A stretch of 64,000 nt of DNA from assembly GCA_020283715.1 (NCBI GenBank), contig JAIQCW010000231.1:1-64000 (forward strand). Reading direction: 5' to 3'. The stretch's first letter is position 1; each line of letters opens with the position of its first letter. Origin of the DNA: Cytauxzoon felis. Taxonomy: Eukaryota; Apicomplexa; Aconoidasida; Piroplasmida; Theileriidae. The position numbers and the translations under genes are program-made. The notes under the pieces are model-generated. The model saw only the letters and a program-made list of their open reading frames with translations. It was not told the origin of the DNA and did no database searches. Positions 1 through 64,000 of the stretch are shown here, one piece after another.

Positions 1-1020
1 GATAATAGTAGATTATTTCATGAAAAGACATCCGTATTTGAAGAAAAGACTAGGCTATTCGATGACAAGCCATCAGTATTTGAGGAAAAGAGTAGGATTT
101 TTAGTGATAAGATGAAACGTCCAATATTTAATGAAAAGAAGACGACGACAACGACTACAACATCATCATATACATCTAATTTTATGAATATACAAAAGAG
201 TATATGGAATGATGAGATAAATCTTAAATTACAATGGCAATATATGGATCCACATGGTATTATACATGGTCCATTTCCATCAGAACAGATGCATCAATGG
301 TATTTAAAGAATTTTTTTCCACAAAATTTATCAATGAGATATAATATTAATATGCCATGGATACAATTTAAGGATTTATATCCACCAAATACAATACCTT
401 TTAAATCACTACCAAAAGGTTATAATATGGATATACCAACAATACCACATAATATAACACAATTATCTAATGTACATTGGCAATCTTATATTAAAGATGA
501 TAATAATGATCGTAAAAATTATTATGATGAATTAAAACATAATAATTTATCAAGAATAACAAGTAGGGAAAGTATATTTAATAATAATAATAATAATAAT
601 ATGGAAGATGGTAATAAGAATATATTACAAACAGTTGATGATAATAATAAAAATAATAATAATAATAAAGAATCTATAGGATGGAAAAAATCAAATGATG
701 TTGCTGTAAGTTCATTATTAGAGATTATGGAATTACAAAAAAAACAAAGTATATTAGAATCTATAAATTTATCTGAAAAAAATAAAAAGACTATACAAAC
801 TGGATGGAATTTTAATAATGATAATACACACACTGAATTATCTGAAGAATTCCCTACACTTGGTACTAATGTTAAAAATACTAATAATAATAGATCTAAA
901 GGCACATTCTCTAAACAAATTACTATGCCACTCGAAAAATTTATTGAAAAAACAACCACCAATATCTCTGGTATACAATCTAATCAAACATTTGCTAGTA
1001 AAGTACTCGGTAATAAATAA
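1..1020 (+). CDS. GYF-domain protein (5' partial)
   Basis: The frame is open from base 1 to the TAA at 1018-1020, so the start lies outside the window; the ATG at 112 is internal. Counted from that ATG, residues 42-92 form a GYF domain: the core W-x-Y-x-D-x-x-G, then GPF, then W-Y-x-x-x-FF, then an L-x-M-R strand. Known GYF domains (GIGYF/PERQ, Smy2, CD2BP2) bind proline-rich peptides and act in mRNA repression or splicing. Upstream there is a short repeat with VFEEK twice; downstream are Asn-rich stretches and a conserved-looking FPTLG near the C-terminus, as in Smy2/GIGYF-type proteins. The Asn runs are ordinary for AT-rich apicomplexan genes. The family call is solid; the specific orthologue is not. 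Confidence 0.8.
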   Translation, partial: DNSRLFHEKTSVFEEKTRLFDDKPSVFEEKSRIFSDKMKRPIFNEKKTTTTTTTSSYTSNFMNIQKSIWNDEINLKLQWQYMDPHGIIHGPFPSEQMHQWYLKNFFPQNLSMRYNINMPWIQFKDLYPPNTIPFKSLPKGYNMDIPTIPHNITQLSNVHWQSYIKDDNNDRKNYYDELKHNNLSRITSRESIFNNNNNNNMEDGNKNILQTVDDNNKNNNNNKESIGWKKSNDVAVSSLLEIMELQKKQSILESINLSEKNKKTIQTGWNFNNDNTHTELSEEFPTLGTNVKNTNNNRSKGTFSKQITMPLEKFIEKTTTNISGIQSNQTFASKVLGNK

Positions 1021-1670
1021 TTTAATATTTTGCATTATATTAATACTTGAAATTTCTACATGTTGTAATATTATACCCTGTTCTCAGATGTTAGACATTT
1101 ACTTGATGATTGATGTTAGATGTTAGACGTCAGATGTTTACTCGATGATTGATGCTTCTCTATTGTAGTCCACCTTCAATCTCCTTGTACTTTTCAATCT
1201 TCGATCTTCATTCTCCACCTTCAATCTTCATAATTCTCTATTATACTTCTTCATGGTTTGTCTTAATAGTTTCATAGATTCAACATCCTAATAATTCAAA
1301 GTATAAAATGTTAAATAAATAAACCCTTTTATAATTAAAAGTTTTTAATAATGCGATTTCAGGTTTAGTATCCTTTTCACCCTCGGTGAATACTAAAAGA
1401 AAAAAATTATCAACTAGAAAAAAAATAAATACCCCTCTCTTCTTTATCAATCTAATAATTATAAAGAAAATTTTTAATTTAACAATAAAAAATTACCTTT
1501 TTAGGCCATGGTATAACATAACCAGATTTTTTAGATACACGTACTATAAATATACATTATTTAAATACTAAATGATATACATGGTTTATTATCATTGCTA
1601 TATCGTATTGATACCCTAGTACCACAACTATAATATTCAATCATTTATTATAATAATTTTATTAAAAGAC
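1021..1670. other. Intergenic, AT-rich, with a short imperfect direct repeat
   Basis: No convincing coding frame. Between about 1085 and 1165 there are two imperfect copies, roughly 50 bp apart, of a block with GATGTTTACTCGATGATTGA. Further on, CACCTTCAATCT recurs. The ORF at 1386-1571 has no supporting features. Confidence 0.5.
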
Positions 1671-1975
1671 AACCAGAGGTTACCTCTACTATAGGTCCAA
1701 CCTCTATTCGTCCTGCCGTCAGCTCTCCACCTGAGGTCCAATCAAACTCTTCTTCCACTCGGCGTGGAGCCTTCTTCTAAATACCTATCTCTAAAGAGTA
1801 AAGCCACTCCCAGAGATCGTGGCGGAAGTGAAGGTGGAATGAAGTGCAGTACTGGACCTCGAGTGGGACCCGCAGCTGATCTACGGGAAGCGGAGGGGAA
1901 GTAAATAGAAGAGGCACCACGCCTAGTGGAAAGACCTCAAGTGGAGAAGCTGACGCCAGGATGGATCTCAGAAGA
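1671..1975. mobile_element. Foldback element copy R1 (intergenic)
   Basis: Contains the CCTGCCGTCAGC linker, a CCACTCGGCGTGG module, the arm TCTCTAAAGAG...GAGATCGTGG, an 'AGTACTGGACC' centre, the opposite arm CTGATCTACGGG...GTAAATAG, CCACGCCTAGTGG and a closing CCTCAAGTGGA tip. It lies just beyond the 3' end of the L24 gene. Confidence 0.7.
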
Positions 1976-2002
1976 AGATGTAGAAGGTATTGAATGGACT
2001 TC

Positions 2003-2525
2003 TTATGTACTGTAGACATACTTGAGTAATGGATCGATTAGTTGTACATTGGAGTAGTGGATTTTTTTTTCGATTTGGACAAGTTGTGAATTAACGATTA
2101 ATTTCCTCTAGATTTTATATGAATGATTAGATATTATTGATTAAAGTACCATATTACATCCTTTAACTTTAACTTGATTACGTAATTTATCACACATTAA
2201 TACTTCATTGACTTTCCCTTTATCTTTACCACTTATAACAATTACCTTTAGTATTAATATGAGATGTTGATGAGAAGTATGTAGTATATAAAAAAATCTC
2301 TAGTGTAACATCAAGTTATACTATTAAACTTTTAGACATTATCATCCTTCCTCACCAATTCTTCATTAAACTTACCTTATCTCCTGGTCTTATTTTCCAA
2401 AATTTAATTATATTTCTTGGATGTACAATTTTTGCTCCTCTAATTGAGATTAAATTATATAAATGTTCATGGATAACATGTACATTATTAATTATATGCG
2501 ATGGTAAATTAGAAAATATAAACAT
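2003..2525 (-). CDS. Ribosomal protein L24 (uL24), probably mitochondrial or apicoplast
   Basis: Three exons: 2525-2376, 2245-2150, 2107-2003 (introns of 130 and 42 nt; all joins in phase), 116 aa. The KOW core K-I-R-P-G-D-K-V-x-V-I-S-G-K-D-K-G-K is split by intron 1. After intron 2 the C-terminus has IHYSNVQLIDP, matching the conserved 'PIHxSNVxLxDP' end of bacterial-type L24. uL24 binds 23S rRNA early in large-subunit assembly; the bacterial form implies an organellar ribosome. The N-terminus is short, so the targeting signal is unclear. The last exon runs to the edge of repeat copy R1. It is in tandem with the next minus-strand gene, whose stop is about 45 nt upstream of this start. Confidence 0.8.
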
Positions 2526-2568
2526 GTTTATATAGAAAAAAAATTTTTTAAAAATAGATTAAATGTGC

Positions 2569-3414
2569 TTAATCCCCTGGAAAAGGATTAATAGCTATAT
2601 GTGGTATCTGAGGTTTATTAATTATTTTATCACGATAATCTCTATTCTTGGGTAAGGTACATTGACGACCTTTAACAAATTCACCGCTCATTGTTGGCAT
2701 AGTCTCTAATATTGTTTTAGATGAATGTTTTCTATTCTTTGTATATGAATCATCACCTATATCTTCTGTTAATCTTTCATCATCATCAATTGGATTACCA
2801 TTAATTTTATCCTTTAATAATGCACCTTTACTTGTAGATTTACCACCAATAGCAAAAAATCTCTTAATTTTAAATCCAATATTAATAAAAAATGCCTTTA
2901 TACGTGAAATTATTGGATTACATGTATGATCATCACGGTTGTTATTACATTGTGGTGATTTAGGATTTGTATTTATAGATGTTGGTGATGATGGTGTAAC
3001 ATAAGAAGTCTTTGAATATTTATTAGTAGAACATATTATATTATTACATATATAATAATTTGTATTCTTATCATTATCATCATTAGACATCTCTGATGAT
3101 GATCTAAATGGATCATCAATTACTATATTTTTTCTAAATCCTGGATGTATTGATAAATCTGGTACCCATTTTATATTATCTGTAGTCTTATTTAAATTAT
3201 TATCATCCTCAAATGGATCTATACCTTGAAATGGTATACCTTTTTCTCGAGAATTATTAATCAACATAACATCATCTAATATCACCTTTCCATTCACTTC
3301 ATTATTATTTTCCTTATTATTACTACTACTCTTCTTACGCTTTATATCTGATTTTGTTGCTGATCCATTGGACCCACCTGCTACTTTAATCGTAGTATTA
3401 TACATATGACCCAT
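2569..3414 (-). CDS. Hypothetical Asn-rich protein
   Basis: A single 281-codon frame, Asn/Ser/Lys/Asp-rich, with no domain I recognise. It has an internal basic, partly hydrophobic stretch (about residues 166-190, with ISRIKAFFINIGFKIKRFF) that could be an amphipathic or membrane-associating helix; the rest looks disordered. There is no signal peptide. The length without a stop in AT-rich DNA, the start near the gene boundary and the non-repeat composition support real coding. Function unknown. Confidence 0.65.
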   Translation of the reverse strand: MGHMYNTTIKVAGGSNGSATKSDIKRKKSSSNNKENNNEVNGKVILDDVMLINNSREKGIPFQGIDPFEDDNNLNKTTDNIKWVPDLSIHPGFRKNIVIDDPFRSSSEMSNDDNDKNTNYYICNNIICSTNKYSKTSYVTPSSPTSINTNPKSPQCNNNRDDHTCNPIISRIKAFFINIGFKIKRFFAIGGKSTSKGALLKDKINGNPIDDDERLTEDIGDDSYTKNRKHSSKTILETMPTMSGEFVKGRQCTLPKNRDYRDKIINKPQIPHIAINPFPGD

Positions 3415-3475
3415 AATATCTAAACCTCAGAAACTATCAACTCTTGTTCCAGAATATTTTACGATAATCTTTTAT

Positions 3476-3595
3476 TTATTCAAAGAATAATAAAGAAAAT
3501 ATCAATGAGTTCGGTATGAAACGTGGTAGGTCGACATATTTGAATGATATCAATACACCTATTACGACAATCCACTCTATAAATTCCTCAGTCAT
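3476..3595 (-). CDS. Possible Tom7-like small outer-membrane translocase subunit
   Basis: A 39-codon frame with an acidic start (MTEEF), a hydrophobic segment (IVVIGVLISF) and a tail with DLPRFIPNS and SLL. Tom7 is a tail-anchored subunit of the mitochondrial TOM complex of about 55 residues, with a transmembrane segment followed by a lysine, a D-P turn, a 'MPEP' loop and L-S-L-L at the C-terminus; the spacing here fits. It lies alone in the gap between two genes. The match is by eye over a very short sequence. An upstream exon could exist; I saw none. Confidence 0.35.
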   Translation of the reverse strand: MTEEFIEWIVVIGVLISFKYVDLPRFIPNSLIFSLLFFE

Positions 3596-3952
3596 AGAGA
3601 TAATATATTAATATCTTAAAATTAACTAGTTTCACAAATGCAAATAATTAAATATTAAATAAGCAAATACTGTACTCGATAAATTTACAACTTTGCCATG
3701 TGAGGTTACCCACCCAGTAATCCACCCTCACCAGAAATTGAAACTCAGATATATGGGCGCAAAATCTCTCTGTATACTATATGTATATTTAACATTTTAA
3801 AGTCAATTAATTTCATATAATTATAATGTAATAGACTCATCTGCTCAATTTAACACCCATCATTCCCATTTAATGCTGTAAGATGCTCAGTCCATTAAAT
3901 ACTTCAACGTCACTTATAATTACATAATTTATAATTTTTTACACATAAATTA
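3596..3952. other. Intergenic region upstream of the cyclin gene
   Basis: AT-rich, with no frame over 30 codons that looks coding and no repeat module. It probably contains the start region of the plus-strand cyclin-like gene and of the small minus-strand frame. Confidence 0.4.
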
Positions 3953-5284
3953 ATGTCAAACGAGCGAGATTTATCTGAATTGTCTGACGCTAAGTTTCAG
4001 GAGCTGATTGCGACGTTGCAATATTCATCGTTGAAGGCGTCTAATCTATCATCTAACGTGGCTATGGCATTTTTATCTAATATACCATGTGACGTTAAAG
4101 TTGAGGTGAGTATAGTTATGTTAATTGATAGCACACTTGATTTAAATAGAGTAATTTATTGATAAGTAATGACGATTTCGATCTTAATTGTATAGAATAT
4201 TATGAAGATGATAAAAATATAGTTGGTGATGAAGATGTGATGGATACGAATGCTATTCAAGTTTGTCATCATAATTCTCCACCAGGGATAGTTACTTATG
4301 GTAAGAATACTAAATCATCATATGCAAAGAGATGTGATAGTATTCGTTTGAAATTATTTTCAAAGCTTGGTAATTTATGTAAAAGTAGAATAGATAATGG
4401 GAAATTATCAATAGCGAATGCTGAAAAGAGAACTAAACGAGAGAGATTTTATATATCATATGCTGATCTTATGGTTCCTAGTTCATATGGTTATGATCCA
4501 GAATATTTAAATATACCATTATATGGTCGTAGAAAACGTTCACCTGATGATATAAGATTTTCATCAATTGATGAAATGCGTTGTGAGACACCTACTGGTG
4601 ATCATATAATTATACCATTACCATTTGAATCTAATGAATTATTTAGACAACGTCATCCATGGCTTGATTCTACATTATCTCTATCTAAATTATGGTAATT
4701 CTTTTTTTTATTCCCATTGAATTATTTTTATTCTTCTAGTCGTATAAAGACAGGTTTACTTGCATTACCTAGTGTTGTTAAACATTTGGATCCATCTACA
4801 TCTGCAATTGCATGGACATTATTTGAAAGGTTAAATAATATAAATTATTTTATTAATATAATTTTAATATAGATTAGTTATTTTAGGATTCATTAATAAA
4901 TCCAATCGCAAAATTTTTTTCAGCAACATGCTTAATATTGGCATACAAATTCAATCAAGATTTTGAATCTGATGTCATTAATAATATTATACATCATCTT
5001 ACTAGGGAACGAACCCTAGATGCTAAATTAATATTTTCCTATGAAATGAAGGTAATTTTTTTTTATTTCATCCATGCATCTTCTTTTAGATTTTTACATT
5101 GTTAGATTTTTCCCTCAAACTTAAATATCGTTATATACAAAATCATATCCATCAATATTTAGATTTATATGTAGGTTTAAAATTGGAAATTATTTTCATC
5201 TCGTAGAATATTTCATTTTTCAATCTCTATGATACTCCAGAATCCACCTATTTTGATATGGATACAGCACTAGATGCTTTGTAA
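3953..5284 (+). CDS. CABLES-like cyclin-fold protein (frame break in exon 4)
   Basis: Six exons: 3953-4105, 4150-4694, 4740-4829, 4873-5051, 5090-5170, 5207-5284. The C-terminal half is a cyclin box of the CABLES type: L-D-P-x-T-x-A-x-A-W-x-x-F-E-R-L, then V-I-L-G-F-I-N-K-S-N-R-K, then A-T-C-L-I-L-A-Y-K. CABLES proteins link Cdks to regulatory kinases; here only the fold is inferred. In exon 4 the two halves of this box are in different frames, separated by a run of seven T at 4914-4920; one base less restores the frame. No intron fits the spot, so this is either a sequence error or a real mutation. Other splice joins are in phase. The N-terminal half is unrecognised. Confidence 0.7.
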
Positions 5285-5572
5285 TTTTATGATATGTAAT
5301 TATTTATATGAATCTATTACTATACTATACAGTCTGTATACTTTACATCAGTTAGTAGTTGTATAGTATATAAAAGGAAAAAATTATAAAATTAAGGCCC
5401 CATAATATTAATAATTAATGGGGTATATAGGGTTTTTTAACCCCATTATTATATATTGCATTTGTAGTGTTTGCGTGTATAGTATATTCTTGATCCATAC
5501 TGACATTACTACTCCTAACATCTTTACACCATGCACCCTCTTCACACTGTCATCACTACTCCTCCAACCTCT
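5285..5572. other. Convergent 3' region with alternative hairpins
   Basis: Between two converging genes. Three copies of one complementary hexamer (CCCCAT at 5398-5403, ATGGGG at 5418-5423, CCCCAT at 5441-5446) allow two mutually exclusive stem-loops. It may act in transcript end formation; that is only a guess. Confidence 0.4.
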
Positions 5573-7182
5573 TCATACTTCATTGATAATAGGTCGTATT
5601 TGATTAATGAATGATGGATCATTGAATCGATGTTGATTATGTAATTTAAGCCAAGGATGTTCAAGCATAATAGAAGCAGATGGACGATTATTAGGATCTT
5701 TAATAAAACATTTATCAAGAAAATCTTTAAATTCAAATGATAAATCAGAAATATAAAGTTTACCAAATTTATTAATCCAATATTGATCCCAATTATAATT
5801 TTGTATACGATAAAGTATTTTATCCAAATTTTCATCAGTAGTTGTACCAAATGGGGCAATACCAAAATATAATTCAAATGCTAATACACCAAGACTCCAT
5901 ACATCACTTTTATGATTAAATAAACCAAATTTATTATTATTATATTTTTGTGCACATTGTTCAGGTGACCAATAATCATAAGTACCTCTCATATGATTAA
6001 TATTTTTATTATTATCTAATTCAATATGTTCAGATAAACCAAAATCAGCAAGTTTACAACTATTATTATGATCTAATAATATATTCTCTGGTTTAATATC
6101 CAAATGTGCGATATGTTTATCATGACAAGTACGTACAGCCCAAGTCACCTCAAATAAAATCTCACATACACGTACCTCTGTTAAACGTTCATTCCTTGTC
6201 AAATAACCAAATAAATCACCATTATGACAATATTCCATCACCATAAATATCATCGTCTTTGTAGCAAACCAAGTATATAAACTATAAAATAATAAAAATT
6301 ATATTACAATAACAAACCATGCAATATTAGGATGACGTAAATGACTATGTAACTCTATCTCACATTTAAACATCGATTCCTGTCCACTCCTATATATACA
6401 TTATATAAATAACCCGAAAGCGATCTATGGGAGCTGGAGGGAGATATAAATAAAAAAGGCACCACACCTAGTGGACTGTGTAGTTATCCACCTGATTTCA
6501 GTCCTGCCGTCAGCTCTCCACCTGAGGTTACAACCTTATCTTCCACTAGGCGTGGAGCCTTCTCTCAATTACCTATCTCTAAAGAGTATAGCCACTCCCG
6601 GAGATCGTGTCGATGGAGAGGATAGTGATGTAACCTCAGGTGGAAGTGGAATACCCGAGAACGATCTCAGGGAGTTTGAGGGGGAAGTAATTAAAAGAGC
6701 TGACGGCAGGACGACCTCAGGTGGAAAGCTGTCTGCAAGACGGAGAGGAGAGGAGGATGGATGTAATAGTTTATTAGAGTGATGAGTTAAAGCTTTATTC
6801 TTTTCTTCCCTAGGTTTCTTCTCAATATCAATCAACATACCCTACTAATTGTACTTTGGAGATGCATTTGAGTACGCAGATGAATCCGGTTCTACGTTCT
6901 CTGGCTAGAAAGACTTGACCATGTGCTCCATCACCCTATGTGTAAGAAAATAATTAATTAATTGAAACATACAACTAAACCACCGATATCAAAATCATCT
7001 AATGAAAATTTTAATGAATGAACACTACCCTTTGTAGATATATCACAAGCGGCAGCTGTTAATCTTGAACAGCTATACTGTGTATCATTAATATCACCAT
7101 TATTGAGATTATCATGGCGTTTTGCCAACACATATCCATTCATACCATTAGTATTAAATCTAAAATTCATTTTAACAAACAA
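5573..7182 (-). CDS. Aurora-like Ser/Thr protein kinase
   Basis: Four exons: 7182-6973, 6935-6841, 6389-6318, 6281-5573; 361 aa, all joins in phase. Visible kinase motifs are the Gly loop GDGAHGQVF, VLK with the ATP-binding lysine, E in the helix-C stretch CEIELHSHLRHPNI (typical of Aurora), HLDIKPEN, DFG, G-T-x-D-Y-W-S-P-E and a D-V-W-S-L-G helix. Aurora kinases run mitosis and parasite budding. The catalytic-loop Arg before the Asp is Leu (HLD for HRD), while the Asp is kept. The N-terminus of about 60 residues is not conserved. Intron 2 (6840-6390, 451 nt) is filled by foldback element R2; the other introns are 36-37 nt. It is divergent with the next gene, with an 86-nt gap. Confidence 0.85.
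6411..6750. mobile_element. Foldback element copy R2 (in kinase intron 2)
   Basis: Contains two copies of the GATC-core arm (CGATCTATGGGAGC... and CGATCTCAGGGAG...), one TCTCTAAAGAG...GAGATCGTG arm, CCTGCCGTCAGCTC and GCTGACGGCAGG linkers, and CCTGAGGT/CCTCAGGTGGA tips. It accounts for nearly the whole intron. Confidence 0.75.
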
Positions 7183-7268
7183 TTTATATCAATTAAATAC
7201 AACATCACCATACACATTTTCATTTGAAGCCACCTATTCCCACGACCAATATATTATTATAATGTAAA

Positions 7269-7992
7269 ATGTCTACATATTTCCCAAAATCTTTGAAAAA
7301 TAAGGTAAAATCTACTGTTTATTATCGCAAAAATACATTATTTAAATCGTTATTTCGACCTGAGCCATCATTATTTGAAGGTGTTAAAGTCAATCCTACA
7401 TTGTATAGAGGATATCCAGTATTTGATACAATTTTTGATACATTGAATAAAAAAGCTAGTGGATTAAGAAAATATAAAATTAAATCTGAGAAATTACAAG
7501 TAAAAACTGATTATAATTTGGAGAATTATCATGAAATGAATCATAGATTCCGATTTGAATTGAATGGGATATTTAATGGTTAGTTTATATCTATACTCTA
7601 TTTCATAGAGATTTTTTTTAGAAAAATCATTCGAATATGAATTACAATCACATTGTAATCAATTATTTCTTGTAGGTTGGATTAAATGTCGTAGGAAATT
7701 TTCAATTGGACATGTATGTCTAATATTAATAATAAATAATAATTAATATATTAGTTACAAGGTAATGTCATTTCAACATCACAAATGAAACGTTGGATGG
7801 AATTATGTCATACTAGACATGCTAAATTCAATCGTATATATTTTTATGATGAGAATTATGCTATACCAAAATTAGATTATAGGTAATATTATATAATTTA
7901 TATTATATCTATCTAGTGATTTAACAATAGTAAGAGATTATCGTAAACCACATAAAAAAATGCAACATGAACAAAATGTATCTTTTATATAA
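7269..7992 (+). CDS. Acylphosphatase-fold protein, catalytic residues missing
   Basis: Four exons: 7269-7578, 7622-7713, 7755-7882, 7917-7992; 201 aa. The C-terminal half follows the acylphosphatase pattern: V-G-W-I-K, then LQGNV, S-Q-M-K-R-W-M-E-L, then KLDYSDLTIVRDY, equal in order and spacing to 'VGWVKN..VQG..MKSWL..KLEYSNFSIRY'. The signature loop 'GxVQGVxFR' that carries the catalytic Arg is replaced (NGIFNEKSF), and the catalytic Asn position in the G-W-V-K-N segment is Cys. I therefore infer a non-enzymatic relative. The N-terminal 95 residues are basic and unrecognised; a mitochondrial location is possible. Confidence 0.6.
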
Positions 7993-8047
7993 TAATATTT
8001 TTTAATATTCATTAAATCAGATTAAACAAAAGAAGCAAATTTTTAAT

Positions 8048-10841
8048 TTATTGACATAATACTGAAGCTAAGTGAATAATACGCCTCCTTGCATAATGAC
8101 AATATAATTCAATCGATAATAATAATATAATCACAATCGTTAATATAATCCTTGCCCATAATGGTGTCTCACATATACTAAATATAATATAACATCTATA
8201 AATTAATAACATACCCCTTTTCTATATTCAAATATTTAAATAACCAAACATTACAATTTGGATTTATACAGTAATTGATCGCTGGCTCATAAACTTGATC
8301 ACCACTACAACAAATTATAATACAATAATTTATAACATACACGCATTTCTTCTGTGGAGTACATGAAGAATAACCATAATCTGAAGATGACCTCTGAGAT
8401 AAACCCAATTTATAACCTTTTGTATCCACAATAACCAATAATGATTCCAAAACTAAAATATACAATAATATTTATATATAATTTTTATAACATTAAAGAA
8501 TGATCATAATATCATATACTCGTCTTGCAGAAGACTCTCCACCTGAGATACAAGCACGTTGCATTCTCTTGCAGAGAGCTCTTCTATTTACCTATCTCTA
8601 AAGAGTATAACCACTCCCGGAGATCGTGGTGGTGCTGAGTACATGACCTCGAGTGGAATACCCGTAGCTGATCTCAGGGAAGCGGAGGGGGAAGTAAATA
8701 GAGAGGCCACCACGGCTAGTGTAAGGACCTCAGGTGGAACAGCGAGTGGAACGATATTACGATTGTACAACGGATGGAAAGAATGGAAGGACAGGGGGTG
8801 TATGAAGGTAGAAGTGTATGACTAACCTTTATATCCGAATCTGATGGGTGGTATAAGTGTATATGGTGTGGGTTCATGATTATCTGGTAGGATGTATAAT
8901 TTCTTTTTACCATCTTCTTCAACGATAAGATTTTCAATTGGGATTAAGATTTTATCATTTCCAAATTGTTGAAGTTTAAATTCAAGTGCTGGTAATGAAT
9001 GTAATTGAACTTCATCTTTAATATAACAGTATCTTAATGTATTTTTATTAGAAAAACATGACTCATGTACAGGTAAATATGTCATTATAGTCAACCAAAA
9101 ATTATTAGGCAGTACTAAAGCTTCAGATCTATAATATATATGTGAAATCGACACAAGAAAATAATATAATACAATTAATTATACAATAATATAATGTACT
9201 AGGTCCATTATTTGTCTTGCAGACAGCTCCTCCACTTGAGGTATTCCACTCGCCGTGGTTGCTTTCCTTATTTACTTCCCCCTTCGCTTCCCTGAGATCA
9301 GCTGCGGGTACTCCACTGGAGGTTACAATCACTAATTTCACTTCTTCATTTTTAACCTCAAAATTTGAAGGAAATCCTTAATCTCTGGGGAAACTCATGG
9401 CAATATCACAATGAATATTGGATGAATTTCTGATCTCAATACTTCATTGAAAAGGATCTTGATGATTGTATTGGAATTACTTAACCTCACTTCATTCTGT
9501 ATTGTCTTCATTGAGATATCTTAACAAACATGAACTTCGTCACTTTAGTCGTATCTCACCGAAATAAGGTTTTTAACCTCAAGTGGAACCTGGAAGCGAT
9601 CTACGGGAGCTGGAAGGGGAAGTAAATAGAAAAGCTGTCTGCAAGACGACCTCAGGTGGAACGGCGAGTGGAAAGACCTCAGGTAGAATGGCTAGTGGAA
9701 GGAGAGAAAGAAAATATTGATTAAACATCATGTTTATGACATTTGTAGTTTAAACTTGATTTACTCCTGATTTGTGTTAAACGTACGTGGTATCGATGAT
9801 AGCTTCCCAATTGGATGATGTTTTACCAAAGACTTTAACATTGCATAATTCGAGATCATAAACGGTGAATTCTAATAGAGAATTATTATATATACCATCC
9901 ATTTGTCTTCTTTCTGACCAAAGAATATTGAAATTTTTGAAATAATTTGCATTTAAATAGATACGATTAGTTGATCTATAATTATTATGATGGATTAAAT
10001 AAATGAATTAAATATACCCATTCTTTGTTCCATTAATATCTAAGGAAAAGAATCCATCATGTGCATCTAACATTTCTGACCATATTGATCTATCACGGCA
10101 TGTCATATGGATTCCTATATGTATAGATTATGATATTATATTATGATATAAAAACATACCTGCGATACCGAATACACCATCAGTATTCTGTAATAATCTT
10201 AATTTATCACTTTGTTCATAAAATGTAGCAAGTTTAATTGGAGCTTTACCAAAAGATGAATTAGTTAATTTGAAAGTACCATCAACAACTATGGATTCAT
10301 TACCTTCAAGGCAATAAATCTCATAATCTAATCCATCAACTCTTAAAATAACTTTACTATATAAATAGAAATAATTTTAAAAATATAATATATTATTATA
10401 AACATACGAATTTTCTTGTATAGTTTTACGTGAATTGACTTCTTTACATTTAAATACTGAATCACCAAGAAGACACATTTCTGTATTATTACACCATATA
10501 GCTGTCTTTGATTTATTAGCTATATAACAATGATGATCATTATCATGATGAGAGCATATCTCTTTATCATCTTCAAAAACTACAACTCCACAAAATGTTG
10601 TAGATAATGCCAAAAGTAAATTTTGATCACCAACTGCAACATTTAAGCAGTAACCACTGCCATTAACATAAGATAAATCTATATAATCATTATATACATC
10701 TGTAGAATCATCATGTTGAGGTTGAACGCCTTCATGTGAATCATTTATATAAGAAGACGATAAAATATCATCATTAGAGTAAACTACTCCTAATAATAAA
10801 CTACAAAATATCCATAAGAATGTCATATAATATACGACCAT
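8048..10841 (-). CDS. Plasmepsin V/ASP5-like membrane aspartyl protease, probably inactive
   Basis: Seven exons: 10841-10408, 10356-10160, 10114-10018, 9975-9787, 9128-8827, 8452-8215, 8177-8048; 528 aa, phases consistent. Domains: signal peptide (residues about 4-22); N-lobe with a Cys-rich insert (SKTAIWCNN, several Cys) as in plasmepsin V; GVFGIAG (cf. GIxGLG); a second active-site region AIIDTTSEALVLPNNFW; a C-lobe end with VIVDTKGYKLGL; a second Cys-rich stretch; and one membrane helix near the C-terminus followed by basic residues. The first catalytic triad (D-T-G) reads S-T-T and the second reads D-T-T, so catalysis should be lost. ASP5/plasmepsin V cleaves export signals in the ER/Golgi. 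Introns 4 and 5 carry elements R4 and R3. Confidence 0.65.
8523..8765. mobile_element. Foldback element copy R3 (intron 5 of aspartyl protease-like gene)
   Basis: CTTGCAGAGAGCTC linker, TCTCTAAAGAG...GAGATCGTGG arm, opposite arm GCTGATCTCAGGGAAGCGG...GTAAATAG, CCACGGCTAGTG and CCTCAGGTGGA tip, in a 374-nt intron. Confidence 0.75.
9210..9702. mobile_element. Foldback element copy R4 with long centre A (intron 4)
   Basis: Left arm 9215-9325 (TTGCAGACAGCTCC, CCACTCGCCGTGG, ATTTACTTCCCCC, TGATCAGCTGCGGG), AT-rich centre 9326-9571 shared with R6 and R13 but inverted relative to them, right arm 9572-9702 (GCGATCTACGGGAGCTGG, GTCTGCAAGACGACC, CCTCAGGTGGA). The host intron is 658 nt. Confidence 0.75.
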
Positions 10842-11023
10842 TGTTTACTCATCTTTATAAATCCAATATAAAATAATGTCCCACTAATATAGTCATAGGG
10901 CAATAGTAATTTAATGTTGAGTATCAATAAATATAAGCATAATCTTATTATATAATTTCTAAGGATACAAATTAAAATTTTGCTCTGTAAATCAAATGAA
11001 TTCGCTCTTACTGGCATTTCCAT
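10823..11023 (-). CDS. Possible small two-helix membrane protein
   Basis: A 66-codon frame with two hydrophobic stretches (LYLLILNIKLLL and an aromatic FYIGF segment) after a polar N-terminus. Its 3' end overlaps the first codons of the aspartyl protease-like gene by 19 nt. Overlaps of this kind occur elsewhere in the window, which makes it possible, but nothing identifies it. It could be chance or a leader ORF. Confidence 0.3.
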   Translation of the reverse strand: MEMPVRANSFDLQSKILICILRNYIIRLCLYLLILNIKLLLPYDYISGTLFYIGFIKMSKQWSYII

Positions 11024-11452
11024 TATAATATCACATTAAAACATAGGAATCTCACTATAACCTAAACAATTCTTGAATTAGTGAACAATAATCAAATTTT
11101 AATCATTACAAGATATCTAGAGGTTTATTATTTTTCTTGCAACCTCTACATAACATTCATCGTGTACCATTCTGAGGTGTATAATGTTCTAACCACCTTA
11201 CACTTCAAATCCAACAGTTGTAATTTTATCATATATATATCTTTATACTTGTACTATATTCACAAACAATGCCTATATTATCGTGTAAATTATTAAAAGT
11301 GGCATTTACTGTACGATACACGTCTGTACATGAATCTATAATTATAGATTTAAAGATGATGTCTTTGTCGTTAAACTTGAATCCGTCTATCCATATATAA
11401 TTATATTCATGTTACAATATATTAATTGACGTAATTTTAAAGGTAATTCTAT
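11024..11452. other. Divergent intergenic region
   Basis: AT-rich spacer between a minus-strand and a plus-strand gene. The frame at 11081-11296 looks non-coding. No repeat modules. Confidence 0.4.
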
Positions 11453-12577
11453 ATGATGTTTAGTATTGCGTTAGAAACTAAGGATCCTGTTGTTCAGGTG
11501 AGTGTTTTAGATAGGTCTGATGGCGCAGAATTGGATAATGCTGTAGATGTTGAAGCACCTGTACAAGTTGAGGAGATAAAATCTGAAGAAGTTGTGGTTC
11601 CTGAAAAGACGAATGTAGATTTGGTGGATGATTGTCATGCGTGTAAAACACCTATAGGAGAGTACATTGTGAATATAAGAGGGTATATAATCTTATGTAT
11701 TTTATTTATATTGCAATTGACACCTGTTTTAACAAGATTTGTATTTAAATCAACGACTTTGGCAACAGGTGCTAATCCTGGATCATTTTCTGGTACTCAT
11801 TTGAACAAGGTAGGATATTCTTTGGGATTTTTGGTGACTATATTTATATTATCATCTGATATTTTTGAGGTTATAAGGTTAATACATCGTTTATTTTCAT
11901 CTGATGAGAAAAAATTGCAACGTGGTCATAAAGTTGTAGATAATTTGGAATCTATAGAGGGTACAGGTAATAAAATCATATTAGGATATGGTCTTTTTAA
12001 TTGGACAACTAGATCATTAAATAGTGATGATACTGAGTATTCATGGTCTAAATGGTTTAAGAATGCTACTAATTCGGAATTATCATTAAATTTTATATAT
12101 GGTTTTAGATGGATAATATCTGGAACAATATTGCTTGTATATCAATTGTATTTATTTTTAAATGTATTTTTAGATAAGAATTGGACTAAATTTTATCATT
12201 TGGAGACTGTTCATTTTCTTAATGGTTTGGGTGGTCCATTATTTATAGCTTTATGGTTAAAGGTGTTGTATAATTTTATAAAGTTGATATTTATATCATC
12301 TAATGCTTATATTAAATCTAGATCGGATGAATTAGATAGTAATAAGATTAAAGCTGATAAACCTATTTATATATTTTTAAAGGATGAATGTCCATGTAAA
12401 TATGTAGTTGATAAAGATTCTAGTGTTAAGAAGTACTATAGTAATTCTATAAGATTCCATTCAGATTTCAGTAAGCTTTGTAAAGGGTACTTTTTATTTT
12501 GTTCCGGTACTATTGTTGTAATGTCAGCCATTACCTCTATATTAACATTACACAGTGCGCATTTCGTTTCTACATGA
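11453..12577 (+). CDS. Multi-pass membrane protein, family member 1
   Basis: A single exon of 374 aa. An acidic cytosol-like N-terminus (residues 1-60) is followed by CHAC, then about six hydrophobic segments (approximately 78-95, 121-140, 211-235, 252-275, 340-365), and a conserved C-terminal block with P-I-Y-I-F-L-K-D-E-C-P-C-K-Y and KKYY. The gene at 13697 shares the CxAC motif, the LKD-x-CPCKY block and the layout of helices, so the two are tandem paralogues. No signal peptide. Family not recognised; probably specific to this parasite lineage. The second codon is also ATG, so the exact start is uncertain by one residue. Confidence 0.75.
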   Translation: MMFSIALETKDPVVQVSVLDRSDGAELDNAVDVEAPVQVEEIKSEEVVVPEKTNVDLVDDCHACKTPIGEYIVNIRGYIILCILFILQLTPVLTRFVFKSTTLATGANPGSFSGTHLNKVGYSLGFLVTIFILSSDIFEVIRLIHRLFSSDEKKLQRGHKVVDNLESIEGTGNKIILGYGLFNWTTRSLNSDDTEYSWSKWFKNATNSELSLNFIYGFRWIISGTILLVYQLYLFLNVFLDKNWTKFYHLETVHFLNGLGGPLFIALWLKVLYNFIKLIFISSNAYIKSRSDELDSNKIKADKPIYIFLKDECPCKYVVDKDSSVKKYYSNSIRFHSDFSKLCKGYFLFCSGTIVVMSAITSILTLHSAHFVST

Positions 12578-13315
12578 TTTATATACATTAATGATTGAAT
12601 GAAGGATGATGACGGTTCAAGGGCATCAGTAACTTCCCTTTCTGTAAGATATAAGGGAAGTGATTTCAGTAACCTCCCTTCATATAAAATATGGAGGACG
12701 AAAAAAAAATTCAAGCCACATGGGCTTTATATAAATGGTAGTCGAGTATAAATAAAAACTCTTTTAATATAAATGTACAATAAATTTTATAATGTTTTCT
12801 TTACAATTTAATTATATATAATTAATTAATTTAATAAAAAATTTCCAAGTTGACTTGAGTCTAGTCTTGATGTAGACATGACTTGTATAGTCTAGTGTAA
12901 AATAATTTTTTATATATTAGCCACATAAAAATTCTAATATAAAAAAAATTTTCCTCTTTATTTCAGTGTATACAATTCCAAGATTCTATAAATTATTAGC
13001 CCAAGACTCATTACATGCTCCCCAACATCAATCACTTCTCTCTAGATTATTATACTACCTTCTAACTCGACTATTTCGAGTTGAAGGATAACGAATATTT
13101 GTATAGAGTCATGAAGTTAATACAGACTCTATATACAGACCTTATATACTTCTATACATTATCAATATAGAGCTGAAGGATAACGAATATTTGTATTATA
13201 GGATGATACTGGACATTTATATAGACCTCCTTCACTTCTTTTATACATTATCAATATAGAGGTAAGATGTCAATAATAATCTGCATCCAATTACAACAAT
13301 CTTCACTTTACTCCA
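12578..13315. other. Intergenic region with hairpin and tandem duplication
   Basis: A perfect 8-bp inverted repeat (CTTCCCTT 12633-12640 / AAGGGAAG 12653-12660) lies soon after the stop of the membrane protein gene. From 13083 to 13263 a block of about 92 bp is repeated imperfectly: GAAGGATAACGAATATTTG at 13083 and 13175, then TATACATTATCAATATAGA in each. No coding frame. Confidence 0.55.
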
Positions 13316-13319
13316 TTGA

Positions 13320-13690
13320 ATTCCTTCACTTTCTTCGGAGAAATTTCCTCGTTCCTCTATCTTTTCTTTTTTCTTTCTTTTATTTCCCTCTTCGAGGAAT
13401 ATTCCTCACTCACCACTTCAATTGAAGAATTTTCTTTCCTCGAAGAATTTTCCTTCCTCCTCTATCTTTTCTTTTTTCTTCCTTCTTTTATTTCCATCTT
13501 CGAGGAATTTTCCTCTATCCTCTGTTACTATACATTGAAGAATTTTCCTCCCTCGAAGAATTTTCTTCCCTCCTCACTTCTTCGGAGAATTTTCTCTTCA
13601 CTTCGTTCAGAAATTCCTTCCTCATTTCATTCGGATCTTCGTTCCTCGGAACTCCGCTTCGCTCCGTTACCTCCGCTCCGCTTCGGTACA
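13320..13690. repeat. Pyrimidine-rich GAAGAATTTTC repeat, copy 1
   Basis: Composed of TTCGAGGAATATTCCT, TGAAGAATTTTC and CTATCTTTTCTTTTTTC units repeated with a period near 110 bp, then a GC-richer end with CGGAACTCCGCTTC. The reverse complement of the same arrangement occurs at 16585-16935. The strand here is open in frame with the following gene for 127 codons, which I take as a side effect of the repeat. Confidence 0.75.
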
Positions 13691-13696
13691 TTAAAG

Positions 13697-14653
13697 ATGG
13701 GTACAGAGTACGTGAGGTTGGTGGATAAATGTGTAGCATGTACTACAGCATTGAATAGTCATGTATCGAATATGGAATCATTTGACATGTTAATATATCT
13801 CTTCATGGCTAAATCGGCGGTTATATTTTCAAGATTTACAAAGACTACAGAGATATCTCCATTAAAGGATCCTACAATACATTCAAATTTTTTATATATT
13901 TATATATATCTATTGGGTATAGCGATTGGATTAATATTGATAATATCGGAATTTTTTGAATTTATAAGGGTTATAATGATAATATATTATAAAAGATATA
14001 ATAAAAATATAGATGAAGATAATACTATAGAAATAAGATCAAATGGTATGATAACATTATATAAAACAAGAATAAAATTTATAAGATGGGATACTAGAAA
14101 TATATATTTAGAAAAAATACAACCTATACAATGTTTTAAATGGTTTATAAAATCATCAGATATGGAACGTGTATTACATTCAATGTTAACATCTAGATCA
14201 TTATTTGCTAGTTATGCTATAATATGTACATATATAATAAAATATATATTATTATATAATAATAATAAATTATGGGATATAATATTTTATTATTTTACAA
14301 TACAAGAATTAAATGGTATGGCTATAGGATTATTATTAACATTAATTATAAAAATTTTATATAATATTATAATATTTATTATATATTTAATTAATAATAA
14401 TTTATATAATAAATATTTTATAAATAATAATATAATAGATTTTCCAATCTTTATATATCTTAAAGATGGTTGTCCATGTAAATATATTATTAATAATGAA
14501 CATAAATTAAAAAAATATTATTTTAATTCAACAAATACACATGCATTATATAATAAATTTTATAAATTTATAAATCTATTTATATTTATTATTATTACTA
14601 TATTTATTTTTATAGAAATTATTATTATATTATTTAATATTATTAATATATAA
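13697..14653 (+). CDS. Multi-pass membrane protein, family member 2
   Basis: 318 aa from the ATG at 13697. The frame is open further upstream to 13316, but that part translates the Phe/Glu-rich repeat and has no counterpart in the paralogue, so I start here. Early CVAC, about five hydrophobic segments and a C-terminal block FIYLKDGCPCKYI followed by KKYYFNST match the gene at 11453. It is even more AT-rich than its paralogue and lacks the acidic N-terminus. The last codons overlap the convergent Grx gene by 11 bp. Function unknown. Confidence 0.75.
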   Translation: MGTEYVRLVDKCVACTTALNSHVSNMESFDMLIYLFMAKSAVIFSRFTKTTEISPLKDPTIHSNFLYIYIYLLGIAIGLILIISEFFEFIRVIMIIYYKRYNKNIDEDNTIEIRSNGMITLYKTRIKFIRWDTRNIYLEKIQPIQCFKWFIKSSDMERVLHSMLTSRSLFASYAIICTYIIKYILLYNNNKLWDIIFYYFTIQELNGMAIGLLLTLIIKILYNIIIFIIYLINNNLYNKYFINNNIIDFPIFIYLKDGCPCKYIINNEHKLKKYYFNSTNTHALYNKFYKFINLFIFIIITIFIFIEIIIILFNIINI

Positions 14654-15522
14654 ATTCTAATGGAAATTCATTAATTAATAAATCATTCTCATATAATTCT
14701 TTAATTATATCATAACCACCTATTAAATTACCCTATAATTTTTATTCTAATCTAATTATTATTATAACTTACTTTAATATATAATTGTGGATATGTTGGC
14801 CAATTTGAATAACGCTTCAATTCTTCACGTAATTCTGGATCATCAAATATATTATATGATTCAAATTTTATTCTACATTTATTCAATATATCAACTACTG
14901 CTCTACTAAAACGACAAAATGGATCCGTCTTGTCACCCTTTATAAATAATAATACCGGATTATCATTCAATAACTTTTTTATTCTATCCACAGTATCCAA
15001 TTGCGATTTATCTCTACACCAACCCCTAACAAATACAACCAACATTGATGTCGAACAACCATCCAATGTATTCACCAAGTCATTGTCCTGAAGTGATGAT
15101 GGAAGTGAAGAAGGAAGTGGTGATTGATGGATGTATGTATGAATGAATGTATATAGATGTATGTATGTAAGTTATATATATACATGTGATGTACGCATTA
15201 TATATCAACATACATTATAGCATAATAACGAAGGTGTAGTATTAACCTTTACAAAATCTTTAATTAATTCATATTCAATCATAATAAATTTAACATTTTT
15301 AAAATCCTGAAATTAATTTAATCTACAGGAAAAAATTTTAAAAAATACCTCTTCAAGTTCATGAATGACGTCACATAGATTTTCATGACGTGGATCTTGT
15401 TTATTAAATAGATATAGTATTAATTTACCCTTGTTGTTTTCAATTAAAGATTTATATTCGTCTATTGATGAAATGTACATTTTTTTACAGGAAATTACAT
15501 TAAATGATGTATCTCCCGACAT
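14643..15522 (-). CDS. Thioredoxin-fold plus monothiol glutaredoxin (Grx3/PICOT type)
   Basis: Four exons: 15522-15349, 15306-15247, 15087-14773, 14732-14643; 212 aa, all in phase. Residues 1-85 look like a thioredoxin-type domain without a CxxC. Residues about 105-205 are a glutaredoxin domain: P-V-L-L-F-I-K-G-D-K, CRFS at the active site, a helix with ILN, then S-N-W-P-T-Y-P-Q-L-Y-I, and G-G-Y-D after intron 3. PICOT-type proteins bind [2Fe-2S] clusters with glutathione. The usual CGFS is CRFS here: the cysteine is kept and Gly is replaced by Arg. Intron 2 is long (159 nt). Divergent from COQ3. Confidence 0.8.
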
Positions 15523-15596
15523 TCCTACAAGTTGGACATCAAATCTCTACACATGTATGAGGTTGAGATGAATAATATTTACTCTAGAAAAATCTC

Positions 15597-15700
15597 AATT
15601 CTCTAAGTTTCAGGATAAAACTTCAGGACAACCTCACTTCTCTACATTTCGGATAAAACTTCATACAAGACATCACTTCTCTAAAATTCAGGAAACATCA
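15597..15700. repeat. Imperfect ~48-bp tandem repeat upstream of COQ3
   Basis: CGGATAAAACTTCA/AGGATAAAACTTCA and CACTTCTCTA recur two to three times between the Grx start and the COQ3 start, in the divergent promoter region. Confidence 0.55.
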
Positions 15701-15723
15701 AATCTCTATCCTCCCCTCTTCAT

Positions 15724-16608
15724 GTGATGATATTGGATCGTTTGTTAAGGAGGAGCTATTCGACAGGATTGCATTTTGAAAAGTTTGCCAAGAATTGGTG
15801 GGATATAAATGGTGATATGTTTATATTGCATGATTACAATCAAGTTCGTGTACCATTTATAGCGAAATCATATAAATTATCAAGGAGTGGTGAGACAGAT
15901 TTGGAGAGGTGTAATACATCTATATTTGATATAAATATATTTAAAGAATGTGAAGATCGTGATAAGTTAGATAAAGAATTGATATTAAGTGGTTTGAATA
16001 TATTAGATGTAGGTTGTGGAGGTGGTATATTATCAGAATCATTAGCTAAATATAATAGTAGAGTATTAGGTATAGATGTTAGTAAAGAATTGATAGATGT
16101 AGCAAATGAACATAAAATAAATTATTTTGATAAATTAAATAATAAATTTGGTTTAAGGGATGATATATCTAATAATTTAAGATATGAATTGAAATCTATA
16201 GATGAATGTAATGAATTTGGTTATTATGATATAGTTATAGCATCAGAGATTATAGAACATATAGAGAATGATAAAAAATTAGAATTTATAAAGAAATTAT
16301 GTAAATTAGTTAAAAAAGATGGTATATTAATAATAACTACACTTGGTAAAACATTATTATCATGTTTAATTAATATTTATATAGCTGAATCATTATATTT
16401 TATACCTAAAGGTACACATTTATATAATTTATTTATATCTGAGGAAGAATGTACCAGATTATTAAATAATGAATCATTTAAATTAATTAATAGACAAGGA
16501 TTATTATATATACCCTTTTTAAGAAGATTTATTCACTTGAACTCTACCGATTTACTCTATATGGTCGCTTACCAGAATTGTACCGGAAACGGAGTGAACG
16601 GAACGTAG
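15724..16608 (+). CDS. coq3: COQ3, ubiquinone biosynthesis O-methyltransferase
   Basis: A single exon of 294 aa. N-terminal mitochondrial presequence (Arg/Ser-rich, residues 1-15), then FAKNWWD (cf. 'FxxxAxxWWD' of UbiG/COQ3), the SAM-binding motif I ILDVGCGGGILSESLA, VLGIDVS, A-S-E-I-I-E-H-I, and the late L-L-Y-I-P-F / W-H-like end with STDLLYMVAYQ. It transfers methyl groups to the two catechol-type oxygens of ubiquinone precursors in the mitochondrion. Length is normal. The final codons reach the edge of the pyrimidine-rich repeat, which supplies the stop region. The start could equally be the second ATG (15727). Confidence 0.9.
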   Translation: MMILDRLLRRSYSTGLHFEKFAKNWWDINGDMFILHDYNQVRVPFIAKSYKLSRSGETDLERCNTSIFDINIFKECEDRDKLDKELILSGLNILDVGCGGGILSESLAKYNSRVLGIDVSKELIDVANEHKINYFDKLNNKFGLRDDISNNLRYELKSIDECNEFGYYDIVIASEIIEHIENDKKLEFIKKLCKLVKKDGILIITTLGKTLLSCLINIYIAESLYFIPKGTHLYNLFISEEECTRLLNNESFKLINRQGLLYIPFLRRFIHLNSTDLLYMVAYQNCTGNGVNGT

Positions 16609-16935
16609 TGGAGTGAAGTGAAGTTCCGAGTGAAACGAGGAAGGAATTTTCTCCGAACGTAGTGAGAGGAAAATTCTTCGATAAGCGAGGAAAATTCTTC
16701 GAGGGAGGAAAATTCTTCGAGGGAGGAAAATTCTTCAATTGAATTGGGGAGGGAGGAATATTCCTCGAAGAGGGAAATAAAAGAAAGAAAGAAGAAAATA
16801 GAAGAGAAAATTCTTCGAGGGAGGAAAATTCTTCAATTGAATTGGGGAGGTAGGAATATTCCTCGAAGAGGGAAATAAAAGAAGGAAGAAGAAAATAGAA
16901 GAGTAAATTCTCCGAGGAAGGAGGAATTTTCACCT
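16585..16935. repeat. GAAGAATTTTC repeat, copy 2 (inverted)
   Basis: Reverse complement of the repeat at 13320-13690, with the same unit order: GC-rich end (CCGAACGTAGTGAGAGG), then GGAAAATTCTTCGAGGGAGG units, then AGGAATATTCCTCGAAGAGGG twice with a period near 110 bp. Confidence 0.75.
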
Positions 16936-17130
16936 CTGTATTAACTTACTTTACTCTCTTACCAACTGATAGACTTTTCTTACTGCGTATACAGTGACGA
17001 TTTCTTTCATCATCTCTGGCATCTCTACTTGCATTTACTTATCCACCCCTGTATTAACAATCTTCAACCATCTATCAATAGTCTCCACTCGCATTCGCTC
17101 ACACCTCCACTCTCATCTTCTCACTACAAA

Positions 17131-18272
17131 ATGTCGTATATCGGGTATGTAAGAAGTTCTGAAGGCTTTGATCCTATTAAAGATTCTAAAATCAATGGTA
17201 AACCTGTAAGTTTATTTATACATCCATCCATCCTCAATAAAATTCTTTAGTATTATATAAATGATATAAATATAAATCCTACATGTACAATATGTAATAC
17301 AACAATGGAATATCTTTTACAATTTATACCACCAATTGAATATAATAAAAGAAAATTTTATTTTATTTATTATTGTAAACAACATTTAATTAATCATTCG
17401 GGTTGGAAATTAATTTTTATAAATATTAATCCTATCAATACTAACAATGATTTATTCAATTTTAATGAAAATTTTATAAATTTTTTTAATAATTTAAATC
17501 TATCCAATCAAAATATCAATTGTAAATCATTAAAAATTCTATTCAAAAATGATTTTAAATCATATCATCCAATCAAAGGTTTGAATTTTTTTATTTTTAA
17601 AAATCCCCTATTAATCTATACATTTTAGATGAACATGCATTGAAATTATTAAATTATTATCAAAATAGAAATCGTAATGAAATCGATGATGAAGATCTAA
17701 TCGATTATAATATCATCTCAAGAAATAATGATGGAGATTTAAATAGAAGAAGTAATAGATTTAATGAGATAATTAGCCATTTCCATGAAGAAGGATGTTC
17801 TACACTCGATGTCCAATCACTATTTTCTCCAACCTCTCTTCGTCTTGCAGACAGCTCTCCACCTGAGGTTACAACCTTATCTTCCACTAGGCGTGGAGCC
17901 TCCTGCAATTACCTATCTCTAAAGAGTAGAGCCACTCCCGGAGATCGTGGCAATGTCTACCCGGAAGAACGAAGAATGTTAACCCCTAAGAACAGGAATT
18001 CTACCCGGAGTAACAAATGATGTTAACCCGGAAGAACAGACCTCAAGTGGAACCTGGAAGCGATCTACGGGAGCTGGAAGGGGAGATAAATAGAGAAGGC
18101 CGCCACGGCGAGTGGAAAAGAAGTTGATGATGGTGAAGGTAGAGATTGGACCTCAGGTGGAGTGGATTAATATATTGAATAAAATGATATATAAATTATA
18201 GGTATGAATGAGTGTGTATCATGTAGTTATAATAGTGAGTGTATGATTGAGGTATTAAAATGTGAAATCTGA
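17131..18272 (+). CDS. PDCD2/Tsr4-like zinc-binding protein
   Basis: Four exons: 17131-17205, 17251-17578, 17629-17796, 18202-18272; 213 aa. Start MSYIGYV; then P-x-C-x-x-C-x-x-x-M-E-Y-L-L-Q-F, with C-K-Q-H and GWKL downstream, in the order of the PDCD2 N-terminal zinc domain ('C.xC..pMxfLlQiY...C..W'). The last exon has ECVSC and a conserved-like E-x-x-x-x-L-K end. Tsr4/PDCD2 escorts ribosomal protein uS5 during 40S assembly. The third donor (GTTCTA at 17797) is the only phase-compatible one I found and is not canonical, so the join over element R5 is uncertain. The 3' end overlaps TOP1 by 18 bp, convergent. Confidence 0.65.
17822..18165. mobile_element. Foldback element copy R5 (putative PDCD2-like intron)
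   Basis: CTTGCAGACAGCTC, CCACTAGGCGTGG, TCTCTAAAGAG...GAGATCGTGG, a centre with AACCCGGAAGAACAGA also seen inverted in R19, CGATCTACGGGAGCTGG, CCACGGCGAGTGG, CCTCAGGTGGA. Confidence 0.75.
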
Positions 18273-21200
18273 TTTGACGAACATAGCCCATGGGAATTTA
18301 GTTCTAAGTCCTTTATTGAATATTTTTTCAATTGGTACTTCATATCTTTTACAGAATGCAACTGTTATACGTGGATCCATATAATTAATTTTTGATGTAC
18401 CTAATGCTACAGTTTTATTACTATCTTTAATACGCATTTTTATAGAATGATCTTTTTGACGTTTTCTATAAATATATTTATGAAATTTTTTTAATAATAT
18501 TTCAATATACTTTAATTTTGCTAATTTATTCTTACATGATTCAATTTTCATATTGGGTTTTGTTATTAATTTCCTAGGTGTACCATTAATATCCTATTAT
18601 TAATTATATTTATAATATTATATTAAACATACATTAACTTTTGATATAAATATAAATTCATCTTTACTATTTGATTCTAAATGTTCTAAATATTTTGTCA
18701 TCTCTTCAATATCTTCTTTTAATAAATCAAATTGATTCTTCATCTTTAACATTGATGATTCATGTTGTTTAGGTATACTTCTTTGATGATTACATAAAAT
18801 TGCAACCTCTCTATTAGCATCATTATAAAATTTAATTAATTCTGATATATTTTTTATATCTACATTTATTAATTTCTGATCATCACATTCACCAAATGGT
18901 TTAAAATTCATTACTTTTGTACATTTTAAACGCTTAAATTGATTCTGTAATGTTATAGAAGCATTATATGTCCTAAACACTTTTGCTGATAAACCATCCA
19001 TCATCTCCTTCAAATAATCATTCAATTTAGTAGTCTATTAAATATTTATACAATAATAATAATAACATACCGTTATCAAACTAAATACCTCTGCATTAGG
19101 CTTCTTACGCTTTGTAAATTTCAATAAATTATTATACGCAAGCTCATCAATCTATAGGATATATATAATTAAATTTCATTAGATACCGAATCATAATCAA
19201 CCATATTCTAGTACAACTTCTATTCGTCTTCCACCTGAGGTCGTATTGCCACTAGGCGTGGTGCCTCTTCTATTTACTTCCCCTTTCAGCTCCCGTAGAT
19301 CGCTTCCAGGTTCCACTTGAGGTTATAAATCTAATCTCGACGAGATAAGAGTAAAGTGATGGAATCTATGTTTGTTCAGATATCTCAATTAATATAATAT
19401 GAAATGAAGGAGGGATTATAAAACTAAATACAATCATCAAATTCCTTTTCAATGAAGTATTAACATCAGAATTACATCCAATATTCACTGAAATATTTGC
19501 ATGAGTTTCCCCAGAAATTTAGATTTTTCTCCAAATTTTCGAGGTAAAAATGAAGTAATGAAATTAGTGAATATGACCTCGAGTAGAGACCTCAAATGGA
19601 CTACCCGAAGCTGATCTCAGGGAAGCGGAGGGGGAAGTAAATAGAGAGGCCACCACGGCGAGTGGAACACAAGGAGATGATTGGAACTCAAGTGGAGATA
19701 TGTCTTCAAGACGACGAAAGGTGGAGTGGACCTCAGGTTGAAGATCATCGGATTTAAAATATTCAATTTGTAAATAAGATTCAACTGACTTTGACGGTAT
19801 TGAAGTATCTGATTGAATCTTTACCTAGGAAATCGAGTGTGATTACATTTGGTTTCTTTTCATTGAATTTCAGGTGTTCTACTCGGAGGCTACAGCAACC
19901 GACGGTATCAGCTTCATCAGCATCTTTTTCTCCACCGACTCTTAATGCTAGAAAGTCGATTAGGTATGTTGCGGTTCCGATTTGTTTCTCGTATAAATCA
20001 TCGGCTAAAGAAAATGAAGATGTGGGGAGGAAATTTTTTAAAACTAACAGGCCATTTTATTACGATAATCTTTACGTATATTTTCAATATGACTCTAGAG
20101 ATGATGATGATGATGATTAAATAATAATTAATTAATACCTTTAATTCTCTAGCTTTATTATATTTTAATAAATCATGTAGACCTTTAAATTTAGATTGTG
20201 CTGCTAGATACATATATTTGAATTGATCATTGATTGAATCTTTATAATATGCTAACCATGTAACAGAATTATCATGATAGACATCTTTCCATGAATGTCC
20301 ATCTCTTTGTAACATTGAAACTTTTGGTACAGGTGCATCTTTAGATAAATTTAATATTACATCTCTAGGGAACATTCTACATTTTAATAAACCTTGTTTA
20401 GGATGTAATCCTCTACCTTTAAATAAACCGGGTGGTTCTAATTTATTAGAGCTAACTTTTTCTCTAATCCAATCAACTAGGGCATAATTATATTTATATT
20501 CTAATTTTGCTGTTTGTTCAGCTTTTTCTTGATAATATTCTTTATTTTCTTTTTTCTTTAACTTTTCATTTTCTAAATGTTCTTTAATTTTACTGAAATC
20601 ACAATCTGATAATTTTGAACTAGCCTTACGTATGGGGTGAGTTTTGGGGAATTTTGAGGTGAAGACAGACCAAAAATTTTTACGATAAATATCACTCGTC
20701 TCATAATTTGTACCTATAGATTGTGCCCACATTGTAGCAATTTCTTCAATTTCTGGTTCAAGTATTAATACTTCACCTTTAAATGTTATTGGTACATTAT
20801 GTGGTATATATTCGGGTGTAAAAATCATACCATTATGTTCAAGATATGTCCAATGTTCAGACATTTTTTCATACTCTCTAGTCTTATTATATTCCATATT
20901 ATCATCAATAGCTTCCCACCATCTAGATATTGGTTCAAGTATATCTTCTAATACAGTCCTTTTAATTTTAGTCTCAGATTTTACTCTTTTAGGTGAAGGA
21001 GATTTTAAAGCCTTAACTTCAGGTATCAATCCATCTTCATTCTTTACAATAGCTGTATTATCCTGTTGTGTTGGATCATTTATAATATCATCTGCACCTC
21101 GTTCTCTTTTAATCTTTACTACTTCATCAGTATATAATTGTGTAGTAAGAATAGACTCCTCTACTTCATTTTTCAATTCATACCCATCCAACTTTGGATT

Positions 21201-21347
21201 TTCAGAACTCTCATCATTAGAATGGACAATTTTTCCATCAATTAATGAAGAATTATCTAATGAACCTTCATGCTCATCAATAATACGTTTATTTTTAACC
21301 TTGTTTAAATCAACAAAATCGTCATCACTGTCAAATATTATGGGCAT
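18255..21347 (-). CDS. TOP1: DNA topoisomerase I (type IB)
   Basis: Six exons: 21347-20139, 20094-20049, 20004-19790, 19151-19071, 19034-18633, 18593-18255; 763 aa, phases consistent. Visible are the charged N-terminus (with DDDFVD), [31 protein letters not shown], the core [25 protein letters not shown], then [17 protein letters not shown] and, in the last exon, [15 protein letters not shown] with the catalytic tyrosine and PIEKIFNK. It relaxes supercoils ahead of forks and polymerases in the nucleus. Length matches human TOP1. Intron 3 (19789-19152, 638 nt) carries element R6; the other introns are about 36-48 nt. Confidence 0.95.
19208..19740. mobile_element. Foldback element copy R6 with long centre A (TOP1 intron 3)
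   Basis: Left arm 19208-19325 (CCACTAGGCGTGG, ATTTACTTCCCC, AGCTCCCGTAGATCGC), AT-rich centre to about 19575 (AATACAATCATCAAATTCC, CATGAGTTTCCCC), right arm 19576-19740 (GCTGATCTCAGGGAAGCGG, CCACGGCGAGTGG, CCTCAGG). Confidence 0.75.
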
Positions 21348-21658
21348 CTCTATCCAATGATCCTAAATGTGTATAATTTATATATATTTAAGACTTACAT
21401 GTAATTTATAATATCCATGTGTTAGAAATTAGTTAAGATCTCAATATTTTAAATGAGATTAATACCACACAAATACTTCATACAATTTATTTTAGGTATA
21501 TCAAATATAAAGATATTGTGCTTTGGACATTAAAAGAGTGGGCATACTAGGGCTAGACCTCCTCATGGCCATGAACAAAAAAGGGGGTATGAGATTCAAT
21601 CATTAAATATATTTAAAGATTTAATTTAATATATTTAACCAATCAATTAAATTTAAAT
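21348..21658. other. Divergent promoter region TOP1 / bromodomain gene
   Basis: AT-rich 311-nt spacer. Only a short GC-richer patch stands out near 21540-21590. No motif that I can name. Confidence 0.4.
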
Positions 21659-23926
21659 ATGGAATCGCAACAATCATGGGAGAAATATTGTTCGGATATA
21701 GTATGTCCTTTAATTCATGTTTTAATGTCATTCATCATTATTCAGTTGGTAAAGAAGATGCTAAGCGATCGCTATGGAAAAATATTCGCTACGCCAGTTC
21801 ACGAAGCTAGTGATTCAGTTATACCATTACAAATTAAAGAAAATTATAAATTAACTATACCGAAACCCATGGATTATAAAACAGTTAGGGTATGTCATAC
21901 TCTCGGTCATTTATCATCATATCTATAGATAAATCTTGATAATAAAATATATAAGAATCCACAAGAATTTAATGCAGACATGATACTCATATATGAAAAT
22001 TGTATGAAGTTTAATCCTCCGGTTGGTACGAGTAAATGGCTCCATGATGCCGCTAAGGCAAATTTAAAAAAATATACCAAACTGTATGTTTTCTATTATT
22101 TTTACATGTATTTGGAATGGATTGATTGTTGTTTTCATGTCGTCTTTGTAACATTTAGCTCTACCCTGATGCTCATTAATTGTAACTTCATCTTTGAGCA
22201 TGTTTTAAGGCATTTAATGAAAAGTCTATTGAACGTCTCATTATTTGATGTTTACATATTTTTCTTTATTACTTTATTCTTATATACTCTACATATTTTA
22301 TTCCATTCCACTTTCTTTCAATACACTTCATTCTACAGGTGGGAGCAATCCTTATCGCATGTAATGAAACTGTTCGAGATGAAACCGGGGCAAACTTCTG
22401 AGTTAGTGATAGATTCGGTTGCACAATCTGGTCATACAACACCGACAAAGACGGATAAGAGTGAGGTTAAATCGGAGAGTATGGATAGATCAAGGAATAG
22501 GTTTTCATTTCGTTTAAGTTTGCAAAGTATTCAAGAATATAAATTACGTCGTGGATTTAATAATCAATTACCACAGGATATACCGATTAGTCAAGATGTG
22601 ATGATGCCTATTGATAGTGATGTGGTTGTAAATGATTATGATGATATTGAAGATGAGGCTGGTACAGTAATAGATAAGATGGATATACCATCGATAATGA
22701 GTAGAGAGGAGGATGGTGTATTATGTGTATCATGGTTATCAGCTAATGAATGTAATAGATTATTTCCGAATTGTAGTATTATTGGAATAGGTGATGAGAA
22801 GCCTAATTATAATATCAGTGATATAGCTATACGCTATATATATAATCAGTTATATTTAAATGATGTAAATACGATTTCTAAACAAGATACAATGAATATT
22901 AAGACACATGATGATATTGATGATACAACAAAGGTTGAATACACTATGCATCAACATAATCGCATAAATTTTATATTTTCTAAACGTTCTAATAATAATT
23001 TATTAGATGATGGATTTAATACACCACCAATAAAAAAGAGGCAATCTAAAGGTTCAGATGTATCAAAAGGGAATGATAAAAAAGTTAGAGGTACAGGTAT
23101 TATATTTCATGATATGGATAATACATTTACAAATGATGAATTTTCTATAGAGGATAAATATATTGGAGTTGTTAGAAATGGAACAAAAGAAATGACATGT
23201 AATGGGAAATCTAGACAAATTTCAGATGAAACTATAATATCAGATGATATGAATATAAAAGATTATAGAGATAATATTATTAATGATATAGATTCTATAG
23301 ATGATAATATAAATGAATCTATTAAAGATATTAATAGAAATGATTTTATACAATGGACAAATGATGATTATTATAATCGTTCAGGACAATATAAATTTAG
23401 TACTAGAATTGAATTAACAATGGATACAACCATTGGTATAGATTTAGATACTGAAGCTGTTTTAAAAAAAAATGATTTTACTCGTGTATGTAATATTGGC
23501 GAATTTTTAAAAATTTTATGTGAACCACATATCTCATTATTATCTACCAATTTTGGCTTCTTTAAAATTGATGAATCAGAATTTATACATAAAAATAGTT
23601 ATCTTAAACATATCCGTCTATTTCTTGTAAATTGCTCTAAAGTTATTATCGAAATATCTAAAGAACCATTAACATTATCTAAACTTATACTCGATGGTAA
23701 ATCTAGAGATTCTTCTGTTGCAATGCTACAATATGAAGCCAAAATCGGTAATTTAAGAAATCTACCCTTCTTCGAATTACCAAGCGCTAGTAATATCTGC
23801 TATTGTGAAGATTTAGATATTCTCTGGAGAAGCCAAATCATCAATAATGCACTACCAACACCACTATTAGCACTCCATCTCATCTGCGATGGTAATAGCT
23901 GGAATAATAATAACTTTAAAACATAA
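21659..23926 (+). CDS. Bromodomain protein
   Basis: Exons 21659-21700, 21746-21889, 21929-22083, 22339-23926; 642 aa. The bromodomain covers residues about 20-115: Y-G-K-I-F-A-T-P-V, YKLTIPKPMDYKTVR, Y-K-N-P-Q-E-F-N-A-D-M, then ENCMKFNP with the acetyl-lysine-binding Asn. Bromodomains read acetylated histones. The remaining 500 residues are acidic and Asp/Asn-rich, with a basic stretch PPIKKRQSKG; no second domain recognised. Intron 3 (255 nt) is a multiple of three and stop-free; its translation is hydrophobic and interrupts the domain end, so I treat it as an intron. Confidence 0.85.
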
Positions 23927-23989
23927 ATTTAATCTTTTATACATCCATTGATGATATTTGTAACAATGACAACACTCAATATCCAATCC

Positions 23990-24630
23990 AACTCTTCTTC
24001 CACCGAGGTCTAATCACTACCTTACCTCTCCCACTCGCCTCCACCTGATGTCGTCTTGCAGACAGCTTCCTTCATTTAGTCATCTCTAAAGAGTATAGCC
24101 ACTCCCAGAGATCGTGGCGGAAGTATAAGCACTATAAATACATAACCACACATGCACTATAAATGTCGGGTTACAAGATTATGTTGATTAATTTACAAAT
24201 GATTTCTCCATAACTATAATATATACTTTAATATCAATACAATTGAAGGATGATGTATAGTTATATGATGGTATATATGTATTTATATAAATAATTATTA
24301 TAATATATATACTACATAACTACTAACATGAACTGAAGTATACTACTTATATAATATATAGTAGATTTATGTAAATAATTACATTTCATAAAATGAATAC
24401 AATACTAAACATCAGTTGTAAATGGTATTATATATTAATTATAGTAATTATAATTCAATTAATTTACATATTATTATAGTATTCAACCTCTGGTGGAGAC
24501 TTAAAGTGGACACATCTGCCACGATCTCTGGGAGTGGCTCTACTCTTTAGAGATGAATAAATGAAAGAGCCTCCATGGCGAGTGGAAGGAGAGGTGGATT
24601 GGACCTCGAGTGGAGAAGCTGACGATAAAA
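23990..24630. mobile_element. Foldback element copy R7 with long centre B (intergenic)
   Basis: Left arm 23990-24130 (GTCTTGCAGACAGC, TCTCTAAAGAG...GAGATCGTGG), AT-rich centre about 24150-24475 shared with R21 (ACAATTGAAGGATGAT), right arm 24482-24630 (CCACGATCTCTGGGAGTGGC, CTCTTTAGAGATG, CCATGGCGAGTGG). It occupies the gap between two convergent genes. Confidence 0.7.
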
Positions 24631-24659
24631 GTGTATTTGTATATAAGATTAGCTGCATT

Positions 24660-27459
24660 TTATTGTATACCGAGTACTTTAGAGATAGATTTGATGAATC
24701 GTTGTGCATAGAATTCGGGATTGACGCAAGAGATTCCATGATGATCGAGTGTTTTGATAGATTTGAGTAAATGTTCGGTTTTTTTGGTAAGATTCCAGCA
24801 TGTAAGAAAATCGATGATACCGATATAATAGATACGATCATGATTTTTGGATAAATAACAATTTGTAAGATTAAAATTATCCCAATTAACATCATCAATA
24901 GATTGTTCTTTATAATGTATACCTAATAATAATGAATAATCTAAAATTTTACAATTTTTAAGAAATTGTATATCCTTTTTAATAATATTTAATAGATTAA
25001 ATGAATCATTTGATGTTAATTCCATAATATCATTAAATTTATATAAATCACAATCTTTAAGTGCAATTGTATGATCTTTAACATCATGTTGTATAACACT
25101 TCTACCAACCCATGAACCTTTAAGATCATATCTACGATGTATAGCAACTTTAGAATAAAAAATATTATTCATTACTATAAAATATGTTTTATTATTTGTA
25201 TTCATAACTTTAATTGAAAATAAACCATAAAATTTTGTTAATAATGTATCTTTTTCATTTAATATATGTTCATAATATAATTTTAACCAACTTCTAACAA
25301 ATATTGCACATTTTTTTGTTATAGTTTTTAATATTAAACGACCATTTATAGTATAATAAAATAATGAACCACTTTTACCTTCTGAAACTAATTCTGACAT
25401 TGTTGTTAAATTTCCTAATACCATATTACCTATTAATTGTTCTGGACTAATAGATTCTATATATTCATCCTTTGTTAAACCAGATAACATACGTATCTTC
25501 CTAAATACATTAGGTGCATACTCTCTAAATACCAAACACATGCCATTATAATCAGATGATATATTTATAACATCACTAGAACCATTCATCATATTGACAT
25601 TATCCACACGAGGTCCATCTTTTCCATTGCAGACAGGTCTTCCACCCGATGTCCAATCACCTTTCTTCATCCTGCCGTCAGCTCTTCTATTTACTTCCCC
25701 CTTCGCTTCCCTGAGATCAGCTACGGGTGTTCTACTTGAGGTCTCCACTTGAGGTCCAGTACTACTCTTCATTTCATCACCACCTTCATCATCACCACGA
25801 TCTCTGGGAGTGGTTATACTCTTTAGAGGGAGATAATTTAAAAGGCTCTCTGCAAGAGAACGCGACTTGGATTGTACTTGAGATATAGGAACTGAAGATG
25901 TGGTAATATTTTCATGTGTAATATTGGAGATATCTATAATGGGTATAGAAGATTGATATGAGATATTGAATCCGAATTTCATATCAAAATCTGATGGTGA
26001 TAAAATTGTATCGGGTTGATTATATATATATTGTGCAGAATATTGTAATCCAATCATCATTAATATAACATCATTCCATCGTTCATGTCCAAAATGAATT
26101 GATAAACCACGTTTACCAAAACGTGAATGATCATTAATAATCCATTTAAGATTACTTTTAACATTAAGACGTGAATTAGATTTATTATTTGTTAATCTTG
26201 TACGATTAATATAACTACGTCTAAATTTATGTACAAATGAACGTATTAAATCATATGGATTCTGTACAGCTTCAATTGCACATTGCGATACAGATATACC
26301 CAATATATCTAAAAATTCACTAGATTCTGTTATAGCTGTAATAAAATTTTCTTTAGATATCCCTTTAATATTATTTTTATTATAACTATTAGCATATATA
26401 TTAAATATTTTTTAATATAATCTTCATCATAATATTTTGGTTTTCTACATACTAATAATGATCTAGACATTGTTATATCATGTACTAATTCTATAAATTC
26501 ATCTAATAACATAATATCATCTACACCATCATTTATACATGTCATATGTGATGGTAATTCATTATTTATATATATCGATTTATTATTAAATTTTGGTGGA
26601 TGTAATATACGAAAACTTAATTCTAATTTTTTTTCCTCTGTACCATTCAACATTATCAATAATGCACTAGCAAATTCTATATAATCCAATATACCATTAC
26701 CATCCAAATCAAATGCATTAAACATACGCTCCGTCAATAATCTACCTATAGTACCCAATAAACCTAAACATTCTTGAAATTTTATCAAACTCAATTGACC
26801 AGTCGGAGCCAATAAACGAAATCTATAATATAATTCATTTATTTAATCATATATAATTAATATATAACAATTAATGTACAATACAATTCCTTTCCACCTG
26901 AGGTTACACTCCTGTTCTCCTTTCCACTAGGCGTGGAGCCTCTCCACTCGAGGTTACAGCCTCGCGTTCTCCTGCCGTCAGCTCTTCCAATTACCTATCC
27001 CTAAAGGGTAGAGCCACTCCCGGAGATCGTGGTGAAGTTAGTGATGGATCATCCATCATGGGAATGATGGACGATGGTGCTAAGGATATGTTGGATGTAA
27101 CCTCAGGTGGAACCCGCAGCTGATCTCAGGGAAGCGAAGGGACAACTAAATAGAAGAGGCACCACGCCTAGTGGAAGATAACAATGTAACCTCAGGTAGA
27201 GGCGAGTGGAAAGGATGTGTATTGTATCTAGGTATGGAAAGGTAGATGTTATATTCGATGGATATAGATTGTACGTTGGCTATTTTCTAATGTTTCATTA
27301 AATAAATCTACACTTTGTAAAATATGAAACAAACCTTTCATATATAGAAGATGCTTCATCTTTAGTGCAAGTGATGATCTTTTGTAGATCTTTATAATAT
27401 GAAATGGGCATTTTAGCTGGAAGTAGTCTTCTGCGAAACCCACAGACAGGGAACGCCAT
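24660..27459 (-). CDS. EF-hand/PIP 5-kinase (one frame break, in-frame repeat insert)
   Basis: Exons 27459-27335 and 26822-24660. N-terminal neuronal-calcium-sensor-like part: TKDEASSIYERF continuing over the intron, G-Q-L-S-L-I-K-F, and EF loop DLDGNGILDYIEF. The lipid kinase domain has SGSLFYY, LILKTI with the catalytic Lys, YDLKGSWVGR, D-Y-S-L-L-L-G-I-H and IIDFLTCWNLTKKTEHLLKS. This fusion is known from Plasmodium PIP5K, which makes PI(4,5)P2. The frame breaks in a six-A run (plus-strand T run 26408-26413); one more base joins EDYIKK with FNIYANSYN. Element R8 (25608-25868) lies inside the coding part without a stop, adding about 88 residues. Intron 1 (512 nt) carries R9. Confidence 0.8.
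25608..25868. mobile_element. Foldback element copy R8 (inside PIP5K coding frame)
   Basis: CCTGCCGTCAGCTC, ATTTACTTCCCCC, TGAGATCAGCTACGGG, centre AGGTCCAGTACTAC, then CCACGATCTCTGGGAGTGG and CTCTTTAGAGGG. Reading on the minus strand it is open in frame with the kinase gene from end to end. Confidence 0.75.
26890..27215. mobile_element. Foldback element copy R9 (PIP5K intron 1)
   Basis: CCACTAGGCGTGG, CCTGCCGTCAGCTC, CTAAAGGGTAGAGCCACTCC, centre with CATCATGGGAATGATGG shared with R14 and R21, GCTGATCTCAGGGAAGCG, CCACGCCTAGTGG, CCTCAGG. Confidence 0.75.
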
Positions 27460-27655
27460 TATAAAGAAAGGTTAAATTTAAAAAAATGTATATATTTATT
27501 TACATCTTAAATTAAAACAATTAAAAAATAATAATGTGATCCACATATTAATATTTTCTGATTTTTTTTTTGAATCGCTACTTTATATAAATCACTACAT
27601 TCATCAAAGCATGCCAATCATCACATTAAATAAATTAAATGCAAATATAAAAAAT

Positions 27656-28876
27656 TTATAACATTTCTATAGCTAACATTGTACTGAATGCATTTAATGT
27701 GTTGTTTGATAATAATGTTGTTACAGTGTCTTCTATATGTTTTTTAGCATCCAATTTGCCTACGTTAGCTACAGCTAACTCTTCAGGTGTAGATTGCATC
27801 TCTTGTTTTATTGACGCATTATACTTCTCACATAATACACATATCTCATGTACTAATTCATTGTTCTCCTTCTGTCTCTCCTTGAAGTCCTAATGATTTA
27901 AATGTACTGCATGTACATTCATTTGACTCACCTGTATATGTAAATCTTTAGTCCATTTATTTTTGTTAAAATTCAACAGCATTTGATTTTCTAGAGCTGT
28001 TTTTCGATAATTTATAATGATACTATAATAATTACGATTTAAACCATGTACTAATGCTATTATCGTCGGCTTGTGTAAGTGGCCTATATTACTAGTTGTC
28101 TGTCTCGGCTCTTGACCTGAAGAATTATAAATGTGTAAATAGTTGGATAAATTTAATACAAGTTGTTGATGTATATCATCAAGCGTTAACAAAACATTGA
28201 CATACCTAACATGATCAAGTGTGGGCTGATAAGCCTAAAGCAGTCAATGACAACCTTTCCTTTTACAGATTGGATAGGATCAATGACTACACCTACAGCT
28301 CTTGGATTTAATTGTTCAAAACTCTGTTGAGTATTGACATCGGTACCTATAATCATTGATGAAGTAGGATGGATAGAATTAGGAGGTACAGTATGAGATT
28401 GTGAGTATTAGACTTACCAGAAAACCAACAGCCAAATCCAGGATGTGAATGATACCATCCAACAACAACTTCTGGCCTTCCAGTTCTTTTTAATTGATCC
28501 TTCATTTCAGTTTGATAAACAGGATCTACAGCTTCAACACTAACGCTATTACCTATAAAGACATTATAAATTTATAAATAGATGATTTAAACCTGATTGT
28601 GGCATAGAAAATACATCTACAACTCGGATTGTATATTCATCGATGAAGTCACCGAGCATAAGTCCCATAACTTCCATAGGAACACCGGCCTGAATTGAAT
28701 ATCTATATAAGCATAATAATTTTACATACTCTTCCATGTTTAAGCATTTTTAAGAGTGCTAACGACGATATATATACTTGTTCTGATGTATCTGCTAGTG
28801 GTCCGAAGGATTGCATATTACGCATCCCTCCGAATGAGTTTAATAGGCCTTGAAATGACCTAGAATTATCGGCCAT
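27656..28876 (-). CDS. RPN11: 26S proteasome deubiquitinase Rpn11 (PSMD14)
   Basis: Six exons: 28876-28730, 28689-28593, 28552-28418, 28346-28206, 28116-27932, 27889-27656; 312 aa, the usual length, all phases consistent. The JAMM zinc motif is visible as [21 protein letters not shown], with the preceding GVPMEVMG and S-V-E-A-V-D-P. The C-terminal coiled part ends with LAIEML. It removes ubiquitin chains at the proteasome lid. Strongly conserved family; no odd residues in the catalytic site. A divergent 101-nt gap separates it from the next gene. Confidence 0.95.
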
Positions 28877-28977
28877 TGTTATTTATTATTATTGATATTG
28901 TCTTTGGATGATATGAATATATATTAATGTTATCCCAAGTGTGGGTGAGGGTAGGTTGATAATTGTGTGATTAGAAG

Positions 28978-29310
28978 ATGTTAAATAGGAGTTTAAAACG
29001 ATTGAATATTGATTTATTGGATGAATGTAATAAAATATTAAATGTATTAAAGGTATCAGAATCGGATTTACAATTGAATAGGGATGTTGTTGTGTATAGT
29101 AGGAATAGAACATGTTCTAGGTGCAATAAATTGGTGAAGAGATTACAGGTTGAATATATAGATGATATATGTGCTGATCATTGGCGTTATTATCATGGAT
29201 TTGTATATAAAACACAATGCCCATTACATGGAATTATGAAATTTACTAAATTTTCTAATTTACGTATAGAAGATAAGAAATTATTATATGAGTCTATTAG
29301 AGATGAGTGA
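28978..29310 (+). CDS. Small putative zinc-binding protein
   Basis: 110 aa, one exon. A helical N-terminal half (LLDECNKILNVLK) is followed by CSRC, then C-A-D-H-W-R-Y-Y-H and C-P-L-H-G, a Cys/His arrangement that could bind one or two zinc ions. No family recognised. The stop TGA at 29308-29310 overlaps the start of the TFIIB gene, so the two may be read from one transcript or are simply packed. Confidence 0.6.
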   Translation: MLNRSLKRLNIDLLDECNKILNVLKVSESDLQLNRDVVVYSRNRTCSRCNKLVKRLQVEYIDDICADHWRYYHGFVYKTQCPLHGIMKFTKFSNLRIEDKKLLYESIRDE

Positions 29311-30265
29311 TAAAACTAAGGTGAATATATTGGCTAAATATAAGCGTAAGGTATTAAGATGTGATACATGTGGAGATGATGGTATAATAGCTGTTGATCA
29401 TGTAGAAGGTAATCAATTATGTGTAAATTGTGGTAGAGTTGTTGAGAATGTATTAATATCAGATCAACAAGAATGGCGTAATTTTAATACAGAATCATTA
29501 GGATCAGGTCAAGGTGAGAAGAGTAGGGTTGGTGAATATAATGATACATGGTTGGATACAACAACAACTACTACATTTATTGGTGGTTCTAGGAAGATGC
29601 AACAATTACAGAATCGTATGGGTAATTTTGAATCATCAGATAAGATATTAAAGAATGCTTTTACATTATTAAGAACAATAGGTGATGCATTATCAATAAA
29701 AGAACAAGCAATAGAACGTGCTAAAGAGATATTAAAAGAATTAAATGATATATCATTATTAAAAGGACGTTGTAATCAGATTAATATTTTAGCTGTTATA
29801 TATTTAGGTTGTAGAGAGGCTGGTATATCACGTAGTCTTAAAGAGATGTGTATTTATGATCGTAATATTGCTCAAGGTGATTTAGGTCATGCTATTAATC
29901 GTATTAAAAAACAATTACCTAATAGGGGTAATGCACCTATAGAAGATGCTTCACAACTTATACCTAGGCTTTGTTCTAAATTACATTTATCTAATAATAT
30001 CGCGTCATTATGTGAATATACAGCTAATAGAGCTGCTTTATTATTAAAAAGTTCTAGAAGAACTACATCACTTGCTGCTGGTGTCATTTTTTTTATCACT
30101 CAACTCACTATTGGACAAAATTCTACCGTCTCCATTACAGATATCGCTAATGTCTGCGGTGCCAGCGTTAATACCATCAGAATTACATATAAAGAACTAC
30201 AAGAAATCGCACATAAAATATTACCACCCAAATTCAATAAACAAAAATCTGATGTTATAAAGTGA
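29303..30265 (+). CDS. Transcription initiation factor TFIIB
   Basis: 320 aa from the ATG at 29303; an in-frame ATG at 29288 would add five residues but overlaps the upstream gene more. Zinc ribbon at about residues 20-45: C-D-T-C then LCVNCG; then QEWRNF (B-reader region), followed by two cyclin-type repeats: ILAVIYLGCREAGISRSLKEM in repeat 1 and R-T-T-S-L-A-A-G-V-I-F-F with ANVCGASVNTIR in repeat 2. It positions RNA polymerase II with TBP. TFIIB is distinguished from Brf by its length and lack of C-terminal extension. Confidence 0.9.
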   Translation: MSDKTKVNILAKYKRKVLRCDTCGDDGIIAVDHVEGNQLCVNCGRVVENVLISDQQEWRNFNTESLGSGQGEKSRVGEYNDTWLDTTTTTTFIGGSRKMQQLQNRMGNFESSDKILKNAFTLLRTIGDALSIKEQAIERAKEILKELNDISLLKGRCNQINILAVIYLGCREAGISRSLKEMCIYDRNIAQGDLGHAINRIKKQLPNRGNAPIEDASQLIPRLCSKLHLSNNIASLCEYTANRAALLLKSSRRTTSLAAGVIFFITQLTIGQNSTVSITDIANVCGASVNTIRITYKELQEIAHKILPPKFNKQKSDVIK

Positions 30266-30358
30266 GGATACATCTTCTTCAATCATCTGAAGTCTGAAGA
30301 ATAGATGATGCCTATCCTTCTTCTGAAGAACACAAGACATACCTCCCTCCTCCTTCCA

Positions 30359-30883
30359 TTACATATCATTGGTATGATTTAAAAGTTTAATAATGGATTC
30401 AGTAATATGTTTGATATCATCATTTGTATTAGATGTAAATGTTTTGATCTTGTAGCTTGTGAATTGTTCATTAGCATCATCAAGTATAACCTGAAATATT
30501 TCACACTGTATATTTTCAGTAATCTTTTCATTACTATATTTACGATGTTCTAATCTTTTAGATAGAATTTCTATATCAGTACGTAAGACTATAACATGGT
30601 CAATGATGTCATCATCAAATATATCACAAGAGTGGAATTCTATTAAATAACCACCATCATTTAAATTATATGAATTTAATTCTTTAATTAATTTTTTTTC
30701 ATTATAAATTGAACAATTTAATTCATCATCCCATTCATCAAATAATTTTTTATCTTTTATTATATCTGCGATGTTTAAATATGTCATCTCTACACATTCC
30801 ATCAATGCTTGACATATTTTAGACTTACCAGTACCAGGTGTACCAACAATTAATATATTTGGACCATTTTTACGTTTATACAT
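30359..30883 (-). CDS. Adenylate kinase isoenzyme 6 / Fap7 homologue
   Basis: 174 aa, one exon. Walker A GTPGTGKS at residues 14-21, then Y-L-N-I-A-D, later HSCDIFDDD and DHVIVLRTDIEILSKRL, and the E-N-I-Q-C-E-I lid-proximal helix, as in AK6/hCINAP/Fap7 (N-I-x-x-E, short lid). These ATPases assist late 18S rRNA processing in the nucleus. Length normal. Convergent with TFIIB (about 90 nt between stops). Confidence 0.85.
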   Translation of the reverse strand: MYKRKNGPNILIVGTPGTGKSKICQALMECVEMTYLNIADIIKDKKLFDEWDDELNCSIYNEKKLIKELNSYNLNDGGYLIEFHSCDIFDDDIIDHVIVLRTDIEILSKRLEHRKYSNEKITENIQCEIFQVILDDANEQFTSYKIKTFTSNTNDDIKHITESIIKLLNHTNDM

Positions 30884-30929
30884 TTTTATATCAAGTGACC
30901 ATAGTGGTCAACACATGTCTAACACGTTT

Positions 30930-31255
30930 AAACCCGTAGCTGATCTACGGGAAGCGAAGGGGGAAGTAAATAGAGAAGTCACCACGGCTAGTGGAATAAT
31001 TACTCATTCTTTTGTAAGGAGTTCTACAACTGAAGTCCAATCCTCTTATCTATAGTCCGCCTTTTTTCCCACTCGCCGTGGAGCCTTCCTCTAATTACCT
31101 ATCTCTAAAGAGTATAGCCACTCCCAGAGATCGTGGCGATATTGAGTACATGACCTCAAGTGGAACCCGTAGCTGATCTCAGGGAAGCGGAGGGGGAACT
31201 GAACAAAAGAGCTGTCTGCAAGACGACCTCAGGTGGATAGCTGTCTGCAAGACAA
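30930..31255. mobile_element. Foldback element copy R10 (intergenic, divergent region)
   Basis: GCTGATCTACGGGAAGCG arm, CCACGGCTAGTGG, CCACTCGCCGTGG, TCTCTAAAGAG...GAGATCGTGG arm, second GCTGATCTCAGGGAAGCGG arm, two GCTGTCTGCAAGAC linkers, CCTCAGGTGGA. Lies between the divergent AK6 and NSUN genes. Confidence 0.75.
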
Positions 31256-31338
31256 TACAACTACCTCGTGTTGAACAGTATATTTGTTGTAAATAGATAC
31301 AGTCTTATTAAAGTTATAATATAATTTGGTCATCTTCA

Positions 31339-33105
31339 ATGATAATTGGTATAAATTCTATAAGGGCGAGGCATCTAGAGAATGCTTTGATGCAATATGA
31401 GAAGATAAACACTGGTACTTTACCTATGGATACATTCCTTAGGTGTTATTTTCGTGCAAATAAAGTGTCAATGAATAATAGAGCATGGATATCAGATCAT
31501 ATGTATGAAGTAATGAGATGGAAAGGTCTTATAGAACATACAAGTTCAAAACCTTTAAATTGGACAAATATGTTAAATACATATTTAATTAATGATAGAT
31601 GGAGACTTATGACTAATAATAAACTCTTAGATCCACATATAAGATGCTCATTCCCTAAAGATCTATTCTCTCAAATAGAACAACAATATGGAACAGATCA
31701 AACCATTAAAATCTGTAATATACTCAATGAAGAACCCATTACATATCTTAGAGTTAATACCCTCAAAATCAACAGAGATAAAATCTACAAATTCCTACTT
31801 CATAAAGGTATGTTCATCACATACAAACAATCTGAACAAGTCGTCACATACTAAGATCCATTCACCTCTACTCGACCTCAGGTTAGTCCTGCCGTCAGCC
31901 TCCACTCGAGGTCCATCTTTTCCATTGCATGGAGCTTTCCACTCGAGGTATATCCTGCCGTCAGCTTCTCTATTTACTTCCCCCTTCGCTTCCCTGAGAT
32001 CAGCTACGGGTTCCACTCGAGGTCCAGTACTAACTACACTCGCATCACTACCTTCACCACGATCTCTGGGAGTGGTTCTACCCTTCAGGGATAGGTAATT
32101 GGAAGAGGCACCACGCCGAGTGGAACTGTGGTTGTAACCTCAGGTGGACAGCTGACGGCAGGACTAACATCAGATGGATGATGTCTACAGTACGAAGAGA
32201 TGTATATAGACTTTTACACAACATTTCTTTTACTTCTTTATACATTAGGTGTTGGTGTTGAAAAATGTATAGAGTCTCCTTATGGATTAATGGTTATGGA
32301 TAAAAAGCGATTGTTGGAGACACCAGAGTATAAAACTGGTGTTGTTGAGATACAGGATGAATCGAGTCATATCGCAGGATTAAAAGTAAACGTTGGTATT
32401 GAAAATAGATATTTCTTACATAAATTTATTATTTAGGTTAAACCGGGTGAATTAGTACTGGATTATTGTGCTGGATCTGGTGGAAAGTCATTAATATTTG
32501 GTCAAAGGATGCTTAATAAAGGACGAATATATTTATATGATACAAATACAAATTTATTATTAGCTGTATGTTATTTGAAATTACATATTATTTTAATATC
32601 AATTTTATAGGCACGTAAGCGTCTACGTCGCGCAGGTATAAGAAATTATTACATTTTGGATCCAAATATGGTAGACTTTACAAAATTTTACGGTAAAATG
32701 GATTGGGTAATAATATTTATTAATTATAAATATTATATTTTTTTATAGGTCGTTGTAGATGTACCTTGTACGGGTATAGGGGCATATAGGAGATGTCCTG
32801 ATCGTAAATGGCATTATACTATAGATCAGGTACGAATGTGTAAGCATTTAAGCATTATAATATTATAGTTGGAGAAATATGTCAAACTTCAAAGGATAAT
32901 AATTGAAGAGGCATTATTATTCATGAAATCCAATGGAAAACTCGTTTATATTACATGTAGTATATTTAATGAAGAAAATTCATCGCAAATTGATTATATA
33001 TCCAAGAAGCATAATCTATGTCTGGTAGAGGTACCCACATGTGAATTACCACAATCAAAGGGTAGAAATGGTTATTTTATCGCAATTTTACAACATAATA
33101 AATAA
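31339..33105 (+). CDS. NOL1/NSUN-family RNA m5C methyltransferase (RsmB-like)
   Basis: Six exons: 31339-31807, 32249-32385, 32437-32565, 32611-32706, 32749-32829, 32869-33105; 382 aa, phases consistent. N-terminal NusB-like helical part, then YLRVNTLKI, VEIQDESS, VLDYCAGSGGKS (SAM motif I, usually DxCAAPGGK), VVVDVPCTGIGAYRRCPDRKW with motif IV Pro-Cys, and VYITCSIFNEEN with the catalytic TCS motif. The layout resembles bacterial RsmB/Sun, so the substrate may be organellar or cytosolic rRNA. Motif I differs from the norm (GS for AP). Intron 1 (441 nt) holds element R11, while the rest are 39-51 nt. Confidence 0.85.
31858..32180. mobile_element. Foldback element copy R11 (NSUN intron 1)
   Basis: CCTGCCGTCAGC twice, CCATTGCATGGAGC, ATTTACTTCCCCC, TGAGATCAGCTACGGG, AGGTCCAGTACTA centre, CCACGATCTCTGGGAGTGG, CACCACGCCGAGTGG, CCTCAGGTGGA, GCTGACGGCAGG. 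Confidence 0.75.
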
Positions 33106-33117
33106 TTATTTAATATA

Positions 33118-34273
33118 ATGACTATATTACTTGCACCGTTCCTTGATAACTTTAATACGAGTCATTTGGACATACTTCTAGGTCATAGTTTATACGACAG
33201 GTTAGATTAATGAAAATTAGGAGATATACAGATTTAAATGGAAATATAATCTTTATTTATATATATTATACAGGGAAATTGATGAGGATACATTAAAGAG
33301 TTGTTATAGAGCCATCATATCTTCATTACTATTGAGTATAATATCGCTATATATACCACTAATAAGTTACATAGACTCTAGTATAGTTAGTTGAGGATAG
33401 CATTGATATATTATTTCAATCATATGTCAGATTGATGGTCTATTTCTATATTTAAAGAACGAGAAGTGGCAGTCGACATCGTTCTACTACCTTGAAGTAA
33501 TATATATAATCGTACTCTATACTACATTTATAATCGCACTTGTTACCAAACACTATATTATAGTACGTTTATATAACACCGAACCTAGAACTGAAGTTAC
33601 CTCAAACATGTCGTCTTGAGACAGCTGTTCACCGTAGGTCCAATCAACCTCTGTTGCCACTAGGCATTCCACCTGAGGTCCAATCCACCTCTCTTCCTCT
33701 TGCAGAGAGCTCTTCTATTTAACTATCTCTAAAGAGTAAAGCCACTCCCGGAGATCGTGGCGAAGATGGAATGAAGAGTAGTACTAGACCTCGAGTGGAA
33801 TACCTGGAAGCGATCTACGGTAGCTGGAAGGGGAAGTAAATAGAAGAGGCTCCACGCCAAGTGGCAACAGAATGACCTCAGGTGGAGGCATGTGAAAGAC
33901 GAGGTGTAAGTAAACACCTCAAGTATAATGCTTAGTATGAAGTGCTAGGACTTGGGTACAGAATCTGTATTATTTAATGAAGATTTAATATATTAAAGAA
34001 AAGGAGGTATTAAAATAATAATCTTTAGGTATGGAACATATTGTTGAACTGGGTTAATGTTGGTGCTTTATTGGCATTGCTGTCATTACCATATGCTGGG
34101 TACGTGGAAATATATGTTAATATATAAGAAATATTATAGAAGGTCATTTTTATTTAGGATAATATCGAGATTTATTAATGGTATGTACATTACTGACCAT
34201 ATGTTAATAACCCCCAGGTATATGTTTCAGATTACTTTTATCACATAGACTAAGACTAGATGGTCTTTTATAA
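33118..34273 (+). CDS. Multi-pass membrane protein of unknown family
   Basis: Six exons: 33118-33200, 33274-33385, 33431-33595, 34029-34099, 34140-34180, 34218-34273; 175 aa. Joins are all in phase, but the assignment of the last three exons to this gene rests only on phase and splice signals. Hydrophobic segments: LLLSIISLYIPLI, a VIYIIVLYTTFIIALV stretch, and VGALLALLSLPYAG. The order of a short amphipathic start followed by three or four helices is weakly like ARV1 without its zinc-binding N-terminus; I would not name it. Intron 3 (433 nt) carries element R12. Confidence 0.55.
33596..33925. mobile_element. Foldback element copy R12 (intron 3 of membrane protein gene)
   Basis: CTTGCAGAGAGCTC, TCTCTAAAGAG...GAGATCGTGG, AGTAGTACTAGACC centre, GCGATCTACGGTAGCTGG, CCACGCCAAGTGG, CCTCAGGTGGA. 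Confidence 0.75.
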
Positions 34274-34320
34274 TTATGAAAATTTTAATTTGTTAATTAT
34301 TTATTTTTTGTATATATTAA

Positions 34321-34833
34321 ATGAGTGAGCTTAATTTTTGTCCAGAATGGTATGATTATTTATCTTCATCTTCATCATTAACTTTAGTAATAATATACTG
34401 TACGCTAGAGCTGATTCACGTAGACGTCAATTGAAATATTTATGCCGTCAATGTGAATATTCAAGATGGGCTGATCCTAATAATTTCAATGATAATTGTA
34501 TTTATCGTACAAATTATAATTATCAATCTAGGTTAGTTGAATTTATTATTGTATAATATTATTTCATATAGAGAAGATATTTATATATCACCATTGGTAT
34601 ATAAAGATCCTACTCTTGGTAGAACTAATCATTGGAAGTGTAATAAATGTGGTTGTCAAAAGGCTGTATTCTTCCAATTACCTGAAAGAATCACTGATGA
34701 TGCAATGATGCTAGTTTTCGTTTGCTGTAACACTGGCTGCGGATACTGGAGTAAACAAATATATAATCATGCAAACAATGTCCGGAGACACAGCGAAATC
34801 AATGAAATCGACAACTACTTTAATGAGGAATAA
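34321..34833 (+). CDS. RPB9: RNA polymerase II subunit RPB9
   Basis: Three exons: 34321-34349, 34388-34531, 34572-34833; 144 aa. First zinc ribbon: F-C-P-E-C (split by intron 1), Y-A-R, then L-C-R-Q-C-E-Y; second ribbon, TFIIS-like: D-P-T-L, CNKCGCQKAVFFQ and C-x(4)-CGYWS. The second ribbon (usually 'CxxCxxxxAxFFQ...CxxCxxxW') is recognisable. RPB9 affects start-site choice and fidelity of Pol II. Normal length; no RPC11/RPA12-specific catalytic DE pair seen. Confidence 0.88.
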
Positions 34834-34950
34834 AGAGTATTGATGATATTCACATTTAATTAATATAAATTTAATACCCCTATAATTGTGTGTTACAAGG
34901 TGGAAAGTGTAGCTTCGTTCTCCCTATAATGGAACTCACTCTTCAAATAT

Positions 34951-35396
34951 CTATGGTTGATACTTCTCGAGCAACTGATCGAGCGTATACCTTCTAATGG
35001 GATAGCCAAGTTCATAATTCACAAGGTCATGTATCTTTGATGTCCACAGTATTAAATCAGATTTACATGATACAATAGGTGGATATCTACTATAAATCTG
35101 TAATAAACTATCCCTACATATACTACAAGGATATAATCGAGCAAATGAATAAAGGAATGCTTTCATTGCCATCCCCTCATCTTCAGTCTAGAGTTGTAGT
35201 TATTTAAAAAAAATAATATAAAATATACCGGTCTATCAGAATATTTTGATGCGATTGTATGTAAATATAACCATCCAGCATGACCTAATTCTGTACGTGT
35301 TGGTGGATATTTTGTAGAACCAGATACTCTATTAATATCATCATGACATGATGGATCAGTACAACGTTTATATATTTCATCATCCATTATTGACAT
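34951..35396 (-). CDS. ERV1: Erv1/ALR-type FAD sulfhydryl oxidase
   Basis: Two exons: 35396-35229, 35187-34951; 134 aa. ELGHAGWLYLHTIA (cf. 'LGRxxWxxLH'), then the active-site YPCSIC, and a helix W-T-x-x-I-H-D-L-V-N (FAD-binding 'HNxVN' reads HDLVN). Erv1 re-oxidises Mia40 in the mitochondrial intermembrane space; the N-terminal CTDPSC may be the shuttle pair, with C-x4-C spacing as the sequence shows. The start overlaps the preceding minus-strand gene's stop by 10 bp. Short for the family but complete over the core. Confidence 0.8.
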
Positions 35397-36697
35397 GTTA
35401 CATTCAATCCAGATGTAATATTATCCTTTTTATTAGTCTTAATCTTTAATCTATCCTGTTTCAACTTTAACAATTCAGCAATCTAATTACAAATATAATT
35501 AAAACTCAGTCAAACCCACATTGTCTCTCAATGAATTAACCTCAGCCTATAAATTAAAAATGAATACATAATGATGATTATTGTAAATTCAATGTCCACT
35601 GCAAGTACTCTTCATCTACTACAACACCTTTCCTTCGTCTTGCAGACAGCCATTCTATTTACTTCCCCCTCCGCTTCCCTTAGATCAGCTGCGGGTAGTC
35701 CACTTGAGGTTAATTCCTGATCTCGTCAAGATAATTATAAAGTGACGATATTCATATTAATGGACATATCTCAATGAATATAAATTGGAATGAAGTGAGG
35801 ATTGGTAAACTAGATACAATCATCAAATTCCTCTTCAATGAAGTATTGAGATCAATTATACATTCAATTGTTATTGAGTTATCTTCAGTAGTTTCCCCAG
35901 AAATTCAGGATTTCCTTCAAATTTTGGAGGTAAAAATGAAGGTAGTGAAATTAGTGATGTAACCTCAGGTGGAACCCGAGAACGATCTATGGGAGTTTGA
36001 GGGGGAAGTAAATAGAAGAGCTCCATGCAATGGGAAAGGAAGATGGAGTGGGAAAACAATGTAGAAGAGTATGGTATAGGATGGTGGATAAGTTTATGTA
36101 GATAAATGGTAATAGACATACTTGAATGGTGTGTAGATTATCAATGTGTAGATTATTCATTTTCATATCATGTAAATCGTCCTGTGGGTGATAAAAATTG
36201 TAATATTAAACAAACTTGGAATGAATTTATATCATTTTCACCGCTAGACGTGATGAAATCTGTGTTTTGTAGAATATCATTCAGATTCTATGTATAAAAT
36301 GAAATATAAATGAAGTTAAATACCTCTTGATCTTCAATTACAATCCTGCTCTGTGGATTACTTCTCTTTGGTTGTGTTGAATATAGGCTTTCTCTATGGA
36401 GGTGTGTGTACGGTATCGTAATTTTAAAGATACCTCAACTCGTATTCATTTGGTGGTTGATGAACTTGTGTAAATCTACTAGATGGTTTATTAAACTTTA
36501 CAAATTTATCATTAATCTTATATAATTCTTCAAATTGCTAATAAGAGTTGTAATTTCTAGTATTTCATACAACATACAGTTAGCTGCTCTTGTGTCTCTT
36601 TAATGCGGTCATATAATTGATCTACTAGGCCTTTAATATTAACTTCTTTTGTAAATGTAAATGTATTTATTATTAAAAATAATATTAAAAAGAACAT
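35387..36697 (-). CDS. Secreted coiled-coil protein, lineage-specific
   Basis: Seven exons: 36697-36578, 36537-36434, 36393-36324, 36287-36216, 36181-36122, 35546-35520, 35482-35387; 182 aa, all in phase. Strong signal peptide at the start (MFFLILFLIINTFTFT), then a short helical segment (VDQLYDRIKETQEQLT), a polar middle, and a heptad-like C-terminal region (EVNSLRDNIAELLKLKQDR). No membrane segment beyond the signal. Possibly a secretory-organelle or host-facing protein; no homologue recognised. Intron 5 (575 nt) contains element R13; other introns are 33-40 nt. Its stop overlaps the Erv1 start. Confidence 0.7.
35640..36040. mobile_element. Foldback element copy R13 with long centre A (intron 5)
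   Basis: Left arm 35633-35711 (GTCTTGCAGACAGCC, ATTTACTTCCCCC, TAGATCAGCTGCGGG), AT-rich centre 35712-35960 in the same orientation as R6, right arm (CCTCAGGTGGA, ACGATCTATGGGAG, GTAAATAGAAGAGC, CCATGCAATGGG). Confidence 0.75.
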
Positions 36698-36774
36698 TAT
36701 TCATTTAAATTTCTAATAAAATTATACATTTCACTATAATTTCATTATTATAATGTATACACATGTAGTATAAA

Positions 36775-37966
36775 ATGGCTCTTGACCGTAAGATTGAGAT
36801 TGAAAAATTGAAAAAGGAATTCCCTACTGGTTTGTTATAGTTTTAATAGAGCTTAATGTCATCTTAAATAATATAGTGGACTACAGAGGTATATGGCCTA
36901 GTGTTTTTACGATACCTGTTAATACATTTTTTGGCAAGTCATCTTGTAAACTTGAAATGTATGTTGAATTTAAAGTCTATTCGACGATTCATTAGAACTA
37001 TACCGAGATCATATCCCAGAGATTCTTTATCGTTCAGACTAATCAATCCTATACCACATCAATGGGCGTATGGTGATATTATTAGGTGAGTTTACTTGTA
37101 TATAATTCAACCTTACATTCAGATTGCCTCAACCATTGTATCAGAAGCCTATTGTTGAGGTTGTATGGGAAATTGTATCAAAATTCTACGACTATAAAAA
37201 ATATTGCCAAGGCAAGGAGAATAATTTACCAGGAGCAAAGACAACTACGACAGTAGCGACGACGACCAGCCCACCATCTAATGATCACAAGAGCAATGTA
37301 AAGGTAGAAGAGCCAGTAAATAAAACTCAAGTATTAAGGGATGAAATAGATCCCAGGATTTTAATATCTATAAATAATCCTCCAAAGGAGGCTATACCAG
37401 AGATTATAAACATGAGGTTTGTTAGAGCTGATGCTATCAGAAATGATATCAATTACAGTGATGAAGAGGTAAAATTATGTATTAAAGAAGAAGATGTGAG
37501 TAAAATAATCTACAATTCACCCAATGTAAGTTGGATCTATTGAAAAAATATTCATTGATCGATATGTATAGGCATCGGATGCTATCATTGCTACAAGAGC
37601 AATTTTAAATGAGAATGAAGCATTAATACATCAAGCTATTGAATATATAAATAAGCGCGAGACATTAATCAACTCTATAAAGGATAATATCAATACAATT
37701 AATGAAGCAGACATATCACTCATACCTCAGCAAATGTCAACCTCGAAAGAAGCACTAATGAAACAAATTAAAACTGATATTGATGAATTAGAAGGTGAAA
37801 TTAATAATAATAAAAAGGTATATTAACATAAAATTGACTCTCAGTATATCTACAGCTTATCGAGAATGGTGATTTGACATTTGAATCATCACGAGATGAC
37901 TTGATGAAATTATACGCCAAAGTAAATAAACTCACCACACTCTACATTTCACTTGAAGCAAAGTAA
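36775..37966 (+). CDS. ESCRT-I subunit VPS23/TSG101-like protein
   Basis: Six exons: 36775-36829, 36877-36958, 36996-37085, 37123-37525, 37572-37817, 37856-37966; 328 aa, all in phase. The N-terminal UEV fold reads FTIPVNTFFG (cf. 'GTIPVxYxG'), YPRDSLSFRLINP (cf. 'YPxxPPxxxVxP'), then H-Q-W and I-I-R-L-P ahead of a long helix. A Thr/Pro linker follows, a coiled coil (residues about 190-280), and a C-terminal steadiness-box-like end IENGDLTFESSRDDLMK...LYISLEAK (cf. 'LxxGxIDxDxFLKxVR...LRALxxK'). TSG101 sorts ubiquitinated cargo and works in budding. The name rests on domain order; VPS37 with a UEV is the alternative. Confidence 0.6.
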
Positions 37967-38029
37967 TAACCAAACATTAATATACTACCCCTAAAATAAT
38001 CTACAGATATTACAATGCCTTCCCACATC

Positions 38030-38330
38030 CACTTGTCCAATCCAACTCTTCATCCACCTATTTCCACTCGCCGTGGTGGCCTTCTCTACTTACTTCCCCC
38101 TCCGCTTCCCTGAGATCAGCTTCGGGTCCTCCACTTGAGGTTATATCCAACACAACCTTAGCACCATCTTCCATCATTCCCATGATGGATGATCCATCAC
38201 TACTCTTCTCACCGCCACGATCTCCGGGAGTGGCTATACTCTTTAGAGATATGTAATTAGGAGACGGCTCCACGCCTAGTGGAAAGGAAGGTGGAGGTGA
38301 GGGTGGTGATTGGACCTCAGGTGGAGAAGA
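38030..38330. mobile_element. Foldback element copy R14 (intergenic)
   Basis: CCACTCGCCGTGG, TTACTTCCCCC, TGAGATCAGCTTCGGG, hairpin centre CCATCATTCCCATGATGG, CCACGATCTCCGGGAGTGG, CTCTTTAGAGATATG, CCACGCCTAGTGG, CCTCAGGTGGA. Confidence 0.75.
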
Positions 38331-38533
38331 TGGGGTAAAAAAGGGTTATGGTGATAAAAAACCTCACAACAATGATCAACCCCACGTCAATTATACTCAA
38401 GTTAAAAATCCCCACAGTGCCCTACAATCCCATAATACTTATTTTCCCCACATTATTCATGTTTTTAAGATTTACATACACACTAGTATTCTTAGGGCTC
38501 TCCTAGTATGATATGTGTCATCCCATTTGAATT

Positions 38534-39193
38534 TCAAGTCACTCTATTGTAAATATAGCGTATGAAGAGTACTATAATGACAAGGGCGGTGAGCATACCG
38601 AATATGATTGACAGGAGTATATAATCGTAAGAGTTGTCTTGAATATTTTCTATGGGAGCTTTTGGTTCATCTACCTTGATTGATGCCTGATTCAGTACTT
38701 CTCCTCGAATAGGCATTTTATTATGACCCTTGTTTGGATCAAACTTTTTTAAATTGTCATATAGTGTTTTCAATAGTTCTGGTAATTCATTATAGAGTTC
38801 ATGACCATTGTTATCCTTATATTCAATCCATTGATTACCATCATTGATATAATATAAAAACTTCCCTTCTAATGATTTAACCCTAGAAGGTACAATAGCA
38901 ACCATTAGTGGTATCCTTGTAAATACCCTATAGTATACGGAAACATTATAAACATCATCAATAGGTGTTGGTATATTTGTATCTATACCATTATTCAAGA
39001 TCTTTCCAAGTCTAAAAATTGATCCAGAACCAGCTCTATAATGACAATATGCCATGAAACCTGGTGAAATTTCAATACGATATCGAACTACACCGATAGT
39101 AGTATACTTATTATTCTTATTATAACTATACACTTCCGAGTTTACATCTATATCAGTCACACCAATATCAATAACTGCATCATAGTCATCCAT
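38534..39193 (-). CDS. Single-pass membrane protein, paralogue 1
   Basis: 219 aa, one exon. Starts MDDYDAVIDIGV, has a beta-rich body with V-Y-Y-R-V-F and a W-I-E-Y-x-x-x-x-G block, a linker rich in Pro/Lys/Asp, and a C-terminal membrane helix (IIFGMLTALVIIVLFIRYIY) with a short basic tail. No signal peptide, so it may be tail-anchored. The gene at 39675 shares the start (xxxIIDIG), P-I-D/N-N/D, an F/V-Y-F/Y-R/K strand with MVAIVP/MLAKIVP, and the membrane end. The W-x-x-Y block recalls repeated domains of piroplasm secreted proteins, but I cannot show homology. Confidence 0.65.
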   Translation of the reverse strand: MDDYDAVIDIGVTDIDVNSEVYSYNKNNKYTTIGVVRYRIEISPGFMAYCHYRAGSGSIFRLGKILNNGIDTNIPTPIDDVYNVSVYYRVFTRIPLMVAIVPSRVKSLEGKFLYYINDGNQWIEYKDNNGHELYNELPELLKTLYDNLKKFDPNKGHNKMPIRGEVLNQASIKVDEPKAPIENIQDNSYDYILLSIIFGMLTALVIIVLFIRYIYNRVT

Positions 39194-39469
39194 TTCTATA
39201 ATTAAAAACGTTTGATAAATAATGAAAAATTATATCATCAGCTAGCTATAGAGTTAACAGTTAAGATATTAATTATAACATAAATTAAATGTGCAAATTT
39301 GAAGTTAAATTGATACCCTTTACAAGTGTATTACATGTAAAATCGACTCAAGTGTGATAAAAATTCATTACCATGATACAATAGAGTACTTTATATCATT
39401 CTGCCAATCTATTCCAACCTAAATCTTACATAAAACACATAGAATATTGAAAATCGACTCTTTTCCCAC

Positions 39470-39640
39470 CTTCATTCGTCTTGCAGACAGCTTCTCTATT
39501 TACATCACCTCGACTCCCATAGATCGTCTCGGATTCTTCGCCACGACCCCGGGAGTGGCTATACTCTTTAGAGATAGATAATTAAAAGAGCCACCACGGC
39601 GAGTGGAAGATATGGTTGTAACACCAAGTGAAAGTGCATT
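39470..39640. mobile_element. Foldback element copy R15 (between the paralogue pair)
   Basis: GTCTTGCAGACAGC, CTATTTACATCACC, ATAGATCGTCTCGG, CCACGACCCCGGGAGTGGC, CTCTTTAGAGATAG, CCACCACGGCGAGTGG. Shortest full-structure copy, with almost no centre. Confidence 0.7.
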
Positions 39641-39674
39641 GAACATTGGTGTGGTATCATCGTTATATATCTAT

Positions 39675-40403
39675 TTATACATTCCTTTTAAGTCTTATAA
39701 ACATGAGATAGATTGCTACTGATAATATAGTTATACATATTAGCCCATTTATAATCCCACAGATAATAATTCCGGTATGGTTAGGTTCTAGACGTACTAA
39801 TGTTTGATTACCTGACTGACTCGTATCGTTAATTGGAATAACTGTATCATCCTTCGGTTTTATTTCTGTTGTCAACTTTAAATTTATTTGTGTACTGCTG
39901 GAAGTTTTTGATTCTATTGCATACAATGGATCATCCAATCCCTCCAATTCGTCTAGTCGTAATTTGCCGTTATGCTCAATACAACTCAATAGTATTTTAC
40001 TAACGTCTGATATATCCGTACCACTTTTGGTATGATATGCAACCCAGTAGTTATTTACATCTCTAGCAACATAAATATGCTTATCTTTTGAGTCAATGGG
40101 TACAATCTTAGCGAGCATAGGTTGAAATATACCATTTTTAAAGAAAACACAGACACATTCAATATTATTAATTGGTACAGCTAGATCTGTATCAACTGTA
40201 TCATCTAAAATCCTAACGATATCAAATGAATTAGCATCCTTTACACTATGGATATATGTATGAATCTCATTGTTAAATTGATTATATCTTGACACCAGTA
40301 CCTGGATCTTTACACTGGAATACTGAGTAACATAGGTGAAAAGTGATGAATTATCATCATAAATCCTCCTACCAATATCGATAATTGCACGAACTCGTTC
40401 CAT
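39675..40403 (-). CDS. Single-pass membrane protein, paralogue 2
   Basis: 242 aa, one exon. MERVRAIIDIG start, a body with VPINNIECVCVFFKNG, MLAKIVPID, and Y-W-V-A-Y-x-x-x-S-G, a Thr/Ser-rich linker with several N-x-S/T sites, then a C-terminal helix (GIINGLICITILSVAIYLMF) and basic tail. Same plan as the neighbouring gene at 38534, from which it is separated by element R15; probably a tandem duplication. Function unknown. Confidence 0.65.
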   Translation of the reverse strand: MERVRAIIDIGRRIYDDNSSLFTYVTQYSSVKIQVLVSRYNQFNNEIHTYIHSVKDANSFDIVRILDDTVDTDLAVPINNIECVCVFFKNGIFQPMLAKIVPIDSKDKHIYVARDVNNYWVAYHTKSGTDISDVSKILLSCIEHNGKLRLDELEGLDDPLYAIESKTSSSTQINLKLTTEIKPKDDTVIPINDTSQSGNQTLVRLEPNHTGIIICGIINGLICITILSVAIYLMFIRLKRNV

Positions 40404-40689
40404 TTTCAGTTTGAATTTACAATATAGGTAATGTTTACTTGAAGTTTAAAGTAGTTTGACAACTCACTGGATTTAATACCATGATTAACTAGCCAGTAAA
40501 AGCCGATAGATCTACCGACTTGATAAATGACTGTAGATTTATGGAAGTCGTGGCATAGATTTCAAGGTATATAATTCAAATGATAGACTAACAAGATACA
40601 AGGACAGAGATGAGTATCAGATAATATCTGCAACGGACGGAAGAATGTGGAACTATAAAGATTAAGAGACATATTTGATTTACTATTTA

Positions 40690-40865
40690 ACCTGAGGTTA
40701 CAATCTCACATTCTCTTGCAGATAACTTCTCTATTTACCTTCCCGTAAACGGCATAGCCACTCCCTGAGATCGTGAGGATAAACCCGTAGCTGATCTCAG
40801 GGAAGCGGAGGGGGAGGTAAATAGAGAAGGCCACCACGGCGAGTGGAAAGACCTCAGGGGAGTAC
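40690..40865. mobile_element. Foldback element copy R16 (intergenic)
   Basis: TCTTGCAGATAACTTC, shortened arm with CATAGCCACTCCCTGAGATC, GCTGATCTCAGGGAAGCGG, GTAAATAGAGAAGG, CCACCACGGCGAGTGG, CCTCAGG. The TCTCTAAAGAG part is degenerate. Confidence 0.7.
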
Positions 40866-40894
40866 CTAATAAGAAATAGGATGAATGGATGTAG

Positions 40895-41128
40895 ATGTTG
40901 ATAATGCTTCACTCATCTCGTGCACTTGTTGATAAATGTGTATGTCATTTATCCAAGAATTCAAAAGTGAATAGATTAGGGTATGGAATTATGGAATTCA
41001 AAATTCAGGTGTATAAAAACATGTTTATGTTACAGGGTAATTTATTACCTGTCTATTATTCAGTTGAATTCATGGATGTAGTGAAATGTACCTACACCCA
41101 ATTCGATAATGGATTCCTCGATTTGTGA
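40895..41128 (+). CDS. Hypothetical small protein
   Basis: 77 aa if read straight through. A 27-nt stretch GTGTATAAAAAC...TTACAG with good splice ends would give 68 aa in the same frame. Composition is ordinary, with a beta-rich end (YYSVEFMDVVKCTYTQF). The frame follows closely after element R16 and precedes BUD31 in the same direction. I do not recognise it. Confidence 0.45.
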   Translation: MLIMLHSSRALVDKCVCHLSKNSKVNRLGYGIMEFKIQVYKNMFMLQGNLLPVYYSVEFMDVVKCTYTQFDNGFLDL

Positions 41129-41236
41129 TGATAAAAAGTAAAACTCATTTGTTTTAATTTTATATATATTTAATTGTATATAAATTCATGTTTTATATAC
41201 TCCTTAAATCGCATTTTTAATCCTCTTTTTTTCGGT

Positions 41237-41736
41237 ATGCCCAGGATAAGGACGCTTAACACGAAGCCTCCTCCAGAAGGCTGGGACCTTATTTCAGATA
41301 CATTAGAATCCTTAGATGAGAAGATGAAGGCTGCTGAGCGTGAATCAGGAGCTGGAAAACGTCGCTCAGAAGTATTGTGGCCTATCTTCAGGATACATCA
41401 TCAACGTTCCAGATATATTTACGAGATGTATTATAAAAAGAAGGAAATTTCAAGTTTGTTTGATTATTATTCATTTATATGCTGATTTATTTCTCATATA
41501 TAGGAGATTTATACGATTATTGTATCCGTGAAGGGTATGCCGATGCAAATTTAATCGCAAAATGGAAGAAGCAAGGTTATGAATTCCTTTGTTGCCTCCG
41601 TTGTATTCAAACAGGTGCACAAAACTTTGGTACAAGCTGTATATGCCGTGTACCCAAACGTGATTTAGAACCTGGTAAAATCATTGAATGTGTCCTTTGT
41701 GGATGCCGAGGTTGCGCTAGCTGCGACTTGAAGTAA
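41237..41736 (+). CDS. BUD31: Spliceosome protein BUD31 (G10)
   Basis: Two exons: 41237-41453 and 41504-41736; 149 aa. Highly conserved throughout: [25 protein letters not shown]-x-Y-C-I-R, then [16 protein letters not shown] and the Cys-rich end with [10 protein letters not shown] and [16 protein letters not shown]31 stabilises the catalytic centre of the spliceosome. Length and zinc cysteines are normal. Confidence 0.95.
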
Positions 41737-42134
41737 CAATGGAAAGAACTAGTGGAATCATTGTATGAGGAAGTTAAAAAGTATAGTAACAGATAGTCTC
41801 GACAGAAATCGCTATCGCTCACTCGCCACCCACCAAATACTCTCGCGTCGTGTGTAGCTTTAATAAAATTTTAAACATAATACTTGTAATCATATGCATA
41901 CATCCTTACTTTACTTAATAAAATAACGTGTATAACTTGATACTATCATCTTCAACGATGAAATACATTTCTTACTGCCCCTACACGTTCCTTGATGGAA
42001 CTGTCTTGAATGCCATTCTGCATGTCTAACACGGTAGTTCCCGAGGATATTTCTCCTCTCTCTATCACCATCGTATGGTTTATTATATAAATTATGTGTT
42101 GAAAAACTAGAATACTAACTTGTTGAAAATAGCA
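41737..42134. other. Intergenic between BUD31 and the CCCH gene
   Basis: Less AT-rich than most spacers. A minus-strand 39-codon frame (42071-41952, MVIERGEISSGTT...) reads like protein but is too short to judge. No repeat modules. Confidence 0.35.
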
Positions 42135-42812
42135 ATGATACCGGCAGTACAATTCTACAAGACTAAAATGTGCCCTCATAAAGATAAGACTGAAGGCTGT
42201 ATCAGAAATCTCAAAGGTCAATGTCCATATGCTCATGATGATAACGAATTGAGATCAAGACCGGATCTTGTTAAAACAGCCATGTGTAAAATGTACCTTA
42301 AACATGAATGTCCATTGACATCTAATGAATGTCAATATGCTCACGAGTATGAAGAACTGAGACATACTGAAGGGTTCTATAAGACATACTTTTGTAAATT
42401 CTGGGTTAATGGGTACTGTAAAGCTGGTAATCTATGCCGATTTGCACATGGTGAAAATGAATTGAGAAATGTTGATACAAAGCATCACAATATAGAAGGC
42501 ACTAGGAATGTGACAGGTGAAGAGGAGATGCAAATGGGATTAGAAGATGAAAGTAGTCAAGAGCAATATGATATAATGACTACAACCTACAATACACCAG
42601 TATATGTAGATAATTATCATTATAATCCAACAGCATACAATGGTATACCAATAGGTTATACTACACATTGTATGAATGGATGGGATATAAATTGCTACAA
42701 TCAAATGGCAATTGAACCATATAGGACGATAGGTTGTGCAGAATGCTATAAATTATTACAATATCATCTAGAACGATATATCGATTGTCGAATCAAACAC
42801 TATAAAATATAA
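42135..42812 (+). CDS. CCCH zinc-finger RNA-binding protein
   Basis: 225 aa from the first ATG in frame. Three CCCH fingers in the first 110 residues: a variant finger ending CPYAHDDNELR, a second with C-x(7)-C ... CQYAHEYEELR, and a canonical C-x7-C-x5-C-x3-H third finger (CKFWVNGYCKAGNLCRFAH). Each is followed by the ELR motif typical of this apicomplexan/kinetoplastid type. Such proteins regulate mRNA stability or translation. The C-terminal half is Tyr/Asn/Met-rich with no domain. Confidence 0.85.
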   Translation: MIPAVQFYKTKMCPHKDKTEGCIRNLKGQCPYAHDDNELRSRPDLVKTAMCKMYLKHECPLTSNECQYAHEYEELRHTEGFYKTYFCKFWVNGYCKAGNLCRFAHGENELRNVDTKHHNIEGTRNVTGEEEMQMGLEDESSQEQYDIMTTTYNTPVYVDNYHYNPTAYNGIPIGYTTHCMNGWDINCYNQMAIEPYRTIGCAECYKLLQYHLERYIDCRIKHYKI

Positions 42813-42911
42813 ATCAAAACATATTAAATTAAATCGTCTAATATATTAGAGGAAGAATTATTAATAAAATAGAGATAACATACTGAACAAACTACTCTAT
42901 CACACGTATTA

Positions 42912-43205
42912 ATACCGTCAGCATCCACTCGAGGTCCATCTTTTCCCATTGCATGGAGCTCTTCTATTTACTTCCCCTTCCAGCTCCCGTAGATCGCTTC
43001 CAGGTTCCACTTGAGGTCTCCACCTGATGTCCAGTGACTATACTTCCGCCACGATCTCTGGGAGTGGTTATACTCTTTAGAGATAGGTAATTAAAAGAGG
43101 CTCCACGCCTAGTGGAAGACAAGGATGTAACCTCAGGTGGAGTATAGCTGTCTGCAGGACCAAGAGAGTTGGATTGGACCTCGGTGGAGGCGAGTTGAAC
43201 AGTGG
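42912..43205. mobile_element. Foldback element copy R17 (3' of MPP-alpha)
   Basis: CCATTGCATGGAGC, ATTTACTTCCCC, AGCTCCCGTAGATCGC, CCACGATCTCTGGGAGTGG, CTCTTTAGAGATAGG, CCACGCCTAGTGG, CCTCAGGTGGA, GCTGTCTGCAGGACC. It ends about 10 nt before the MPP-alpha stop. Confidence 0.75.
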
Positions 43206-43213
43206 TTATAACA

Positions 43214-44875
43214 TTAATTGGAGAGCATATAAAGTAGTTCACTTTCGTGTGGTAGATAATTGAGATTACCGTATGCTACGATTGATGGTTTGGATGAAGA
43301 AAGTAAATTTTTGATGGCGGATTTGATATGATCAAGTGTTACAGCGTCGATTGCTTGTTCTAATTCTTGTGGTGTTAATACTCGATCACAGAATAATAAT
43401 TGTCGTGCAATATCTTCAACCATTATAGTTTTATGTTCTATAGATACCCATAAAAATGATTTTAAGGCATTTTTAGCTCGTTCAACCTCTTTTTCTGTAA
43501 TATTTTGTATACCATTTAGTTCTGATGCTATAACTTCAAAGGCATTACGAGAATATTGTGGATGTACAATCATATACAGTCCAAAAAGACCTGCATCAGA
43601 ATGTGCTGTATTGAATGCCATACAATTTTCAACCCATTCATATTGATTTAATACATTTAAAAATAAACGGCTATGCATACCTTTACCGGGCCCACCTGTA
43701 GAAAATGAACCTCCACCACCTAATAATGATTGTAATACAGTAAATACTACTAAATCTGATGAATTCCAACCACTATTTATACCATAAGCTACAGCTACAT
43801 GTAATAATGGTGTTGATGCTTCAATAAATTTAACACCACCAGTGTATACAGGTTTCTCATACTTACGTGGTGTATTGGGTATAGCATTATATTCAGCAAA
43901 AGCACGCATAGTCCATTTAGATAATTCACTTGCATCAACATTAACACCAACTATAACCATTTTATCAGGAGAAAAATGTTTCAACATAAAATTTCTTAAT
44001 AATTCAGGTGAATAATTACATACTGATGATTCTGGACAATAATTATGTAACCCCAATGTATTATTATGCCAAGCAACAGAATGTAATTCTTCAGTCACTA
44101 ATGTATCCGGATTATCAAATAACTGCTTCCTACGAGTATTCAATCTCTCTTTATTAGCCTTCAATTCCCATGGTAAAAACCTAGGAAATAATACATTCCC
44201 AATCAATAAATTCAATAATATTGGCATATCATTACGTAAACACTCAGCATGATATGCTATATGCTCCCTAAAAGCATTACAAGTAACATTACTACCCAAT
44301 GTCTCTATTGTCTTTATAGTCCTTAAATGAGATAAATGTGCAGTAGAATGATATGCCATATTCTCAATCATTGAACTTACACCCAATTCATTCGCGGTCT
44401 CATATCTACTACCAGCACTCACATATAAACCAAGCATAGTATCAGCTCCACCACGATCTAAACTCGCTATCCTCAAACCATTCTCCAACTTAGCATATCT
44501 TATTGTCTGATCTACAGGCTCATAAGTACCCTCTGAACCCTTTACATATATACCCTGAGTTAATGGTATCTTCATATAAGGATTCGAACAACTATCACTA
44601 TTACCTATATAATAATAGCGAAACTCCGGCACTTCCGCCATAATCTGTTCCATATCCTCCTTCTTGAATGGCACCAACTCATAAGTTGGAGGTCCTTTTT
44701 TTAATATGCGATCTATCTCGGCAACCGTAGTCTATATTAAATTATTATAAAAAATATATAATATTAATATATGCAAGTAGAAATATAGTTAAAATATTGA
44801 AGCTCAACATACCGTAAGGCATCTTTTATACGCACGAGGAGCAAGATTATATAATTTAGTCACAAGGGCCTTCAT
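43214..44875 (-). CDS. Mitochondrial processing peptidase alpha subunit
   Basis: Two exons: 44875-44813, 44731-43214; 526 aa. N-terminal presequence rich in Lys/Arg (MKALVTKLYNLAPRAYKR). Peptidase M16 fold with the alpha-specific glycine-rich loop LLGGGGSFSTGGPGKGMHSR and no HxxEH zinc site (the equivalent reads S-M-I-E-N-M), as expected for the non-catalytic alpha subunit, which binds presequences for the beta subunit. Two M16-type halves are present. Could serve also in complex III, as in some protists; not shown by sequence. Confidence 0.92.
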
Positions 44876-45024
44876 TTTACCATGGAAACTAAACTACGAC
44901 GAAGGAAGTTAACAGTTTAAAATAAACTAAAATCAAGGCGCGGTACCCAACACAACATAATGTTCAAACTAACAATGATTAAGAGCTATTATATAAAGAT
45001 ACTCATAAATTCACAAATGATGTC

Positions 45025-47218
45025 ATGCAAGAGTTATTTTTAACATTAAAGAATAGTAAAATCTCACAGATTCCACAAATAGGCCTGAGGTTAATCAATA
45101 AATTACATAATAAAACTCCATCAAAGCAATTCTGGTAATTTTCGCACACCATAGATTCGTATTATATCTACTACTCCTTATAGGTCTGACTATATTCACT
45201 ATATAAACCAGAATCATGTTTACAGCAAATTTAGCCCGCATTCAAAGTGTCTACTAACATGTGTAGTATCGAAATTTGATGACGGTTTAATGAAGTCAAC
45301 AAACGCAGATACCTTGATAAGAAGGATTTTCAATGACTTATCCGATGAAAGGTCTCTATGTACATTAAATTTGGAACTGATTAATATGTTGTTTGTCTCC
45401 TCTTATACCTTAAGGATCCCCTTGTCTAATGAGCAATTGATTTTAATACTGAAAAATATTAAAGTTGATGATAGTATCCTATTTAATATCGAACACTGTG
45501 TTAGTATTTTACACTCATTGGGGAAAATGTCTCAAGTTTTCCCCAAATTTACGCCGATATTATCTACATCGTCCATTGTTGAATACCTTTCTAACAACTA
45601 TAATAGGTACTCTATGAAGCTGAATTGTAGGGAGTTATCACTAACTATATTTGCCTTTGATAAACTCAAGGTTATAGATGAGAGAATAAGGGATATAATA
45701 TTAAATGCAGTAAAAAGTAGAGTTGAAGAGTTCGACGGTAAAATTTTGGCAACTATACTGTATACTTGTAGTCAAAATAGGATTTTGACGGATATACTTT
45801 TATTATTACGTGATGTGGCTATCAAATATGTTGATGTATATACTGGCCGTGAGATGTGTAATATCGCATGTGCATATTTAAAGGCTGATTTATGGGAGAA
45901 TGTATTCCTAACACCAGTTGCTAATAAATTATCCTCCATGAACACTCTGGAGGTTTGTAATATATTGAATTTGATAATTAATAAAAACATTAAAGTTGAT
46001 GATGAATTTAAATGCAAGTGTTATCAGTATTTAAAGACTGTTGACAATGTAAATCTATTGGATTTATTGACCATCGCTCAGGCGATGTATAAATGGGAAT
46101 TTGCCGATGCAGGTATACATCTCGATAGACTCGTAGATCGTATGATGAATGACGGTAAATATCAATTGAATGACAAGTTGATTTATCTATTATACTATTG
46201 TTCGGAATTGCAGTCATTTAATGCAGTATTAAAAATATTGAACATTTTACCTGAAGATTATATTAGTTTAAAACTAAATAACAGAGAGATTATTATTTTA
46301 TACACTGTTGTCTCTAAGTTTGATGGGTTTAAACAACTTTTGGCCTTAGTAGAGGGTAGAATAATGCAAGAGATATCGCAGGGGAATGAGAGGTTCTCCA
46401 GAATTGATTTGATTACTATAGTTAAAATCGGCAAAGTCGAATTATTGTCGTTGATTATCGATAATTTCGACAAGGGTTGTGAGGTAAACGATGGGAATCT
46501 CGAGATTCTTTCATACATTGCACGAGTTGGGAAATATCCCAAACTCAAGGAAATATTAAAGCGTTGGTGTAGTGAGTTGAGTGTAATAGTAGCTACCAAT
46601 GGACTTTATGACCATGTCAAGGGTGATTCGATAATTTCCCTTCTGTCGATAATGAGACGTATGAATACAAGTTGTGAGGATATGCAGAGAGTTGTCCAGA
46701 TGGTCATTGATGGGTTAGAGATACAATTAACACTCGAGTCGTCATTGGAACTGCTAAGAGTCATCGCGAGTTTTACGTTGTACATTAAAGGGCTGGATAA
46801 TTTCATAAAGTCTATAGTCTCAAGATATATAAATGATATGGCAGCAGATTATAAGCTCCTCGATCAGTTCATAACAGCATCGGCACAGTTGACATTCAAT
46901 AGACTTGTGGATTACCAAGTAGTTCAAGGGTCTATCATCGAATTGCTAGAGGTATATACGGGAGACCAGTTAATCATTGATGGCAAGACGATTTACATGT
47001 TGATGGAATCTGTGGTTACCCCATCGATGAAATTTCTTCGGTATTTATCGGGTTTTATACAATATGGAGATACAAATAGATTAGAAGATTATCAGGCGGA
47101 TGAAATGTATAACAAGATTCAATCGAGTGTTTATAGCACGTTGAAGAATCTAAGTTTTAATCCCAGGCTTGAAGCCAAAACTACACTAGGATACACCATA
47201 GATGTACTATTAATTTAA
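45025..47218 (+). CDS. Large alpha-helical protein, possibly organellar RNA-related
   Basis: Two exons: 45025-45134, 45184-47218; 714 aa. The frame could be taken from 45290, but exon 1 with MQELFLTLKNSKI joined to S-D-Y-I-H-Y gives a continuous protein and a good intron. Rich in Leu/Ile with regularly spaced helical pairs (e.g. REMCNIACAYLKADLW), resembling the helical-repeat (HPR/OPR-like) proteins common in apicomplexan mitochondria; no RAP domain at the end. No family signature I can name. Base composition is less AT-rich than neighbours. Confidence 0.7.
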
Positions 47219-47339
47219 AATATTAAATAGCGATTTATATAAAGTGAAATTAATATGCACTATAATTCTGGGGTTTTATGCCATAAGGTCATATATAGTA
47301 TACTACTATTCCATTGAGTCTACCTTATGTCTAATCCAA

Positions 47340-47575
47340 CTATCCTTTTCACTCCATTCAACTTGCGTCCTTCCGTCAGCTTCTTTGTTTACTTCCCCCT
47401 TCGCTTCCCTGAGATCAGCTGCGGGTTCCACTTGAGGTCCAATCATCACTTCCTCCACGATCTCTGGGAGTGGCTTTGCTCTTTAGAGATAGGTAATTGG
47501 AAGAGGCCACCACGGCGAGTGGAACGGTGGTTGTAACCTCAGGTGGAGGATGTGTACGCAAGATGATCCAGAGAG
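47340..47575. mobile_element. Foldback element copy R18 (intergenic)
   Basis: CTTCCGTCAGCTTC, TTACTTCCCCC, TGAGATCAGCTGCGGG, CCACGATCTCTGGGAGTGG, CTCTTTAGAGATAGG, CCACCACGGCGAGTGG, CCTCAGGTGGA. Between two convergent genes. Confidence 0.75.
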
Positions 47576-47634
47576 GAGTAAAGGTGAAAGTAGAGTTAGT
47601 TCCCAACTCTTATGTGATGCTACCTTAGCTCTAA

Positions 47635-48071
47635 TCACATATCTTCATATGCTTCATCGTATGTTTCATCCCAGGTCCATTTAAGTAGCGGTTGTTCTAT
47701 AAAGATGTGATTTGGGCAGGGACGATCGACGACCTGATGTAGACTGATAGACATGTAAGGTACACAAGTACCATCTCTCAGTCTCGTATGCATTTTACTA
47801 AGTTGGCTGTCCATAATCTGTAGTGTCCTTCTGGCCAAATCATCGGTATCCTTAAAAATCATATCCTACATGGAAATTATAAATGTTTTTATATGTGTGG
47901 TAAACTTACTGCTACTTTCCCAAGACAAAAATTCGTCTCCTCGATAGCCCAGTTTGGGTCCTTCTTCTCTAATTGGTCACTTGTGACATTTTTGCCACTA
48001 TAACTACTTATAAATCTACGGGTATAAACTCTTTGAGTATTAAATCTATTATACAGACGAGATAACTTCAT
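47635..48071 (-). CDS. Small mitochondrial protein of unknown function
   Basis: Two exons: 48071-47910, 47865-47635; 130 aa. The first 25 residues (MKLSRLYNRFNTQRVYTRRF) have Arg/Ser-rich, acid-free composition typical of a mitochondrial presequence. The rest is soluble with a conserved-looking W-T-W-D-E-T-Y-D-E acidic end. No family recognised; might be a parasite-specific respiratory-complex or ribosome subunit. Confidence 0.65.
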
Positions 48072-48518
48072 ATTTAATCTCTAAAAAATATAAAGTAATT
48101 TTTTCCTAGCATGGGGATACTAATCGAGAGGTCTACGACTACGGTCTACACATTTAAAATCTCATTAAATTATGAATATTTTAATTATTTAAATAATCAA
48201 GATGTAATATCTATTTATTGTCAATTTTTACCTGAAGGTTTTTAGGATCTTCTAAATCACGTCACTTACTCAAGTGTGGTACTTTTATTCCACGTAATTT
48301 ACACATATCCTCTTTATAATAGATTTATAACATCACTTTAATCCTTTTTATCTAATTTATTACTGTCTCTAAACTCTCCACTTAATTTTGCCCCTTTATT
48401 GTTTACGCGGGCTATTACAGTTGGATGCATGTTCAGAGTATATAATAAAGGATGTATATTTGAAATGTATCGTTTTTATATTTAATATATAGTATTTTCA
48501 AATGATCGCAATGTAATA
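48072..48518. other. Divergent intergenic region
   Basis: About 450 nt between divergent genes, AT-rich with a moderately GC patch near 48400 (TTTACGCGGGCTATTACAG). No frame or repeat that I can support. Confidence 0.4.
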
Positions 48519-50602
48519 ATGAGTAAGAATACAAAATTGGGTGATTCTTTAGCGGACGTTCAATTACAGTATGAGAAAGTCTCTAAAACCTATAATACTC
48601 GAACGGTGGAGCCTAAGGAAGAAACTACAGGTTCTAGTTTAGTAGTTGGATTAAGGGGTTTAACGGATTCATCACAAATTATAAATGATCCATTTATATC
48701 TAGTGTATTTTCTACTAGAAAACCTAGAGATGCTGGAGCTGGGTTAGCATCAGGTATTAAAAGTGTAACTAAAGGTATGGCATTAGGTGTTGCTAGCCTT
48801 GTTGTATGTCCTGTAGTTGGTTTGAGTAATGAAGGTTTAGGTGGTTTTTTTAAAGGTGTTGGTACTGGTGTATTAGCTGCTGTAGCTTTACCATTAACAA
48901 GTATAGGTATAGCTGGATATCAAATATCACGTGGTGTTATTAATACTCCAAATGCTATCTGTAAAAGATTTAAAGGTAAAAAATGGAATAAGGAAACTGG
49001 TAAATGGTGTGATAATTGGTATAGTTTAGATGAAGAAGCATCGAAAGTCTTATCAAATGAGAATTATCAAGAACGTAAAGATGAAGATAATGTAAAGTTA
49101 CCAGAGAATATCCCCATTTATGATTCCAGTGTATCTGGAAATAGGAATGTACTTGAAACTGAATTTTATGAAATGTTGGGTGTACCAACAAATGCCTCAC
49201 AAGAAATGATTAGAAGAAGTTATTATAGTTTAGCCAAGAAATGTCATCCAGATAAAAATACTGATGAAGGATCAAAAGAAATGTTTCAAAGATTAGGAGA
49301 AGCATATCAAGTATTAGGTGATGAAGATCGCCGTAAAAAATATGATATGTATGGTAAATCTGTATGTAATGAGATGCCATTATTAGATAGTTCACTCTTC
49401 TTTATGATGTTATTTGGTTCTGATGCTTTCGAACCATATATAGGGAAATTAAGAATGGCATTATATCTAGAAATGGAATTAAATGATGCATCAACACCTA
49501 CAAGTCAAGATTTCCAAAGATTACAAACCGCAAGAGAAGTTAAATTAGCACTCACACTAAGAGAATATGTTAGACCATATGTATGTGGTGATATATTCAA
49601 TTGGAAAATTAAAATTGCCAACGATGCCAAAACACTATGCAAAAACTCATTCAGCATAGCCATCACAGAAACCATCGGATGGACTTATAATAATTACGCC
49701 GATCAATACATTGGAAAACATACCACTTTTCTAGGATTAGGAGGAAAATTAGCCAAAACCAAAGTATGTTTACATTCCACTCGAGGTTACATTACTACCT
49801 TCTCCATCTCCAACCTTATCTTCGTCCTGCAGACAGCTCTCCACCTGAGGTTACAATCTTATCCTCGTCTTGCAGACAGCTCTTCTATTTATCTCCCCTT
49901 CCAGCTCCCGTAGATCGCTTCCAGGTATTCCACTTGAGGTCTGTTCTTCCGGGTTAACATCATTTGTTACTCCGGGTAGACATTGCCACGATCTCCGGGA
50001 GTGGCTCTACTCTTTAGAGATAGGTAAATAAAAGAGCTGTCTGCAAGACCAACGGTGGTTGTAACCTCAAGTAGAGAGCTGACGGCAGGATTAACCTCAG
50101 GTGGAAGTACAGAAGATTACAATTTTGAAATGTGTTTACGATAACATCATCTCCTTACTTTCTATTCAATTATATTTCATATTTATAGGAAAAATCTCGT
50201 AAATTTGGTAAGGGTGTAAAAACATTTACATCATTATTACGTACTGCTATTGCTGAGCGTGGTTTACGTAGAGGTAGAGATCCTGGTGAAGAGCGTTTGA
50301 TAAATGAAACTACTGTTGATGATATAGATGAAGAGAATATACCACTGATTTTAAATGCTATGTTGAATATATGTCTTATGGATGTACAAACAACAGTACG
50401 TGCTGTAAGTAAAAGGTTATTAAAGGATATGAGTGTAGATTCTGATTGGCGTTTACGTAGAGCAGAGGCATTAGTTGAAATTGGTAAAATATTTATAGAT
50501 ACCGCAAAACAGTCCAAGAATACATCAACAGATGAAATTCCAATACTCAATAAAATCAAAAGTAAGAAAAATGTACACTATTCAAACGATGAATTTTTTT
50601 AA
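48519..50602 (+). CDS. DnaJ protein with N-terminal glycine-rich membrane-like region (DnaJ-X)
   Basis: Two exons: 48519-49763 and 50189-50602; 552 aa. Residues about 70-160 are hydrophobic and Gly-rich with internal repetition (GLGGFFKGVGTGVLAAVALP), like the C-terminal region of VPS13-type lipid-transfer proteins. J domain at about 215-275: Y-E-M-L-G-V, then K-K-C-H-P-D-K-N with the HPD motif, and F-Q-R-L-G-E-A-Y-Q-V-L. A DnaJ-X domain follows, continued in exon 2 (VRAVSKRLLKD, RRAEALVEIGKIF). An Hsp70 cochaperone, perhaps membrane-associated. The intron (425 nt) carries element R19. Confidence 0.85.
49775..50110. mobile_element. Foldback element copy R19 (DnaJ intron)
   Basis: Two GTCTTGCAGACAGCTC-type linkers, TCCACCTGAGG, TTTATCTCCCCTTCC, AGCTCCCGTAGATCGC, centre GTTCTTCCGGGTTAACATC (inverted version of R5 centre), CCACGATCTCCGGGAGTGG, CTCTTTAGAGATAGG, GCTGACGGCAGG, CCTCAGGTGGA. 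Confidence 0.75.
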
Positions 50603-50792
50603 TTTTATTCTAAAACTATATGTCATGTAATATATTTATCCCTAACAAATTACTAAATTGATGTTTATATAGTGATTGTTGGTGTAAAATTTATAAACAT
50701 CAAGAATAAGCATCTTGTTATTGTCAGTAGTCAAGAGATTAAATGGTCTTCAATTACCAGTACTGAATAGTAATATAAAAGGAAGGAGGGGG

Positions 50793-50996
50793 TCAACAAA
50801 CCTTGTGGAATCCAATGGCATTGGCACGTTCACGAAAGCATTGACGACAGATATCAAGACCATATTTACGTATCATTCCTTTACGATTAAAACATACACG
50901 GCTATAAAATTAAATATATAAATGAACATGTTCAAAATACCATCTGTAACTGCCAGGACCATATGTTTTAGGATGAGTATTATATGTACTTCCCAT
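50793..50996 (-). CDS. RPS29: 40S ribosomal protein S29 (uS14)
   Basis: Two exons: 50996-50941, 50901-50793; 54 aa. [12 protein letters not shown], then the zinc motif C-R-V-C and, after the intron in the first Cys codon, [21 protein letters not shown]. This is the universal S29 pattern (C-x2-C...C-x2-C). The C-terminus is Lys-Val-Cys instead of the usual Lys-Leu-Asp. Cytosolic ribosome, small-subunit head. Confidence 0.95.
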
Positions 50997-51000
50997 TTTT

Positions 51001-51332
51001 CCAAATATAAATCTAAAATTAATTTATTTTATATATTTTAATCATTAATAATTAAATTGAATCTAATATCAATACTCGTATAATTTTACTTTTCCATCCC
51101 TTGTTATTATGACCCCATCAAATATACCAGAGCAAGAGATGGATCTACCTAGCTTAAGGTGATGGAGAACAACTAATAGATTTAAGAAATATATATACGA
51201 ATAATAACATTTAAAGAATTATAAATACTCGGAGTCTTGATTATAAAACTGTAGGGGTTAAATTATAATAAAATTTCATATATTATAGTCACCTTTTCCT
51301 TCACGTTGTCATAAAAGTTCCCTATATCACAA
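51001..51332. other. Intergenic spacer
   Basis: AT-rich, 332 nt, no coding frame or repeat module. Contains the 3' end region of the CAP gene and the start region of RPS29. Confidence 0.4.
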
Positions 51333-52066
51333 TTATCCACTTGAAAATATAAAAATACCCGGTATGTTACCATAAGGTTGGTAACAGCATACCAATACAA
51401 CTGTCTTGCCACATGAAGACATAGAGCATCCCAAATACTGGAGGTATGAAAAGAGTACGAGTATTCAACACTCACCTTTGTAGCCTTCCATATGACTTGA
51501 GTAAATGACAGTACATTAGGATTCCTACTAGTTACGCCTGAATTATCATCACAGCTCTTAATCCTAATTCCACTTGCCTCTAGTAAAGTCATAGTCGCGA
51601 TTGCCTAGTCAATGTTGAGGAATAAAAATAAGACTCACCTTCATACCAAAAGTCCACAGCCAATTCCTCTTTGAACTTGGACACATCCACTGAAATATAG
51701 TTTGTCCCTGGTAAATTGCGATGATAAAGCGGTATTTCACAGTAGGGGTCGCTTGAAATCTACAAACTGGATGAAATACAGTTGCAATTTACGTACGCGC
51801 TTAGCCTCATGATCTGCCATCTTCTCCAACTCGTTGCTCCTGGAAATAAATGAACATGACCTCATTAAAGAATGAAACGATACCATTCTAGCGGTGAAGA
51901 TGAATGTAATTCGCGGTATCCATTGTGTGCTGATAATAAAAGCTCCTTCTGTTTGTAGAAATGTGTTATGTACTGGAGTAACTCGAGCGAACGACATACA
52001 TACCTTCAAATCATATGAAAACGTGAAAAGTGAACAAATATAAATATAAATAAATATATATAACAT
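51333..52066 (-). CDS. Secreted CAP/SCP-domain protein
   Basis: Six exons: 52066-52004, 51948-51884, 51839-51797, 51759-51639, 51579-51476, 51437-51333; 166 aa, all in phase. Signal peptide (IFIYIYICSLFTFSYD), then SAHNGYRELHSSSPLEW (cf. 'HNxxRxxHxxxxLxW'), LAVDFWYEE (cf. 'W..E'), LSFTQVIWKATKYLGC (cf. 'HFTQxVWxxTxxxGC') and VVLVCCYQPYGNIPG (cf. 'YVVCxYxPxGN'). The His of the second motif is Ser, so the metal-binding tetrad is incomplete. CAP proteins are secreted sterol- or protein-binding factors. Exon 5 uses the acceptor that keeps the frame; another nearby AG breaks it. Confidence 0.75.
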
Positions 52067-52084
52067 AATTTTTATTGAAATTAA

Positions 52085-53317
52085 TCAATTTTGAAGTAAT
52101 GGTTGTGTTAAAACATCATTTTGCGATTCTTGCAAACGCTTAGTGCCTAGCGCGTACATACATAGGCCCACGACGGTACCGATGAAACATACAACATCGA
52201 TGAAACTGAGGGTAGTAGTACTATTACCGGCAATAAATCTTAGTGAAAATGCGATTGATGTGAGTGGGACTTTGGCAGCTCCTAATAGAAATATAAAAGT
52301 AGCTGATCCTTTGAACATGATGATAATATACATGACCCTTATAATAAGGCTGAAAAAGATATACGATAATAAGACCCCTGGTGACCCTTCACAAGTATCG
52401 CATGATACTCCGACAGTGCCACAGTTGTCAACTATGGTATTTACACCTAGAAATAAACATTTGAACCCATCCGTCATATACTTTGCAGAGGCTTGAACTT
52501 TATTCATGTCAGGATACTTTGGTACCAACGGCAGCATCGCTAAAAAATTTAGAACCATTGCGATTAAAGAGGTGAAGAATTGATATTTAAGGAGATGGAA
52601 TGACTGTGAAGTATACTGCATCTCACGTAAAGCAGCAGCGATAGAGTCGGGTATGAGGGATAGAGCATACATCAAATTGTAAATCAAAATGTCATCATAA
52701 CTATCATTCTTCCTCATCAAAGGTTTAATAACAACGAAAAATATAATGATAAACGATGAGACATAGTGAAGGCGATGATATTTCTTGGATAATAAAATGG
52801 TACATGACACAATAGTCAGGGGTACAGCAACCTGACCTAGTAGAACTAGCATCAACCCACTAGTATGAGTACTACCAACAGCTGATAGTGTAGTAGTGAA
52901 TACATCCAGTACACCCAAGACCATCAATGGCTTTAATGAAAATGGCCTTTGTACATATCCCCGATTGACTATATAGAAAAAGACGAATATAATAGCAAAC
53001 AATACAACATGTATACCCGTAATACCCTGGACAGTAACTGTCACGTAATTATGAGTATGATCTATCAATCTCTTTGAAAATATAGTAGTCAGTACATCCA
53101 TTATAACAAACAATGCAGATGCCAACGCAAAATGATGATAAACAATAAAACTCCATACAGTCATCAACCAATCCAACACTTTAAAGAAACAGTACCTGAA
53201 GAAATTTACAACTATTCTAAACGGCATAGAACTCATTGACGACTCCATAACCTCAGCTATGGAGTCATCCATGTCAATAAGCTCTTCCGCAGGATTCGCC
53301 CTAAATAACCTCGGCAT
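52085..53317 (-). CDS. CRT: Chloroquine-resistance-transporter (CRT) homologue
   Basis: 410 aa, one exon, about ten membrane segments with cytosolic termini, as in the drug/metabolite transporter superfamily. Conserved features: V-L-G-V-L-D-V-F in helix 3, VGSTHTSGLMLVLLGQVAVP in helix 4, L-I-P-D-S-I-A-A-A-L-R-E, a loop with Cys residues (CGTVGVSCDTCEG), and AAKVPLTSIAFSLRF in helix 9. In Plasmodium CRT exports peptides/basic compounds from the digestive vacuole; here, without haemoglobin digestion of that type, it may serve another acidic vesicle. The N-terminal MDDSIAEV is acidic as usual. The stop lies 18 nt before the start of the CAP gene. Confidence 0.85.
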   Translation of the reverse strand: MPRLFRANPAEELIDMDDSIAEVMESSMSSMPFRIVVNFFRYCFFKVLDWLMTVWSFIVYHHFALASALFVIMDVLTTIFSKRLIDHTHNYVTVTVQGITGIHVVLFAIIFVFFYIVNRGYVQRPFSLKPLMVLGVLDVFTTTLSAVGSTHTSGLMLVLLGQVAVPLTIVSCTILLSKKYHRLHYVSSFIIIFFVVIKPLMRKNDSYDDILIYNLMYALSLIPDSIAAALREMQYTSQSFHLLKYQFFTSLIAMVLNFLAMLPLVPKYPDMNKVQASAKYMTDGFKCLFLGVNTIVDNCGTVGVSCDTCEGSPGVLLSYIFFSLIIRVMYIIIMFKGSATFIFLLGAAKVPLTSIAFSLRFIAGNSTTTLSFIDVVCFIGTVVGLCMYALGTKRLQESQNDVLTQPLLQN

Positions 53318-53951
53318 ATTGACTCTATCCCTTATCCAACTATAGAACTAAAGATTCTTAGGACTATGCTATTCCGATCCATGGAATTTGACCAGTGGAA
53401 TTGTCGATTCAATGGACGTACCCCATAGAATCATGTACCTATAAAAAAGCGGACTACACATTTACACATTTACAAATCACCCATTATTCAAGCTTGAAAT
53501 AATTATAATACTATGTTTTTGAAGTCAAACGATACGGTCTTTCGTTTATACTTCTAGTATAACAATATGACCTATAGAAGTACGTTTTTGTCTCTAGTCT
53601 CGCATCCATACATCATTCATTCCCCTCCGAGTAGTAGTTTTATTTAATTTCATGACATATATCGCCAACTTTTCTACAACTTTTATAATTCACCCATATG
53701 TACCATTTATACTCATGTGATAAACGATGGTACAGAGGTGGAATAGAACCCTATACCTGCGTAAAAACGCGCGATAATATTCGGTATATGACGTTTATAC
53801 CGCCATTTGGGTGTCTAAACGGCCTTTACACCTCCCCGGCACCTGTCTGCATCTTAGTATGCGCTTGGCCTCCTTCAATGATTCGTCTATTATACTCACT
53901 TAACCTCTGTCAAATTAATATTAACTCTTGTTGGTTTGTAGTTGTAGGAAA
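53318..53951. other. Divergent intergenic region CRT / C2-PH gene
   Basis: 634 nt. Less AT-rich than other spacers in its right half (53690-53900). The frames seen there (e.g. 53698-53961) have no features and no phase-compatible splice into the downstream exon that I would defend. Confidence 0.4.
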
Positions 53952-55748
53952 ATGTGTATAGTTGACCCGCAATCGATTTTAGTATGCGCCTCTTTGGGGT
54001 GTGGTATAATGTCCACTAAATACTTGGTCAATAATATTGATAGATTACCTCATCCCTCTGAATGTAGTTATATAGGGAAATTTTATCGCATAAGTGGTAT
54101 ACATAACCACGATCCTTTGGATTTAATTGTGGATTTACATGACGCTATTGATAATTTAGATGGTGGAAAGTATTATGTTGAAGTAATTTCTGGCCGATTT
54201 AGTTATTATACTCAAACTATACCCGTCAAGAAGGGCAAGCTTGAGATTTATGTACGTTGATAGAAGTATATGATTATGGTACCCCGTACCTCATGTTGTC
54301 TAACTCTACCTCCATCCATTCATATTTTCCTTCAGGAGAAGTTGAATATACACATTCGGCAATGTGATGATGTTCTTGTGATTAATTTGTATAAAAAGCA
54401 CATGTTAAAGTCGACATTATGTGGCACTTTGAAAATCTCAGTGGAAGAGGAAATTTTGAACAATAAGACACCCAAGCGTAGGAGGTATACAATGATCCAC
54501 AACAATAAATCAGGGACACGATTAATGGTAAGTTCTAACATATCTCAGCTCATAAAATTCATATTCAGCTTTCAATGTATAAGTTGAATGAGAATATCTC
54601 ATCGTTTAATATTACACCCCTCACACTACAAGTGATTATGCAGGCACAGAATGAGGGGAATATCTTGGGTGAGTTGAAGAACAATCTCTTGGTGTCCATT
54701 GTAGATTCCTTTGATACATCACTACTACAGAAGAGGATATGTTAAATGGGTTAGAAGGAATGACCGAAGTTGAAAAGCTGCGTTACTTCGCAAAGGTGAT
54801 CTCAGGGCCACTAAAGAAAATGAATACATTCGGGAAAATGTGGACTGAATATTACTTCAAACCACTAGAAATATCGCCCGGTTGCTGGGAATGGTGTTTC
54901 TGGGATAATATCGAAAGCTATAATGTATGTTCACAAACTAAAATGAACGTAGCGTTAAAATAAAAGATTAATATTACCTCTCCACTTGAGGTCCAATCTC
55001 TACCTTCACCATCATCAACTTCTTTTCCACTCGCCGTGGTGGCCTTCCTTATTTACTTCCCCCTCCGCTTCCCTGAGATCAGCTACGGGTAGACCACTTG
55101 AGGTACAATCACTATCCTTGCCACGATCTCAGGGAGTGGCTCTACCCTTTAGGGATAGGTAATTGGAAGAAGCCTCCACGGCGAGTGGAAGACAAGGTTG
55201 TAACCTCAGGTGGAGGGATGATATTAATCTTCTATGGACAACAACGGTTAAATAGTATTGTTTATTCATTAATTTGATGATATATATAGAGTGGAGATGA
55301 ATGTGTGGGTAGTTATTCGTTTTTGGCGATAAGTGTGGTGGTGGCGGATCCATCGAACCGTAGATATTTTTATATAAAATATCATGATATTGATGGTGAA
55401 CATGGTATTTTATTTAAAAAAGTGGATAGGGATCGTGATTTATGGTCGGATGGTGTATATGAGTTTGTAGAGCGTGTACGTGAGATATATTTTAAGAATC
55501 CGGAGTTTCGTACATTGAAAAAGATAAAAAAGCATATAAAAAGATGTAAAGATTTATGTCCAGATATTAGAATTGATAGTATAAATTCAGAATTGAATAA
55601 AAATAAATTAGAATCTAAGACTGATGTAGATGGTCAACACATTAAACATCATACATTGACTAGTCCATTAAATCGCACATCAATAAAGACGAATTTACAG
55701 AATCATATACAAAAAATGGCTTCTAACATGTATATAAAGCCAAATTAA
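53952..55748 (+). CDS. C2-like plus PH-like domain protein
   Basis: Five exons: 53952-54251, 54336-54527, 54569-54668, 54731-54924, 55290-55748; 414 aa, in phase. The first 200 residues form beta strands with spacing of a C2 domain (GGKYYVEVISGRF, DDVLVINLYKK, CGTLKISVEE), without obvious Ca-binding Asp clusters. The second part reads W-E-W-C-F-W-D, F-L-A-I-S-V-V-V-A-D, then R-R-Y-F-Y-I-K-Y and D-L-W-x-D-G-V-Y-E-F, resembling a PH-type domain with its end helix. The stop at 54961 in the non-spliced frame is avoided by a GTATGT donor (54925). Intron 4 (365 nt) holds R20. Membrane binding is inferred. Confidence 0.6.
54975..55215. mobile_element. Foldback element copy R20 (C2-PH intron 4)
   Basis: CCACTCGCCGTGG, ATTTACTTCCCCC, TGAGATCAGCTACGGG, CCACGATCTCAGGGAGTGGC, CCCTTTAGGGATAGG, CTCCACGGCGAGTGG, CCTCAGGTGGA. 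Confidence 0.75.
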
Positions 55749-56560
55749 TTTAATATTTATATATGTATTGCGTCTCACTTATGACCCCGCAATGCGTCTT
55801 ACACATTTGCTTGTTATATTCTTAATAATGTTAGATACATCCATATATACAATAAAATATACCCGCAATAATATGGTGTTGTTAAATGATATAATTTAAA
55901 GGTCAATTGTAATTATAAAGAAATATTATTATAGTATTGATGTTAACAAGTATATTAATTTCGACATTAAAGCACCTTAAAGAGCACTCGAATTTCTATT
56001 AGACTTAATGATAGTGTTTACGCCCGTTGATGCATATTAAAGTTATAATCGTTCAATGTATATTATCAATATGTAATTTAAATACTTATATATTTCAAGG
56101 ATTGAATGTAGTATTGATCATTTATAAGGATTGTTATTCTAATTGAAGATATAAATGTATAGAATATAAAGGTTCTATGTGTCTTTTATATCATTCACAT
56201 GACTATACTCTTGAATAATCTATAATGAATCTTGATTAAATTCATTATATAAAGACATAATTTATAATATAAATAGGATATTTTTGATATAATTAATCAT
56301 TTAAAAATAGATGTTTCATTTATATAAACGTTTAAATAGTATTGATTTATAATATCAATTCATTGGAATAATAACTATTATTTAATTTAAATTAGACCCA
56401 TAAACAAGGGGATTTTATATATCATTACCATATTTAGGTAAATCGACTAGATTTTTTTTCATTAGTCGATATAACCATTTATTACATTTGTATTAATGGA
56501 TATTTAATTTATAATTATTTACTATGCGTGGTCGCATCAGTTAAATTTATTATTTTAAAA
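55749..56560. other. Long AT-rich intergenic region
   Basis: About 810 nt upstream of the AP2 gene, the longest repeat-free gap. No coding frame or RNA gene recognised. Long upstream regions are common for regulated apicomplexan genes. Confidence 0.45.
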
Positions 56561-57019
56561 ATGTATAAAATGACAAAGTGTATTAAAGAACGTAATTTAC
56601 GTAAAATACCTATAGGTGCTAAAAAACTACCAAATATACCCGATGAAGATTATTTTAGTAATGTACCAGGTGTATATTATCATTTTACTAAAATGGAATG
56701 GAGAACTACATGTAAAGATCCATTAATAAAATCTAAACGTTGGCAAAAAACATTCGGTATTAAAAAATATGGTTTCTATGAAGCTAAAAATAAAGCTGAA
56801 ATATTATGTATGGAATCTATTCGACAAATCAAATTTAATGAATATATCAATTGTATGGATACATACTCAAGATTAAATAATGATACACATTATTTCATAC
56901 CCACATTCAATAATCATACAAATTATAATATCACAATGTGCCCTTATTGCCTACACTATTGTAATAAAAATGATCTCACATTCAATAACTACTTTAATAA
57001 CATACAAACCAACACATGA
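56561..57019 (+). CDS. Small AP2-domain (ApiAP2-like) protein
   Basis: 152 aa from the first in-frame ATG. One AP2-type domain at about residues 36-90: P-G-V-Y-Y-H (cf. 'GVyyxk'), M-E-W, then F-G-I-K-K-Y-G-F-Y-E-A-K-N-K-A, the strand-strand-helix layout of ApiAP2 DNA-binding domains, followed by a helix with C-M-E-S-I-R. The C-terminus has CPYCLHYC, a possible extra zinc site. ApiAP2 proteins are the main stage-specific transcription factors of Apicomplexa. No AT-hook. Confidence 0.75.
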   Translation: MYKMTKCIKERNLRKIPIGAKKLPNIPDEDYFSNVPGVYYHFTKMEWRTTCKDPLIKSKRWQKTFGIKKYGFYEAKNKAEILCMESIRQIKFNEYINCMDTYSRLNNDTHYFIPTFNNHTNYNITMCPYCLHYCNKNDLTFNNYFNNIQTNT

Positions 57020-57094
57020 AAACAATATAATCTTTTATATACATTCAATTTTAATTATCAATTAGATATATGAGAATAATACCATAAACATGGT

Positions 57095-57780
57095 TCATCT
57101 ACTTACACCTGAGGTACATCCTGCCGTCAGCTACCCACTTGAGGTTACCACCACCGTTGGTCTTGCAGACAGCTCTTCCAATTACCTCTCTCTAAAGAGT
57201 ATAGCCACTCCCAGAGATCGTGGCGGATGTCCCACTCGAGGTAACATCCAACACAACCTTAGCACCATCTTCCATCATTCCCATGATGGATGATCCATCA
57301 CTACCTTCAATATACCCCAGAAATGTAGGGATAAAAAACACTATATGCCCTACTTTTTCAATGTATATTAAAGATACTACACTAATGTAACATATACTAA
57401 TATATCAATACAATTGAAGGATGATATATAGTTGTATGGAGGTATACAAGTACTTATATAAAGTATTATTATATTATATATACTGTTTAACTACTAACAA
57501 GATATGAAGTAAACTACCTATATATCATAGTAGTAGATTTATATAAATAATTACACTTCATAAAATTATTAGAATTATATACTTCAATTATAAATAATAA
57601 TACATATAAATTATGGTAATTAAAATTAATTATTTGAGAAAATTAGTGATGTAACCTGGGTGGATTCCCGTAGCCGACTAGTGGTAGGCGTAGGGGGTGG
57701 TAAATAGAAGAGCTGTCTGCAAGACGACCTCAGGTGGAAAGGCGAGTGGAAGACAAGGTTGTAACTTAAGGTCGAACAGT
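57095..57780. mobile_element. Foldback element copy R21 with long centre B (intergenic)
   Basis: Left arm 57095-57310 (CCTGCCGTCAGC, GTCTTGCAGACAGCTC, TCTCTAAAGAG...GAGATCGTGG and the CCATCATTCCCATGATGG hairpin), AT-rich centre 57330-57640 matching R7 (ACAATTGAAGGATGAT), diverged right arm 57645-57780 (GTAAATAGAAGAGCTGTC, CCTCAGGTGGA, GGCGAGTGG). Confidence 0.7.
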
Positions 57781-58115
57781 GCAAAAAAATGTATATAATG
57801 TACTTTCGATGAACATCGACGTAATAATCTTCTTGATATTAAATCTTCATTGTGCAATACATTAAAGGTGTATAATTCATGATATAATTAACCTGTCAGA
57901 TTACAAAAGATTATAGTGTATCATGATAGATTGTAGACGTTCCATTGTAATATTATAAATGTCTAAAAATGTTTACTGTATTATACGGTAACTTCATGTA
58001 TAATCCAAAGATTCATTTTTAGTATTACAATGGTAAATGTACTTTCGCCACTACATTATCCATTGAATCTACATGTTCATTTAGATTTAATCATCATACA
58101 GGTTAATTAAATTGT
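57781..58115. other. Intergenic 3' region of the WD-repeat gene
   Basis: AT-rich, no frame or repeat module. GTACTTTCG occurs twice. Confidence 0.35.
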
Positions 58116-59286
58116 TTATCTACATGCCAAAACATTTATACGTATCCCAATATTATAACATCTATAAAAAATTTTTGATATAGAATATTTAAAAGTGAAG
58201 AAAATATATACTTTGTCTTGAGTTCAATATTATTATTGACATTATATACTCTTGAAATTTTTATAGTACCATTAGAATCACCCGTAATAATACAACCCTA
58301 TAAATTAAGAATAATTAATACATGATACATACATTAAAATAAATTACATCTTTAATCCTCTTTGTATGAAGTTGAAATTGTTGTGTTGTAGAATCTGTAA
58401 ATATAAAATCAATTGAATAATAATAACAAACTATTATAAAAAATAATATTACCATCATCAGTACATGCGATTATATTCTCATCATTCCAACAACAACATG
58501 TAACTATAAATGATTTAAATTATTATAAATGGAATTCATCATACATTTCTTATCATTTTTAAAACTCTTTACTTCATCATCATCTGTTGAACACATAAAA
58601 ATCTAAAATATAATTCATTTAAATATAATTTATATATAAATACCTCATTATTCATCAATATTAAATAATATTTACCATTTATATTCCATTGTATATCAAT
58701 TGGTGGATTTATTAAAGTAGTATTAAAGATACATAAATATGTATTCATATCCCATAATCTTAAATATAAATCTAAACTAGTAGAAATAAATAATGATCCA
58801 TCTTTATAAATTGATAATCCTGTAATCTCTTTTTTATGACCTTTAAAATTTTTTACTAAATTTAAATCTTTAATATAATACATTGATATATCACCATATT
58901 CATTACCAATTAATATAAATCCATCATTACCATCAACATGTATAGATAAAGCAGTTATATAACCATCACTCAACATTATCTCACCATGTTTCTTCCTTTT
59001 CTTCAAGTTATAAACTCTAAATATAATAATTTATTATAAAATTAATTAAAAACAAACTGAACAGTTTCATCTGTACCTCCACAAACTAAATAATCATTAG
59101 ACACTTTCATACATCTTATAGATCCCTAAATGAGTATAGTATAGAAATATAGTAACCACTAACTTGAGTACAAATAAATCGGAATACTTGATCAATTCCA
59201 GAGTCATCTTGTCCAAAAGAATCATCATCTTGATCGTATTCAAAACCGACCAAACCACCTTCATATCCACCAGCTATAACTAACAT
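58116..59286 (-). CDS. MAK11/PAK1IP1-like WD-repeat protein
   Basis: Eight exons: 59286-59164, 59125-59058, 59016-58644, 58602-58545, 58503-58453, 58394-58333, 58297-58212, 58161-58116; 288 aa, every join in phase. WD-type blades are visible: MLVIAGGYEGGLVGFE, LVCGGTDETVQVYNLKKRK, GHKKEITGLSIY...LWDM, CCCWNDENIIACTDDG, H-T-K-R-I-K-D-V, GCIITGDSNGTIKI. The pattern 'G-T-D-E-x-V-x-x-Y-x-L-x-x-R-x-x-x-G' after blade 1 is characteristic of MAK11/PAK1IP1, a 60S subunit assembly factor in the nucleolus. Introns are 34-50 nt. The shortest exons are only about 46-51 nt. Confidence 0.7.
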
Positions 59287-59587
59287 TATTATATATATGC
59301 GATTAATTTATAGTAAACTATGGCATTCCTTGGGCGAATGACTCAAGTAGCTCATGAACGGTGTCGATATGGACAAAAAATTAGAAATGGAAAATAATAT
59401 ATTTAATTGAATATTATTAAAATTTAATATATGTTATGTTTATATTTAATTGTTATAATGGTAATTAATGTGTAATTTTTTAAATATTATCACAAGTGAC
59501 CAATTGACTCGTGTTTTCCACGTTAAGGTAGATTTATACCTAGAATCTGTATAATAAACCAAGATGATTTAATATATTTGTATAAAA
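59287..59587. other. Divergent promoter region WD gene / syntaxin
   Basis: 301 nt, AT-rich, no repeat module. A somewhat GC-richer stretch near 59500-59530. Confidence 0.35.
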
Positions 59588-61035
59588 ATGTATAATCGTA
59601 CATATCAGCTGAAAAGTTTAGCTGAGGGTCGATCTGTATCCAATACATATCAGCCTGACTGTATCATAACAGTTACAGCAAATACCCTTGTAGAAAATAA
59701 ATTGGTATGTTTAATATATATAATATTTAATAAATAATTAGGCTGAATCTAATGATAATGATTTATTTGGGCCAGAGTTTGCTCAGTATTTATCGGATGT
59801 TGAAGCTACAAGACAATTTATAAAATTTATAAATGATGGAGCAGAGTCTATAAATAAATTAATGAATTTAAGTTTAGATGTAGTATCTAAGGAACAAAAT
59901 GATGATATTAGTAATAAATTAAATAAATTAATAGAGAAAACTAATATTATCTGTACTAGATGTAAGACAAATATAACAAAATTAGAACCACTGAAATCTA
60001 TTGGTACACCAACTGAAGCACGTATGCGTACAAATGCTTATAATGTATGCATTAAACATTTCCAAGATGCTATGAAAAGATATCAAGACTCTCAAATTAA
60101 TTTTAGAAAATCAATTAAAGATCGCGCTGTTAGACAAATTCAACTCATTCACCCAGATTTAAAACCCAATGAACTTGAAGAAATTATGTCACATTCCTCT
60201 CACTCTACAGTCGAATATATGGCCAAGACCAATATTATCGGAGTATGTTAATAGTTTATACATACCTGAAATTATAGAATATAACTCTACGAGATGCTGT
60301 CGCTAATATACAGGGCAAATACAATGATGTACTCGCTCTAGAACAAAGTAAGTTGTTTATTATGTAGAAGGATGATATATGATAATTATACATATGTTAT
60401 CCTTGCGTACTTTATCTCCATCTGAGGTTACAACCTTATCTTCCACTCGCCGTGGTGGCCTCTTCTACTTACTTCCCCCTCCGCTTCCCTGAGATCAGCT
60501 ACGGGTTCCACTCGAGGTCCAGTACTACACTTCAGTCCATCACTACCTTCACCACGATCTCTGGGAGTGGCTATACTCTTTAGGGATAGGTAAATAGAAG
60601 GGCCTCCACGGCGAGTGGAACAGAGGTAGTATAAGATGAGGTGGATTGGACCTCGGTGTAGGAGATAGTTATAGTACCTTGTGGAAAACACTAATATTCA
60701 TAATGGATTATGGAAAAGATTATGTGTATAGGATACTTTCTCCTATAATTACACTTCTTTTGATTCTTATTCATGTAATAATTACTTCAGGTATGGAAGG
60801 TTTGAAGCAGATGATGGTTGAGTTGGCTGGTATAGTGAGTTATCAGGGTGATTTGATAGAACAGATAGAGCATAATGCTTTAAAGGCTGTTGATTATACG
60901 GATCGTGCTAATGTTCAATTAGTAAAGGCTCGTGAGAATAAATTGCGTAGCGGCAAAATTTTAATGTGGCTGAGTTGTATAGTAATAATAGGAGGCATTG
61001 CAATTATAATACCTATAATGATGAAAATTACTTGA
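59588..61035 (+). CDS. Syntaxin (Qa-SNARE)
   Basis: Four exons: 59588-59704, 59742-60242, 60278-60347, 60791-61035; 310 aa. Helical N-terminal Habc-type region, R-M-R-T-N-A-Y at its end, then the SNARE helix starting at LALEQS across intron 3, M-M-V-E-L-A-G-I-V with the syntaxin-type Y-Q-G-D-L-I-E-Q-I-E-H-N (central Gln of the zero layer), and a C-terminal membrane anchor (ILMWLSCIVIIGGIAIIIPI). Plasma-membrane/secretory type by the N-terminal length. It mediates vesicle fusion. Intron 3 (443 nt) holds element R22. Confidence 0.88.
60415..60660. mobile_element. Foldback element copy R22 (syntaxin intron 3)
   Basis: CCACTCGCCGTGGTGGCC, TTACTTCCCCC, TGAGATCAGCTACGGG, AGGTCCAGTACTAC centre, CCACGATCTCTGGGAGTGG, CTCTTTAGGGATAGG, CTCCACGGCGAGTGG. 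Confidence 0.75.
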
Positions 61036-61072
61036 AATTTTTTATAAAAATTTTATAAATTTATATTTAGAT

Positions 61073-62132
61073 ATGAGTTCTATTTCTTTAAAATTTTATG
61101 TCTACTGGGAGAAACAAAAACCAGGGGAATCTACGTGTGGAATACATGCCCTTAATGCTATCCTTCAGGTACTAGCTACCTTTCCTATAATTCTTAACAT
61201 AAATATAGGCTCCTAGTGTAGATTATAATGAATTGTATTCCATAGCTCTAGATCAAGAACAATTAGAGCGTCAATTCCTACTCAGTGCAGGTACCTTTAT
61301 GTGATTAAATCTCACCAATCTATACTCAGGCATGACTGAAGAGGATTATAAACTAATGAACGGTCATCAAAACTCCTACGAGTTTGATATCAGTGTAAGT
61401 TGCACTCAAGGTCAAATATAATATATTCTCCACTACATTGTCTTTTTCTTGAAGATAGCTCTCTACTGAGGTTACATCACTAACTTCACCTTCATTTCCA
61501 TTGCATGGAGCTCTTCTATTTACCTCCCCTCGGATTCCCGTAGATCATCCTCGGTATTCCACTTGAGGTCCAATCCTCTACACCTCCACCTCCGCCACGA
61601 TCTCTGGGAGTGGCATTACTCTTTAGAGATAGGTAATTGGAAGAGCCTCCACGGCGAGTGGAACATAGGTGAAGATGAAGAGTAGGATGTAACCTCAGAT
61701 TAGGAACCATCTATTACGTTTGTTATTTTCATGATTATTAAAATAGGTCTTAGAAAAGGCATTGGACAGGCGTAGTTATACATCTGAGCGTTGTACGTTG
61801 AAGACGTTGTATAATTTGAGAATAGATGATGAAAAAATCGCATATTTATGTAATATATATGGGCATTGGCTGAGTATAAGGCATATTCATAATGGTCGAT
61901 GGTAAATTTAACATTTTATATTCAAAATAAATGGTATAGGTTCATATTGGATAGTACAAGGGAGGATCTTGTGGAGTTAAATGGCAAGGGTTTATGTAAT
62001 TATTTGAATAAATTATTATCGAGTAATCAGAGTGTATTTTTGATAAAGAGGAGGAGTTTTGAGGAATTGCCATCATATAAATCGAATGGAGAAGAATTAT
62101 TAGAGCATCAGAGAATTATAATACTTGAATAA
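61073..62132 (+). CDS. Josephin-domain deubiquitinase
   Basis: Five exons: 61073-61168, 61209-61290, 61330-61394, 61747-61901, 61940-62132; 196 aa, in phase. Short Josephin-only type (as Josephin-1/2): E-K-Q-x-P-G-E-S-T-C-G-I-H-A-L-N with the catalytic Cys, Q-A-P-S, S-Y-E-F-D-I-S-V-L-E-K-A-L, then G-H-W-L-S-I-R with the catalytic His and, across intron 4, W-F-I-L-D-S-T with the downstream acidic residue. Cleaves ubiquitin chains. Intron 3 (352 nt) carries R23. Confidence 0.85.
61440..61700. mobile_element. Foldback element copy R23 (Josephin intron 3)
   Basis: CCATTGCATGGAGC, CTATTTACCTCCCC, CGTAGATCATCCTCGG, CCACGATCTCTGGGAGTGGC, CTCTTTAGAGATAGG, CTCCACGGCGAGTGG. The element fills most of the intron. 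Confidence 0.75.
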
Positions 62133-62235
62133 TTAATAATGAATTTATATAAACTGATTTATATTTTCATGGTCGGGTTCATATAGTTGTATTGATTAAA
62201 TGTAATAATAATTTGATATATAAAAATATATATAA

Positions 62236-64000
62236 ATGGATTCTACAGCTCTATCGAATGTTCAGGTGCTTATTAAAGCACTTGAAGGTACGGTATCTGT
62301 AGATGCTGAGCATCGTCGTAAATGTGAAGAATATTTAACAACGGTATAATATAATTTTAAATATATTAAATTATTTTTTTTATAGTTTTCAAAGCAATCG
62401 GATGCTTTATCATTATTGATGACTGTAATGTCATTGGTTCAATGTGATATTTCGATACGATTGGCGGCAGCGATAAAATTAAAGAATCATGTATTATCGC
62501 ATTGGATATTATCGGAGGAGGATACTTCTGAAGAGTCGATATCAGTGACTGATAAAAAATATTTATTGGAGAATATATATAATTGTATAGTTGGTGTAGG
62601 TATAGAAGGTAGGTCTATACGTATGCAATGTTATGAGATATTGAGACATGTATTATATCATACTGAATTATCTCAATTATCTGTGATATTATCATCGATA
62701 AGGTTGGATTTATCACAGCGTAATGATTCTGATCGTTTATTATGTGCATTATCTGTATTGAAAAGGGTGATGTCTAGATATGAGTATCATGGATCATCAC
62801 AATTGAATGAGGTGAATGATGCTATAGATGCATATTTTGGTTTATTATTATCGATAGCTAATGATTCATCAAAGATAGGTTTACATAATGATGAGGCTGC
62901 TACATTGATACATTTTATATTGAAGATATATTTTTCATCTGCATTATTGACATCTCCTACAACATTATTATTAAAGGATTCATTGGTTCATTGGATTGGT
63001 TTGATAAAATTTGTATTATCGAATCATTGTTTAAAGAAGGACATGGGTCCTGATATTATACCATTTTCGGAATTGGGTCGTGATAATGAGCAAAGATTAT
63101 GTGAGTTACCTCAATATAAATGTTTAAAATGGTCATTTCGTATATTGAATCGTTTTATATCTAGGCAGAGTTCTAGGGCATTTAGTGAGAATGATTTTAA
63201 GAAGTCATTTTATTCTAAATTTGTAAGTGATGGTCATGCATCAGAATGTAGTGTATTGATTATGAATATGTTGATATGTGAGAATTCTGGTTCATATCCA
63301 TTAACTAATTTGATACATCATTTTATATGGACATATTTAAGGCATGTATTATCTTGTCCATCTGCTTATATGGTTTCTATTAAGCCTAATATACAATCTA
63401 TTATTGGTGATTATTGTATTAAGACATTTAGTTATGGTATTGAAGATGAGGAGCAATATAAGGATGAGCCTGATATATTTATTCAAGGTTTATCTGATGT
63501 ATGTTTTCAATTTTATTCAGGTAGAGGTTCTGCTGCTGATTTTCTTCGTGAATCAGTTAAATTACATCCGAAAGATTTTTTACCTTTTGTATCATATATT
63601 ATACAAGAGTATATAAAAGATAATAATCCGACTATAAAATATTCTATAATGTCTATATTAGGTTATGTAACGGATAGAATTATAAAAAAGAGTAGGAAGA
63701 ATAATGAGTATATACAATGGCAAATAGATGGTGAGATATATATATCGACATATATTTATAATTTATTATCATCTGATAATCAATGGTTAAGGATGAGATC
63801 TAGTTGGTTATGTGGTTGTTTAATTAAGAAGATTAAAATTTATAAAAATACAGAATTATTAAAGATAATTTATTTAAAATTATTAGATTTAATTAATGAT
63901 GATGAATTATTAGTATCTGTTTTATCATGTAATTCTATTATAGAATTTTTTTCTATTGATGATAATAAATTACAAGAAGTTATTATATCATCATTACCTA
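62236..64000 (+). CDS. Importin-beta family nuclear import receptor (3' partial, importin-7/8 type)
   Basis: Exon 1 62236-62343, exon 2 62386 to the window end without a stop. The N-terminal importin-beta domain shows E-H-R-R-K-C-E-E-Y-L and the motif SIRLAAAIKLKNHV. Downstream there are HEAT-type helices, with Y-K-C-L-K-W-S-F-R-I-L, HPKDFLPFVSYI, and N-Q-W-L-R-M-R-S-S-W-L-C-G, close to the pattern in Sxm1/Nmd5 (importin-7/8), which carry ribosomal proteins and histones into the nucleus. Cse1/exportin-2 is the alternative. The gene must extend a further several hundred codons beyond the window. Confidence 0.8.

Follow-up and report, generated by a model that had tools for sequence, protein, structure and literature searches.

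A modular hairpin repeat of a piroplasm nuclear genome, apparently translated in part within host proteins

What are the GC-rich, modular repeats that recur along a 64,000-nucleotide stretch of Cytauxzoon felis DNA (contig JAIQCW010000231.1, hereafter the window), and why do some of them lie within genes? The reading that best accounts for their sequence, to which we assign a probability of about three in four, is a non-autonomous hairpin repeat of the piroplasm nuclear genome that resembles Rickettsia palindromic elements (RPE) and is probably translated in part within host proteins.

Abundance and distribution

The repeat is real and is found throughout the genome. Its loop, GATCTNNGGGA, occurs 3565+3580 times in 8.62 Mb (8+6 for a reversed-pattern control), and the tip module occurs 1670+1676 times genome-wide (control 0+0). 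Counts so far above the control indicate that the repeat is not due to chance. Repeat modules make up 12.4% of a 307-kb sample. The nuclear genome has about one element per 2-3 kb, and sites are in intergenic DNA, introns and exons alike. Matches are spread over many other contigs, so the repeat is not an artifact of one contig, a concern raised by the initial annotation. The four modules quoted there were all recovered, each at numerous places; module counts were 16+7 for CCTCAGGTGGA, 7+3 for CCTGCCGTCAGC, 7+6 for CTTGCAGACAGC and 5+8 for CCACTCGCCGTGG.

By an independent 12-mer criterion the window has 28 clusters, which correspond to 25 elements since three type II elements are split into two clusters each; this is close to the 23 copies counted before. 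The 25 elements are 17 of type I (one B arm joined to one A arm), 3 of type II (two A arms around an AT-rich core of ~300 nt) and 5 with a single arm or partial. The list of arm pairs in the window runs to 21 rows, one of which is a distant B+B pair that represents two half-elements. Individual features are given below, with the support for an element in parentheses (cluster, 12-mer cluster; pair, arm pair).

1708..1947, + strand: type I, B arm then C arm (cluster, pair)
6421..6742, + strand: type I, B + E arms, extra arm on left side (cluster, pair)
8520..8740, + strand: type I, B + C (cluster, pair)
9212..9680, no strand: type II, C arm, AT-rich core of ~300 nt, D arm (cluster, pair)
17838..18162, + strand: type I, B + D (cluster, pair)
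19229..19738, no strand: type II, D, core, C (cluster, pair)
23982..24121, + strand: half element, single B arm (cluster)
24516..24688, - strand: half element, single B arm (cluster)
24663..26411, - strand: PIP5K host open frame (PF01504; T. equi homology on either side of the element)
25620..25885, - strand: type I within the PIP5K coding frame, B-first on the coding strand, apparently ~90 extra amino acids
26892..27212, + strand: type I, B + C (cluster, pair)
30931..31255, + strand: lone C arm, then type I, B + C (cluster, pair)
31885..32165, - strand: type I, C + B, flanked by coding segments of a + strand gene and antisense to it, probably in an intron
33667..33887, + strand: type I, B + D (cluster, pair)
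35633..36033, no strand: type II, C, core, E (cluster, pair)
38035..38327, - strand: type I, C + B; highest identity among the scored genomic copies 92%
39475..39610, no strand: partial element (cluster)
40690..40855, + strand: type I with short center, B + C (cluster, pair)
42924..43183, - strand: type I, D + B (cluster, pair)
47388..47548, - strand: type I, C + B (cluster, pair)
49775..50106, - strand: type I, D + B, antisense to the DnaJ-X gene within an apparent intron
54979..55215, - strand: type I, C + B, RNA fold z -11
57118..57227, + strand: half element, B arm (cluster)
57699..57753, no strand: partial element (cluster)
60422..60655, - strand: type I, C + B, RNA fold z -6.6
61466..61698, - strand: type I, F + B (cluster, pair)

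Hairpins, arms and stems

The repeats are strings of short hairpins with constant loops and differing stems that are mostly still complementary. Around GATCTNNGGGA the recurrent arm stems are CAC/GTG, GCT/AGC, AGC/GCT, AAC/GTT, GAT/ATC and GAC/GTC. Contiguous stem pairs average 3.69 in 299 arms, compared to 1.81 when stems are re-dealt (maximum 2.13 over 200 shuffles). Of 109 elements, 71 have CTCT-AA-AGAG as the hairpin adjoining the B arm, 13 have CCGT-AA-ACGG and 7 have CCCT-AA-AGGG, and linkers occur as GTCT-TGC-AGAC (70), CCAT-TGC-ATGG (17) and CTCT-TGC-AGAG (15). Covariation is not a property of every module, since the commonest linker, CCTGCCGTCAGC (85 occurrences), is off the NNNN-TGC-NNNN stem register and forms 1-2 of 4 pairs in it.

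Stems might also covary neutrally. Template switching in quasi-palindromes mends one side to match the other and would generate perfect local stems without function or selection on hairpins, and long-range pairing is indeed not conserved. Each slot has few fixed stem types, which look more like inherited module lineages, although this is not decisive. Such an origin of the pairing is possible but doubtful; it is compatible with an RPE-like repeat and would alter only the reason that stems stay paired.

The 135 inward arm pairs consist of 110 B+A, 24 A+A and one B+B, the last being two half-elements 409 nt apart. The arms had previously been described as inverted repeats facing each other. That description holds in part. 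Among 60 type I elements, chosen at random from those under 350 nt and folded as RNA, z was below -2 in 37 (median -2.8) and above 0 in 5. A single element folded as DNA had z -1.0. Left and right linker types are equal in 31 of 109 elements, no more often than by chance (29.7 expected). Because the linker types of the two sides are independent, the conserved structure is the local hairpin, and the whole foldback was rejected as the conserved unit. The label "foldback" misses the covarying local hairpins, the arm-pairing rule and the apparently translated type I copies. That many type I copies sit in what appear to be protein-coding exons was overlooked in the initial annotation.

Covarying stems and low folding scores would also fit a conserved structured RNA, or a regulatory module resembling a terminator, that lies in genes incidentally. 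The nearest-gene contexts (n=133) are 15 convergent, 12 divergent, 72 tandem, 25 exonic and 9 at a contig edge. Elements are present in 16/26 convergent and 70/107 tandem gaps; divergent gaps are poorer in them (9/30), as such a module would predict, but promoter avoidance could also explain this. However, in tandem-gene contexts outside exons there is no orientation bias to neighboring genes (32 vs 26), and a terminator role was dropped for that reason. The repeat is also not confined to one kind of DNA but occurs between genes, in introns and in exons, and Rfam gave no match at gathering in the window and none at E<=1 in 8400-9800. A regulatory RNA is quite improbable.

Copies in protein-coding frames

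Many type I copies, sharing an orientation and a frame, appear to form part of host proteins. With an exonic (two-sided) copy defined as one flanked on either side by 60 or more open codons, 26 of the 109 type I copies in the sample qualify, and all 26 are B-first (0 A-first) with one connector frame. Frame 0 is used by 23 and frame 1 by 3; the latter are all G-arm copies and retain the common GEVN connector frame. When the limit is relaxed to 40 open codons per side, there are 27 B-first copies and 1 A-first copy. An apparent A-first exception in a 1345-aa frame (HHH_7/SH2_2 gene) was traced to a probable intron copy. The peptide encoded by exonic copies has the form ...SSNYLSLKSRATPGDRG...TSSGLPVADLREAEGEVNRRADGR...; another stretch within the insert peptide is ADLREAEGEVNR. 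Among the 150 matches listed in the genome for the coding-frame peptide, 75 are in frames of at least 300 aa, as opposed to only 1 of the 150 listed for an opposite-strand peptide; this one is apparently the intron copy of the HHH_7/SH2_2 gene. Exonic copies differ modestly from the others by codon position (chi-square p=0.0009, a value that ignores the relatedness of copies); the difference is seen in the B arm and is absent in the C arm.

Among the hosts are RNA polymerase III RPC1, a NOG1-like GTPase and glutamate-cysteine ligase, as well as PIP5K (phosphatidylinositol-4-phosphate 5-kinase) in the window. In comparison with an RPC1 chain (7a6h), the first aligned block ends at its residue 626 and the second resumes at 631; over this gap the host carries residues 338-476, which contain the element. 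The NOG1-like GTPase has 305 residues from P-loop to switch strand, an interval that holds two elements and measures 4 residues in a solved relative; for the ligase the values are 155 residues and 29 in the comparison. The PIP5K insert is absent from the T. equi homologue and is predicted to lie in a loop (170-287, pLDDT below 50) within a confident kinase fold. In a Pfam scan of 20 host ORFs (of 21), 10 were without any family, and for these the coding assignment comes from the open frame and a codon model. For 10 hosts NCBIfam yielded nothing beyond weak matches of one host to GTPases. PDB searches with SNF2-like, beta-lactamase-like, PIG-T and one unnamed host did not show the inserts to fall between aligned blocks. 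Element-peptide motifs were found in 0 of 343 homologues, and two insert peptides had no Pfam domain at E<=1.

The "exonic" copies could instead be stop-free, introner-like introns that are spliced out and leave no peptide. Both tips contain AG|GT, and some copies do occur in apparent introns (DnaJ-X; HHH_7/SH2_2 gene). Nevertheless, the two intron copies inspected are A-first, with AT-rich GTATGT...TAG ends outside the element, and an intron would have no need of the common orientation and frame of the 26 two-sided copies. Read codon by codon, the RPC1, NOG1-like and ligase genes pass from host codons directly into the module. Excision from tip GT to tip AG would also shift the frame, since GT starts a codon in PPEV and AG ends at the first codon base in TSGG. 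Splicing of these copies is improbable.

Alternatively, ribosomes or RNA processing might skip the palindromes, as for the bypassed elements of Magnusiomyces mitochondria, a precedent cited in the available part of PMC6649704; the repeats here are likewise palindromic and lie within conserved genes. A skipped element requires neither an open frame nor a fixed orientation, both of which are strict here, and skipping is very improbable. The RPE-like reading is consistent with the palindromic (hairpin-forming) character evident from local hairpins and fold z, with same-frame insertions in unrelated conserved genes (26/26; RPC1, ligase, NOG1-like and PIP5K among them) and with additional copies outside genes.

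Spread of the repeat and related systems

Five mobile-enzyme families were searched in the genome, and the reverse transcriptase of telomerase was the sole match (RVT_1, PF00078, one gene). The search for a reverse transcriptase, which bears on a SINE-like, retroposed origin, thus yielded this one gene. PF01797, PF10551, PF13358 and PF00665 had 0 matches in an assembly that may be incomplete. The Y1 transposase domain, also with 0 in the genome, matches 5 of 14 control genomes; a Helitron-like N domain profile (PF14214) matched no control genome.

An ordinary MITE of a DDE transposon would share several features with the repeat: small size, high number, inverted-repeat-like tips and the lack of a gene of its own. 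It would not be expected where DDE_3, MULE and rve have 0 matches, although each matches 3-6 of 14 prokaryotic controls. The search for target-site duplications also counts against it, as none convincing was found at the outer tips (38 of 109 elements testable). Tip duplications were no more frequent than expected at k=2-4 and 6-8, with one 5-mer (expected 0.03), in a test limited by uncertain element ends, since linkers are often located beyond the tips. To our knowledge neither covarying hairpins nor a two-armed grammar is a hallmark of MITEs, which further weakens this origin. The available part of a 2022 mobilome survey of 64 apicomplexan genomes (PMC9141347) gives class II transposons as absent and reports no transposable elements in C. 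felis. A MITE is unlikely.

The initial annotation suggested a young or actively copied element. The best copy of one window element is 92% identical over 225 nt (best of 40 scored, 2,867 candidates), and the median best match per copy within the sample is 87%. With best matches seen of only 87-92%, that suggestion is not supported; without target-site duplications or near-identical copies, neither is recent movement. The remainder of that interpretation, a dense, modular, non-autonomous palindromic repeat in a piroplasm with no detectable transposase, is supported.

For an RPE-like repeat, an element of a T. equi-like lineage would have spread to thousands of intergenic, intronic and exonic sites. 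Judging from DNA alone, translation of the exonic copies would add a hydrophilic peptide of roughly 50-100 residues, probably disordered. Exon insertions in other orientations or frames would be purged by selection, and such copies would persist in introns and between genes. This would be the behavior of RPE, selfish DNA that proteins tolerate since the frame it brings does no harm. The weakest step is the spread itself, perhaps via a hairpin-acting activity in trans or hairpin-primed repair or replication. The more specific proposal is evenly balanced: a protein-coding selfish palindrome in a eukaryotic nucleus whose own frame evolved to be harmless, with roughly 3,000 sites and an extrapolated total of some 600 in-frame insertions across the proteome (the RNA polymerase III core included), copied in a hairpin-dependent manner without the tested transposase families.

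If the RPE-like reading is right, part of the size and composition of intergenic regions would be explained, parasite gene models and vaccine or drug-target models would contain element-derived inserts, and the places at which proteins tolerate foreign segments could be tested on many natural insertions. Coding palindromes have been proposed as a route from selfish DNA to new protein segments.

Several known systems share individual features with the repeat. Bacterial BIMEs and REP elements are also mosaics of palindromic units and linker motifs; REPs are extragenic, whereas the repeat is also exonic and no Y1 transposase domain was found. Mitochondrial GC clusters and double-hairpin elements are similar hairpin elements but organellar. 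Introners are likewise dispersed inverted-repeat elements inside genes and carry their own splice sites; in contrast, exonic copies here seem to be read through, and each intron copy inspected is enclosed by a larger intron. PARCELs are palindromic DNA that codes for protein, but as tandem 25-aa repeats in ORFs rather than dispersed inserts in unrelated conserved genes. The bypassed palindromes of Magnusiomyces (cited in PMC6649704) and the coding palindromes of Nematomorpha are hairpin elements too, some within genes, but organellar rather than nuclear; the former are not translated, unlike these apparently translated copies, and the latter are perfect long palindromes.

Coding palindromes are known from Rickettsia, a few other microbes and organelles, and our literature search found no report for piroplasms. 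Cases described in the accessible portions of the sources are from bacteria, an archaeon, algae and mitochondria; among eukaryotes, excerpts of PMC2996958 mention green algae and a diatom. RPE, as outlined in excerpts of PMC10969869 and PMC2996958, are about 150 bp long and form ten families, with nearly half of the copies within ORFs. Like RPE and their coding counterparts in Wolbachia and Methanocaldococcus, as far as those accounts extend, the repeat is small and in-frame in unrelated genes and encodes a conserved peptide, typically in non-structured segments. Its 20-base arm core, the only part compared, has no exact match in prokaryote or viral contigs. Unlike RPE, it occupies a eukaryotic nucleus in thousands of copies rather than tens, and it is built of exchangeable hairpin strings with covarying stems and two types of arm pairing.

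Anatomy and abundance of the hairpin elements

The four modules named in the initial annotation recur in the window (31.2% GC) as claimed. Genome-wide (8,623,106 bases, 181 contigs), counts are 1670+1676 for the tip CCTCAGGTGGA (0+0 for the reversed control) and 3565+3580 for the loop of the arm, GATCTNNGGGA (8+6 for the reversed control). PMC3748084 gives the Cytauxzoon felis genome as 31.8% GC and 9.1 Mb. Finer analysis used a sample of the window plus stretches L001-L025 of the same genome (306,862 bases, picked by contig and non-random), 12.4% of which is covered by modules. It contains 299 exact loops, alongside which 135 arm pairs were found; scaled to 7,145 loops, this extrapolates to roughly 3,200 two-armed elements genome-wide. 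Density reaches about one per 0.8-1 kb locally (L016-L020, from contigs C8, C2, C3 and the end of C133, the contig of the window, which takes up 64,000 of its 67,085 bases).

Each element is built as a string of short hairpins, an arm being a stem around GATCTNNGGGA. Six stem types recur:

Recurrent arm stems
B: CAC/GTG
C: GCT/AGC
D: AGC/GCT
E: AAC/GTT
F: GAT/ATC
G: GAC/GTC

All six retain at least three contiguous pairs despite unrelated sequences; a few individual copies have 0-2. The slot beside the B arm likewise covaries (CTCT-AA-AGAG, CCGT-AA-ACGG, CCCT-AA-AGGG; 91 of 109 elements), as does the linker slot (GTCT-TGC-AGAC, CCAT-TGC-ATGG, CTCT-TGC-AGAG). The other common linker, CCTGCCGTCAGC, is out of the NNNN-TGC-NNNN stem register. 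Folding was better than that of shuffles (z below -2) in 37 of the 60 elements tested. Left and right linkers match within an element at chance level (31 observed, 29.7 expected), so it is the local hairpin that is the conserved unit.

Most of the 135 inward pairs (110) join a B arm to an A-type arm (C to G), with a spacing of mostly 20-190 nt (type I). Another 24 join two A-type arms. In 21 of these the arms enclose an AT-rich core of ~300 nt (type II); the remaining three all have an F arm and a spacing of 137-150 nt. The sole B+B pair consists of two half-elements with 409 nt between them, and 48 more arms in the sample are partnerless. The type II core (21 in the 307-kb sample, for example at 9331-9570, 19331-19555 and 35717-35941) is AT-rich and conserved (many consensus positions at least 70%), has no long frame, and is non-exonic by the codon model.

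Other features were observed in the window. The minus-strand ORFs 38534-39193 and 39675-40403, adjacent, of similar size and with no Pfam match, are perhaps, by eye, a tandem membrane-protein family. Purine/pyrimidine-rich tandem arrays (GAAGAATTTTCCTCC type) at 13335-13575 and 16666-16922, on opposite strands, flank an ORF that looks by eye like a methyltransferase and have no relation to the hairpin elements. The mitochondrial processing peptidase alpha gene of the window shows 77% identity to its Theileria equi counterpart and 58% to that of T. parva.

Frame and orientation in exons

A codon model, with long ORFs as its training set, classed 25 of the 133 elements as exonic, every one of them type I. 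Six-frame reading of the 109 complete type I elements finds 26, in 21 ORFs, that are flanked by 60 or more open codons on both sides. Relative to the coding strand every one of these is B-first and none A-first. Lowering the limit to 40 codons gives one A-first copy versus 27 B-first. Within the element, A-first frames often lack stops (6, 15 and 20 of 109 are open), so absence of stops alone does not account for the bias. One frame is shared by 23 of the 26; in the other three, all with G arms, the arm is shifted and the frame of the GEVN connector is unchanged.

The predicted peptide is (PPEV..PLAVEA)n-SSNYLSLKSRATPGDRG-spacer-TSSG-PVADLREAEGEVNR-(ADGR..TSGG)n; its modules are the codon readings of the palindromes. 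Each of two genome-wide searches scored 150 of ~4,600 candidates, with matches in the same ORF non-independent. For the coding-frame composite, 138 of the 150 listed (of 156 matches) are stop-free and 75 lie in frames of at least 300 aa, compared with 40 and 1 of the 150 listed (of 153) for the opposite strand. The frame of that lone exception stops in the last linker of the element, and the HHH_7/SH2_2 gene, presumably Spt6-like, goes on in another frame beyond; it is a probable intron copy.

Probable non-exonic copies within genes
L027:2400-2900, A-first copy, probably intronic, in an HHH_7 + SH2_2 gene
49775-50106, antisense to the gene, DnaJ-X element in an apparent intron

The two loops are in phase in 25/25 exonic C-, D- or E-arm copies versus 36/75 elsewhere, partly owing to selection of open frames. 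Codon-position evidence is modest: exonic and other copies differ by position (p=0.0009, uncorrected), and second positions are lowest in the B arm of exonic copies; the C arm has no such pattern.

Elements are found in genes for conserved proteins. In the RNA polymerase III RPC1 homologue, the two blocks aligned to solved chain 7a6h stop at 626 and restart at 631 of that chain, and host residues 338-476, which hold the element, fill that gap. Glutamate-cysteine ligase has 155 residues in place of 29 in a solved chain. In a NOG1-like GTPase, 305 residues with two elements separate the P-loop from the next switch strand, compared with 4 in solved relative 2e87 (both local matches weak); this P-loop/switch I site (L021:5392-6744) is an extreme one. 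The insert in the window PIP5K is absent from T. equi and is predicted as a loop with pLDDT below 50 within a confidently modelled kinase fold (mean pLDDT 66.7 from an alignment of 19 sequences). Further hosts carry PIG-T (Gpi16), beta-lactamase-like, WD40, SNF2, G-patch and LCCL domains; 10 of 20 ORFs scanned, from the 21, have no Pfam family.

Dispersal and copying

Dispersal is shown in three contexts: between genes, in introns and in exons. Outside exons, tandem-gene contexts have no orientation bias (32 versus 26). Among gaps of at least 250 bp, elements are held by 9/30 between divergent genes, 16/26 between convergent and 70/107 between tandem genes, as if promoters were avoided. Insertion would be random in orientation, selection would then purge exonic insertions except those reading in a harmless frame, and the surviving exonic copies may, from their sequence, be translated.

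The initial annotation had seen no transposase. Profiles for Y1, MULE, DDE_3 and rve domains had no match in the genome at the sensitivity used; the Helitron profile matched none of the control genomes, so that search carries no weight. A single reverse transcriptase match was obtained in this genome:

L026 (G000:C56:72800-76500), a gene for telomerase with Telomerase_RBD and RVT_1 domains

No target-site duplications were detected at elements of the sample. The best matches seen between copies are 87-92% identical, so a present burst is not shown and the earlier 'young or actively copied' is unsupported.

Relation to known palindromic elements

Searches of open-licence PMC papers listed no description of this element. 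An apicomplexan mobilome survey reported no TEs for C. felis and dropped its MITE candidates, over all the genomes it covered, as likely false positives (PMC9141347). PMC2996958 names Wolbachia and Methanocaldococcus as carriers of related coding palindromes, and green algae and a diatom as carriers of PARCELs; mitochondrial palindrome cases appear in PMC6649704. The nearest known system in behaviour is the Rickettsia palindromic elements (RPEs; PMC10969869). The likeness is one of working, descent from RPEs not being demonstrated here. The family is real, a modular coding palindrome of a eukaryotic nucleus with putative translation, and RPE-like in how it works.
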